64,000 nucleotides of DNA from Malania oleifera (lineage: Eukaryota; Streptophyta; Magnoliopsida; Santalales; Ximeniaceae). Made by a program: the position numbers and the translations under genes. The notes under the pieces were generated by a model, which was not told where the DNA came from, ran no database searches, and worked only from the letters and a program-made list of their open reading frames with translations. Location of the stretch: positions 31,673,032-31,737,031 of the forward strand of contig NC_080420.1 in the NCBI RefSeq assembly GCF_029873635.1. The letters run 5' to 3'. This document shows, in pieces, positions 1 to 64,000 of the stretch. Numbering within the stretch: position 1 is the first letter of the stretch; each line of letters starts with the position of its first letter.

Positions 1-1898
1 GATCCCCCAAAAAGTTTTGGGATATTGTCCATTAATATGACGTCTGCAACGATTGTACATGTACAAAAAGATTGTTGCAGATATGAGATGACATAAAGAG
101 AAACGTATTCAAGATGAAAACACCCTTAGCCATCCAGCAGACTCAGAAGCTTGGGGCGAGTTTGATAAAATGCATTTGTGGTTTGCTAGTGATCCTCGCA
201 ACATCGGAGTTGGCCTTACTTCAGATGGGTTCAATTCTTTCAGTAACATGAACAACCTATATAGCATGTGGTCAGTTATTATATTGTCATACAATATGCC
301 ACCATGGCGATGTATGAAAGAACCCTTCATTTATATGTCTCTGCTTATTCCCGGATCGAGGGCACCTGGTAATGATATTGATGTTTACCTGCGTCCGTTA
401 ATTGAAGAGTTGAAAGAACTATGGGAAAAAGGAGTGGAGACATTCGATGTAGAAACTGGGACAACATTTTAGATACATGCTACATTGTTGTCGAAAATTA
501 ATGATTTCCCCGCTTATAAAAACCTATCGAGCTGGAGTACAAAATGTTACTTAGTATGCCCAGTGTGTAATAAGGTTGATGGGTGCTTACTCTTGAAGCA
601 TGGATGCAAGTTATGCTTTATGTGTCATCGTTATTTTCTATGAACTCGATATCCTTGGAGGACTCATGGTGTCAGAAGATTTAATGGAAAACCTAAACAA
701 AGGTTGCAGCCAAACCAACTAAGTGGGGAAGAGATATTAAACCAGCTCAGGTTGATCGGAGATGTAAAATTTAGGAAACCACTGAGCAGTAGAAAAAGGA
801 AACGTGTTGAGTGGGAGTTGAATTGGACAAAGAGAAGCATCTTCTTCGAGTTGCCATACTGGAAAGATCTTCCACTATGCCACAACTTGGATGTCATGTG
901 CATCGAGAAGAACATTTGTGAGAATATCATTTGTACATTGCTAGATATAAATGGGAAGACAAATGACACCTCAAATGCTCATCGGGATATAAAAGATATG
1001 TGAATACCACCTGAGTTGCATCTGATTCATGATGGGGACAAACTTCTCATGCCATCAGCCTGTTACACATTTTCAAAGGATGAGAAGAATAATTTTTTTG
1101 AATGGTTGAAATCAGTGAAGTTTCTTGATGGATATGCATTGAACATAGCTCAATGCATAAGCACAAATGAAGAGAAGATTTTAGGAATGAAAAGTCATGA
1201 CTATCACGTCCTTCTGCAACAGGTTCTACTCGTTTTCCTTCGTGGACACCTGACTGAAGATGTTTGCTCAGTGCTAATAGAGCTGGGGATCTTCTATCGA
1301 AAATTGTGCTCCAAAAAATTGAGTCTAAACGTACTTGTACAGTTAGAGGAGGACATCGTGATCATACTCTGCAAGCTAGAGAAAATATCTCCGCCAGCAT
1401 TCTTCAATGTGATGGTCCACCTAACCATCCATTTACCAAGGGAGGCCATAATTGGAGGATCGGTGCAATATCATTGGATATATCCTCTTGAGAGGTAAAT
1501 TATAAAGTCCTTCTACAATGTTCATGTGATTTCCTCGTTTTTTTTTTTTTTTTTTTGTGCGTACAAGTCACTAATGCTATGTAAAATGCATAGGTTCTTG
1601 TCCACTTTGAAGGGCTATGTGTGCAATAAGGCATGACCGGAAGGTTTAATCATTGAGACATACATTAATAGTGAATGTCTTGAATTTTGCTCAATGTATT
1701 TACATGATATTGATATAAAGTTTACTCGTGAGGAGCGAAATGCAGGCATTCATGCTATTAATGCCAAAGATGAAGAATTGAGGAGCTCTATATTTCGAGG
1801 AAATGTTTGGCCGTTCGGTGCACGAGTTTACGATTTCAATGATATGGACGACCTACAAAAGGCCTATTTTTACATCCTTAAAATAATTATGAAGAAAC
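1..1898 (+). pseudogene. TNP2-like CACTA transposase, 5' part (Transposase_21 and DUF4218 regions)
   Basis: One reading frame gives strong TNP2 similarity: FASDPRNIGVGLTSDGFN, then PPWRCMKEPFIYMSLLIPG and APGNDIDVYLRPLIEELKELW (170-472). A Cys/His-rich segment follows (about 515-645, CPVCNK and CKLCFMCH), then GKP..LSGEEIL (from about 683) and the DUF4218 region (1,016-1,494) with HLPREAIIGGSVQYHWIYPLER. An intron with GT-AG ends fits 1,495-1,593, after which the same frame resumes with FLSTLKGYV. The frame is closed by TAG at 470, TGA at 641, TGA at 1,001 and TGA at 1,634, and the reading frame shifts near 1,880. The gene is therefore dead although its domains are easy to read. The family's product is the catalytic DDE-type transposase that binds and cuts the element ends. 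The 3' part continues at 7,860 beyond the LTR insertion. Confidence 0.88.
1495..1593 (+). other. Putative intron of the TNP2-like gene
   Basis: A 99-bp gap between the DUF4218 end (PLER) and FLSTLKGYV. It starts GTAAAT, carries a run of about 20 T before the acceptor and ends CATAG. Joining the flanks keeps the frame, which supports a real ancestral intron. Confidence 0.7.
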
Positions 1899-3009
1899 TG
1901 TAACGGCCTGACCCCCTAGGTGGGCCCAGAGTGCTACTAATACATTCATTTACCTGATAATCCACATACTAATATCATGTACGCAATGGAAAACATAAAT
2001 ATAATCTCCACAATTATAATACCAGAGTTTACTATTCCTATCCATAATCCAATTTAATCATTCACCACCTGTAATCACATATATACATGTCTCAAAACAT
2101 AATCCCCAAATATCAGTATTCACAACTATTCACCTATCTGAAGACTTCAATACATAAAACATAAAACATAAAACATAAAACATAAAATATACATCTCAAA
2201 ATTAACATAAAAATATATCCTTTTCTCTTTCTATTTCCCAAAAATGTTATAAAACCTCGAGCTCTCTAAACTCGATCTCGAGGAAATCCTGAAATAGATA
2301 AATTCAAATTAAAGGAAGAAACATCTCAGTAAAGGAAGAAACAAAATATTAAAACAGTATGTGACTAACATGAGGTTCATAAATATCATTTTAATAACAT
2401 TTGTAAAACGTTATCATAAACACTGAAAACATTCTCTGAACCTAATCAATCACATGCAAAATATTTAACCCCACGAGATTACCCAAGTATAGAGGTGATT
2501 CCCCGCCCATACAAGGAGCACCCGTATGCTTTGATACATTTGGCAATCCAAGGGTCACTACTGAAGCATACCAGGGCACTCACCTTACTCAGTAAGCCCT
2601 CAAGTATTAGATTGATCTCGTACTCATACAGTTCAAACAAAGGTTTACCAATGAAGGCCCCAAGGATAGGGAATTCTACTTGCCCATACAAGTAGGTTCC
2701 CTCTGCCCTAATATGTTATGAAGCTACTGCCATATCTAAAGTTACTAGCGCACTCGCCTTTCTCAGCAAGCGCTCAGGCGAAGAGTACGCCTCGCCCAAT
2801 CATAACATGTTCTATGAGCATAGATACTTCTAGTATCATAGTACATTGTTCTTTCTGTCATTATTCAACCATTCACATCTGTTCATATTCTTAACTTTAA
2901 CATTTCATTTCATTTCACTTTAAGTGACCATTTCCTATTTTACATTATTCACATTTCACACTTCATTTTCATTCCGTTCATTTCCATTTTCATTTCATTT
3001 TATTACATA

Positions 3010-3175
3010 CCCAACATCTTTTAATTGTTTTATTCAGCATCCTTCAGTTGTTTTACCTAATATTTTTCAACTGTTTTATCCAACATCTTTCAACTGTTTG
3101 ACCCAGCATCTTTTAGCTATTTTACCCAACATCTTTCAACTGTTTTACCCAACATCTTTCAGTTGTATTACATGG
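3010..3175 (-). repeat. ~23-bp minisatellite in the LARD 3' LTR
   Basis: About seven degenerate units of the type AACATCTTTCAACTGTTTTACCC. The partner LTR carries a longer version at 6,360-6,575 (about nine units), so copy number changed after insertion. Confidence 0.75.
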
Positions 3176-4114
3176 TTGCATTAACATACACAAGTAGCAT
3201 GATTCATATTATATTTCATTCTTAATGCTTTACTTACTTAGCCTACATCTCATACATTTAACATATATTTGTATAGAACTTACATTTACTCATGCCACAC
3301 AATTTAGTAGCAAAATTCATATATTGCCTGTAAAATAAGTCAACCAACATTTAATGTTTATATACTGAAAATACCTTTCATTTCTTACATAATTATCCTA
3401 AAAATATTTTCCACTTTTATCAGTTCATTTTCGCATATACGTATCTAATAAACAACCCCAAACTTAGAAAAATAGAATTTAAATGGTTGACATTTTAAAC
3501 CCACCGAAACATATACACGTATATATAACACAATTTATTTTCCATTAAATTCATAAAAATTTTGATTTAATATATATTTTTCCCCTTACCTGGTTTCTTG
3601 AACTACGCCAACAAGGCCCCTGAAAAATACATGCAACGCTTATCCGAGCCCTGAATCAAAAATCCTAATTTCATTAAATTAATCCTAAATAAAATATTAT
3701 TTTAATATTTCTTAGGCCCTTAAATACCAAATAAACAATTATACCCTCAAATATAACCAATTTACCTAATTCCCCAAATCCCACTCTCGCTTTGGAGTGG
3801 GGCCTAGAAAACCTTAATTGGAAATTTACTTACGCCAAAATGACGATGATCACAATTAGGACCTCGTGGTGGTGCCTGATCGTCGATTTAACGACAGATT
3901 TAATGAGAAATTAAGAAATTAGGAAAAAGTTGTCTTACCCTAAGAATGGTGTCTGCGCAGCTCTCACGACAAATCCGCTCCAGTAGAAATGTCAGTGGCG
4001 GACTTAGGAATCCAATGACACCTTCTGTTTCCCGATCGGTGATCGTTTGGCCGACGAAATCGAGGAGAGAGAGGAGGAGGACGGAGAAGTGAGATGGACT
4101 GAGAGAGAGCGCAG

Positions 4115-4118
<4 letters not shown>

Positions 4119-4181
<63 letters not shown>
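4119..4181. repeat. (TC)n/(GA)n microsatellite
   Basis: An almost pure TC run of about 60 bp within the LARD 3' LTR. It produces spurious Arg/Glu and Ser/Leu reading frames on both strands. Confidence 0.95.
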
Positions 4182-4185
<4 letters not shown>

Positions 4186-4276
4186 AATTCACTGCAGGAA
4201 GTTTCAAACTTCCTTCTTTTCTCTCTTTTTTCTTTTTTTTTTCTTTACTTCCTTTTAACTTATATGATAATAATAT

Positions 4277-4308
<32 letters not shown>

Positions 4309-4568
4309 CTATTTATCTATCTATCTATCTATACCTTAACCATTACATATATATATATATATATATCATATTATTTATTCAACAAATCAAATTTAACAAT
4401 ACTTAATTAATTAATTGATTAATAATAAATAATTTTAATGTAATTTATTTTTTTATTATTCCTTTTATTTGGTTATTTAATACATTAATTTAATAATGTT
4501 TAACTAATTAATTGATTAATAATTTTAATTAATTCATTCATTTAAATTTTTTTTTTCGAGTTATTACA

Positions 4569-5268
4569 TTCTCCCCTTATTAAAAGAATTTCGTCCTCGA
4601 AATTCGCTACCCGATCATTGTTCACTTTTAAAAAAATAAATAAATTTATTAACTAACTTTCTCAAACCATCTAATACATATCATTATATAAATTTCTACA
4701 TTATCCATAATTAAATAAAACTATCATTTATCTTAAACATAAACTTATACCCGCTCGTGCTAGTCCGCCTCTTTCTAGTAGTACTTGCTGTTTCCCCCAA
4801 TACCATAACTTCTAAAATCAACTAGTCAACCTCATACCACACATTTCCATATACCCCAATTTAAATATCAAACACCCAACTTGACCACAAACCATTAAAT
4901 CACATCACCTAAATTATTCTCCTTCAAAGATTTTTCTCCCTAAATCAACCAACCTAACCTTTGAGTTCAAATTCCAAGTTCTAATTTCTCTGCTCGGAAA
5001 TATCACTATCGATGGATTTACCATGATTTTATGAAACTAACTACTTTTTCAGAAAAACACAGAAGACCATCAAGGAATTTCTGCCCCTAAGCTTACGAAA
5101 CACAACTCAAAATTCCTAATAGTATCTTAATCTACCCATCTCTATCCTCATTGCAACTCAATCCTATACTTTAGTATAAATCATTCCTAACCTAATACTC
5201 TAACATTTCCATATTCAGGCGATGTGAAATTAATCATACTTCCAGCTGCACATTACTCTGATACCATC
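4569..5268 (-). other. Internal region of the LARD-like element, no coding content seen
   Basis: 700 bp between the LTRs. The minus strand begins with the tRNA-Met primer site and ends with a purine tract preceded by a motif reading AATTTCGAGGACGAAATT, the usual end of plant chromovirus internal regions. No gag, protease, RT or integrase similarity is visible. Confidence 0.8.
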
Positions 5269-7854
5269 TGTAATGCCCTGACCCCCTAGGTGGGCCTGGA
5301 GTGCTACTAATCCATTCATTTACCTGATAATCCACATACTAATATCATGTACGCAACGAAAAACATAAATATAATCTCAACAGTTATAATACCATAATTT
5401 ACTATTCCAATCCATAATCCAATTTAACTATTCACCACTTGTAATCACATATATACATGTCTCAAAACATAATCCCCAAATATCAGTATTCACAACTATT
5501 CACCTATCTGAAGACTTCAATACATAAAACATAAAACATAAAATATACATCTCAAAATTAACATAAAAATATACCCTTTTCTCTTTCTATTTCCCCAAAA
5601 TGCTATAAAACCTTGAGCTTTCTAAGCTCGATCTCGAGGAAATCCTGAAAAAAATAAATTCATATTCGGGTGAGACACATCTCAGTAAGGGAAGAAACAA
5701 TATATTAAAACAGTGTGAGACTAACATGAGATTCATAAATATCATTTTAATAACATTTGTAAAACGTTATCATAAACATTGGAATCATTCTCTGAACCTA
5801 ATCAATCACATGCAAAATATTTAACCCCATGAGATTACCCAAGGATAGGGGTGATTACCCGTCCATACAAGTAGTACCCCTCTGCTCTGATATATTTGAC
5901 AACCCAAGGGTCGCTACTGAAACATATCAGGGCACTCACCTTACTCAGTAAGCCCTCAAGTATTAGATTGATCTCGTACTCACATAGTTTAAACAAAGGT
6001 TTACCAGCGAAGGCCCCAAGAATAGGGAAATCTACCTGCCCATACAAGTAGGTTCCCTCTACCCTAATACGTTATGTAGCTACTACCACTTATGAAGTTA
6101 CTAGGGCACTCGCCTTTCTCAGCAAGCTCTTAGGCGAAGAGTACGCCCCGCCCAATCGTAACATATTCTACGAGCATAGATACTTCTAGTATCATAGTAC
6201 ATTGTTCTTTCTCTCATTATTCAACCATTCACATATGTTTATGTTCTCAACTTTAACATTTCATTTCATTTCACTTTAATTGACTCTTTCCTATTTTACA
6301 TTATTCACATTTCACACTTCATTTTCGTTTTGTTCATCTCCATTTTCATTTCATTTCATTACATACCAACATCTTTCAGCTGTTTTACCCAGCATCTTTC
6401 AGTTGTTTTAACCAGCAGCTTTCATCTATTTTACTCAGCTTTTTTCAGCTGTTTTACCCAGCATCGTTAAGCTATTTTACCTAGCATTTTTTAGCTATTT
6501 TACCTAGCGTCTTTCAGTTGTTTTACCTAGTATCTTTCAGCTGTTTTACCCAGAATCTTTCAATTGTTTTACATGGTCGCATTAACATACACAAGCAGCA
6601 TGGTTCATATCATATTTTATTCTTAATGCTTTACTTAGTCTGCATCTCATACATTTAACATATATTTGCACAGAACTTATATTTACTCATGCCACAAAAT
6701 TTAGCAGTAAAATTCATATATTGTCTGTAAAATAAGTCAACCAACATTTAACTTTTATATACTGAGAATATCTTTCATTTCTTACATAATTATCCTGAAA
6801 ATATTTTCCACTTTCATCAATTCATTTTCGCATATACGTATCTAGTAAACAACCCTAAATTCGGAAAAACATAATTTAAATGGTTGACATTTTAAACCCA
6901 CTGAAACATATACACGTATATATAACACAATTCATTTTCCATTAAATTCATAAAAATTCTGGTTTAATATATATTTTTCCCCTTACTTGATTTCTTGAAC
7001 TACGCTAACATGGACCCTGAAAAATGCCTGCGGCGCTCACCCGAGCCTTGAATATAAAATCCTAATTTCATTAAATTAATCATAAATAAAATATTATTTT
7101 AATATTTCCTAGGCCTTTAAATACCAAATAAACAGTTATACCCTCAAATATAACAAATTTACCTAATTCTTAAATTCTCACTCTCGCTTTGGAGTGGGCC
7201 TAGAAAACCCCAATTGGAAATTTACTTATGCCAAAATGACGACGATCACGATTAGGACCCTATGGTGGTGCCGGATCGTCTTTTTAATGGAAGATTTAAC
7301 GAGAAATTTGGAAATTAGGAAAAAGTTATCTTATCCTAGGAATGGTTCCTACGCCGCTCCCACAATAAATCTGCTCTAGTAGAAATGTCGGTGGTGGAGT
7401 TAGGAATCCAACGACACCTTCTGTTTCCCGATCGGCGCTCATTAGGCAGACGAAATTGAGGAGAGAGAGGAGGAGGACGGAGGTGTGAGACAGACTGAGA
7501 GAGAGCGCAAGAGCTCTCTCTCTCTCTTTCTCTCTCTCTCTGTGCAATTCACTGCAAGAAGCTTCAAGCTTCCTTCTTTGCTCTTTTTTTTTTCTTTACT
7601 TACTTTTAACTTATATGATAATAATATTATAATATATATATATATATATATCATATTATTTATTCAACAAATCAAATTAAACAATACTTAATTAATTAAT
7701 TGATTAATAATAAATAATTTTAATTTAATTTATTTTTATTATTCCTTTTATTCGTTTATTTAATACATTCATTTAATAATATTTTACTAATTAATTGATT
7801 AATAATTTTAATTAATTAATTCATTTTTTTTAGTTTTTTTTCTGAGTTATTACA
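5269..7854 (-). repeat. 5' LTR of the LARD-like element
   Basis: 2,586 bp, same family as 1,899-4,568. It has the ~23-bp array at about 6,360-6,575 and a much shorter TC/GA tract (about 7,515-7,542) than its partner. Confidence 0.88.
6360..6575 (-). repeat. ~23-bp minisatellite in the LARD 5' LTR
   Basis: About nine degenerate units of AGCATCTTTCAGCTGTTTTACC, homologous to 3,010-3,175. Confidence 0.75.
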
Positions 7855-7859
7855 GAAAC

Positions 7860-8891
7860 TGTTCCATATATTGAGTACATAGTTCCAAACTCCTTACCTT
7901 GCATTGTATTTACATATGCATATATATATATAGTGAACATATAAGTGAACGTCTGACCTAAAATGAAAGAAATGTTGACGAAAGACATAAGAGGGAATTT
8001 GTTAATTGGTTTGGGAGCCGTGTAAGTAACAAGTTTTATGTGAGTTCGAAGCAATGTACATTTTCAATATTAACGGTTTACTTATCTAAACTCCTTTTTT
8101 TATTTAATAGATGAAAGTCATGTATTTCCAATAAAGAACCAACAACAAGTAAAGATTTGTACGCGTTGACATGTGGCCCCGATCAAGGAGTTAACTGCTA
8201 CAGTGGTTGCATTATCAATGACCTACGATTTCATACGTAGTCCCTCGAACTACATAGAAGAACCCAGAATTGTGGGGTTCCGGTGCTAGGTGCAGAAGGA
8301 GATGAGGAAATTGACTACTTTGGTGTCTTAGATGACATTATAGAGCTTCACTATGGAGCCAACAGACTCGTCCACATGTTCAAGTGTACCTGGTGGGGAC
8401 ATTAGTAATAAAAAGACTGGGATAAACACGGATGCCTACTTTACCAGTGTCAATTTTAGCAAGACATGGTATCAAAATGATCCTTTTGTGCTAGTGACAT
8501 AGGAAAAACAAGTGTTCTACCTTAAGGACACAAAATTGAAGGGTGAATGGCATGTGACCCAAAAAATTCCTCCTCAAAGTTTGTATGATATCACAGAAGT
8601 TGCAAATGTGGAGAAGAGTGTCAACGAGGATGCTTTCCTGGACGATGAGCCATCTGTTAGTGCAGTAACGCAATCTACTATCAATGTTGCTAAGGAGGAG
8701 CCGATCCTACGCCATTGAATAGGGTTGCTACCATGACAGAACTTGTAGGGATTGCTGACGTTGGAATTAAACCTTATGAAGACATTGACTTCATTAACAA
8801 TGATGAAACTGATGGGGAAGATGAAACTATGGTCGAGTACTAAAGTGAAGAGGAAGACATATTAGAAAGTGAGGATGATACTGATATTGAG
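7860..8891 (+). pseudogene. TNP2-like CACTA transposase, 3' part (DUF4216 region)
   Basis: Continuation of the gene beyond the LARD insertion. Readable pieces are REFVNWFGSRV-like (about 7,990-8,030), then CGPDQGVNCYSGCIINDLRFHT (about 8,170-8,235), RRTQNCGVPVLGAEGDEEIDYFGVLDDIIELHYG (about 8,255-8,360), and INTDAYFTSVNFSKTWYQNDPFVL through QVFYLKDTKLKGEWHVTQ (about 8,420-8,570). This is the DUF4216 domain that follows TNP2 and DUF4218 in plant CACTA transposases. An acidic tail rich in Glu/Asp follows (8,740-8,885). Several stops interrupt it. The match is to a well-known domain order; the exact exon structure is inferred. Confidence 0.82.
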
Positions 8892-9021
8892 GAGGTATAG
8901 GGGCTAAGCATGTTATGTTTTCACCATGTATGTGACATGTATAAATAACTGAGAATATATTTACTATGCATCCATCTAATATTCAATCTTCTTATATTTA
9001 CTTGTGTATTATTTTGCAAAC

Positions 9022-9542
9022 ATGGCACAAAGAGGTTGTTGTTGCCGAGTTCAGTCCAAGTTCTCGACTACATCGTCCCCCGAGGATGATCTGACATCCT
9101 CGAGACCAGCGGAGGACAACCTACCTGATGTGGCACTGTCTGAGTCCTCCCGATCCCTTCCCAAGGATGTTGATCCATTAGCTGGGCATCAGACCCAGGG
9201 TGAGTTTTCCACCATAATGAGTAGCTTTGGTAAGGTTAAGAGTATTTGATTTAGTATAATATATTGATGATCGTACACGTGCATAATTGTTCTTAATTAA
9301 CTCTTTTGGTAGCATTGACCTCATCGGGGACACAGACGACGAGGACAGGCCGCGGTGCAGCAAAGAACACGGTCCTCAAAAAGCACCTGGAGAGGTAGAT
9401 CCAGATCGATATTCCTCCAAGCTTTATGGCCCTACGAAACGATTGGTGCACGACATGGACATAGGATCTTAGCATTATATGCCGACAATATGCTCTAATC
9501 ACTTGCTTCAGATGGCTAAATGTGATGGAGGCTCAGTGCTTA
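9022..9542 (+). pseudogene. Second CACTA gene, N-terminal part
   Basis: Starts with MAQRGCCCRVQ at 9,022. A Ser/Asp/Glu-rich low-complexity stretch follows, and a likely intron lies between about 9,200 and 9,313 (GT side at GGTGAG, acceptor TGGTAG). After it comes a segment resembling the GRGAAKNTVLKKHL motif typical of the N-terminus of CACTA Ptta/En-Spm proteins. It ends where the solo LTR at 9,543 begins. The family's role is DNA binding at subterminal repeats, inferred from TNPA of En/Spm. Confidence 0.65.
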
Positions 9543-10959
9543 TGTAACGCCCCGAACCCAAAAGTGGGGTCCAGAGTGCCACGTAGGAAAAACATACTAA
9601 TTTGATACCACAACTGTAGCAACCCCAAAAAAATTTCATAATAAACATAAAATAATATCATCATATGATACCTTTGATACCACAATGCAGCATCCATGGA
9701 CCTAGTGGGGTCCAGGATAATACCATCCCATAATTAATTTAAACAAACAAACAGCGGAAGAAAAATGCTCTTTTAATATCATACACACCAGAGTACTAGC
9801 CCTTAACCTTTGTATCAATATCTTCCAAAATATATCACAACCCAGAATGACCAAAAGCAACTAAATATACCAAAATAGGGTCCTACCAACACTCACTCTT
9901 AGCTAGCTCGTCTAGGTCTCGCCCTGGAGCTCCTAGACTCGGTTTCTTGTAGGCCTTGAAAAGTTGATATATTTACTGGGGTGAGACACTTCTCAGTAAG
10001 GCGGAATAAGTTATTATCAGTGTGTGGCTAACATGAGTTTCAGTGAAATCAGACACAATTTTTAATTTACTTTAGCTAACAAATACAACATTTGTATAAT
10101 ATAACTCACACTTATACAGACGGAAATATACACTTTCTTCACAATAGAATCAGCTCAGTAAATAATATCACTTACGTCAATTCATATATATACGTAGAAG
10201 AAACCCCATTTTGGACAAATAACATCATCATGTATAAACCTCCATGATCGGGTTGTGCGGTCCAAAGACTGGACTTAGCCATGACTGGCCTACCACCAGG
10301 CAAAGTCAGAGGATTTCGTCTGTTAGTCCGATTTGGCTACCCAGCTTGGTCCGAACTCCAGAGGGGTACAACAACTCTTCGTAGCCAAATCGACTGTCTG
10401 AAGGCTTACACGTCTCATTGCCGTGTTGCTGCACTAACTTATTCACTAGCAACGGTACCATGCTCTCATCACATCTGGTCCTTAGGGTTCTTAAATCATA
10501 TAATGCAATTTAAGTAATAAAAATTATAATATGATCTCATTTTCATAATTCAGTATAAAACCTATCATATCAAAACCCGACATTCGGCCGTTATATCAAA
10601 ACCTAGCATTCAGCTATCATATTAAACCTGACATTTAGCCGTCATATCAAACCTGACATTCAGCTGTCATATCACATTTCATACTTTCCACCACATTTCC
10701 AATATTTCCATCAATCAGTAAAAATCACATTTTCACTATATAATACCATAAAAATACTCAGATTCAATTGTGCGGTAAAATATAAATATGTCTCATGCCA
10801 CATGATTTTTGACTAATAAATCATAATATACTAAACTGCTTGGGAAAAATATATATTTTTTGAAAATTAGGTCTGACCATCTCCATAAATTTTATTCAAC
10901 TCAAAATACCAGTTTAATAAGAAAAATGAGACGATCAACCCTACTCACTTTGGTTTTCC

Positions 10960-10993
<34 letters not shown>

Positions 10994-11297
10994 AACCAAA
11001 ACCCATCATTTCAATATGCCAGAATAATTCAGAAAATCATGAATAGTATTTTTGTATCCATATTCTCAATTCAATCGATTCAATTTAGAAAACAAACTGA
11101 CATAATTTATTCCCCTTACTCGTTCCTGAAAATATGCATAAAACGCTTGGAGGACGGAACCCCAGCTTCCTTAAACTTGCCGCGGGAAGTGAGCCAGCAA
11201 GCCAAGAGAGGAGAGAAAGACAATCGGAGAGTGAGAGCGAATCCTGTGAAGCCTTAGGAGAGAGAGAGAGTGACACGTGATGGAGAGAGAGAAAACC

Positions 11298-11357
<60 letters not shown>

Positions 11358-11573
11358 GAGAGTTATAAAACCGTTGACGATTTTCCTGAGCTTTACGAAA
11401 CCTTTGAAGGTTTGGCTACTTAAAAGGGTTCGACTGTTTTAACCTTCGATGGTTTTCCTGAGATTCTCTGAAATCGTCGACAGTTTGGCCCCATGCCAAA
11501 TTGATTCTTTCTTTTCTTTCTTTTTTCTTTTCTTTTATTATTTTCTTTTATTTTCTAGATTCGAGTTCCTACA
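9543..11573 (-). mobile_element. Solo LTR (Tekay-like family with GGGGCGTTACA end)
   Basis: A 2,031-bp block starting TGTAACGCCCC and ending CCTACA interrupts the second CACTA gene; flanking coding sequence resumes at 11,574. On the minus strand it begins TGTAGGAACTCGA and ends GGGGCGTTACA, like the other Tekay-type LTRs here. It has a degenerate ~24-bp array built on GACATTCAGCYGTCATATC (about 10,570-10,680), a TA run (10,965-10,990) and a GA microsatellite (11,301-11,354). I see no convincing target duplication, so a small rearrangement at one edge is possible. Orientation is inferred from the terminal motifs. Confidence 0.75.
11301..11354. repeat. (GA)n microsatellite
   Basis: Pure AG run of about 54 bp inside the solo LTR. 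Confidence 0.95.
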
Positions 11574-12754
11574 TTGGTTCTCTACAAGCGCATCTTGGTA
11601 AGTAACTCTAAACCATTTCTTTTACTTTTAATATACTACACAATTAATTGTCTAATATGCTATACGTATTTCATATGCAGGTAAAATTTGATATGGACAT
11701 TTTCACTGCGACCATGTAAAAAATGGCGGTGAACACTCAATTGTGCCCCTGGTTCAAAAGCTATTGCACTGAAATGCGCAAGAATTTTAGGGCGATGGGA
11801 GATCAGGCTGAGGCTCACCCATTTGATATGATCTCCCTGGAGGATTGGGAGGTCGTGTGTCGCCATTTATGTGACCTGGCTTATCAGGTGATGTGTTTGT
11901 ATTGTTATAAATGCTTTGTCATGTCGCTAATTAATAAAAAGTCATTTCATTTTTTGATTTTCATAGGCTATGTGTGTGAAAAGTGCTAAGAACTGCATCA
12001 AACTAGAGACAACGCATTGCGGTGGGTTGAAGCTCTTCGTCATGCATCAAAAGGTCATTTCTATATTTATATGTTTGATAATTACCTAACAAGTGTTATT
12101 TATGTTTACACCTCGGCATTAATGTTAATTACGTTTTACATGATAATGTAGCGTGATCCCGAGACTGGCGACCTGGAGCCGACGCTAGATTTGTATTAGA
12201 GAACACATCAAAGGCCATCAGGGGAGTGGTGCTTGGGTGCGAAGAGCAAACATGTACGTCAAATATATTATTTAGTTCATTTTTGTATTCAAAATGTCAA
12301 AGTTGTATTCTTATTTCTTCATTTTCTACATTTTCATGACTGCAAATAGGCAATGATGGTCGAGCTAAGGAATGCACCGATTCCATAGGGGAGTGAGCCA
12401 GTTTCAGATGACGACATCTACAGGAAGGTGCTCAGGGAACGTGCGGGGGGCTAGTTGAAAGGACTTGGAAGTGGATATAACACCCCAACATTGTCATCTA
12501 CTTTGACCGTGGTGTCTCCTGCTGAGCTTGACCGAGCACGTAGGGAAGCTGAATCTCAAAGGGAGGATATGGTTCTTCGGATGTATATGATGGAAATGGA
12601 GAACCAACAAATTAAAGAAGAGGTGTCCACCTAGCAATCAAAGGTCTCCACCATTGTAGCAGAGATGGAAGCCATGAAGAACTGGAAAGCGCAGATGGAA
12701 CAAATGTTAGGCCAATCTCATCTAGATGATGCATGTGGCTCCTCCTCTCATTAA
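11574..12754 (+). pseudogene. Second CACTA gene, Ptta/En-Spm plant transposase domain (Transposase_24 type)
   Basis: Exons are recognisable by GT-AG borders: 11,723-11,887 (NTQLCPWFKSYCTEMRKNF, HPFDMISLEDWEVVCRHL), 11,967-12,053 (AKNCIKLETTHCGGLKLFVMHQK), 12,152-12,253 (RDPETGDLEPTLDLY then THQRPSGEW) and 12,350-12,754 (MMVELRNAPIP, a C-terminal Glu/Gln-rich probable coiled coil, and GSSSH before TAA at 12,752). Introns of about 80-100 bp are typical. Several stops lie in exons (for example after LDLY and after NAPIP), so it is not functional. The domain is the second protein of plant CACTA elements; a role in binding the subterminal repeats is the family-level expectation. Confidence 0.82.
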
Positions 12755-12948
12755 AAGGTATACTCAGTATGGGGTAGGAAAATTTGTCTAGGGAGTTTTG
12801 AAATTGAGTTGGTCTAAATTACGCAATGTAATTATGCAGTTATATTTTCATATTTTATTATATGTATTGCATATGCAATGAATTAATAGATCCAATTTCT
12901 GTAGGAATTCACATAACAATATTTTTATTGTTAAAATAGAAAAAAAAT

Positions 12949-14870
12949 AGTAAACTTAGTTGAATTTAACAACCCAAGTGTCCAAATCGAGCATACGAGA
13001 TCCAAATTGATCTTGGTTAATCCCGACACGTCCATCACATCGAACTATACATGCCGGATTTGACGGTGCCCAAAAACTCCATGCCAATTGAAAATTATAT
13101 GCTTAGAGGCGAACTTAGTACACTTAGTTGAATTTAACCACCTAAGTGTCCAATTTAGGCATACGAGGTCAAAACCAAGCTCGGTCAATCCTGACATGTC
13201 TATCACATTGAACTGGACGTGCCGAACCTGATGGTCCCCAAAAACTCCTCCTCGAGAGCTTTTTCCCCATTTAGAAGTGAAGTTATAATAGAAAAAAACT
13301 TAGTAAACTTAGCTCATTTTAACCACCCAAGTGTCCAAATTGGGCATACGAGGTCCAAATCGAGTTTGGTTAGTCCCGACATGTCTGTCACATCGAACTG
13401 GACGTGTCAGATCTGACAGCCCCCAAAAACTCCTTGCCAATTGAAAATTATACGCTTTGAAGTGAACTTAGTACACTTAGTTGAATTTAACCACCCAAGT
13501 GTCCAATTCAGGCATACGAGGTCCAAACCGAGCTTGTTCAGTCTCTACACTTCCGTCACATTGAACTAGATGAATAAGATTTGATGGTCTCCAAAAACTC
13601 CTCCCTGAGAGCTTTTTCCCCACTTAGAAGTGAATTTATAATAGAAAAAAAATTAGTAAACTTAGTTCATTTTAACCACCCAAGTGTCCAAATTGGGTAT
13701 ACGAGGTCCAAATCAAGCTCGATTAGTTCCAACACGTCCATCACATTGAACTGGATGTGCCGAATCTGACGGTCCCTAAAAACTCCTTGCCGATTAAAAA
13801 TTATACGCTTAGTGGTGAACTTAGTACACTTAGTTGAATTTAACCACCCAAGTGTCCAGTTCGAGCATACGAGGTACAAACCGAGTTTGGTCAGCCCCAA
13901 CACATTTGTCACATCAAACTGGATGTGCTGGATGTGACGGTTTCCAAAAACTCTTCTTCGAGAGCTTTTTCCTCACTTAGATGCAAAGTTATAATAGAAA
14001 CCACCCAAGTGTCTAAATCGGGCATACGAGGTCCAAACTGAGCTTAATCAGTCCCGGCATGTCCATCACATTGAATTGGACGTGTTCGATCTGATAGTGC
14101 CCAAAAATTCTTTGCCAATTGAAAATTATATGATTAGAGGAAAACTTAGTATACTTAGTTGAATTTAACCACCCAAGTGTCTGCATTGGGCATATGAGAT
14201 CCAAACCGAGTTTGGTCAGTCTCGACACGTCCATTACATTGAACCGGACATGCCGAATTTGACGATCCCAAAACTCCTCCCCGAGAGCTTTTTCCCCACT
14301 TAGAAGCGAAGTTATAATAGGAAAAAACTTAGTAAACTTGGTTCATTTTAATCACCCAAGTGTCCAAATCAGGCATATGGGGTCCAAACCGAGCTCGGTT
14401 AGTCTCGACACATTCGTCACATCAAACTGGACGTGCAGGATTTGACAGTCCCCAAAAACTCCATGCCAATTGAAAATTATATGCTTAGAGGTGAACTTAG
14501 AACACTTAGTTTAATTTAACCACCCAAGTGTCCAAATCGAGCATACGAGGTCCAAACCAAGCGCGGTCAGTCTCGACACATCCGTCACAGCAAATTGGAC
14601 GTGTTGTATCTGATGATCCCCAAAACCTCCTCCTCGAGAGCTTTTTCCCCACTTAGAAGTGAAGTTATTATAGGAAGAAAACTTAATAAAATTAGTTCAT
14701 TTTAACGACCCAAGTGTCCAAATTGAGCATACGAGGTCCAAATCGAGCTCGGTCAGTCCTGACAAGTCCTTCACATCGAACTGGACGTGTCGAATTTGAC
14801 GGTCCCTAAAAACTCCTCCCCGAGAGCTTTTCCCCACTTAGAAGTAAAGTTAGAATACAAACAAACTAAT
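12949..14870 (+). repeat. Tandem array in the CACTA element, alternating two-unit higher-order repeat
   Basis: Eleven units and a partial twelfth (near 14,895) share a core around AAGTGTCCAAAT, GCATACGAGGTCC and GAACTGGACGTG. Core starts lie near 12,969, 13,144, 13,327, 13,495, 13,680, 13,848, 14,007, 14,173, 14,353, 14,525 and 14,711. Spacers alternate between a type with TGCCAATTGAAAATTATA and a type with GAGAGCTTTTTCCCCACTTAG, giving a dimer period near 350-358 bp. Only the last two spacers are of the same type. The array lies downstream of the second gene and is non-coding; short frames here are shadows of the repeat. Confidence 0.92.
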
Positions 14871-15364
14871 TAGTACGTAAAATTGGCTTACAATTCGGTC
14901 ATACGAGGTCCGAACTGAGTGGGGTGACTTTCAATTGATCAAATTTAGTTATTTACAATTGTATCATTTTTTTACACTATGTCTGAATGTATGATTATTA
15001 TGCTATCAAATCATATTTAATTATAGTATATATATACTATAACGTACACTGTATACTAATTTCTTTTATAATTATTATTTTGTAGTGTTTGCGACTGTCA
15101 CACCATTATGACAATGACAGGCAATATAGTCAGGTCAGATGCACGCAACTTTAATTTTGCCTTTTCCTGTTTTTTTTGTTACCTGAACATAACTATTTTT
15201 TATTTTTTAGTTTCAATTTGAATTTGTATATACTTATTTGAAATTTGAATAATTTTTATTTAAATTTTGAATAATTTATGAATGTTTTATTAATTCTGGT
15301 TTAATTTTATGTGTGCCACAATGCAATTACAGGATTTAAAAAAAAAAAAAAATTTATTTCACAT
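14871..15364. other. AT-rich non-coding CACTA sequence
   Basis: After a partial array unit (about 14,880-14,935) the sequence is AT-rich, with an A run at 15,338-15,351. No gene or clear repeat was recognised. Confidence 0.6.
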
Positions 15365-15880
15365 TATTAGTTATAGTTTGCAAAACCGTTACGAATAATA
15401 TCAAGATGAACTTTTAGTGACGGTTTATAAACTGTCACTAAAAGTCTAAAACCATTACTATAATCAACATTTTCTGTGTTCAAATTCATCACTAATGATA
15501 TTAGTAACGGTTTTACAACCGTGACTAATAGTATATTATTAGTGACAGTTCTTATAACCGTCACTAAAAGCATAACATTAGTAACAATTTAATGATCGTC
15601 ACCAATACTTCGGCTTTAGTGACGAATTTGAACAGAGAATATGTATGATTTATAGTTACGGTTTTACGATATTAGTGACGAAAGACATCTGCCACTAATA
15701 TTGCACTATTAGTGACAGTTTGAATTGTTTGTCACTAATAATTATTAGTATCGTAGATATACTGACAAAGTTTTAACCGTCATTATTATTGATATAATCG
15801 TGACTAATAGTGTTAGTGATGATTTTTTTATTATTAGTGACGGTTTAAAACCGTCACTAATAACCAGTTTTCTTGTAGTG
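15365..15880 (+). repeat. CACTA subterminal palindromic repeats and right terminus
   Basis: About eight variants of TTAGTGACGGTTT and AAACCGTCACTAA, many paired into near-perfect palindromes; the clearest is at 15,833-15,863. The block ends TTTTCTTGTAGTG at 15,880, the inverse of CACTACAAGAAAA. In En/Spm-type elements the subterminal repeats are the binding sites of the TNPA-like protein; that function here is inferred. Confidence 0.92.
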
Positions 15881-16793
15881 GCAATAGGTGGACAGTTAAA
15901 TGACTACTCAAATGGTTCTCAGAAAAGAAAATACTCAGCATCTGACAATCATGAACAAAATCTTCCTGGGTGTATAGGTCTACAGGCAGGGAGAGCAATA
16001 AGGGGCCTAATAGCTCCTTACGTGATAAGGGACCCAGAATGACGAGAGAGTGGAATAACAAAGATGCAAGGAGTGGGGTGCATCGACCGCCACTTGCTTG
16101 TTTTCTATGCATGGGCCCCCATTCGGTAGTAGAATGCCCTGAGCGAAAGGCCTTGAATGCCTTGAAAACAATCCAAGAGGGAACAAAAATCTTGAACACC
16201 GATTTGGGAGAAAAGAAGTGTATGGTGGGTGCCCTAAGGCTTTTGGGGAGTCCTCAAAAGCGAGCCCAATTAGCAAGTGGAATGGGGGGAAAAATACTTG
16301 CAACTTTTTGTGAACTTATGTTTCCTATTAGAAGTATTACTTTTGCAGAAATTTTTGTGAAATATGTTGCTACTAATCTTGTCTTGTTGAGGTGGTGACA
16401 GATGAATAACATACATGACCATGACAGTTTGAAGCTGGAGATCTGGTTCTTGGAGAGCCCTAGGTCCATGAAGAAGATAAGTACAAATAGAAACAAAGGA
16501 GATCAACCATTTCGTAAATGAACACAGTAGCCAGAAAAGTAGTGAAGATCCTTGCAGATAGAGTCAGCAATGATGAAGGTTGTCAACAACAACACTTGGT
16601 TAAGAGAAGAATGGTGGTCACACGACAAAAGACTTTCAGCAGCCCACACAGAAGATCCAAGAACTCATGAACTTCAAGACAACCACAACAGAACCTGAAG
16701 ATTGAAGACTCTTTACAACAATTCGACGAGGTTGTCGATAGAATGAGTGGGGGAGGATGTTAAGGGGTGACAATGTAATGGGAATTTAATGGG
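15881..16793 (+). mobile_element. Ty3/gypsy remnant: gag end, purine tract and LTR start
   Basis: A gag-like piece carries the zinc knuckle CFLCMGPHSVVEC followed by PERKALNALKTI (about 16,105-16,170), a spacing common in plant gypsy gag. Near 16,748-16,760 a purine tract (GTGGGGGAGGA) precedes TGTTAAGG, the likely start of the 3' LTR. The LTR probably runs to about 16,970, into the duplicated block. Protease, RT and integrase are absent here, and the element is incomplete and broken. The CACTA element ends at its left edge, so the CACTA insertion split or abutted it. Confidence 0.7.
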
Positions 16794-17078
16794 GGAGAGA
16801 TATGGCTTTACATGTATTCTCTAGGGATTTGTAAATCAATATCAAATTGCTTGTGTTATGGCTTGTATGGTGTTCTCTTACATGAATAAAATAAGTAGTC
16901 TCTATTTTATCATTGAACATAAATGTTTCTTGCCTTCCTGATCCCTTAGTGTCTATATTAATATTTCATGATTATGAGTGGTTTTTGAGATTTATAAGAT
17001 GCTCACGTTTGCACGTTTGAACAACTGATTATTGGTTGACTTTGTTGGGGAGAGCCTTGACGAGTGCCGCGTGGCCCG

Positions 17079-17212
17079 TTAGTTGAGTTTAATCTGGGGG
17101 TCCGTGAGACAGTGCCTTCAGCTCCTTCTGCTTGCACAATCCAAAGCAATAAATGCTCTTTGATTCTTCATCCTGAATCACTAGAAAACCTGAATTTGGG
17201 CCATCCTTTGCT
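17079..17212 (-). pseudogene. DUF1262 exon-1 fragment (copy A)
   Basis: The minus strand reads GPNSGFLVIQDEES followed by CFGLC, matching residues 27-48 of the intact protein at 25,652. About 80 bp including the start region, present in copy B (34,115-34,195), is missing here. No downstream exon follows. It is an older partial paralogue, not a product of the A/B duplication. Confidence 0.8.
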
Positions 17213-19612
17213 TGACCGTCCGATTATGTAATGTCGGGTAGTCATGAATATTAAAGAGTATGTGTATTATGTATAAAAATTAAAGAGTCATGAGGGGTTA
17301 TATATAATTTTGGGTTCTCATGAACATTGAATGGTAGTTGTAATGTGTACAAAAATTAATGAGTGTCGTGGGTGACTACTTATAGTCATAGTAAACGTAG
17401 TTTTGCACAAGTGTTATATTTTGTAAATTACTCATAACGGTGTATCTAGGTGCATGAATTTCGGACCTTCAATTTGAATTTAGGTGAATTTTGACAACTT
17501 TCAATATAATTTTATATTATATTTTCATCTAAATTTAATACAAATTCAAATTTAAGTCTCTCCAAACATAAGGTAAGTGTATATTTGTAATCTTTGGATA
17601 AAGTAAACCTCTTAGGCATATATACCAAGCATGGTCACCTTAATTTCGTCAAATAGTAAGATTACGGTTTGAAGTATTGATATTAGGATTTAGATTTAAA
17701 TTTGTGTGATTTTGGATTTATATTAAAATTAAAGAGAGCCGACATGGGCGGTTATTTATAGTGATAGTTATTATATTCATGGGCAGGTGTTATATCCATT
17801 AAATTACTCATTAATTATAATTTGATTTTGATTTTTAACAGCTATAAATGAAAATATGAGGGTACTTTTGAAATATATAAACATTAAATTCAGTTCTTTT
17901 GTGTTACAAGAATCCAAGTGCTCCTTGGAAGGTTAAGAGACCGACTCATCCAGTCATGAGAGATAAGAAAATAGTCGAAGCTATTTCATATAATAATTAA
18001 TTAATAAATAAAAGCTTGAAAAAATTATGAATTGGCTAATAAGATGAATCGGTCCAAAGCACAAATAATTAATTTATATAAATTTGTTTTTTTAATTTAT
18101 TTAGTATTTTATATTTTAGACACATAATGATTGAACTTTATAATTTTAATTTTTAAAATATGAATTTTGAAATTTTTATTATAATATGTTTGATAAGTTA
18201 TTTAAATTTAAAGATTGAATTATTTTTTAATTTGTTTTAAGATGTGCTTATCCATTTGATTTATATGATAATTATATATAACAAACATTTTGCAACACTC
18301 TAATTATGAAAATAAATATTTTATGATTTATTAGTAATATTTTTTTTGTTTTTCATATATTTTTAATTTTTAATATAATTATATAATTATATTTTCGCTA
18401 TGATATGACTTGTTTTGTCTTGTCAAATCGTTGATCAATCCAAGAAATAATTGAGTTTTAATTATCATTGATCTATGCATCTATTTATATTTATAAATAC
18501 TAGTAATGTGAAATATTTTTGAAATAGAATACCCGTATTGATATTATAAATAACATGCAATTTTTTATAATAGACTTAATAGTATTAGTTCTTATCTAAT
18601 TTACATCTAACTTAGGAGAAAATAAAATCAATTTAATTGTGAATAAACATTTAAAGTATTTTTATTGTTTTCTTCTTTATTCGGGAAAAAAAATAAACTC
18701 ACATAAATAATTGTTGCATAAAGGTTAATAATTAATATCATATATTTTTTCGGAAAAAATATTTTATATTTTCTTTTAAAAGATATAACATTTATCTTTA
18801 CAAGTAAACCTAATAAATGCATAAAAGTTAGCTAATCTACTTTTAACCTAATAGAAAATAAAATAAAATAAATTTAAAATGAATACTTATTACATTTACT
18901 CTATTGATTTGATTACATATACTAAAAAGATTGACATGTAATATATGTTTCCATATGGGTATTTTAATTCCCAAGTAACTCTTGTAACATTCATAATGTC
19001 CAATAAATTTAATTTACTATACTAAAAACATTAACATATAATACATCGTTCACATGGACTAAAATTTGAATATTGAATTTCATACAAAGTAATTGAATTT
19101 TTCACCCTAACTATATTAATATTAATTTTTAAATTTTAATATTTTATCTTATTCACATCCAACTTATAAAATACAGATAATCAAATCCTAAACAAACAAT
19201 TATAATTTTATATATCCTTTTATAGGTTAATTTTTTTTTCTTAACTCACATTTAATAAGTTCTTTTTCTTCTAATTTGATGAACGCACTCCTCGCACTAA
19301 AGGGTTTTGCATACAAATCTTTTTATTATATATTGCCCTCACAAGACCCCTAATAGAAGGCCTTTTAAAATCTTTCCATAACACCATTCACTTATAAATA
19401 TTCAAATTACCAAATGCAATATGGTGCCACGTTGTGCATGGGAACCAATAGGTCAAAAGTTTGTACTTGTGTACTTTGTATTCATTTTGTTTAATTTTTT
19501 AAGTATCCATTAAATTAGATTGATGAGTTTACTATTTAGATTGTGCATTCATCAAACCAAATAAGTTATCTTTCTTCCATTTAAGCATGGATTTCATTTG
19601 GACATGCATAGG
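17213..19612. other. AT-rich intergenic spacer (copy A)
   Basis: No gene seen. It aligns with 34,200-36,614 almost throughout. The part near 17,905-17,955 (AAGTGCTCCTTGGAAGG, then GACCGACTCATCCAGTCATGAGA) resembles the 5' flank of the intact DUF1262 genes (about 25,885-25,930), so it is probably the relic promoter of the exon fragment. Confidence 0.7.
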
Positions 19613-20133
19613 TGTCACGGTCTGACTATTTTCACACTCTTTTGAAGGGCTATGCGGCGCTAGTTAAAGTACTTGTGCTTAACTAGTCAGCTTATCGTTT
19701 ACTAACATTTATCCATGAAACACTTTCATTAACATTCATTCAAATAGCCGCGGAAATAGTAATCAATTCACGAAAGCCGTGGCAAGCAAGCAGTAAACAT
19801 TGAAGTAAACGTAATTCATTAACAACATCTCCGTTGACATTGTGTGTTTAGCAAGGAAGGCAAGAAAACTAAATACGTTGACAAAAGCTAGTGAGTTTTA
19901 CAATGAGTGATGAACACTCACCCTCTCCTAAAAAAGTTTTTATGTAATTTTCATCCTGGTACTAGGGAACATCAAAGTGACCGAGGAGTTATACTACCTT
20001 ATTTGGCATACAAAGACTCTACTAGTAGAAAATAACCCTACAGTAGTATTTACATGATGGAAACCTATCCCAAGCACACGAGATAAGCAGTCACAGGCAA
20101 GCATAATGTCCTGAACAAGCTTAACTCGTGACA
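19613..20133 (-). repeat. 3' LTR of chromovirus, copy A
   Basis: 521 bp, from TGTCACGGTC to CTCGTGACA. It shares private variants with the left LTR of copy B (for example CTTTTGAAGG and GCGGCGCT). Confidence 0.9.
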
Positions 20134-23100
20134 TTCTCCCCCACTTATGTGGTCGATGTCCTCGTAAACTTTGGCGGTAGGTACACTTCAAGTTTGTCCA
20201 CGAACGGTTGAATATCTTCCGCAAAAATCTAGCTGATTTCTTTGTCATCAAGGCATTTCCACTTCACTAGGAACTTCTGCCGCTTCTTCCTTAAGGATAT
20301 GAACTTTCTGCCTTCAAGGATCTCTTCAACTTCACGTTTGTCTTGTTGCATTATCTTCAACTCTACTCTGTTGGACTGACTTCTGCTCAGGTGAATGGTG
20401 TTGGCGTTGAATGCCTTGAGGCAGCTAACATGAAATACGGTCTTCTCCCTTGATCTGCCCACTCTTTGATCTGCTTAGAAGCTTTCTCTAGATAGGATTG
20501 GGCAAACTCTGTGTTTTGTATCCATTCTCTGGTGAAGATCTATGCCCTAGGGCTCTTTCGTCTATACAGCTCGCCCATCATGTGAGGTAACACCGGTAGC
20601 TAGCCTATAACAAGCTTAAAAGTGCTTTTATTGGTTATTGAGCTCCTTTGGGCTTTGCCAAAGAACGGAGCGACATCAAGTAGTTGCACACCATTCTTCT
20701 GGTTGTTGTTGACAAAATGGCGCAAGAACTCTTTTAGTAGCCCTCTGAATCTCTTCATTTGTCCATCTGTCTATTGGTGATAACTCGAAGAGATGTCAAG
20801 ATGTGACCTGAATATCCTGAAAATTCTATCAAGAAGTTGTCAGTGAACATTAAGTCTCGGTCACAAATAATAACTTGGGGAACACCCAAATATTTCACAA
20901 TAGTCACAAGGAATAATTATGTCATCTCCTTTGCCAAACAATACTTTGGTGCGGCCATTAAAGTACCATACTTCTTCCGCTTCCCCTTGTCTTGTTGGAA
21001 AGTGAGACAAGTTTTGGTATAATCAACCACATCATCCCACGCGTGCGGCGAATAATACCTTCCCAATAGTCCTGTCATTAGAGTCATTCTTTGAGAATAC
21101 CCTTCAACGAACTTCCTGCAATATCTAGTAAGGCCAAGAAAGGAACACAACTCTTTTACTATCGTGGGGATCTTCCGTTCTTGAATCATCCTTACCTTCT
21201 CCATAGCCCTCCGGATATGACCTTGTTCAACCATATGACCAAGGAATTTGTTCCCCCGCTCAGCGAAAGAGAACTTCCCTTTATTCCCATCTAGAGTGTT
21301 TCCCCTTAGCCTGTTGAACACTTTCTGTAGATGCTCTTCATGTTTCCTCTAAAACAACACCAATGCTCCCAACGTTGCTTTGGAAGGGCGAACGCATCCC
21401 GCTTCCAATTCATCAAGCTATTTCCTCAACTTTACTATCTTAAGAGGCGCAATTCGACATGCCCTTTGGCAGGTGGTTTCACTCCAGATAACAACTTGAT
21501 CTCATGCTCCACAGTTCGTCGTGAAGGCAAATTGTGAGACAGCTTATCCGGAAACACCTCCTTGTACTCATCCAACAACACTTGGATGGTCGTAGACTCC
21601 AGCTCTTGGCCTACTTCTTTTTCTACCACCACTGTGGCTAGACGTGTCTGCTCACCCTAACCCAATCCTTCATTGAGTTGTGTGACTAAAAGGGACTTCC
21701 CATCAACTCCTTTCGTTGCAACGACTTGCACCATGCACAAGTGATCTCCCATCAGACACAGGGAACCAACTGAAGGCATCAGCACTGTCCTCGTTCCCCT
21801 TAGGAACTCTATTCCTAGAATGACTAGAAAGTTATCCAATGACACCACTGTGAAATTCGCATGAACTTCCCATTGTCCAAGCTTTACTGTCACTTGCTTG
21901 GCTGCTCCCAGAGTAGGCTGGGCTACAGAGTTAATTGCTTTAATGCATCCTATATCTTCTCTAAGGGTAACTTGAGTCTCCATGCTTCCAACTGCGAAAC
22001 AAAATTGTGAGTAGCCCCCGTATCCACCATAGTGCGGATACTCTTCCCATTGATCTTCAAGTCCACAAACATTAATCCATTTGCTCGTGTAACTTTCGGT
22101 GTTTTTGCTTGCTTTTCCAATGTGCTCACCAACCGCACTGAACCCACCCTAGGGGCATCATCCTCTTCCTCCTCACTCTCCACAATTTTTCCCGAAGTGG
22201 AAGCTTGTAAGGCATTGAGTAATCCTTGTGTTGACACTCACTCACTATGTGAGATCCACCACACAAGTAGCACGAAATTTTACTCTTCCCCTTTCCATTG
22301 GGTATGTTGAACCCTTGAGACGACGAAACTTCCTTTAAGGTTGATGATTTAGAGTCGGCTCCCCCACTCTTGGGTTTGCCTTTCTTGAAAGACTCTCCAT
22401 TGTTTCCCTCTCCATCAAACTGTTTGGATGAAGTAGTGTCATCACCAGCGTAGTTAGTCAAGTGTTTTGCAGCAGCTTGTGCAATTGACAAGTCTTGAAC
22501 TCTTTGCCTATGAAGTTCTGTCCTTGCCCACAATTTCATCCCCTCAAGAAAATAGAACAACTTTTCCTGCTCCGACATATCCCGAATATCCAACATTAAA
22601 TCTAAAAATTGTTTCACATATTCTCTAATCGACCTCGTATGCTTGAGATCTCTCAGTTTTATCCTTACATTATACTCAACATTCTCAGCAAATAATTGTG
22701 TCTTGAGCTCTCTCTTTTCAAGTCTATCCAACTTTTGATTACACAACGTCCAGTTTCAATTTCTTGGTACTTGGTACGCCCCCACAGTTTGGCATCATCA
22801 ATTTTGCCTATTCTGAGGCCATCCTCACAACGCGAAAGTATTGCTCCACATCAAACAAGAAGTTTTCTAACTCCTTCGCATCTCGGGCACCCCCATACGT
22901 CTTGAGTTCTGGTATCTTGGTCTTGCTAACTCCCGGAGTGTTGGAGTTCCCATAGCAAGAACTATCAGATTCACCTTTGCATCCAGATCAGCCATCCGCG
23001 ACTGCAAAGTTTCAACTGTGTGGCGAAAGTCCTCTGACATGTCGCCTATCAAACCTGCTTGATGTTTTTGTGATCCCATCACTTTATCAACAAGTTCTCT

Positions 23101-23273
23101 CATCTGGGCCACCTCCACGGCCACAGTGTTGGTTGTTGCCTCAACTTGTGCTTCTAGCATGTTGATCCTCTCAGCATTGTTTGGTGCCATAGTCACTTAT
23201 CAAAGCTTTCCAAATCCCACAATGAAGGCAATCGAATTCACGTAGTAACTCAACCTTGGGCTCTAATACTAAG

Positions 23274-23791
23274 TGTCACGGTCCGACTATTTTCACACTC
23301 TTGTGAAGGGCCGTGCGGTGCTAGTTAAAGCACTCTTGCTTAATTAGCCAGACTATCGTTTACTAACATTCATCCACGAAATACTTTATTTAACATTCAT
23401 TCAAATAGCAGCGAAAACAGTAATCAATTCATGAAAGTCGTGGCAAGCAAGCAGTAAACATTGAAGCAAACGTAATTCATTAACAACACCTTCATTGACA
23501 TTGTGTGCTTAGCGAGGAGGCTAGTAGACTAAACATGTTGACAAAAGCTAGTGAGTTTTACAATGACTGATGAACACTCACCCTCCCCTAAAGAGGTATT
23601 TATATAATTATTATCCTAACACTAGAAAACATCAAAATGACCGAAAAGTCATACTGCCTTATTTGACATACAAAGACTATACTAGAAAAAAATAACCCTA
23701 CACTAGTGTTTACATGATAGAAACTCATCCTAAGCACACGAGATAAGCGGTCACAGGCAAGCATAATGCCCTGAACAAGCTTAGCTCGTGA
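23274..23791 (-). repeat. 5' LTR of chromovirus, copy A
   Basis: About 518 bp. It shares private variants with the right LTR of copy B (GTGGTGCT, TAGTAGACTAAACATG). Its outer end is slightly eroded compared with copy B. Confidence 0.88.
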
Positions 23792-24036
23792 GGCTTAACA
23801 TCTAAGTAGACCACTTGACAACTTCTCCACCAAAAAGGAAGGAACATTTTAGTTTACTTAGTACAATGACTTTGCACATTGTTCATGAGTTTTGTACAAA
23901 CATTCTTCATTTGCATTAGGAGGTAGAATTTCATGCGTGTCAACGATTTTACAACATTTGCCACATATATATACATAGGAAACATCATAAATTGGATCCT
24001 TTGACAGTACTCCCAAGGCCTAGAATACAAAATATC

Positions 24037-25652
24037 TTATTCCCATTTGCTCTTAATCTGGTGAGTATGCTTGAAACCAAAGCTCAATACCAAGCTTCCA
24101 TCCATTCTTTTCAACACAAAACTCTCAACCAACACATATGAACCAAATCTTCTCCACCCACCCATCCCTTCCAACTCCTCCACCCTCTCCACCCTCACTT
24201 GCCCATTTGCTCCCCCAACCCACCCAGCCCTTTCTTCTTCCCATTTCATTTTCTCCACAATTGCTGAACTCAAACCCACATGCCCTTCTTGACCTCCCAT
24301 ATTGTGAGAACTCCTAAACCACACCACCCCATCTGCTGCATTCACTTCTACGACTTTGCTTCCAGCAAATGAGACCACTTCTGTCTGAACAACAATATTC
24401 ACACCAACAGAAGTACTACTTCCACCATAACTGTTCTCACTCTCAAAAATCCTTTCCCATTTTTGCTCTAGTGTCATCTCATAGTACATAGATCTTTCCA
24501 CCTGGTTCCTCAGTGTTCCATCTCTAACAAACATGAATGGGCAGTACCACTTTCCCACCACCACAGCTTCCGACCTCTCGCAGGATAACGGGAAGTTGAA
24601 TTCCGGAAGGCGAGCGCGGAGAGTACTGTCGACGCCTGGTGCTTCACCTAACTCGTAATTGCGGGGCGTCGAGGTGTAAATTTGCCAGCCTTTCCTCCTC
24701 AAAAAGTATGGCGGAAACCCATCTGGTGCTACGGATTTGCCAAGAAACTGACCCCTGGAGCTGCAGGCTGCATCATAAGGAGAAATCTCTACCTGTTGAT
24801 ATGTGTTGTTGGGATCCAATGGTCTTGGTTTAACATCTCTCACGCAGCTACAAAAACAGCAGCTGCCCATGTCCTCCTCCTTAGAATTTGTATATGCTTC
24901 CCTATAAATTGCCAAGTTTCAATACACCAAGGCTTATTTAATTCCTTGAATACAAATTCAAGAGGAAGGCTTAATATATGCTTTCAAACATCAAACATAA
25001 AATTCACTTTCATGTTCCATATGTCTTGGACTTATAAGAGATCTTAAATTTAAATTTGTGTAAATTTAGAATAAATGTAATATAAAATTGCATAGAATTT
25101 TATCCAAATTTATAATCCAAGGTCATATTGGAGAACAAATCAGTTTTTAAAATAAAAATTCAGCTCAAGTAGCATATGTATGTTATTTCTGCATAGATCA
25201 GATAAGGCAAAGATTAAGCAAAGCTGGCCAAGTGCCATAATTAATATACGGAACACACAGAGAAGATCAGAACATATAATACATACATACACAAATTTAT
25301 CCACTGATTATGAAATGCATACAAACCCTTTATGCTTTCCGTGGGGTACCATAGCATGGTACCGGTTAGATGACAGGGGCTGGTTAAGCACCGGGATGAG
25401 GATAACTTCATTACGGCTGACGCTTTCGTTTTCTCCGGCGCCGGTGGAGTAGCGAACGGTGAGCTTCTTGTTTTGGGGAAAGGGCAGGTCGTGGAGGTAA
25501 CTCTCCCTGCACAGCCCAAAGCAACGCGTCGTCTCCGACTCCTCATCCTGAATCACCAGAAACCCTGAATTGGGGCCGGCGACGTCGGCCGGGGGGGTGG
25601 ACAGAGAGGCAGGGAACTTTCTGTACAGAGAAAGAGGCCTGGTCACATACAT
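24037..25652 (-). CDS. DUF1262 family protein, copy A (two exons, 396 aa)
   Basis: Exon 1 is 25,652-25,327 and exon 2 is 24,901-24,037; the 425-bp intron has GT-AG ends (GTTTGT...TTATAG) and is phase 2. The join gives GKHKG|EAYTNSKEED, the expected DUF1262 sequence. Landmarks are VTRPLSLYRKFP at the N-terminus, GPNSGFLVIQDEESETT (27-43), CFGLC (44-48), NQPLSSNRYHAM, a CCFCSC cluster (123-128), VKPRPLDP, KSVAPDGFPPYFLRRKGW, RARLPEFNFPLS, VVVGKWYCPFMFVRDGTL and the C-terminal SLVLSFGFKHTHQIKSKWE. Length and order match plant DUF1262 proteins of about 400 aa. No signal peptide or membrane span is evident. Biochemical function is not established. No stop or frame break is seen, so it is probably expressed. 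The chromovirus lies about 245 bp beyond the stop in the same orientation. Confidence 0.93.
24902..25326 (-). other. Intron of DUF1262 gene, copy A
   Basis: 425 bp, AT-rich, GT donor at 25,326-25,325 and AG acceptor ending at 24,902. It has the same length as the intron of copy B. Confidence 0.88.
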
Positions 25653-25736
25653 ATTGATTGATCGGTCGATGGCTCTGTGCAGGGTATTTTGACTTGTGGT
25701 GTGTAGAGAAAGAAAACCATGCTCATCCTTCAGCTG

Positions 25737-25747
25737 TATATATATAG
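25737..25747 (-). promoter_or_regulatory. TATA box of DUF1262 gene, copy A
   Basis: The minus strand reads CTATATATATAC about 85-95 bp upstream of the ATG at 25,652, followed by a plausible short 5' UTR. Confidence 0.65.
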
Positions 25748-25821
25748 AGGAATGCAGTTTGTCAAATGCGTTATGATAGGACAGGTGGCTGTTCCTGCTG
25801 CTGTGGTGTTGCGTGTAAGAC

Positions 25822-25889
25822 TAAGCAAGCAGAATTGTTTGAAAATGGCACCCTCTAAGCAAGCAGAATTGTTTGAAAATGGCACCTTC
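25822..25889 (-). repeat. 34-bp tandem duplication in the promoter of copy A
   Basis: AAGCAAGCAGAATTGTTTG with its following ATGGCACC occurs twice in a row here and only once in copy B (about 45,320-45,355). It lies 170-240 bp upstream of the start codon. Confidence 0.9.
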
Positions 25890-25949
25890 TTGGATGGTTC
25901 AGGGACCGACTTATTCAGTCACGAAAGCTGATAAGAAATTACACACATA

Positions 25950-26890
25950 CGAATGAGATGTTGGCGGACCTGGGGCTGACCTTGCATGTCCATCTATATT
26001 TAAAATATATATGAAAACTTTGTTAGATAGGTTATATAAATCCTTTTTTTTTTTTTTGTTGTTGTTAATTTATATGATTTTCTCATTTTAAATTATTTTA
26101 ATTCAACCTATACTCCTTTTATTATAATTAATAATAATTCACTCATTTCCTATATATTTCAAATGTTTAAATAAGTTTTTTTTTTTTTTTTTTAATTTTT
26201 GACATAGAAATTGAGAAAAAAAAAATAAAAAAAACATCTACTATATTAATAAACAAAAAAAATTGACTTTACACATTCTTAAAATTTTAGAAAGGAAACA
26301 AACTCCAAAAATTTTAGGGAGGAAACAAACTCCAACTAGAACACCGATGTGGTACCTGTTGTGGCATCTTGAAGGCCAACATTGGAAAAGGGAAGGATGA
26401 CGAATATCCGAATCGCCTCGATTGAGTGGCGAACTTGATATATTATGTAGAAGTTGGAACAATGTACTTAGAAATGGGTAAGTTATAAACAATGGAGTCA
26501 TCACTAACCTGTTTTTGTCCTATGTACAGTTAAAACACCTACTTAATGTCCCATTAGTTCATTGGTCACTAAGCTACTCCTAGGTTCTGGAAAACCAGTG
26601 GTCAATGGTCTAGATCACCAAGAAGTTGGATTCAGGAGTACAATTATGAAAATGGAAGGTATTAACACCTTTTCACACTTATCCAATGGATGATACCTTA
26701 TTTGTCTTAGTTTACCTTTTAAAAAAAAATCGATCATGATTCCAATTCTTCCATTTTATTAAATTACATGACCTTTAAATGGACAACCCTATGAAAGATA
26801 AAGACTATCCTCACCTTAGGATCTTTAAAAATGAGCTAAGGACACAACTCCTAATGATCCGTTTGAGAATTATTTATTTAATGTATTTTT
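25950..26890. other. Intergenic sequence (copy A)
   Basis: AT-rich, with T runs (26,047-26,057 and 26,178-26,193). About 26,240-26,890 aligns with 45,570-46,180 of copy B. No gene recognised. Confidence 0.6.
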
Positions 26891-28141
26891 TGTTGAGAAA
26901 TCCACTTGTGAGCTTGTCTCATATTGAAAAATTAGAGTGGCTGATGGGTGTTTATATACATGGTTGGACCCAAGATCCAATAGACTTAAACTTTTGGGTT
27001 AAGTTGGTGTTTACCCATGTGTATCAAGCTCACTCATAGATTTCTCCAATCCTAACAAGTGGTATCAGAGCCGATGGTTCGTAACTAGGTCAGCGACATC
27101 TTAAAAGTTGAGACGTGAAACTAATTCTTCTAATGTGTTGGAACTCACAAGTGAGGGGGAGATTATTGAGAATTCCACTTGTGAGCTTGTCCCACATTGG
27201 AAAATTAGAGTGGATGATGGGTGCTTATATACGTGGATGAGTTGCAGTCGCGTGCCAAATTCATTACATCAAAAACACAATTATCACAGGCTAAAATAAT
27301 CCATTAAATACCACGTGCTCATTATCCCATTAGAATGCAATAACTCTTTTCCTTCTATATCTATTTTATGTATCTATAAATAAGAACATTTGTGTTGTGT
27401 GAAGTGTGCTAGTGAAGTGAGTGAGTGAGGAGTGTGAGAGTGTTGAAGGTGAGAGAGGGAGAAAAGTGTGAGAAGAGTTGAGTTGAGTGTGTGTGTCTCC
27501 TTCTCTTGTTTTTCTCCCAAGTTATAGTATATTTGGTGTGCTCAGTGGACGTAGGTCAGATTAGACTAAATCACGTAAATCTGGTGTTCTTATATTGTGT
27601 GCTTATTTTGCTTTTAAGTGTGTGATTATTGTTCCTAGATCCCTAACAAGTGGTATCAAAGTTGATGGTTCGTAACTCTAGGTTAGCAACATCGTAAAAG
27701 TCGATACGTGAAGCTAATTCTCCTAACATGTTAATAGTTGGAGGACCAAGTGTGTGATTGAGGCCAATAAGGATCATCTAGGCTTGACATGGATCCGAAT
27801 AGGGTCAAGATATGGGAGGTAGGATTGGTTCGAAGACATGTGGAATGTAATCCGAGGCACGTAAGGCACCAGTGGTAAGGCCCACTTGAGCAACTGTTGG
27901 GGAAAGCTTACTCTCATAAAGGAGATGCTTTTCGTTCAAGGGGTAGTGGTTGGAACTCACAAGTGAGGGGGAGATTGTGGAGAATTCCACTTGTGAGCTT
28001 GTTGCACATTGAAAAATTAGAGTGGATGATGGCTGCTTATATACATGGTTGGACCCAAGATCCAATAGACTTAAGCTTTTTGGTCAATTTGGTGTTCACC
28101 TATGTTATCAAACCCACCTATAGGCTCCTCCGGTCCTAACA
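26891..28141 (+). mobile_element. TRIM-type miniature LTR element with three LTR-like repeats
   Basis: Absent from copy B, where the flanks are continuous; TTTTT borders both ends (26,886-26,890 and 28,142-28,146). Outer LTRs are 26,891-27,057 and 27,976-28,141 (about 166 bp, TGTTGAG to CTAACA). A third LTR-like block lies at 27,164-27,648 with extra sequence. Each of the first two is followed by a tRNA-Met primer site (TGGTATCAGAGCC at 27,060 and TGGTATCAAAG at 27,651), and the later two are preceded by GTGAGGGGGAGATT. No protein is encoded. The repeated LTR-internal-LTR layout suggests a tandem TRIM formed by recombination or double insertion. Confidence 0.88.
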
Positions 28142-28438
28142 TTTTTCATCATTTTTGAAGTATACATTACCTGATGTTTAGCTTATTAGGAAAAGTTTAT
28201 AGGACAAAGACTTGTCACCTCTAGTCCTCAAAGGCATGCAAAGACGTAGCCTTCAAGACTGGTGAAAAATTCCTTATGAGTTTGATTTATTTGATAACAT
28301 ACAAAATAGGCAAGGAAAATACACGTGAACAAACAAATTGAACATATATACAATCACGTAATTTATATAGACATTCATCCAAAATCTATATACAAGGTGT
28401 AAACCAAAATTCAGAGAGTCTAATAGAACCACTAATGA

Positions 28439-29440
28439 CCGCCTCTCATAAGATAATTGAGGATGCAATAACCCCAATTTATTGAGCATTCTTCATGGAG
28501 ATAGTGTGTGTGTGTGCGCACGCATGCACACACACACACACACAAAGGTATGCAAGCATATGCATGCATAAAAGAAAAGGGAAACACACATTCATGTGGC
28601 AAGAAAAACACACAATGCGCATATCACACAAGGAATGCTGCTGAAAAACTGACAAAAACTAGGCAAAAAGGGTTCTAGAATTTTCTCAAAAGTTTTCTCT
28701 ATTTTTCAAGATTTTTCTTGTAATTTTAAAAGATTTTGAAGGAGTTTTTTTCAAAATTTATTTATTTTTCTCTATTTTTCACGTTGACGTCACCCGTCAT
28801 GTCACCTACCATGTGGTGGTATGCCACTAGCCCAAACTTATTAACGGAGATTGCTCTCATGGGAGCGATTTAACCATCTAGAGAAAACACAAATTAGATG
28901 ATTGAGATCACTCCACATTGTTGGGTGATGTCACCCAAAATGCATGGACCAGAATGCACCACGTGTCACCACCCAAAAGGTGACACATGGCCTACTATGG
29001 GAAAATTAAATTTTTTAAAAATATTTATTTACTTAAATATATATATATATATATATATATATACATTTTTTATTCTTTAAATTTTATTTTCTTTCTTTAT
29101 CCTTTTCATTCTTTCGAATTCTCTCCTCCTTCCTTTTCTCTTTTAGGTCTCGCTCCTGTAGAGAACCCTAGGGTTCTCTACATCTCCATTTCACTGCCAT
29201 GACCACCATGGCCACCGTTCCCTCAAGTGATGTACTCTCTCTCTCTCTAACTTCTTACTCTTAATCTTTTTCTCAAGCTTCTTACTTACTCTCTCTTTTC
29301 CATCTCTTAATCTCTCTTCTTTGCTCTCTCTATCCTTTCTCAATCTCTTTGATCTCTCTAACTCTTTCTCAATCTCGTTGATCTCTTTATTCTTTCTCAA
29401 TGTCTCAGATCTCTCTAACTCTCTAACTCTTTTGAGCTTC
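28439..29440. other. Non-coding spacer with microsatellites
   Basis: Begins where copy A ends. It contains the GT/AC palindrome (28,504-28,544), a TA run (29,038-29,063) and a TC-rich tract (about 29,230-29,440) that gives a spurious Lys/Glu-rich frame on the minus strand. A stretch at 29,150-29,215 looks like a 5' leader with ATG codons, but no sustained frame follows. Confidence 0.55.
28504..28544. repeat. Palindromic (GT)n-(AC)n microsatellite
   Basis: A GT run turns through GCGCACGCATGC into an AC run, making a long near-perfect alternating purine-pyrimidine palindrome. Confidence 0.93.
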
Positions 29441-29708
29441 TCTATTAGCTTTACTTTAATCCCAAAAGGGGGGTGAATTGGTATTTTAAAATTTCTTCCC
29501 TAGGTCAATTAACCAGTAGCAGTATTACACAACCCTAGGGTTCATCTAGTATAGATATAAAAAAATTCAATATATATGCTAAAATTAAATTACACAAGTG
29601 AGCTAATTACGCATGCAAGGGAAAGCAGGTAAAGAGAGATAACACCAGATATGTAGAAACCCAAAGAATTATGGTATTTAAATAATAAAAGAGGAAGAAA
29701 AAGGAGAT
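29441..29708 (-). mobile_element. Sirevirus-like LTR end fragment
   Basis: Contains AAAAGGGGGGTGAATTGG, the signature of Sirevirus-type LTR ends, resembling the complete solo LTR at 53,193. The rest of that LTR is missing. Confidence 0.5.
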
Positions 29709-31225
29709 TGTAAAGGGAGTCACGATAGGTCCTCGTCGACGAACGTGAAGCATTCGTTGATGAAGTAGCTTATTGGGATCATCGACGGGGACACGTGTCT
29801 CATTGACGAGAAGTTACCGATGGACTATTTTTCAGCTCTGAATTTCATCAATGAGGAATAATCATTCATTGACGAACTCCCTTTATGTCCTCATCGATGA
29901 AGTGACGTGTCTCGTCGACGATGGCAGGTGTATAAATAACCCTAAACTCGGATTTCAGCGCATATTATTCAAGCAAATCAAATTTTCTCTCTCCTCTTCA
30001 GTTTTCCTCCCTTCTCTCTAATATTTTGGGTCCATTCTTCCCCGGATCGACGATATGAAGCCTCCACGCTACACATGGGGAAGTTCTCTCCAAGTATGTT
30101 AGAGTAGATCGTTGGTGGGACTAACTTGGACTACATCCCAAGTTTAGGGTAAGACTTTATGTTGAGTATTTGGCTTTTTTACAGTTGTAGAATAGGTAGT
30201 ACTCAAAGAAATACTGAAGTTTTGTTTGGGGTGATGTTGTTTTTAGGGTGTTGAATGGGGAACCCTATGGGTGTAGGACTAGTCATTTTAGGGGCTTTCT
30301 AGTAGCTAGGTAAGGGGATAAACTAAGTAAGGATTTCATGAAAATGTATTTACTATTTTACAACATTTAATTTTAGATAAATATGTATATTGTAGAATTA
30401 TGTTGGAAATAATGCTGTTAATCAGAAATATGATTATTATCTCTTTTGTGTGGTATGAATAATATATACCATGAAAATTATGATGATGAAATATCATGTT
30501 TACATAGTAAGTATGTTACTACTGCTTTCAAGAAAAAGTTAAAATGATACAAGGATTTTTTAAACTAAGGAATTTATATGATATGTCAGCGTATGGGCTG
30601 AGGATTTTATATGATATGCGGATGTAAGAGCCGAGGTTTTATATGAAATATTGGCGTAAGGGCCTAAAGGTTTTTATGATATGCTATACCAGCATAAGTG
30701 CTGTGATTTACAAGATACAAAATGTCGGCGTAAGGGTTGTGAATTTTATATGATAAGTTATGTAAAGTTTTATGAAGATATTGACATGACAAATATTATT
30801 ATGAAATAGCCATGTATCATTATTTAGAAATATATTACATCAGAACCTGGTTGGCTTGGTTTAGGCTTTCACGAAGCATGGTACCGTAACTATATGATCA
30901 CGATCATGTTTATGTTAGTGCTACCGCTTGCTGTAAGGGGCAGTGGGAGATCAGAAGTTGATGTGGTTTATTGTAATGTAGGCGTCCCTCTGGTGTCTGG
31001 AGCAGGAGGGGCAGACCTATCGTACTTACAGACTTATGTTGATCTAGCATGGTCGGCCAATTATTGTTAGGTCCCGCCTTCAGGCCGCACAACCTAGTCG
31101 TGTGGGGCTAATACATGACACCAGCCAGCTATCCATCTAGGGTGTTTTTCATGTACGGTTATATAAGATGATTTATATGTATAGAAATCCAGTATGTTAT
31201 ACCATGTCATGTTCAAATATGTTTT
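29709..31225 (+). mobile_element. LTR fragment (Tekay-like family)
   Basis: Begins TGTAAAGGGAG and carries an array of TCGTCGACGA-like palindromes (29,731-29,925), a TATAAATA box (29,932), a pyrimidine-rich leader and a degenerate array of TCGGCGTAAGGG-type units (30,580-30,750). A segment near 31,070-31,140 matches inversely the solo LTRs at 9,543 and 37,972. Its expected right end is absent; it abuts the next LTR. Confidence 0.65.
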
Positions 31226-33703
31226 TCCCAGATATGTTATAGATAGTATTAATTAATTAATTAGTTAAACACTATTAAATTAATGTATTAAATAAACAAA
31301 TAAATATAAATAGTATGAAAAAAAAATTATTAATTAATTAATGAATTAATTAAATGTTATTAAAATAAATAAATAAATAAATAAATAGTAAAAAAATGGA
31401 ATAAAGATATATAAATATATATATATATGTAAGCTTAATATATATATAAAAATATATATAAAAGTTAAAGTATAAGTTTAATGTGTGTATATATATATAT
31501 ATATATATATGAGGTAAGTTAAGTAAGTCAAAAGAAAAAAAAAAAAAAAAGAAGGAGAAAAGAAGATTAAAGAAGCCTGAAGTCCAGTAGCTTCCGTCTC
31601 CTTCTCTTTTTGCATTTCTCCAGCTACTCTCTACGAGCGTCCGTCTCCGTCTCTCTCCTTCTCTCAATTTCTCGACGAGTTTACAGCGGATCGGGAAATG
31701 GAAGGTGCCATTGGATTCCTGGTTCCGCTGCCGACATTTCTACCGGAGCAGATTTTTCATAGGAACGACTTAAACATTGCTCCTACGGAAAGGTAATTTT
31801 TTTCTATTTTCTCAATTTTGTTTTAAATCTATTGTTAAATTGACAATTAGACACCACCACCGGGTCTTAGTCGTCGATATCGTCATTTTGACATAGGCAA
31901 TTTTTCAATTGAGATTTTCTAGGCTCTATTCTAAAGCGAGAGTGGGATTTGAGAAATTTAAAAATTTGGCTAAATTTAAGGGTATATTTATTTATTTAGA
32001 AATTATGGCCCTAGGAAATATTTAAATAATATTTTAATCAGGAATAATTTATTGGAATTAGGATTTTTGATTCAGGGTCTGGGTGAACGCCGCAGGTATT
32101 TTTTGGGATTCCTGTTAGTGTAGTTCAAGAAATTAGATAAGGGAAAAATTTATATATTAAATAAGGTTTTTCATGAATTAAAAATAATTATGTGTTATTT
32201 ATGTATATATGTTTTTATGTGTGTTTAAAATGCCAGCCATGAAATTTATGTTTTTTGAGCCTAGGATTGTCGATATAGTTATGTATATGTGAAAGTGAAC
32301 GAATGAAAGTGAAAAGAATTTCCTGATGAATTAAATAAGAAATGAAATGTATTTTGAGCATATAAATGTTAAATGTGGGTTGACTTATTTTATGAGAAAT
32401 ATGTATGAATTTTACTACTAAATTGTGTGGCATGAGAATTTGTGCAAATTATATGTTAAATGTATGAGATGCAGGCTAAGTAAGTAAAGCAATGAGAATA
32501 AAATATGATATGGACAATGTTGCCTGTGTATGTTAAATGCAACCATGTAAAAGTACAACAGCTGAAAGTCAGGTTAGCAGATTCTAGTGCATTTCTATGT
32601 GGACTAATTGTAGCAGATTCTAGCGCATTTCTATGTGAACTAACTAATGACGGTTAAAAAGTGGCTGTAGTACAAATGAATGAAATGACAAGGAATGACA
32701 ATGCAATGAAATGAAATGTGAAATGTGAATGATACAAATGGGAAAGAGTCACTTAAAGTGAAACACAAGGAAATGTTAAGTTATGAATATGAAAGAATGT
32801 GAATGATTGAATAACGATGGAAAGAATGATGTATTATGATATTAGAAGTACTTATGCACGTAGAATGTGCTACGATTTGGGCGGGGCGTACTCTTTGCCT
32901 AAGGGCTTGCTGAGAAAAGCAAGTGCACTAATAGTTTCAGATGTGGCAGTAGCTACATAACGTACTAGGGCAGAGGAAACCTACTTGTATGGGCAGGTAG
33001 ATTTCCCTATCCTTTGGTCCTTTGCCGGTAAGCTATTATTGAACGGTGTGAGTACGAGATCAATTTATCACTTGAGGGCTTACTGAGTAAGGTGAGTGCC
33101 CTGGTATGCTTTAGCTGTGACTTTAAGCTTACCTAAATATCATAGTAGAGGGGTGCTACTTGTATGGGCTGGTAATCACCCCTAACCTCGGGTAATATCG
33201 TGGGTTAAATCTTTTGCATGTGTTTGATTAAGATCAGAGAATGATTTCAAAAATTGTGTTAACAATTTTTAAATGTTAAATAATATGTTGTTATATACCT
33301 CATGTTAGCTACACGCTGTGTTTAATATATGGTTTCTTCCCTTACTAAGATGTGTCTCACTCGAATATGAAATTATCTTTTTCAGGATTTCCTCGAGATT
33401 GAACTTAAAGAACTTGAGATTTTATAGCATTTTTGGTAAATAGAAAGAGAAAATGGTATATTTTTATGTTAATTTTGATATGTATATTTTATGTTTTATG
33501 ATTTATGTTTTAAGTTTTATAAGATATGGATGGTTGTGAAACATACTGGTATTTGTGGATAATGTTTTGGAGACATGTATATATTTGAGTAGAGGTGGAG
33601 ATTATGGTTATGTTTTCCGCTACGTATATTATGGATTATGGATTATTAGGATTTTATCAGGTATAAAGCGCCAGACCCCGGTTAAAGGGTTCGGGGCGTC
33701 ACA
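31226..33703 (+). mobile_element. Solo LTR of the LARD family
   Basis: Reverse-complement relative of 1,899-4,568 and 5,269-7,854, e.g. GATCGGGAAATGGAAGGTGC at 31,690 and TACTTGTATGGGCAGGTAGA at 32,982. It ends GGGGCGTCACA at 33,703. The left terminus is not clean. Its right end coincides with the left boundary of duplication copy B. Confidence 0.82.
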
Positions 33704-33998
33704 GGAGAGATATGACTTTACATGTATTCTCCAGGGATTTGTAAATGAATATCAAATTGCTTGTGTTATGGCTTGTATGGTGTTCTCTTACATGAATAAA
33801 ATAAGTAGTCTCTATTTTATAATTGAACATAAATGTCTCTTGCCTTCCTGATCCCTCAGTGTCTATATTAATATTTCATGATTATGAGTGGTTTCTGAGA
33901 CTTATAAGATGCTCACGTTTGCACGTTTGAACAAGTGATTATTGACTGACTTTGTTGGGGAGAGCCTCGACGAGTGCCGCGTGGCCCCTTTGTTGAGT

Positions 33999-34181
33999 TT
34001 AATCTGGGGGTCCGTGAGACAGTGCCTTCAGCCCCTTCTGCTTGCACAATCCAAAGCAACAAATGCTCTTTGATTCTTCATCCTGAATCACTAGAAAACC
34101 TGAATTTGGGCCATCCTTTGGAGTTATTAACAGACTCTCGGGATACTTTTTGTAAAGAGAAAAAGGCCTTGTCACATGCAT
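33999..34181 (-). pseudogene. DUF1262 exon-1 fragment (copy B)
   Basis: The 60-codon frame MHVTRPFSLYKKYPESL...GPNSGFLVIQDEES...CFGLCKQ matches the start of the intact proteins (residues 1-50). It retains the start region lost in copy A. Similarity fades after CFGLC and no exon 2 is present, so it is a truncated paralogue. Confidence 0.82.
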
Positions 34182-34199
34182 GGTGACTTGGAGAGTATT

Positions 34200-36614
34200 T
34201 TTATTTGCTTGACCGTCTGATTATGTAATGTCAGGTAGTCATGAATATTAAATAGTATGTGTATTATGTATAAAAATTAAAGAGTCATGAGGGGTTATTT
34301 ATAATTTTGGGTTCTCATGAACATTGAATAGTAGTTGTAATGTGTACAAAAATTAATGAGTGTCATGGGTGACTACTTATAGTCATAGTAAGTGTTGTTT
34401 TGCACAAGTGTTATATTTTGTAAATTACTCATAACGGTGTATCTGGGTGCATGAATTTCGGACCTTCGATTTGAATTTAGGTGAATTTTGATAAATTTAA
34501 ATATAATTTTATATTATATTTAATTTAAATTCAATACAAATTCAAATTTAAGTCTCTCCAAACATAGGGTAAGTGTCTATTTGTAATCTTTAAATAAAGT
34601 AAACCTCTTAGGCATATACACTCAGCATGGTCAACTTAATTTCGAATAGTAAGATTATGGTTGGAAGTATTGATATTAGGATTTGGATTTAAATTTGTGT
34701 GATTTTTGATTTATATTAAAATTAAAGAGAGCCGGCATTGGTGGTTATTTATAGTGATGGTTATTATATTCATGGGCAGGTGTTATATCCATTCAATTAC
34801 TCATTAATTATAATTTGATTATGATTTTTTAACAGCTATATATGAAAATATGAGGGTACTTTGGAATATATAAAAATTAAATACAGTTCTTTTGTGTTAC
34901 AAGAATCCAAGTGCTTCTTGGAAGGTCAAGAGACCGGCTCATCCAGTCATGAGAGGTAAGAAAATAGTCGAAGCTGTCTCATATAATAATTAATTAATAA
35001 AAAAAAGATTGAAAAAATTACAAATTGGCTAATCAGATGAATCGGTTGGTCCGAAGCAGAGATAATTAATTTATATAAATTTGTTTTTTAATTTATTTAG
35101 TATTTTATATTTTAGACACAATGATTGAACTTTGTAATTTTAATTTTTAAAATATGAATTTTGAAATTTTTATTTTTTATAATATGTTTGACAAGTTAAT
35201 TTAAATTTAAAGAGATTGAATTATTTTTTAAATTTGTTTTACGATGTGCTTATCCATTTAATTTATATGATAATTATATATAACAAACATTTTGCAATGC
35301 TGTAATTATCAAAATATGTATTTTATGTTTTATTAGTAATATTCATTTTTTTTCATATATTTTTAAATTTTTTAAAATAATAATATAATTGTATTTTCGC
35401 GATGATATGACCTATTTCGTCTTGTCAAAGTATTGGTCAATCCAAGAAATAATTGCGTTTTAATTATCATTGATCTATGCATCTATTTATATTTATAAAT
35501 ACTAGTAATGTGAAATATTTTTGAAATAGAATACCCGTTTCTATATTATAAATAACATACAATTTTTTATAATAGATTTAATAGTATTAGTTCTTATCTA
35601 ATTTACATCTAACTTAGGAGAAAATAAAATTAATTTAATTGTGAATAAACATTTAAAGTATTTTTATTTTTTTCTTCTTTATTCGGGAAAAAAAATAAAC
35701 TCACATAAATAATTGTTGCATAAAGGTTAATAATTAATATCATATATTTTTTTGAAAAAAATATTTTATATTTTCTTTTAAAAGATATAACATTTCTCTT
35801 TATAAGTAAACCTAATAAATGCACAAAAGTTACCTAATCTACTTTTAACCTAAGAGAAAATAAAATAAAATAAATTTAAAATGAATACTTATTACATTTA
35901 CTCTATTGATTTGATTACATATACTAAAAAGATTTACATGCAATATATGTTTCCATATGGGTATTTTAATTCCCAAGTAACTCTTGTAACATTCATAATG
36001 TCCAATAAATTTAATTTACTATACTAAAAACATTAACATATAATACATCGTTCACATGGACTAAAACTTGAATATTGAATTTCATACAAAGTAATTGAAT
36101 TTTTTACCCTAACTATATTAATATTAATTTTTAAATTTTAATATTTTATCTTATTCACATCCAACTTATAAAATACAAATAATCAAATCCTAAACAAACC
36201 ATTATAATTTTATATACCCTTTTATAGGTTAATTTTTTTTTCTTAACTCATATTTAATAAGTTCTTTTTCTTCTAATTCAATGAACGCACTCCTCCCACT
36301 AAAGGGTTTTGCATACAAATCTTTTTATTATATATTGCCCTCACAAGACCCCTAATAGAAGGCCTTTTAAAATCTTTCCATAACACCATTCACTTATAAA
36401 TATTCAAATTACCAAATGCAATATGGTGCCACGATGTGCATGGGAACCAATAGGTCAAAAGTTTGTATGTGTGTACTTTGTATTCATTTTGTTTAATTTT
36501 TTAAGTATCCATTAAATTAGATCGATCAGTTTACTATTTAGATTGTGCATTCATCAAACCAAATAAAATGTCTTTCTTCCATTTAAGCATGAATTTCATT
36601 TGGACATGCATAGG
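34200..36614. other. AT-rich intergenic spacer (copy B)
   Basis: Near-identical in layout to 17,213-19,612. No gene seen. Confidence 0.7.
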
Positions 36615-37135
36615 TGTCATGGTCCGACTATTTTCACACTCTTTTGAAGGGTTGTGCGGCGCTAGTTAAAGCACTCTTGCTTAACTAGCCAGCCTATCAT
36701 TTACTAACATTCATCCATGAAACACTTTCATTAACATTCATTCAAATAGCAGCGGAAATAGTAATCAATTCATGAAAGTCGTGGCAAGCAAGCAGTAAAT
36801 ATTGAAGCAAACGTAATTCATTAACAACACCTCCATTGACATTGTGTATTTAGCGAGGAAGGCAAGAAGGCTAAATACATTGACAAAAGCTAGTGAGTTT
36901 TACAATGACCGATGAACACTCACCCTCCTGTAAAGAGGTTTTTATGTAATTATCATCCTGGTCCTAAGGAACATCAAAGTGACCGAGGAGTTATACTGTC
37001 TTATTTGGCATACAAAGATTCTACTAGCAGAAAATAACCCTACACTAGTATTTACATGATGGAAACTCATCCTAAGCACACGAGATAAGTGGTCACATGC
37101 AAGCATAATGCCTTAAACAAGCTTAACTCGTGACA
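36615..37135 (-). repeat. 3' LTR of chromovirus, copy B
   Basis: 521 bp, closest to the left LTR of copy A. Confidence 0.9.
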
Positions 37136-37971
37136 TTCTCCCCCACTTATGCGGTCAACGTCCTTGTAGACTTTGGCGGTAGGTACACTTCAAGTTTGTC
37201 ACGAACGGTTGAATATCTTCCGCAAAAATCCAGCTGAATTCTTTGTCATCAAGGCATTTCCACTTCACTAGGAACTTCTGCCGCTTCTTCCTTGAGGATA
37301 TGAACTTTCTGCCTTCAAGGATCTCTTCAACTTCACGTCTGTCAGGTTGCACTGTCTTCAACTCTGCTCTGTTGGACTGACTTCTGCTCAGGTCATTAGT
37401 GTTGACGTTGAATGGCTTGAGGCAGCTAACATGAAACTGCAGTCTTCTCCCTTGATCTGCCCACTCCTTTATCTGCTTAAAAGCCTTCTCTAGATAGGCT
37501 TGGGCAAACTCTGCGTTCTATATCCATTCTTTGGTGAAGATGTACGCTCTGGGACTCTTTCGCCTGCACAACTCGCCCACTATGTGAGGTAACAACGACA
37601 ACTGGCCTATAACAAGCTCAAAAGTGCTCTTGTTGGTTGTTGAGCTCCTTTGGGCTTTACCATAGAACAGAGCCACATCAAGTAGTTGCACACCATTCTT
37701 CTGGTTGTTGTTGACAAAATGGCGCAAGTACTTTTTTAGTAGCCCTCTGAATCTCTTCATCTATCCATCTGTCCGTTGGTGATAACTCGAAGAGATGTCA
37801 AGATGTGACCTGAATATCCTGAAAAATTCTATCAAGAAGTTGTCAGTGAACATTAAGTCTCGGTCACAAACAATAACTTGGGGAACACCCCAATGTATCA
37901 CAATAGTCACAAGGAATAATTGTGTCATCTCCTTTGCCAAACAGTAGTTCGGTGCGACCATGAAAGTACCA

Positions 37972-40373
37972 TGTAACACCCTGATCCTGAGGGGCCTGGG
38001 ATATTAACTTTTTACTACTAATTTACAGCGGAAGCAAAATAAACTCAATTTTTATTAAACCAGAGCACTAATTATCCATATTACAATCATTTATTTCAAA
38101 AGAAGAATAATTACATAAGCATAAATATCCGGCATCATACTAATATTTCTAAATAATCTTTATTTTTCTATCCCCACCCGTATGCTTGCTAAGCCTGATT
38201 TCCGACATGTCCTTCAAAGTTATCTGAAATAAAATATGATTGGGGTGAGACGACGCTCAGTAAGTAAATAAAATTATTATTAGTGTGTGGCCAAAAATGA
38301 GCTTTTAAAGAATTTCGTAAAACAATATTTAATACTATAACTTCAAGACTGCTTTTAGAATAAACATAAATTTAAAAATTTCTGCATAAAACTTTTGTCA
38401 TCAATTTCAACAGTAAATTTTTACAATCATATACTATAACTGCTAAATTAAACTTTTAACTTTAAAACTGGAAAAATATTTAATGATAAACATACATATA
38501 CTTTTTCTTATACGTTTTCCTTAGATCGTCATTTAAGTACCAGAATGATCCTTTTCACGTAAAATTACACTTTTCCTTCAAATCATCAGTAACTTTGTAC
38601 ACGTAATTAAATATGTATAAACATATATTATAAAAACCACCCTTAGGCCTGTTTGCTGTAAGTCATGTTTACCCCCATGACTGGGTTGTGCGGTCCGAAG
38701 ACTGGACTTAGCTAGCTGGCCAACCAAACTAAATCAACGTACGTAAACTTTAAGTGAGATTTTCCTTATTAAGTCCTGGTCCGGAACCAGGTGTGCACTC
38801 AGGAGAAATCCACTAACATAAATAACCACTCTGTAAACAGTGTGGGTGCACTTTGATCCGTATAAACTTTAAGTTGTGGTACCGAACATCTGTAACTTTG
38901 AACTTTCGTTGCCATAAGGGGTTTTAAAATCATTTTATTATAATTTATGCAATTTAAAAATAATATCGGGAAAATCTCATCTTTACTCATATTTTCATAA
39001 AAATGCAATGTAGAAATAAACTCATGCCACACAATTTTTGTGTTAAAAATATATATAATTTTATTTTTGAATAGAAAGAAATGCTGAAAATTTACCCGAG
39101 AAGATTGGAACATTTCTTAACCCAAAAATAGATACAAGTATATTAAAGATAGAACTGGTATAATTAAATATGCATAAAAATAAACTCATAGAAATTTTTT
39201 GGAACTAAGTAACATAATTAAAATTTACTTACCTTCTTCTTTTACCGCGTGCTACGAACACAATAACTATCTTTAAAAAAATGAGATCGGAAAGAGTGGG
39301 TGAGTGAGAACTTATTCAAAAATTCTCTCTCCACCACAAATTCTTTCACTCACTACTTCTTCTCTTCCTTGGAAAATTGTTGTGAAAAATGAAGGTTGAG
39401 AGCTCCCTATTTATAGGAAAATTTTGGAAAAGAAATGAAATTTATGAAAGTATGGGGATATGGGTGAAATTATAATTTTTTTTTAAAAAAAATTAAAGAA
39501 TGGGCAAGCTATGGGTTGAGTATGGGATGGGGATAGAGGCCATGTGGGAGTGCTTGCCACCATTCCCATTAAATAAATTTTTAATTAATCACTTACCTAA
39601 TTAATTAATCAATTAGTTAATCAATTATTTTATTATTTTATTATTTTTCTTAATCATTATTATCATTATTATTATCATTGTTATTAATTTTGAACCATTT
39701 TTAGTATTTATTTATTTTATGATTAATTTTTGAATAAGAATTAAATTTAAATTTTGAAAACTCATGTGGGCCCCACATGGTCTTGTGGGCCCCACACAAC
39801 TTCGAGACCCGAATGGATCCTACGTAATTCGAATAACTCTTATATGATTTTATGCATCCTACATAGCTTTGAGATTTGTGTAAACCTCCATACGGCTTCG
39901 GGACTCATGTGGGCCCCACACAGTCTTGTGGGCCCCGCATAGGATATCTATATTATTATTATTTTATCATATATTTTTTCAAATTATATCAGTTAAAACA
40001 TTATTTTATGTACTTATTTATGTATATAAATAGTGTCTTGTGGCTCCGGGACTCATGTGGACCCCACATAGTCTTGTGGGCCCCACATATGATACATATA
40101 TTATTATCATCTTATTATGTATTTCTACAAATTATGTCTGTCAAAACACTATTTTATGTATATATACAGTGTCTATCCTGTTTATCCTGTGAAATTCCAT
40201 TTTGACCAGACCGACCTCCAGGGAACGACTGAGCCGCAATGGTCTCTGAGCACTCGCTTAGACAAGGTCTTTCTTAAACATCAAACATGGAATCAAGGAT
40301 CCTACAGAAAAACACTTCTGTATTGATATTAACTTAATGACCATTTTTATTATTTTATTATTATTGTACTTTA

Positions 40374-40419
<46 letters not shown>

Positions 40420-40429
40420 GGTCATCACA
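37972..40429 (-). mobile_element. Solo LTR nested in the copy-B chromovirus
   Basis: 2,458 bp, TGTAACACCC to ATCACA, flanked by TACCA (37,967-37,971) and TACTA (40,430-40,434). Copy A is continuous at this site, which proves the insertion. The minus strand ends GGGTGTTACA, and a segment at 38,670-38,720 (TGACTGGGTTGTGCGGTCC) matches the solo LTR at 9,543. It contains a cluster of GTGGGCCCCAC palindromes (39,766-40,086) and a TA run (40,379-40,417). Confidence 0.92.
39766..40086. promoter_or_regulatory. Cluster of TCP-like GTGGGCCCCAC palindromes in a solo LTR
   Basis: Perfect copies at 39,766, 39,785, 39,909 and 40,076; one-mismatch copies at about 39,928 and 40,056. They come in three pairs spaced about 142-148 bp apart. 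GTGGGNCCCAC is the consensus known for class I TCP factors; binding here is inference. Confidence 0.65.
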
Positions 40430-42766
40430 TACTATACTTCTTCCGCTCCCCCTTATCTTGTTGGAAAGTGAGACAAGTTTTGGTATAATCAACCACATCA
40501 TCCCACGCGTGTGGCCAATAATACCTCCCCAGTATTCTTGTCATTGGTGTCATTCTTCGCGAATACCCCTCAACGAACTTCCTGCAATATCTAGTAAGGC
40601 CAAGAAAAGAACGCAACTCCTTCATTGTCGTGGGGATATTTCATTCTTGAATCATCCTTACCTTCTCTATAGCCCTCCAGATATGACCTTGTTCAACCAA
40701 AATGACCAAGGAATTTGTTGCTCCGCTGAGTGAAAGAGAACTTCCCTTTATTCCCATCCAGAGTGTTTCCCCTCAGCCTATTGAACACCTTCCGTAGATG
40801 CTCTTCATGTTTCCTCTGAAAAATACCGATGCTCCCAACGTTGCTTTGGAAGGGCGAACACATCCCACTTCCAATTCATCAAGTTGTTTCCCCAACTCTA
40901 TTATCTCAAGAGGCGCAATCCGACATGGCCCTTTAGCAGGTGGTTTCACTCCAGATAACAACTTGATCTCATGCTGCACAGTCCATTGTGAAAGCAAATT
41001 GTGAGACAACTTATCCGAAAACACCTCCTTGTACTTATCCAATATCATTTGGATGGTTGTACGCTCCAGCTATTGGCCTACTTCTTTGTCTACCACCACC
41101 GTGGCTAGACGTGTCTGCTCACCCTAATCCAATCCCTCATTGAGTTGTATAACTGAAAGAGACTTCCCATTAACTCCTTTTGTTGCAACGACTTACACCA
41201 TGCATGAGTGATCTCCTATCAAACACAGGGAACCAGCTGAAGGCATCAGCACTGCCCTCGTCCCCCCTTAGGAACTCCATTCCTAGAATGACTAAAAAGT
41301 TATCCAATGGCACCGCTGTGAAATTCGCATGACCTTCCCATTGTCCAAGCTTTACCATCACTTGCTTGGCTACTCCCAGAGTAGGCTGGTCTACAGAGTT
41401 AACTGCTTTCATACATCCTGTATCCTTCTCTAACGATAAGTTGAGTCTCCATGCTTCCAATTGCGAAACAAAATTGTGAGTAGCCCCCGTATCTACCATA
41501 GTGCGGATACTCCTCCCATTGATCTTCAAGTCCACAAACATTAACCCATTTGCTCGTGTAACTTTCAATGTTTTTACTTGCTTTTTCAATGTGCTCACCA
41601 GCCACATTGAACCCACTCTTGGGGTATCATCCTCTTCCTCCTCGCTCTCCACAACTTTTCCAGAAGTGGAAGCTTGTAAGGCTTTGAGTAATCTTTTGCG
41701 TTGACACCCACTTACTTTGTGAGATCCACCACACAAGTAGCACGAAATTTTACTCTTCCCTTTTCCATTGGGTGTGTTGAACCCTTGAGACGACGAAACT
41801 TCCTTTGAGGTTGATGATTTAGAGTTGGCTTCCCCACTCTTGGGTTTGCCTTTCTTGAAAGACTTTCCATTGTTTCCCTTTCTGTCAAACCGTTTGGAAG
41901 AAGCGCTATTATCACCAGCATAGTCAGTCAAGCGTTCTGCAACAGCTTGTGCAGTTGACAAGTCTTGAACTCTTTGCCTATGAAGTTCTGTCCTTGCCCA
42001 CAGTTTCATCCCCTCAAGAAAATAGAACAACTTGTCATTCTCCGACATATCCCGAATATCCAAAATTAAAGTAGAAAATTGTTTCACATGTTCCCTGATC
42101 GACCCCATATGCTTGAGATCTCTCAGTTTTCTCCTTACATTATGCTCAACATTCTCAGGAAAGAATTGGACCTTGAGCTCTCTCTTCAAGTCTGCCCAAC
42201 TTTCGATTACACAGCATCCAGTTTCAATCTCTTGGTACTTGGTACGCCACCACAGTTTGGCATCATCAACCAAGTACATGGTCACAGTATTCACCTTTGC
42301 CTATTCTAAGGCCATCCTCACAGCGCGAAAGTATTACTCCACATCAAACAAGAAGTTTCTTACTCCTTCGCATCTCAGGCACCCCTATACGTCCTAAGTT
42401 CTGGTATCTTGGTCTTGCTAACTCCCAGAGTGTTGGAGCTCTCCATAGCAAGAACTATCAGATTCACCTTTGCATCCAGATCAGCCATCCGCAACTGCAA
42501 AGTTTCAATTGTGTGGCGAAAGTCCTCTGACATGTCGCCTATCAAACATGCTTGATGTTTTTGTGATCCCATCACTTTATTAACAAGTTCTCTCATTTGG
42601 GCCACCTCCACGGCCACAGTGTTGGTTGTTGCCTCAACTTATGCTTCTAGCATGCTGATCCTCTCAGCATTGTTTGGTGCCATGATCACTTACCAAAGCT
42701 TTCCAAATCCCATAACAAAGGCAATCGAATTCATGTAGCAACTCAACCTTGGGCTCTGATACCAAG

Positions 42767-43287
42767 TGTCACGGTCCGACCATTTTCACACTCTTATGAA
42801 GGGTTGTGTGGTGCTAACTAAAACACTTTTGCTTAACTAGCCAGCCTATCGTTTACCAACATTTATCCACGAAGCACTTTTATTAACATTCATTCAAATA
42901 GTAGCGAAAATAGTAATCAATTCATGAAAGTCGTGGCAAGCAAGCAGTAAACATTGAAGCAAACGTAATTCATTAACCCCACCTCCGTTGACATTGTGTG
43001 CTTAGCGAGGAAGGCTAGTAGACTAAACATGTTGACAAAAGCTAGTGAGTTTTACAATGACTGATGAACACTCACCCTTCCTTAAAGAGGTTTTTATGTA
43101 ATTATCATCCTGATACTAGGAAACATTAAAGTGATCGAAAAGCCATACTGCCTTATTTGACATACAAAGACTCTACAAGTAAAAAATAACCCTACTCTAG
43201 TATTTACATGATAGATACCCATCCTAAGCACACGAGATAAGCAGTCACAGGCAAGCATAACGCCCTGAACAAGTTTATCTCGTGACA
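42767..43287 (-). repeat. 5' LTR of chromovirus, copy B
   Basis: 521 bp, closest to the right LTR of copy A. Confidence 0.9.
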
Positions 43288-43535
43288 ATAAGCTTAACAT
43301 CTAAGTGGACCACTTGACAACTTCTCCACCAAAAAGGAAGGAGCATTTCAGTTTACTTAGTACAATGACTCTGCACATTGTTCATCAGTTTTGTACAAAC
43401 ATTCTTCATTTGCATTAGGAGCCAGAATTTCACACGTGTCAACGATTTTCCAGCATTTGCCACATACATATACATAGGAAACATCATAAATTGGATCCTT
43501 TGTCAGTACTCCCAAGGCCTAGAATACAAAATATC

Positions 43536-45151
43536 TTATTCCCATTTGCTCTTAATCTGGTGAGTATGCTTGAAACCAAAGCTCAATACCAAGCTTCCAT
43601 CCATTCTTTTCAACACAAAACTCTCAACCAACACATATGAACCAAATCTCCTCCACCCACTCATCCCTTCCAATTCCTCCACCCTCTCCACTCTCACTTG
43701 CCCATTTGCTCCCCCAACCCACCCAGCCCTTTCTTCTTCCCATTTCATTTTCTCCACAATTGCTGAACTCAAACCCACATGCCCTTCTTGACCTCCCACA
43801 TTGTGAGAACTCCTAAACCACACCACCCCATTTGCTGCATTCACTTCTACAACTTCGCTTCCAGGAAATGAGACCACTTCTGTCTGAACAACAACATTCA
43901 CACCAACAGAAGTATTACTTCCACCATAACTGTTCTCACTCTCAAAAATCCTTTCCCATTTTTGCTCTAGTGTCATCTCATAGTACATAGATCTTTCCAC
44001 CTGGTTCCTCAGTGTTCCATCTCTAACAAACATGAATGGGCAGTACCACTTTCCCACCACCACAGCTTCCGACCTCTCGCAGGATAACGGGAAGTTGAAT
44101 TCCGGAAGGCGAGCGCGGAGAGCACTGTCGACGCCGGGTGCTTCACCTAACTCGTAATTGCGGGGCGTCGAGGTGTAAATTTGCCAGCCTTCCCACCTGA
44201 AAAAGTATGGCGGAAACCCATCCGGAGCTACGGATTTGCCAAGAAACTGACCCCTGGAGCTGCAGGCTGCATCATAAGGAGAAATCTCTACCTGTTGATA
44301 TGTGTTGTTGGGATCCAATGGTCTTGGTTTAACATCTCTCACGCAGCTACAAAAACAGCAGCTGCTCTTGTCCTCCTCCTTAGAATTTGTATATGCTTCC
44401 CTATCAATTGCCAAGTTTCAATACACCAAGGCTTATTTAATTCCTTGAATACAAATTCAAGAGGAAGGCCTAATATATGCTTTCAAACATCAAATATAAA
44501 ATTCACTTTCATGTTCCATATGTCTTGGACTTATAAGAGATCTAAAATTTAAATTTGTGTAAATTTAGAATAAATGTAATATAAAATTGCATAGAATTTT
44601 ATCCAAATTTATAATCCAAGGTCATATTGGAGAACAAATCAGTTTTTAAAATAAAAATTCAGCTCAAGTAGCATATGTATGTTATTTCTGTATAGATCAG
44701 ATAAGGCAAACATTCAGCAAAGCTGGCCAAGTGCCATAATTAATATACGGAACACACAGAGAAGATCAGAACATATAATACATACATACACAAATTTATC
44801 TACTGATTATGAAATGCATACAAACCCTTTATGCTTTCCGCGGGGTACCATAGCATGGTACCGGTTAGATGACAGGGGCTGGTTAAGCACCGGGATGAGG
44901 ATAACTTCATTAAGGAAGATGCTTTCGTTTTCTCCGGCGCCGGTGGAGTAGTGAACGGTGAGCTTCTTGTTTTGGGGAAAGGGCAGGTCGTGGAGGTAAT
45001 TCTCCTTGCACAGCCCAAAGCAACACGTCGTCTCCGACTCCTCATCCTGAATCACCAGAAACCCTGAATTGGGGCCGGCGACGTCGGCCGGGGGGGTGGA
45101 CAGAGAGGCAGGGAACTTTCTGTACAGAGAAAGAGGCCTGGTCACATACAT
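43536..45151 (-). CDS. DUF1262 family protein, copy B (two exons, 396 aa)
   Basis: Exon 1 is 45,151-44,826 and exon 2 is 44,400-43,536, with a 425-bp GT-AG intron in the same position as copy A. The protein has the same landmarks: VTRPLSLYRKFP, GPNSGFLVIQDEES, CCFGLC (43-48), CCFCSC (123-128), VAPDGFPPYF, VVVGKWYCPFMF and FKHTHQIKSKWE. It differs from copy A at scattered residues: Cys instead of Arg at 43, KEN for RES after CFGLC, IFL for VSR in exon 1, KSS for MGS before the Cys cluster, and FRWEGW for LRRKGW. The frame is open throughout, so both copies may be functional. Function of the family is unknown. Confidence 0.93.
44401..44825 (-). other. Intron of DUF1262 gene, copy B
   Basis: 425 bp, same length and position as in copy A, GT-AG ends. 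Confidence 0.88.
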
Positions 45152-45235
45152 ATTGATTGATCGGTCGATGACTCTGTGCAGGGTATTTTGACTTGTGGTG
45201 TGTAGAGAAAGAAAACCATGCTCATCCTTCAGCTG

Positions 45236-45245
45236 TATATATATT
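45236..45245 (-). promoter_or_regulatory. TATA box of DUF1262 gene, copy B
   Basis: Minus-strand ATATATATAC about 85-95 bp upstream of the ATG at 45,151. It differs from copy A at the 5' edge (CAATATAT versus CTATATAT). Confidence 0.62.
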
Positions 45246-45449
45246 GAGGAATGCGGTTTGTCAAATGGGTTATGATAGGACAGCTGGCTGTTCCTGCTGC
45301 TGTGGTGTTGCGTGTAAGATTAAGCAAGCAGAATTGTTTGAAAATGGCACCTTCTTGGATGGTTCAGGGACCGACTTATCCAGTCACGAAAGCTGATAAG
45401 AAATTACACCCATACGAATGAGAGGTGGGCGGACCTGGGGCTGACCCTG

Positions 45450-46464
45450 CATGTCCATTCTCATTGAGTGCTACGTGACCTATATATTTCAAATGTTTTA
45501 ATAAGTTTATTTATTTATTTATAATGTTTGACATAGCAAATGAGAAAAAATAAAAAAAAAAAAAAAAAAAACATCTACTATATTAATAAACAAAAAAATT
45601 GACTTTACACATTCTTATTTTTTAGAAAGGAAACAAACTCCAAAAATTTTAGGGAGGAAACAAACTCCAACTAGAACACACCGGTGTGGTACCTATTGTG
45701 GCATCTCAAATGCCAACATTGGAAAAGGGAAGGATGACGAATATCCAAATCGCCTCAATTGAGTGGCAAACTTGACATATTATGTAGAAGTTGGAACAAT
45801 ATACTTAGAAATGGGTAAGTTATAAACAATGGAGTCATCACTAACTTGTTTTTGTCCTAGGTAAAGTTAAAACACCTACTTAATGTCCCACTAGTTTGTT
45901 GGTCACTAAGCTACTCCTAGGTCTAGAAAACCAGTGGTCAATGGTTAAGATCACCAAGAAGTTGGATGGTACCTTATTTGTCTAAGTTCACCTTTAAAAA
46001 AAAAAAAAAAAAAACCCGATCATGACTCCAATTCTTCCATTTTGTTAAATTACATGGCCTTTAAATGGACAACCCTATGAAAGACAAAGACTATTCTCAC
46101 CTTAGGATCTTTAAAAATGTGCTAAGGACACAACTCCTAATGATCTGTTCAAGGATTATTTATTTAATGTATTTTTCATCATTTTTGAAGTATACATTAC
46201 CTGACCTTTAGCTTATTAGGAGGAGTTGCTAGGACAAAGACTTGTCACCTCTAGTCCAGATATGCAAAGACGTAGCCCTCAAGGCTAGTGAAAGATTCCT
46301 TATGAGTTTGATTTATTCGATAACATACAAAATAGGCAAGGAAAAGACATGTGAACAAACAAATTCAACATATATACAAACATGTACTTGATATAAACAT
46401 TCATCCAAAATCTACATACAAGGTATAAACCAAAATTTAGAGAGTCTAATAGAACCACTAATGA
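45450..46464. other. Intergenic sequence, end of copy B
   Basis: Aligns with 26,150-28,438 without the TRIM. The empty TRIM site is at about 46,172. An A run lies at 45,552-45,571. No gene seen. Confidence 0.65.
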
Positions 46465-47500
46465 AAAGATTCAAACTGATTTGTCTTCTCCCTTCATACA
46501 TCTTTCTTTATGTGTTTTTTTTTTTTTTTTTAATTTTCTTTGAATTTTTTTGTGTTTTCTTGCATTTTCTCGCACCAAATAGTGATCTTGGGCTCAAATT
46601 GGACCAAGGTCTTATGTTTTGTTATAGTTAGGTTAGGTTTAGTTTTGGGCTAGGTTGGGTTTGTGTTTGTGGGCTTAAGGCCTTAATGGCTAGGGTAGGT
46701 TAGGTTTATAGTTGGGCCTCTGGTATTGAGCCTCGAGTAGTTGGGTAGGCTGGGCTACGCTTAAGTTTTAGGATGGACTTTTGAGTTTGAGGGCTTAAGG
46801 TAGCCATACCTTTAGGAGAATTGGGCTTTAGTTTAGGTTTTAGTTATTGAGTTTACTTAGGTCTAGTTGGGCTTGCATTTGGGCTTAAGTAAATTGGGCC
46901 CGAGTTTTGGGCTTTAGTTGGCTTATGCTAAGCTGGCTTTTAATTGGGTCACAACTTTGGGCTAACTTAGGATCAGGGTTTATGAGTTGATTTTGATATT
47001 GGGCCAACTAGTGTTGGGCTTGGGCAAAGGTAGTTTTAGTGTGCTTGGGGCTTAAGTAGGTTTAGGTTAGGCCTAGGTTTGTTATAGATTTGGGTCAAGG
47101 TTTGGGTAGGTTGACTCGAGTTCGGGTCATTTGACCTGGGTATTCGAGTGGGGCTAGCTTGGGTATTCGGGTGGGGCTGACTTGGGTATTCGAGTCATTT
47201 GACCAGGGTATTCAGGTGGGGCTAGCTCGGGTATTCTGGTCACTTAACCTAGGTCATAGGTGGTTTGACCCGAGTATTCGAGTTAGGTTTATCTAGTTTT
47301 AGAGTCACTTTTTAATTGATAGGGTTTGTAGGGGTTTTGGCAGGATTTTTTTTGGGGGGTTTTGGTTGAATTTTGGGTTTTGGTTAAGGATTTGAGAGTT
47401 TTGATTTTGAATTTAGAGACTTGTGCTAGGTTTTGAGAATTTTGTTTTAAGATTTTATACTCATAAACCAATCAATCAAGCAATGAATCTTAATTCACAA
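46465..47500. other. G/T-rich low-complexity region
   Basis: After a T run (46,519-46,532) the plus strand is dominated by variants of TTGGGCTTAGGTTTAGG and, at 47,110-47,290, a ~24-bp degenerate array on GGGTATTCGAGTGGGGCTAG. No coding frame or element ends recognised. Confidence 0.6.
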
Positions 47501-49303
47501 TGTAAGAACTCGAACCGTGATAGGTGGGTTTAATTAATTAAATGAGGGGGAAAAAGTAAATTAAGCTGGCCTCGTCAACGAATCCAGAGTTCATCAACAA
47601 AGTCTTAAGGATACTCGGCGACGAGTTTCAGGGGCTCGTCGATGAGGAGAAGCCGAGGGGTTTCGGAAATCCAAAAATCCTAGGCTCATCGACAAGGTCA
47701 TGGTCTCGTCAATGAGAAGACTATAAGGCCTCGCTGACGAGGACGCAATTCGTCGACGAGAACGGTTGAGTCAAGGGTACTATAAATATATAATTTCGTT
47801 ACTTCTCAGCTAAAAAATCTCAATTTTTCTAGAAACTTTTCCTACTCTCCATCTCTCTAAATTTCTTCGCCGTAGGAAGTGAGAATAGTTAATCTGAGGT
47901 TACCATGAGGATCATGGAAGGATTCTCCACAAGTTCTACAGATCGGATTTTTGGTTCGGCTATTTTCAGGTTTTGGCATAAAATCGAGCTAAGGCTCGGT
48001 TTTCATTTCTGTTCCAGTAGTTTTGTAGAGAATGGAGTCGTGAGTATATTCTGTACTAGATGTTGTAGGTTTTGGAACTGAGTTAGCTATTTAGGGGCCT
48101 TGGAGTTTGGGTTTTGCCATTTGGGGAATAAGTAAGGAGATTCAGTTTATGTCAGTTATTTTCGAAATCGGACTCGATGGAACTATGATCCATGGTACTG
48201 TGTGTGTTTGATTACTCATTTGGGGGATATAATGGGAAAAATTATGGGTTTTTCATGATTACAGTTTTGGGAAAAGGGGGCGACAGGCTGCATCCCTGAT
48301 TTTGATGGAAACCGTGTGTATATGGTGATTTATACTGTGTAATAGGGCTAATCGTTCATTAACTTATTTAAACTATATATAGTTGGAAAATCATGATTTT
48401 AGATTACCAAATGAGTGTGGTTTTGTTTGGTTATATGAGCATGCATGTGTTGTATTTTGGTGAAATAGGAACGGGGTTTCGAATTGTTCTAGGTTTGAAA
48501 ATCCAACTTTTGTCAAAGAGTGCGCAATACTACTAGATCGGTTGGATTTTGAGCCAAAGGGTGTGCGAACACCAGATCTGCACCGGTTCAACACTGATGC
48601 TATGCCAGGTTATCGGGAGCACCGGCATTTGCCGAAGAGGGTGAAATATCACCAGACTGCCGGCGTTTATCAAAGGGTGTGAAATATCACCAGAATGCCG
48701 ATTTTTACTAAAGGGTGTGAAATACCACCAGATAGTACGACTTTGAGCCGAAGGGTGTGACGACACCAGATTGTATTGCTTGTTTTTGTGAAATACTGGA
48801 ACTGGTTTTGACTATTGAACTATGCATGTTAGTATGTCATGATAACACTCATATGCCACATACTGATATAACTTGTATTCTTCCTTTATGAGAGCTGTCT
48901 TACCCCCTACTGTACGTACATATTTTTCAGGTCCTTCGAGTAACCGGAACTAGCATCTTGTTCTTGGGAGCGTAGTGGTCGGTGTACTGCGAGTGGTACT
49001 TGGGTAGGTACTAGGACTGTATCGGGTGGTCTTTTGTGATTTTGGTTGAGACTCGGGTTGTATTGTGTATTACGAAATTCTGACTCCTCTTGTATAGACT
49101 CTGGTATGGTACCATGTATATATAGAATGACCTTTTTTCGCTATGTATATTCTGTTGTTTATGGATGTTTATAGGGTGCCTAGGAACCCCACGGGGTCGG
49201 ACCCTCATTCATTATACTATATCTTTGGATGATTTTTTGGATAAAGGGACAAGTTAGATTACATTTCACCCATGGGTCCCATTATCAGGTTTGGGGCGTG
49301 ACA
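47501..49303 (+). repeat. 5' LTR of Tekay element 1
   Basis: 1,803 bp, TGTAAGAACTCG to GGGGCGTGACA. It contains the TCGTCGACGA array (47,568-47,766), a TATAAATATA box (47,781), and a ~45-bp tandem array built on AAGGGTGTGAAATATCACCAG (about 48,515-48,770). Confidence 0.92.
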
Positions 49304-52300
49304 ATTTGGTATTAGAGCTAACTAGGTTGTTAGGTCTTGTAGACTTGGTTAGGTTTGGCTGTAAGTACATACCAGAGTATAGGATGTTAGATGCGGGTAG
49401 TGTTGGTTGAGGGCTGTTTTGTTGCTAGATCGGGACTTGTTGGCCGTATTCCATGTTTTTCTTGGAATTACGATTTCAGTAAAAGCAGGGCAGACCATTG
49501 ATAACTTTCATGTCAGTGTGATAGGACAGACCTGGACCTACCAGGAAGTAGTTAACATGATTAGGGGTAGATAATTGTGTTAATTGTACGTTTGTACATA
49601 TTATAGGAGTCTTGATAGAACTCTATTGTGTTTTCAGAATGGAGCCCAAGGATAACGACCTGGGAAGTTGCTTCGAGGAGACTGCGAGTGATGAGTCTCC
49701 TACTGTGCCTTGAGGACTAACAAGGCAGGTTTTGTGGGAGATCAGGTGGAGTGTCAGGAGATGCAAACGTTCTCCTATTGCTGTGGGGTGCACCATTAAG
49801 AGGTTCACAAGCATGCATCCTCCGACGTTCTCTAGGGGACATGACCCAACGATAGCAGAGGACTGCGTGGAGAAGACTGAGAGGATCTTGGAGGTCCTGT
49901 ACTAAATGGATAGGTGGTGAGTCCTCTATGCTACCTTCCAGCTATCTAAGGAGGCGGGTCGATGGTGAATTGCAGTGAGTCTGTTGGAGAAGCAGAGTGC
50001 CAGTCCAGTGGAGATGAAGTGGAGCCGTTTTAAGGATGTGTTTTTTGACAGATATTTTTTGGCTTCTATACGTGATGCTAAGGCGGATTAGTTTTCTGCT
50101 CTGACTCAGGGGAGTATGACAGTGTAGGGGTATGTGGCTCGGTATATAGAGCTATCTCGGTTTGTGTCGTGTTTGATCTCGAATGAGTATGATAAGACTC
50201 AGAGGTTCGAGAAAGGCTTGAGGAAGGACATCTGCAGATTAGTGCGTATGCTTTAGATCTGCGAGTTTTCAATCTTAGTGGATAAAGCCACTATGGTCGA
50301 GACCGGTAACTGAGAGGATGAGACAGATCAGGAGCAAAAAAAGAGGCCAGTATCTTCTGGTTCTTAGTCGGGATCTTGTCAGGGATCATAGAAGAATAGG
50401 AGCAGGGGCTCGGGTTACCAGCAGAATACCGAGAGGGTTCTTAGGTGGATCAGTCTTGTGATCACTATATCAGATGATACAAGTGGCATAACGGTGCATG
50501 CCAGCTGTTTGGGGGCAACTGTTACAACTATGGCCAGTTAAGTCACATGGTTTGGGATTGTCATGCGCCAAAGAGGGGTACGCCTTCTTTGAGTCAGAAT
50601 CGGGGAAGTAATAAGGTATCCTAGAGGACATATCAGACGAACACAGCTCCAGCAGGAGTGTATTCGCTTACTCCAGCGAACGCTGAGCATGTGGGGAATG
50701 TGGTGAAATGTACTTTGATGCTGCTTTTGAATAGAGCTATAGTTTTATTTGATTCGGGTGTGACCCACTCCTTTATCTCTGTTAATTTTGTAAAACTATG
50801 TGGGGTGGAGACCCAAGTCATGGATGAAGAGTTGTCTATAGCCACACCATCTAGGAGTGTATCATTCTGTAAGAGGATGTTGGAAGACTACCCAGTGGTA
50901 ATTCAGAGGAAACTGCTGCCGGCGAATCTTGTGGTATACGATATGTCAGGGTTTGATGTCATACTGGGGATGGATTGGCTATTCTCTAGTTGTGTTGTGA
51001 TTGACTGTCGTAGAAGGATGGTAGTGTTTAGACCTCCTGAGGAGCAGAAGTACGAGTTTATAGGATCATGTGTGCGTTCGACGCCACAGATTCTATCGAC
51101 ACTGCAGGCGAGGAGATTACTCTTGGACGGATGTCAAGGATACCTAGCTTGTGTGAAGGAACCGCTGCAGAATGAGTTGAGAATCGAGGATATTCGGGTA
51201 GTCAGTGAGTTCCTGGATGTGTTTCCAAATGATTTACCCGGTTTACCTTTGAATCGTGAGGTGGAGTTCGCGATAGAGTTACTCCCTAACAAGGCACTGA
51301 TCTCTAAAGCTCCATACAGGATGGCTCTAACAGAACTTTGGGAGTTGAAGAAGCAGTTGTAGGAATTACTGGACAGGGGATTCATTTCACCTAGTGTTTC
51401 GCCTTGGTGAGCTCCAATTCTGTTTGTAAAGAAAAAGTACGGGTCGATTCGTATGTGCATTGATTACCATGAGATTAATAAGGTAACTATGAAGGATCGC
51501 TACCCTTTTCCTCATATAGATGATCTCTTTGACCAGCTGCAGGGTACACAGGTCTTTTCAAAGATCGACCTATGGTCAAGGTATCATCAGGTGAGGGTCA
51601 GATTTGAGGATGTTGCGAAGATTGCTTTCCAAACCAGATACAACCACTACAAGTTCTTGGTTATGCCTTCTGGGTTGACGAATGCTTCGGTAGTGTTCAT
51701 GGATCTTATGAATAGGATTTTCCATGAGTATCTGGACCAGCTCGTAGTGGTGTTCATCGATGACATTCTGGTATACTCGAGGAATCCGGAAGAGCACGAG
51801 AACCATCTGAGGTTAGTATTACAAATTCTGTGGGAGAAGAAGCTGTATGCTAAACTGAAGAAGTGTGAATTCTGGTTGAATCATACTGCATTCCTAGGCT
51901 ATGTAGTATCTGGGGACGGTATCTCAATTGATCCTAACAAGATTTAAGTTGTGGTCAACTAGGTGAGGTCGAAGAATGTGTAGGAGGTTCGGAGTTTTTT
52001 AGGACTGGTAGGTTACTATCGTCGATTCGTGGAGGGGTTCTCTAAATTGTTTAGGCCCCTGACTTGATTGACTAAGAAGGGGGTGAAGTTTGAGTAGACT
52101 AGTGATTGCGAGTAGTGTTTTCAGGAATTGAAGCACCAACTGGTTACTGCTCCGGTCTTGACCATTCCTTCGGGGGATCGCAGGTTTGTGATTTATAGCG
52201 ACACGTCTTTGAAAGGTTTGGCATGTGTGCTTATGCAATAGGGTAAGGTATTGCTTATGCTTCTCGGAAACTTAAGGAATATAAGAAGAGTTACCCTACA

Positions 52301-53192
52301 CATGATTTGAAGTTGGCTGCTATTGTATATGCATTGAAGATCTAGTGACACTACTTGTATGGTGTGTAATGTGAGATTTTCATTGATCACAAAAGCTTCA
52401 GGTATTTCTTCAAGAAAAAGGAGTTGATTATGAGGAAAATATGATGACTTGAGTTGATTAAGGACTACGATTGCACCATAAGTTATCACCTAGGGAAAGC
52501 TAATATGGTAGCTGATGCATTGAGTGGGAAGTCGAAACCTACAGCTGTATCTGTAGTTGTAGCTCAGCATCACATCAGACAGGATCTGGAGAACTTGGGT
52601 GTAGAGTTGGTATCTGGGGATCATCAGACTTTCATTGCTAGCTTGGTAATCCAGTCGACTTTGTTTGAGCATATTAAAGTTGCGCAGGCTAGCGATGCAG
52701 AGTTGTTAGGGGTTGTGGAAAAGGTACAGCAGGGGTTGGCTGCAGATTTTAACATCTCTGAAGGAGGTGTATTGAGGTTTGGGAACAAGTTGTGTGTTCC
52801 GAACGACAATGAGATCAGAAGGATGATTCTAGAGGAGGCGCATCGTTCCTTGTATACGGTACATCCGGGTAGCACAAAGATGTATCAAGTTTTGCGCGAG
52901 TCTTTTTGGTGGAGTGGTATGAAGAGTGATATTGCCCAGTTCGTGGAGCAATGTCTGACGGGTCAACAGGTGAAAGCTAAGCATTAGAGGCTGTCAGGGA
53001 CGTTATAGCCCTTGGCTATTCTGGTGTGGAAATGGGAGCACATTTTCATGGACTTTGTTACCTGATTACCGCCAGCGCTTCACAAGCAGAATGCTATTTG
53101 GGTGATCGTGGACAGGTTGTCGAAATTTGCTCACTTCTTACCGATGAAGGTTATCTATCCTTTGAATAGGCTAGTAGATATGTATAAGCATG

Positions 53193-55439
53193 TGAAATTA
53201 GGAATAGCTTCCCAAGAGGGAGGGTGAATTGGCTTTTAAAAATTTCTTTTAATTCCTTTTTAGAATTCTTAAACTTATTTTATTTCTTTTAACTAATTTG
53301 TGACTTATTTGTTTAATTTGTTAAGCACTTAAGAACTTAGTTTCTTTATTTAATCCTTAACCATACAAACATCCAATCATTCAACCAAACCAATTAACTA
53401 TAATTAGAAAGCAAACAAACAAGCCAATACACAACACTTATGTAATATAAAAACTCAAAATGGTTGTTTGTTGATATTAGCCAAATTTGAACCAAGCCCT
53501 GTAGTGAATAAGAATTTATGTTTGCTGATGTAAAGCCTTGTATAAATGAATCCAATCGTTCTTTTCAAATATTTAGAATTCAAATAAACTCTTGGTAAAT
53601 TTATCTTTGGGATGTTAACCAAATAACGTACTCCCGTATGGTTTTCGCAAGATATGGTGTAACCAACGTACTCCCTTTCGGTTTCTGCAACCCAAATTAA
53701 AATTAAACCTTAAGTTTGTTTGATTTCCAAATATATGTAGTTTATATAATTTTCAAATTTAAACCATCCACACAATTTAAATATGCACTGAAAATAAAGA
53801 ATAGGGAAAGAGAGAGTGAGACGGGGATTTTTACGAGGTTCAGCTTATACCCAGCCTACGTCCTCGCCTTTAGAAAACCACCAAAGGATTCACTAAACCT
53901 GTTCCATTGACGGGTGGAACAAAACCTTTACAAGCGATACCCTACGCTTAAACACTCCTTCACTAGGCTAGAACCCGCCTCTCCAAACGATGTCCCCTCG
54001 TTCGGTCACTCCTTTAGGTTAGAGTCCGCCTCTCTAAGCAATATCCCCTTGCTTAGCCAATGATCCAAACAATACTTGGAACGTTAAAGAACTACAAGAA
54101 ACAAGATATAATATGCGTACAAATATACTCTCACAAAAAGCAAGTTAGTACAAGTTTAGCACTATATACTTTAATGTAAAATATCAATATGAAATACAAC
54201 GAAACTTAAGTGTAGAATTCACCAATATCCTTCTTAGATGAGGATTAGCAGTAGGAATTCAGAGAAGGAAGGATTAGCACTTCAGAATATCTTAGCAAAA
54301 GAGATTTTCAATGAGTGAGCAAGATAACTTTGGAAGAACAAGAGTGCTTTCAGCTTCTCAAAACAGAATTTTCAATTCTTGGATTTATTTTTATTTGCAG
54401 AATCATGTATTTATAGGCTTTCAAACAAGTTTCTTTGTTGCAAAAGTTTCCTTAGAGAGTTTCCCAAGTTGTTAGAAAATTTGGAGCTCAAAACGGCTAT
54501 TATTTAAAATATTAGAATTTAAAAATTTGTTTGTTGAACATTGTTCAGATGTCTAAAAAGAGGGTTTAGACGTCTGAACAGCAACTACTTGTTTTAGTTC
54601 TATCCTAGAAAATCTTCAGAGGTCTGAACTTATTCTTCAGATGTCTGAGGTTGTTCTGTGTGCTGTTTAGACAACAAAAGTTCCTCCTGTGAACAGTGTT
54701 CAGATGGCTGACAGCTGTGACCCTGCTTCAGGTTTTTGGCCATAAATTTTTTTGTATAACTCCAAATTAGGTGTTCTTGGTGTAAACAGAAAGCTATGAG
54801 AAAATACTACAACTTTAATGTTGAACACATTTTAAAATAAGGAGATTTTGATAGATAAAAATTTATCTCAATGCGGATGTATAGAAACTGACAGCATTTG
54901 GAAAAACTCTTTTTGGTGCTTTTCATTCCAAAAATGATTCTAACCTTTTTAAAATAATTTTTGACCTTATAAAAATATTTTCCTGGTATTTTAAAAGTTA
55001 TCTAGGTCCAAGAAGTTAATCTAAGAGCTTCAAAATATTTCAAATGATATTTTAAACATTAAAGCACTTATATGAGACTTCTAAGACATTAACATTCTAA
55101 ATGCTCAAGTCTTCATGCTTGCTTTGGCCCTTTCTTGGTCTTCAAGCTTTAATATTCTTTGAGCTCTCTCACTTTACTTTTATTTGGCTCTTTTGACTTT
55201 AAACATTCCTTGGCTTTCAACAAATCATGCATGACCTCATATTCTTCAAAGTTTAATATATCATTTTAAAATCCATGCTTTGACTCATTTAAACTTCATT
55301 TGATCCTTGTGAGCACTTTTACCTTACTTTCTCATATGTGAGCCCTGAAATAACATTACTCAAAAAAAATATGTTAACTTCCACTTGTTTGTTAGCATCA
55401 AAACAAGATGACAAGATTTTAAGCCTTGTAAGGCCAACA
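53193..55439 (-). mobile_element. Sirevirus-like (Copia) solo LTR in the integrase of Tekay element 1
   Basis: 2,247 bp flanked by an exact GCATG duplication (53,188-53,192 and 55,440-55,444). On the minus strand it runs TGTTGGCCTTACAAGGC to CCTAATTTCA and has the CAATTCACCCTCCCTCTTGGG-type end that marks Sirevirus LTRs. It carries CAGACGTCTGA-like palindromes (about 54,545-54,720) upstream of a TATAAATA box (about 54,415). No coding region, so it is a solo LTR. Confidence 0.88.
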
Positions 55440-56598
55440 GCATGATATTGTAAAAATGCACGGAGTACCGGTGTCCATTGTATCAGATCGAGATCCGAGG
55501 TTTACTTCTTGATTCTGATCGAGCTTGCAGGAGGCACTGGGGACGAGGCTTACTTTCAGTACAATGTTCTACCCCCAAACTAATGGACAGTCGGAGAGGA
55601 TGATATAGATCTTGAAAGATATGTTGCGAGCTTGTGTGTTAGATTTCGATGGTAGCTGGATATAGTTCATGCCATTAGTAGAGTTCGCTTATAATAACAG
55701 TTTCCAGGCTAGTATTGGGATGGAACCGTTTGAGGCTCTGTATGGTCGGAGGTGTCAATCTCCTTTGTATTGGAATGAGGTTGGTGAACGTCAGGTGTTA
55801 GGACCTGAACTTGTACAGTAGGAATCTGAGAAGGTGGGTTTGATTCAAGAAAGGATTAAAATAGGCAGAGTCGGCAAATGAGCTATGCAGATGTTTGCCA
55901 CCGTGAGTTGGAGTTCGAAGTGAGGGGTAAGGTATTTTTGAGAATTCCTTCGATGAAAGGGGTGATTAGATTTAGGAAGAAGGGCAAGCTAAGCCCAAGG
56001 TAAATTGGACCATTCGAGGTTCTTGAGCGAGTGGGTCTGGTAGCCTACAGGATTGCACTATCCCCAGCACTCTGGAGGATCTACGATGTGTTTCACGTAT
56101 CCATGTTGATAAGGTACGTGTTGGATTCTTTACATGTTAGTAGCTATGAGGATGTGGAGATTGGGGATACTTTAGAGTATGAGGAAATACCTATTCAGAT
56201 TTTGGATGGTAAAGTTCAGAAACTTCATACCAAGGATATACCATTAGTAAAGGTATTGTGGTGGAATCACGACGTTGAGGAAGCTTCTTGGGCACTGGAA
56301 ATGGAGATATGTCGTAAGTATCCATAGTTGCTCTAAGTGTCTATACATTGCCCTACTTTGGGTTAGGATAGGTGGTCAGTCGTTGGGAGTGTGTGTATTG
56401 TGAACTCCTGAGATGGTTGTATATGTAACCACGGTATTCCTTCGCCATAACTGAGGGTATGTATCTATTGTGATGGGACTACATTGTAGTAGTCGCCAGT
56501 TTCTTTCTAGAATTGCGTTTATGTATTTGCTTATATGTTGAGTTTGTGAATGAGAGATAGCAAATTTTGAGGATGAAATTTTTGTAAGGAGGGGAGGT

Positions 56599-56904
56599 TG
56601 TAAGAACCCAAACTGTGCTAGGTGGGTTTAATTAATTAAATGAGAGGCAAAAAGGTAAATTAAGCAGTCCTCGTCTACAAATTCAGAGTTCATCGACGAA
56701 GTCTTAAGGATACTTGGTGATGAGTTTCAGGGGCTCGTTGATGAGGAGAAGTCGAGGGATTTCGAAAATCCAGAAATTCCAGGGTCATCGATGAGGTCAT
56801 GTTCTTATCGACGAGATGACTATAAGGCTTCATCAACGAGGATGCAATTCGTCGAAGAGAACAGCTGAGTCAAGGGTACTATAAATAGATATTTTCATTA
56901 CTTC
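56599..56904 (+). repeat. 3' LTR of Tekay element 1, left part
   Basis: About 306 bp matching the first part of 47,501-49,303 through the TATA box (56,880), then interrupted by element 2. The remainder would lie past the window end. Confidence 0.88.
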
Positions 56905-58416
56905 TGTCATGCCCCAAACCCGGTAATGGGACTCAGGGGTGATTAAGTAACCTAACATGTCCCTGTATTATACAGATCACCAATGACACAACATAATGAA
57001 TGAAGGTCCGACCCCGTGAGATTCTCAGGCACCCTATACACACCCATATACAAATCATATACACAACAGAAAGAGGTCTTTCTACATGCAGTACCATACC
57101 AGTGTCTATACAAAAAAGGAGTCCAAGCTTCATAGATACAAAACGTACATCCGGGTGCCAAACATACTCCAAAATGGCAACCCGCGAAACAAAAGTCCTA
57201 GCACTTACCCAAGCGCTACCCGCAGTACGCTAGCCACTACGCTCCCAACACTAAGATGCTAGTTTTGGTTACTTGAAGGACTTGTAAAAATATACGTACA
57301 GTAAGGGTGAGACACATCTCAACAAGGCAAACACATGTTATATTGGTGTTTGGCATTCGAGTGTTATCATGACAGAAAAATATACATAGTTATATGCAAT
57401 TCTAGTATTTTCACAATACAGTTTCAGTACAGTGCATACACGCACACGCATACACACACCCATAATCTATCCGGTGTCGTCACACCCCTCGGCCCGTAGC
57501 CTGTCTACGATATGTGGCTTTGGCCCATAGCCAACTCGCGACACATGGTGCCACCAACACATGGCGTAGCCCCAGGCTCCCATGGCATCGTACCTGTGCA
57601 AACTGGTGGATCTACACCCTTCGGTGATGAATCGGTATAGGCTTACGCCCTCGGATATAGAGCCGGACACTCTTGCCTACATGGCAGGCGATAAACACAC
57701 GCCCTTGGATATAGAGCCGGACACTCTTTCGTACCTGGAACAATTTGGAACCCAGTTCCTATTGCTTTTCAACAAACACACAACCATGTATGCTCACATA
57801 ACCAAACAATCCACACCCATATGGTAATCCGAAAATCATGTTTTCCAATCATATACAGTTTAACACGAAGTCAAGGCACGACCATCCCTATTACACAATA
57901 TAAATCATTATATACAACCGGTTTTTAACAAAACAAGGCATGCAACCCAATGCCCCCCCCCCCTTTTTTTTTTTTCCAAAACTTTAACATGAAAAACCCA
58001 TAATTTTACCCGTCAGATCCCCCCAAATGAGTAACCAAAATGCACTCCGGATCGCAAACCACAGTTCTACCAAGTCTGATTTAAAAAATAACCAATATAA
58101 ACTGTATTCCCTTACCTTTCCCCCAAAAGACCAATCCCGAACTCTACGGCTCCTAAACAACGAACTGAGTTCTCAAAACCTACAAAATGTAGTACAAAAT
58201 ATATTCACGACTGCATTCTCTACCAAACTACTGGATCAGAAAACAAAATTAAGCCTTACCTCGATTTTATGCCGAAACCCAAAAATCGCCGAAATGAGAT
58301 TTCAATCCACTATTCTCGAAGAGAATCCTTCCATGATCCTCATGGTAACGTTGGATTTACAAATCAGACAATGAACGACAAAGAAATCTAGAGAGAGAGT
58401 GTGGTCTTCAAGTTCT

Positions 58417-58447
<31 letters not shown>

Positions 58448-58792
58448 ATTTTTAGTTTTCTCAGTTGAGAAGTAATGAGAATAGATATTTATAGCCCCTT
58501 TGACCAGGTTGCCCTCGTCGACGAATGGCATCCTCATCGATGAGGTCATATAGACACCTTGTCGATGAGATGGTGACCTCGTCGACGAGCCTGAGATCCC
58601 TGATTTCTCGAAATCTCTTAGCTTCTCCTCGTCGACGAGCCTCTAAATTTCGTCAACGAGAAGCACATGGACTTCATTGACGAACCCTGGCTTCATCGAC
58701 GAACCCTGGCTTCATTGACGAAGCTTGCTCAATTCCCAATTTGCCCCTCTCTTAGTTAATTAAACCCACCTACAATGATTCGGGTTCTTACA
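56905..58792 (-). repeat. 3' LTR of Tekay element 2
   Basis: 1,888 bp, TGTCATGCCCC to TTCTTACA on the plus strand. On the minus strand the palindrome array (58,735-58,511) precedes a TATAAATA box (about 58,490). It also has a GA microsatellite (58,420-58,443), a C/T homopolymer tract (57,951-57,976) and the family's ~45-bp array (about 57,470-57,735). Confidence 0.9.
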
Positions 58793-59990
58793 ACCTCTCC
58801 TCCTTACAAAAATTTTGTCCTCGAAATTTGTCATCTCTCATTCACGAACTCATACATGATCAAATATACACTTGACTTTAACAAAGAAAATCGACGACTA
58901 CCATAATGCAGTCCTGTCACATTATATACATACCCTCACTTATGGCGGAGGAATACCGCGGTTCCATAAACAATTGTCTCAGGAGTTCACAATAACATAC
59001 ACTCCCAACGACTAACCACCTATCCCAACCCAAAGTAAAGAAATGTACACATACTCATAACAACTGTGGATACTTTCGGCGTATTTCCGTTTCTAGTTCC
59101 CAAGAAGCTTCCTCGACCTCGTGATTTCGCCACAATACCTTTGCTAACAGTATTTCTTTGGTGCAAAGCTTCTGAAATTTATGGTCCAGAACCTGAACAG
59201 GTATCTCCTCATACACCAAAGTATCCCCAATCTCCAAATTCTTGTAACTAATAACATGTGAAGGATCCAACACGTACCTCCTCAACATGGATACGTGAAA
59301 TACATCATGGATCCTCAAGAGTGTTGGGGGAAGTGCAATCCTGTAGGCTACCAGACCCACTCACTCAAGAATCTCAAATGGTCCGATATATCTCAGGCTC
59401 AGTTTGCCCTTCTTTCCGAATCTCATCACCCCTTTCATCGGAGTGATTCACAAAAATACCTTACCCCCCCCCCCACCTCAAACTCTAACTCACAGTGATG
59501 AACATCTGCATAACTCTTCTACTGACTCTGAGCCGATTTAATCCTATACCGGATCAAACCACTTTCTCAGACGCTTGCTGTATAAGTTCAGGTCCTAACA
59601 CCTGACGTTCACCAACCTCATCCCAATACAAAGGAGATCGACACCTCTGACCATACAAAGCCTCAAACAGTGCCATCCCGATACTGGCCTGGAAGCTATT
59701 GTTATAGGCAAACTCTACAAGTGGCATAAACTGTAACCAACTACCAGCAAAGTCTAACACGCAAGCCCATAACATATCCTCCAAGATTTGTATTGTTCTC
59801 TCCGACTGTTCATCTGTCTGGGGGTGGAACGCCATACTGAAAGTAAGCTTCATCCCCAATGCTTCCTGCAAGCTCAACCAGAATTGGGAAGTAAACCTCA
59901 GATCTCGATCTGATACAATGGACACCGACACCCCGTGCATTCTAACTATCTCGTGCACATACAAGTCCACTAGCCTACTCAAAGGGTAAC

Positions 59991-62041
59991 TGACTCATTC
60001 TGAGTTATGCTTCCAAGTGCAGAAGTGTCAAGTTGTATCAAGGATGAGTCCAGGATCGTATTCCACAGGGACCACTGAGTATCAAAGTATTTGTGAAAGT
60101 TTAGTGAAATCCTGTTGCTGTAAAATATGAGTTGAAAATCTTTTTGGTCTTTTATGATTTTGAAAACAGTAAACAAAGAGGAAGAAGCTTGAGTAAACTA
60201 TCAAAATGAAACTGAAATTTTATCAATTCTCCAAAAATGTAACCTACTAACGCAATCAAATTAAACAGATTAACTGAAACAATTTACCAAATACTCGGGT
60301 TACGGGTCAATGTCTGCTTGCTTCCACCGTTTACTAATTTCCTAGGCCTTACTCCTCTTCTTGTTAATCCAATCAAGGCATTAATAAGATGAAATTTTTA
60401 TCACTAAAGATCGAGTAAATTGGCCACATCCAAACGGAAGAAAATATAAACTCTCATTAAGCATCAACCGAATATCGTGTAAATAAGTTGATTAAAATCC
60501 TAGATTAAATCAAGGTTTTGATGTGCCTAACGTCAACAACAAAACAAGAAGCAAGAACTAGTGATTTATCAACGATCCCTTCAATTTTCGATTTTAACTA
60601 AATAAAAGTTTAACAATGATATCATAGGATAACTAATAAATCATGAAACGCAAACGACATCAACCCACACCCCGAGTTACCGAACTTAGCCACTCATGCT
60701 TGCAATAAAAAAAACAAGTATGGAAATCTTAGTTCACTTAAGGAAATAGCTAAACACGCATTATTAAAGATAGCAACTACAATTAAGGAATTAAAACATG
60801 CAATGGAAACTCAATCAAACATACACACTCACACTAAAAAAATCAAACCTTTAATATGGATCAATAATTCAAACCAAGAACTCGAACGAAAAAATGCAAA
60901 CACATCGAGAAAAAAAAATCTAAACTTTGAACGATACCGAAAACATAAAAATACGAACTTTAACCAAACTGTAAAAAAATTTGAACTTTGACGAAACCGA
61001 CCCTAATTAAATTTATTAAATAACTTGGAATGTTAAACTACTCTACGGAAAAAGAAATTAACCGAAAGAGAATAATAAAAAAAAACAATTAAACTTCACT
61101 AATCATGAAACACCCTATTTAGTATTCAAAACCAAAAAATAACAATAAACTCAAATAACAAGTTAACAATATTCAAAGTAATATTCAAAGAAAGAGAAAA
61201 GATAAGAGAGAAAGAACATAAGAATTTGAGGCCGGAGAGATGTGCAGAGGCAGCTTGCTTGCTGTGGTGCTTCACGGGTCTTGCAACAGGTTGAGCAAGA
61301 GTGGTGGGGCTGGAGGATGAAGCTGTCTGCTGGTGTGGACGGGCCTTCCAGCAGGTTACTGCTGTAGCAGGGGCTGCGGATGGAAGTTAGTGTAGGGGCT
61401 GGTGTGAGGAAGAACAGAGGAGCAGGATAGAGAGGCCAGCGGGAAAGAAAGACAAGAAAAAAAACTAAGAGAAAAATAAGATGAAGAAGATGAAGAGGAT
61501 GAAGAGGAAGAAGAAGAACAAGGAGCGTGAGAGAGCCCCCACGGGCTGCCTTTTTAAAAGAAGGAGGAGGAAGAGAATATTTAAAGGGGATGGGGAAAAA
61601 CCCTATGACCCGGATTACCCAACCCGACCCGGCCATGCATGGCCGGGTCACATCAAATACCCATTCATATATATTTTTTTTCTCATTTTATTTGTTCTCT
61701 GTTCGTCGCAAATTCTGCTCTTCTGGAGCCCGTATCTCACAAAACTCAAAACACTAAAGTTGTAGATGATCCTTTCCTATTTCTCCAGAAATTTGAATCG
61801 TCTCAATCGGAACTCAGACGGAAAAGTTATGCATGAAATACGAACAGGTGTCGGTTTTGTTTCCTAGGATTTTTCCTGCGACAAAAAATTACCAAAAATT
61901 CATAAATTGTGCAATGAAACTCAAGAATACTAAATTCGACACTTTATTAAAATATTAGACTTAATTGGACATTTTAATTAAAAATATAAGCCGTAAAGCC
62001 CGGGTTAACACGCCCAATTACGCAGTTTTGACCCGTAATCA
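59991..62041 (-). mobile_element. Solo LTR of unassigned family in the integrase of Tekay element 2
   Basis: 2,051 bp starting TGACTCATTC and ending CGTAATCA, flanked by exact GTAAC (59,986-59,990 and 62,042-62,046). No proteins are recognisable; the 162-aa minus-strand frame at 61,651-61,163 is Leu/Pro/Ser-rich and resembles no known domain. A TTTAAATA-like box and GC-richer leader read on the minus strand, so orientation is tentatively minus. The clade is not assigned. Confidence 0.78.
61478..61530. repeat. Purine-rich (GAAGAT/GAAGAA)n tract
   Basis: Imperfect GAAGAT-type repeats in the solo LTR, giving a spurious Lys/Met-rich frame. Confidence 0.8.
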
Positions 62042-64000
62042 GTAACCAACCTTCATCGGTATAAAATGAGTTGATTTCGTCAATCTATCCACGATCACCC
62101 AAATGACATTCTGCCTGTGAAGAGCTGGTGGCAATCCAGTAATGAAGTCCATGGAAATGTGCTCCCATTTCCACACCGGAATAAGTAAAGGCTGCAACGA
62201 CCCTACTGGCCTCTAATGTTTAGCTTTCACCTACTGACACATCAGACACTGCTCCACGAACTGAGCAATCTGCCTCTTCATACTAGACCACCAGAAGGTC
62301 TTGCGCAAATCCCGATACATCTTTGTACTACCAAGATGTATCATACACAAAAAGCGATGTGCTTCCTTCAAAATCAACCTTCTGATCTCATCGTCGTTTG
62401 TAACACACAATCTGGTCCCAAACTTTAATACACCTCCTTCAGAGATGTTAAACTTTGCGGCCAATCCTTATTGTACCTTTTCCATAACCTCTGCCAACTC
62501 CGCATCACTAGCCTACGTGGCTTTAATACGCTCAAACAAAGTTGGCTGGATTACCAAGCTAGCGATGAAAGCCTGATCATCACCAAACACCAACTCGGAA
62601 CCAAGGCTCTCCAGATCCCGTCTGATGTGATGCTGAGCTACAACTGCAGATACTATCGTGTGATCTGACTTACAACTCAAGGCATCAACCACCACATTAG
62701 CTTTTCCTGGGTGATAACTAATGGTGCAATCGTAGTCCTTAATCAACTCAAGCCACCATATTTGCCTCATATTCAATTCCTTCTATGTGAAAAAGTACCT
62801 GAGAATTTTGTCGTTAGTGAAAATCTCGCACTGCACACCAGACAAGTAGTGTTACCAGATCTTCAGTGCATATATAACAGCAGTCAACTCTAAATCGTGC
62901 GTAGGGTAATTCTTTTCATAATCTTTTAGTTACCAAGAAGCATAAGCAATTACCTTACCCTGCTGTGTAAGCACACAACCCAACCTTTCAGAGATGCGTT
63001 GCTATAATTCACAAAATTGCCATCCCCCGAAGGAATGGTCAAAACTGGAGCGGTAACCAGCCGGTGCTTCAACTCCTGAAAACACTGCTCGCAATCATTG
63101 GTCCACTCAAACTTCACCCCCTTTCTAGTTAAATGTGTCAGAGGCCCAAACAACTTAGAGAACCCTTCTATGAACCGACGGTAATAACCCGCCAGCCCTA
63201 GAAAACTCTAAACCTCTTGAACACTCTTCAGTCTTCCCCAGTCAACCACAGCTTCAATCTTGCTAGGATCAACTGAGATACCGCTCTTAAACACCACATG
63301 GCCTAAAAACGAGACCTAATTCAACCAGAATTCACACTTTTTTAACTTGGCATACAACTTCCTTTCTCGTAGAATCTGTAGTACCAACCTCAGATGGTTC
63401 TCATGCTCTTCCAAACTCTTTGAATATACTAGAATGTCATCCATGAATACCTCTACAAACTGATCCAGGTACTCATGGAAAACTATGTTCATCAAATCCA
63501 TGAACACCGCCAGACCATTCATCAACCCAAAAGGCATGACTAAGAACTCATAGTGGTCATATCTAGTTCGAAAAGCAGTCTTTGCAACATCTTCAGATCG
63601 TACCCTCACCTGATGGTACCTTGACCATAGGTCGATCTTCGAAAAGACCCGCATTCCCTGATGCTGGTCAAAGAGATCATTAATACAAAGAAAAGGCTAG
63701 TGATTCTTCATAGTCACCTTGTTGATCTCACGATAATCAATACACATACGCATTGACCCGTCCTTCTTCTTCACAAACAATACTGGAGCTCCTAGGGTGA
63801 AACACTCAATCGGATGAAGCCCTTATCTAGTAATTCATATAATTGCTCCTTCAATTCCTGAAGTTCCACTAGAGCCATCCGGTATGGAGCTTTAGAGTTC
63901 GGTGCCTTGCCAGGCAGCAACTCTATCGCAAACTCCACCTCACGATCCGGAGGCAACCCAGGTAAATCTTCTAGAAACACATCTGGGAACTTGTTGACTA

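Follow-up and report, generated by a model that had tools for sequence, protein, structure and literature searches.

The window, the whole 64,000-nucleotide stretch of Malania oleifera contig NC_080420.1 that we analyzed, contains two DUF1262 genes, one in each of two blocks that we refer to as A and B (Table 1). The gene A model is one among four listed splice choices. Its predicted protein matches Pfam DUF1262 (PF06880) at 130.6 bits against a cut-off of 27 (E = 3.1e-38), and a DNA search places both genes above the PF06880 cut-off, in agreement with the sequence-only reading, which had assigned an open DUF1262 gene to each copy. A PDB sequence search with the protein returned one match, to a Toxin-10 entry, which was not significant (E = 0.1), and NCBIfam yielded no match to it at E 1. 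All four DUF1262 family matches in the genome are at the locus, and 10 of the 11 protein matches fall on the locus's stretch of C4, with the other on C7 at E = 0.065. Judging from these searches, genes A and B appear to be the only intact DUF1262 genes found in the searched genome.

The coding sequences of the two genes are separated by 29 differences (22 nonsynonymous and 7 synonymous), with the nonsynonymous frequency per site about equal to the synonymous one. The genes thus appear to differ much like neutral DNA, with little sign of constraint. Polarizing the differences with a dead paralogue, G1, assigned 12 nonsynonymous and 3 synonymous changes to gene B and 5 and 2 to gene A (6 ambiguous, 1 unplaced). 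Faster change in gene B was rejected on the comparison of 15 with 7 (p = 0.13), and we do not claim it from exon 2 only, where 13 changes fall on B and 4 on A with 3 ambiguous (p = 0.049).

Self-comparison of the window reveals that the blocks are collinear and in direct orientation, noncoding sequence included, as in a tandem segmental duplication. Positions 16794-17210 correspond to 33704-34120 (96.2% identity), 17207-20969 to 34204-37972 (93.2%), and 20964-25993 to 40430-45458 (92.5%), and beyond these, smaller matching pieces reach 28438 and 46464. When the alignment is broken at the private inserts into three segments, the blocks differ at 647 of 10139 ungapped columns. There is an 87-column gap in A at 17206, 34 bp of A's 5' leader are absent from B, and the other gaps span 135, 60, 25, 10, and 8 columns. 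The collinear alignment bears out the direct duplication proposed earlier; a duplication carrying a DUF1262 gene and a dead retroelement looks real, and its kind is ordinary.

Table 1. Positions of the genes, repeats, and blocks within the window
Feature	Position	Strand	Remarks
Element X 3' LTR in A	16758..17109	+	inserted in exon 1 of dead paralogue G1
Block A as aligned	16794..28438	+	duplicated unit probably extended to at least 29444
G1 exon 1 fragment A	17110..17202	-	residues 26-56; start region missing
AT-rich spacer	A 17207..19608; B 34204-36610	.	between G1 fragment and chromovirus
Chromovirus relic A	19613..23791	-	LTRs 19613-20133 and 23274-23791; gag
DUF1262 gene A	24037..25652	-	exon 1 25652-25327, intron 25326-24902, exon 2 24901-24037; predicted 396 aa
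TRIM-like composite element, private to A	26891..28141	+	outer LTRs 26891-27057 and 27976-28141
Old dispersed repeat W	28141..29444	+	runs through the aligned edge of A, with ~29 bp missing at 28438
Overwritten junction	29445..33703	.	210-bp repeat 29445-29654, element Z ~29650-31252, LTR Y 31247-33703
X 3' LTR remnant in B	33704..34019	+	14/318 different from A
Block B as aligned	33704..46464	+	homology to W continues to 46481-46484
G1 exon 1 fragment B	34020..34181	-	residues 1-56
Chromovirus relic B	36615..43287	-	LTRs 36615-37135 and 42767-43287; interrupted by solo LTR
Solo LTR, private to B	37972..40429	-	flanks TACCA/TACTA; empty site in A ~20963
DUF1262 gene B	43536..45151	-	exon 1 45151-44826, intron 44825-44401, exon 2 44400-43536; predicted 396 aa
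B right flank	46465..47365	+	first 17-20 bp continue W

Divergence along the blocks

The sequence-only reading had proposed synonymous and intergenic divergence as a check, and to the coding counts given above can be added 4.9% in the left part of the blocks and 8.4% in the 5' flank. Divergence is uneven: the chromovirus differs by 8.6% and the gene by 2.3%, against 5-9% in the gene's surroundings. The low segment spans 23977-25940, with 8.6% and 8.4% on its two sides. Within the spacer, 17207-18443 differs by 7.2% and 18444-19443 by 2.7%, the latter stretch having a GC content of 22% and no known gene. Compared with selected flanks (17112-18443 plus 26149-28438, with the low spacer left out), the intron gives p = 9e-6 and gene transversions give p = 2e-6; against the chromovirus, the transversions give p = 0.007. 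Segmentation on transversions alone returns one segment and no step, which means that transitions account for most of the support for the divergence steps.

Gene conversion may have homogenized both genes after the duplication, in which case gene divergence would understate the age of the duplication. We give this possibility, which is compatible with the other readings considered here, slightly less than even chances. It fits a low segment bounded by far more divergent sequence, the intron and transversion contrasts, and a coding sequence with little sign of constraint. However, the low segment corresponds to the likely transcribed unit, for which a lower genic mutation rate predicts the same pattern, and fewer methylated cytosines in the gene would likewise produce it. 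The missing step in the transversion-only segmentation also speaks against conversion, as does the gene-free spacer stretch, which is about equally low and indicates that local rates vary even where no gene lies.

Shared and private insertions

The chromovirus relic occupies the identical site in A and B, with LTR ends (TGTCACGG...GTGACA) and flanks common to both copies. Its target duplication in B reads ATAGG/ATAAG, one letter different, and its right edge in A is eroded. Of 22 informative sites in the LTRs alone, 16 pair the same-end LTRs across copies, versus 1 and 5 for the other pairings; adding 15 bp of flank per side changes the counts to 29/1/5, an addition that itself favors same-end pairing. 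Same-end LTRs differ by 8.9-9.0% between A and B, versus 12.4% and 11.7% for the two LTRs within one copy. The pairing indicates that the chromovirus is older than the duplication, so both its shared site and its relative age stand as first described, and two independent insertions are ruled out by the pairing together with the shared flanks. Relic B carries gag and protease within a single open frame (41170-42294) and a chromodomain (37155-37517; PF00385, E = 6e-6, above the cut-off). Relic A has integrase zinc-binding and chromodomain matches, both below the cut-off (chromodomain E = 0.0011). A scan of 12 of the 79 listed frames gave no reverse transcriptase match above the cut-off; an RVT_1 tail (E = 0.097) and Integrase_H2C2 (E = 0.0018) both fell below it. 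The five LTR sites with crossed pairing are an observation at odds with our best explanation of the locus.

Each copy also has one private insertion for which the other copy provides the empty site, as the sequence-only reading had maintained, and each insertion is flanked by a 5-bp target duplication. The TRIM-like element in A has TTTTT at each side, and B has a single TTTTT (empty site ~46170). The solo LTR in B is full-length and alone within its target duplication, and A has a single TACCA; a relative of this LTR to the left of the window ends adjoining a PBS-like sequence. The TRIM-like element has short LTRs (166-167 bp), a PBS-like sequence (TGGTATCAGAGC), and no frame of at least 150 aa. 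It departs from a simple LTR-internal-LTR structure with matching LTRs, being a composite with LTR and internal-region parts repeated inside. Its outer LTRs differ at 23 of 166 positions (13.9%), which exceeds the A/B divergence of the 5' flank (p = 0.0055) and of the chromovirus (p = 0.035) and is not predicted by duplication followed by insertion. Thus, of the earlier claim that this element arrived after the duplication, its restriction to A and the empty site in B hold, and the timing is not secure. It is conceivable, but unlikely, that the element predates the duplication even though it is absent in B. The copies would then derive from two haplotypes through unequal exchange between differing homologous chromosomes, the A/B differences would be a mixture of old allelic and more recent changes, and later homogenization would have affected just the gene.

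A dead paralogue and the block edges

The exon fragment described earlier is present in each block, but its source needed correction: exon 1 of the older dead paralogue G1 was cut by LTR element X, and the fragment is the 5' half. The G1 pieces lie on one strand in gene order, spread over ~87 kb, and the reading frame continues across X, whose two flanks join in frame. A transposon-captured piece was rejected because the other G1 pieces lie in order leftward and the X flanks are in frame. The 5' LTR of X begins 32.4 kb to the left of the window, and X is flanked by CAGTG (17110-17114) and TAGTG. Its 3' LTR forms the first part of each block. The X LTR pair differs at 36 of 354 positions, versus 14 of 318 for the A and B copies of the 3' LTR (Fisher p = 0.005). 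Recombination between two X LTRs was rejected as the route of duplication, since X LTR matches in the 172 kb examined comprise only the element's own two and the B remnant.

The blocks had been said to align end to end, and their collinearity holds, but where the alignment stops is not where the duplicated unit ended. In B, the left edge abuts the later LTR Y, and the right edge of A is a gap of ~29 bp inside the old repeat W that both copies carry. W continues through A's edge position in four of the six genome loci compared, and 28439-29444, a candidate for single-copy sequence, proved to be this dispersed repeat. Parts of the B flank beyond 46800 may be a downstream portion of W, judging from weak sequence matches in three places. 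At C7 82.94 Mb and C8 21.75 Mb, W pieces are followed 1.8-1.9 kb farther along the same strand by B-flank pieces, and C2 39.26 Mb shows this arrangement more weakly. Of the B-flank matches, the two best (C12 10.13 Mb and C4 89.86 Mb) have no adjoining W among the matches listed (up to 40 scored candidates). As native flanks, the left is supported by G1 and X and the right by just these W matches. The weakness of the matches behind the W argument is a further observation against the best explanation.

B could instead be a copy pasted a few kilobases downstream from a copied template during break repair, in keeping with the 5.3 kb between the blocks as aligned and the absence from B of the left part of X, for which a head-to-tail origin must assume an additional loss. 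This is decidedly unlikely, as W and identifiable repeats account for the space between the blocks and the B right flank may, weakly, continue W. Contig ends frequently lie in repeats, and very heterozygous plants can reach gene-level divergence such as 2.3%. An assembler's tandem joining of two haplotypes of one locus would suit a join that falls within repeats and the divergence of the gene, but it is highly improbable given the 5-9% differences in spacer, flank, and element, per-site nonsynonymous change close to synonymous (not what alleles of one constrained gene would show), a join exactly at the LTR Y terminus (33703), the point at which 19 of the 86 match rows of the Y family also stop, and the absence of any N within 172 kb around the locus.

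Proposed history of the locus and known systems

We favor, at a probability of roughly 0.8, a tandem (segmental) duplication in head-to-tail arrangement, located on a large plant chromosome. The history would begin with a DUF1262 gene pair, G1-G2, between which the chromovirus inserted and then decayed. X would have split exon 1 of G1, presumably disabling it, and later insertions would have pulled G1 apart. A unit of at least ~11.4 kb (A 16794-29444 minus the TRIM-like element) would then have doubled, comprising the X end, the G1 stump, the spacer, the chromovirus relic, intact G2, the 5' flank, and part of W. After the duplication, the solo LTR would have inserted into B, part of W would have disappeared from B and the G1 start region from A, and LTR Y and other repeats would have filled the junction; the TRIM-like element is carried by A and absent in B. 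The exchange may have been unequal crossing-over or a replication error, the junction now being overwritten, and its outcome would be two open DUF1262 genes diverging with little sign of constraint.

The locus is a legible record of events, with empty-site-controlled insertions, an LTR quartet that orders them, and a dead gene whose pieces can be followed across 87 kb. Comparison with a related genome could turn the contrast between the slow gene and its fast surroundings into a way of telling gene conversion from a lower mutation rate in genes. DUF1262 genes are listed among defense-related genes in other plants, and the intact ones found here are these two copies only. Tables in the respective sources place AT1G13520 under priming marker genes (PMC10861594) and AT1G13470 under PRT1 and resistance (PMC6933115), both in Arabidopsis, and a rice DUF1262 gene under SA-responsive genes and OsTGA2 (PMC6239283). 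Our genes share with these the Pfam DUF1262 match (3.1e-38) and differ in forming a single locus with two intact genes, known from sequence.

Like TRIM elements, the insertion in A has short LTRs, a PBS-like sequence, no long coding frame, and a 5-bp target duplication, but it is composite and its outer LTRs differ by 13.9%. The relic shares chromodomain, gag, and protease matches and a PBS-like sequence adjoining the LTR with chromoviruses (chromodomain Ty3/Gypsy), from which it differs in being short and decayed (4.2 kb without the solo LTR), with no reverse transcriptase match exceeding the cut-off among the 12 frames scanned of the 79 listed. As in other plant tandem or proximal segmental duplications with nested LTR retrotransposons, the copies are direct and near-adjacent, older insertions are shared, and younger ones are private. 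There is no categorical difference from such duplications; here, the junction is overwritten and a dead neighboring paralogue is spread over ~87 kb.

The duplication and its private insertions

The window lies at 31673032-31737031 of contig C4 (NC_080420.1), in a genome of 1.494 Gb and 510 contigs, of which the large ones among those listed (C1-C9, C12, and C13) span 86-157 Mb. Its genes and its repeats both look plant-like. Comparison of the window with itself recovered blocks A and B, the direct copies proposed by the sequence-only reading, with the same boundaries. Three segment alignments contain 647 differences, including 187 transversions, in 10139 ungapped columns. The blocks most likely represent a real plant tandem duplication of the ordinary kind, and its insertion record is unusually legible.

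Coordinates of the blocks, their features, and pieces of the dead paralogue G1 (window positions; negative values lie left of the window)
Feature	Position	Remarks
Block A	16794-28438
Block B	33704-46464
DUF1262 gene A	24037-25652	minus strand, two exons
DUF1262 gene B	43536-45151	minus strand, two exons
Chromovirus in A	19613-23791	minus strand
Chromovirus in B	36615-43287	minus strand, interrupted by the solo LTR
G1 residues 56-112	-32446 to -32615	same strand as exon fragment, in gene order
G1 intron-exon piece	-44537 to -44633	same strand, in gene order
G1 residues 111-253	-62507 to -62935	same strand, in gene order
G1 residues 243-396	-69078 to -69544	same strand, in gene order

Each block carries one insert for which the other preserves the empty site, and the remaining private changes are small gaps. 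The insert in B (37972-40429) is flanked by TACCA and TACTA, with a single TACCA in A, while that in A (26891-28141) has TTTTT on both sides, with a single TTTTT in B. A related copy of the B insert left of the window (86% over ~2.1 kb) ends beside PBS-like sequence, and this, together with the insert's own ends, leads us to read it as a solo LTR.

The TRIM-like insert in A had been placed after the duplication. It is indeed private to A, but the timing does not follow, since its outer LTRs (23/166 different) diverge more than the blocks do, exceeding both the 5' flank (69/966; p = 0.0055) and the chromovirus (362/4166; p = 0.035). The element was either composite at birth or older than the duplication and derived from one haplotype only. 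Six of its seven best-matching loci have the middle, the internal part, and one LTR, with no matching left LTR within 1.5 kb, and the seventh is a tandem array; these are the best matches only, and further matches look like simple LTR-internal-LTR copies.

The chromovirus and divergence along the blocks

The LTRs of the chromovirus, taken alone, differ by 8.9% and 9.0% between the same ends of A and B, by 12.4% (A) and 11.7% (B) within a copy, and by 10.4% and 12.1% in crossed pairs. Of the 22 informative LTR sites, 16 join the same ends across copies, 1 groups the LTRs by copy, and 5 favour the crossed pairs. This pattern and the shared flanks therefore indicate a single insertion that preceded the duplication, as had been proposed, with a modest age margin. 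The element is classed as a chromovirus because of a chromodomain match (6e-6 in B; 0.0011, under the cut-off, in A), gag in both copies, and protease in B; a scan of 12 of the 79 listed frames gave no reverse transcriptase match over the cut-off.

Divergence between the blocks falls into four segments, at 4.9% (16794-19561), 8.6% (19562-23976), 2.3% (23977-25940), and 8.4% (25941-28438); segmentation by transversions only yields one segment without steps. The DUF1262 intron differs at 8/425 sites. Against chosen flanks (17112-18443 and 26149-28438, leaving out spacer 18444-19443), the low divergence is significant for gene transversions (p = 2e-6) and the intron (p = 9e-6), and the gene also has fewer transversions than the chromovirus (p = 0.007). 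The omitted AT-rich spacer (GC 22%, no known gene) is, at 2.7%, about as low as the gene. The low gene divergence could reflect either conversion of the gene or slower change within genes. At substitution rates of 2-7e-9 per site and year, 5-8% divergence would correspond roughly to 4-20 million years, which serves only as a frame.

Two related segments elsewhere in the window (51199-53152, with retroelement domains, and 62048-64000) form an inverted pair, 80.5% alike, and a tandem array at 12930-14817 has 5.4 copies of a period near 353 bp.

The older paralogue and the block edges

The exon fragment noted earlier is present in the blocks, but we recast it as half of exon 1 of G1, an older dead DUF1262 gene, split by the LTR element X. 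G1 survives as at least five pieces over ~87 kb (C4 ~31603420-31690240), broken by insertions. The assignment rests on the order of these pieces and on the outer flanks of X (TAGTG and CAGTG), which, with the duplication counted once, read on as KAL-PFPQNKSL, compared with DL-PFPQNKKL in the intact gene. One LTR of X ends at 17109 in A and its partner lies at -32443 to about -32090; the two differ at 36/354 sites, against 14/318 between the A and B copies of the 3' LTR (p = 0.005). In one exon 2 piece (138 codons, 2 stop codons skipped), G1 and gene A give dN 0.17 and dS 0.56 (NG86) or 0.19 and 0.40 (YN00); with dN under dS, G1 was under constraint for part of its life. Nested in X is a CACTA-type element of ~33.8 kb (-17966 to 15880). 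It is flanked on either side by GCA, has ends CACTACAAGAAAA and TTTTCTTGTAGTG, and includes a DUF4218 frame at 1016-1498.

The left edge of B (33704) coincides with the end of LTR Y (31247-33703), an end point shared by 19 of 86 matches, and the original junction has been lost under later sequence, namely a 210-bp repeat, element Z, and Y. Y is related (76-82% in pieces) to the LTR element at 1899-7854, which has two LTRs of ~2.6-2.7 kb separated by 0.7 kb.

The right edge of A (28438) is a small gap within W, an old dispersed repeat. A single match crosses this edge, starting in A sequence to its left and reaching 28763-28779, at four of the six genome loci examined; in an alignment of A and five relatives, ~29 bp missing from A are present in four, the fifth being incomplete there. 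In B, W homology extends to 46481-46484. With moderate confidence, we take the right flank of B to be the original one, B having lost ~1-1.6 kb of W and the unit having reached at least 29444 in A. At C7 82.94 Mb and C8 21.75 Mb, W pieces are followed after 1.8-1.9 kb by same-strand pieces of this flank, and at C2 39.26 Mb such pieces, with 58-66% identity, come shortly after W. Counting against an original flank, the two best flank matches have no W neighbour among the matches listed, and C2 130.3 Mb has no flank match except a short AT-rich one.

The DUF1262 genes

Among four splice choices, we took the one joining KHKG to EAYTN (396 aa); the predicted gene A protein scores 130.6 bits against DUF1262 (cut-off 27). 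A whole-genome family search found four matches, all in the window (two genes and two stumps), and a protein search found 11, 10 on this C4 stretch and 1 on C7 (E 0.065). The sole PDB sequence match, of residues 214-262 to a Toxin-10 protein, is not significant (E 0.1).

Genes A and B differ at 29 coding sites (22 nonsynonymous, 7 synonymous), with dN/dS values of 0.024/0.028 (NG86), 0.023/0.025 (LWL85), 0.027/0.021 (YN00), and 0.028/0.014 (ML). Differences placed at random give a mean of 7.1-8.1 synonymous changes and leave the frame stop-free in 30-36% of trials, and the genes contain no indels where ~2.4 are expected (chance 0.09). The open frames are therefore weak evidence of use.

Sections of three papers tabulate DUF1262 genes under defence-related headings (PMC10861594, PMC6933115, PMC6239283), and one further paper names the family as over-represented among epidermal-trait candidates. 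Another study reports that, in its five plants, pseudogenes include a higher proportion of proximal and tandem duplicates than functional genes do (PMC7935947).
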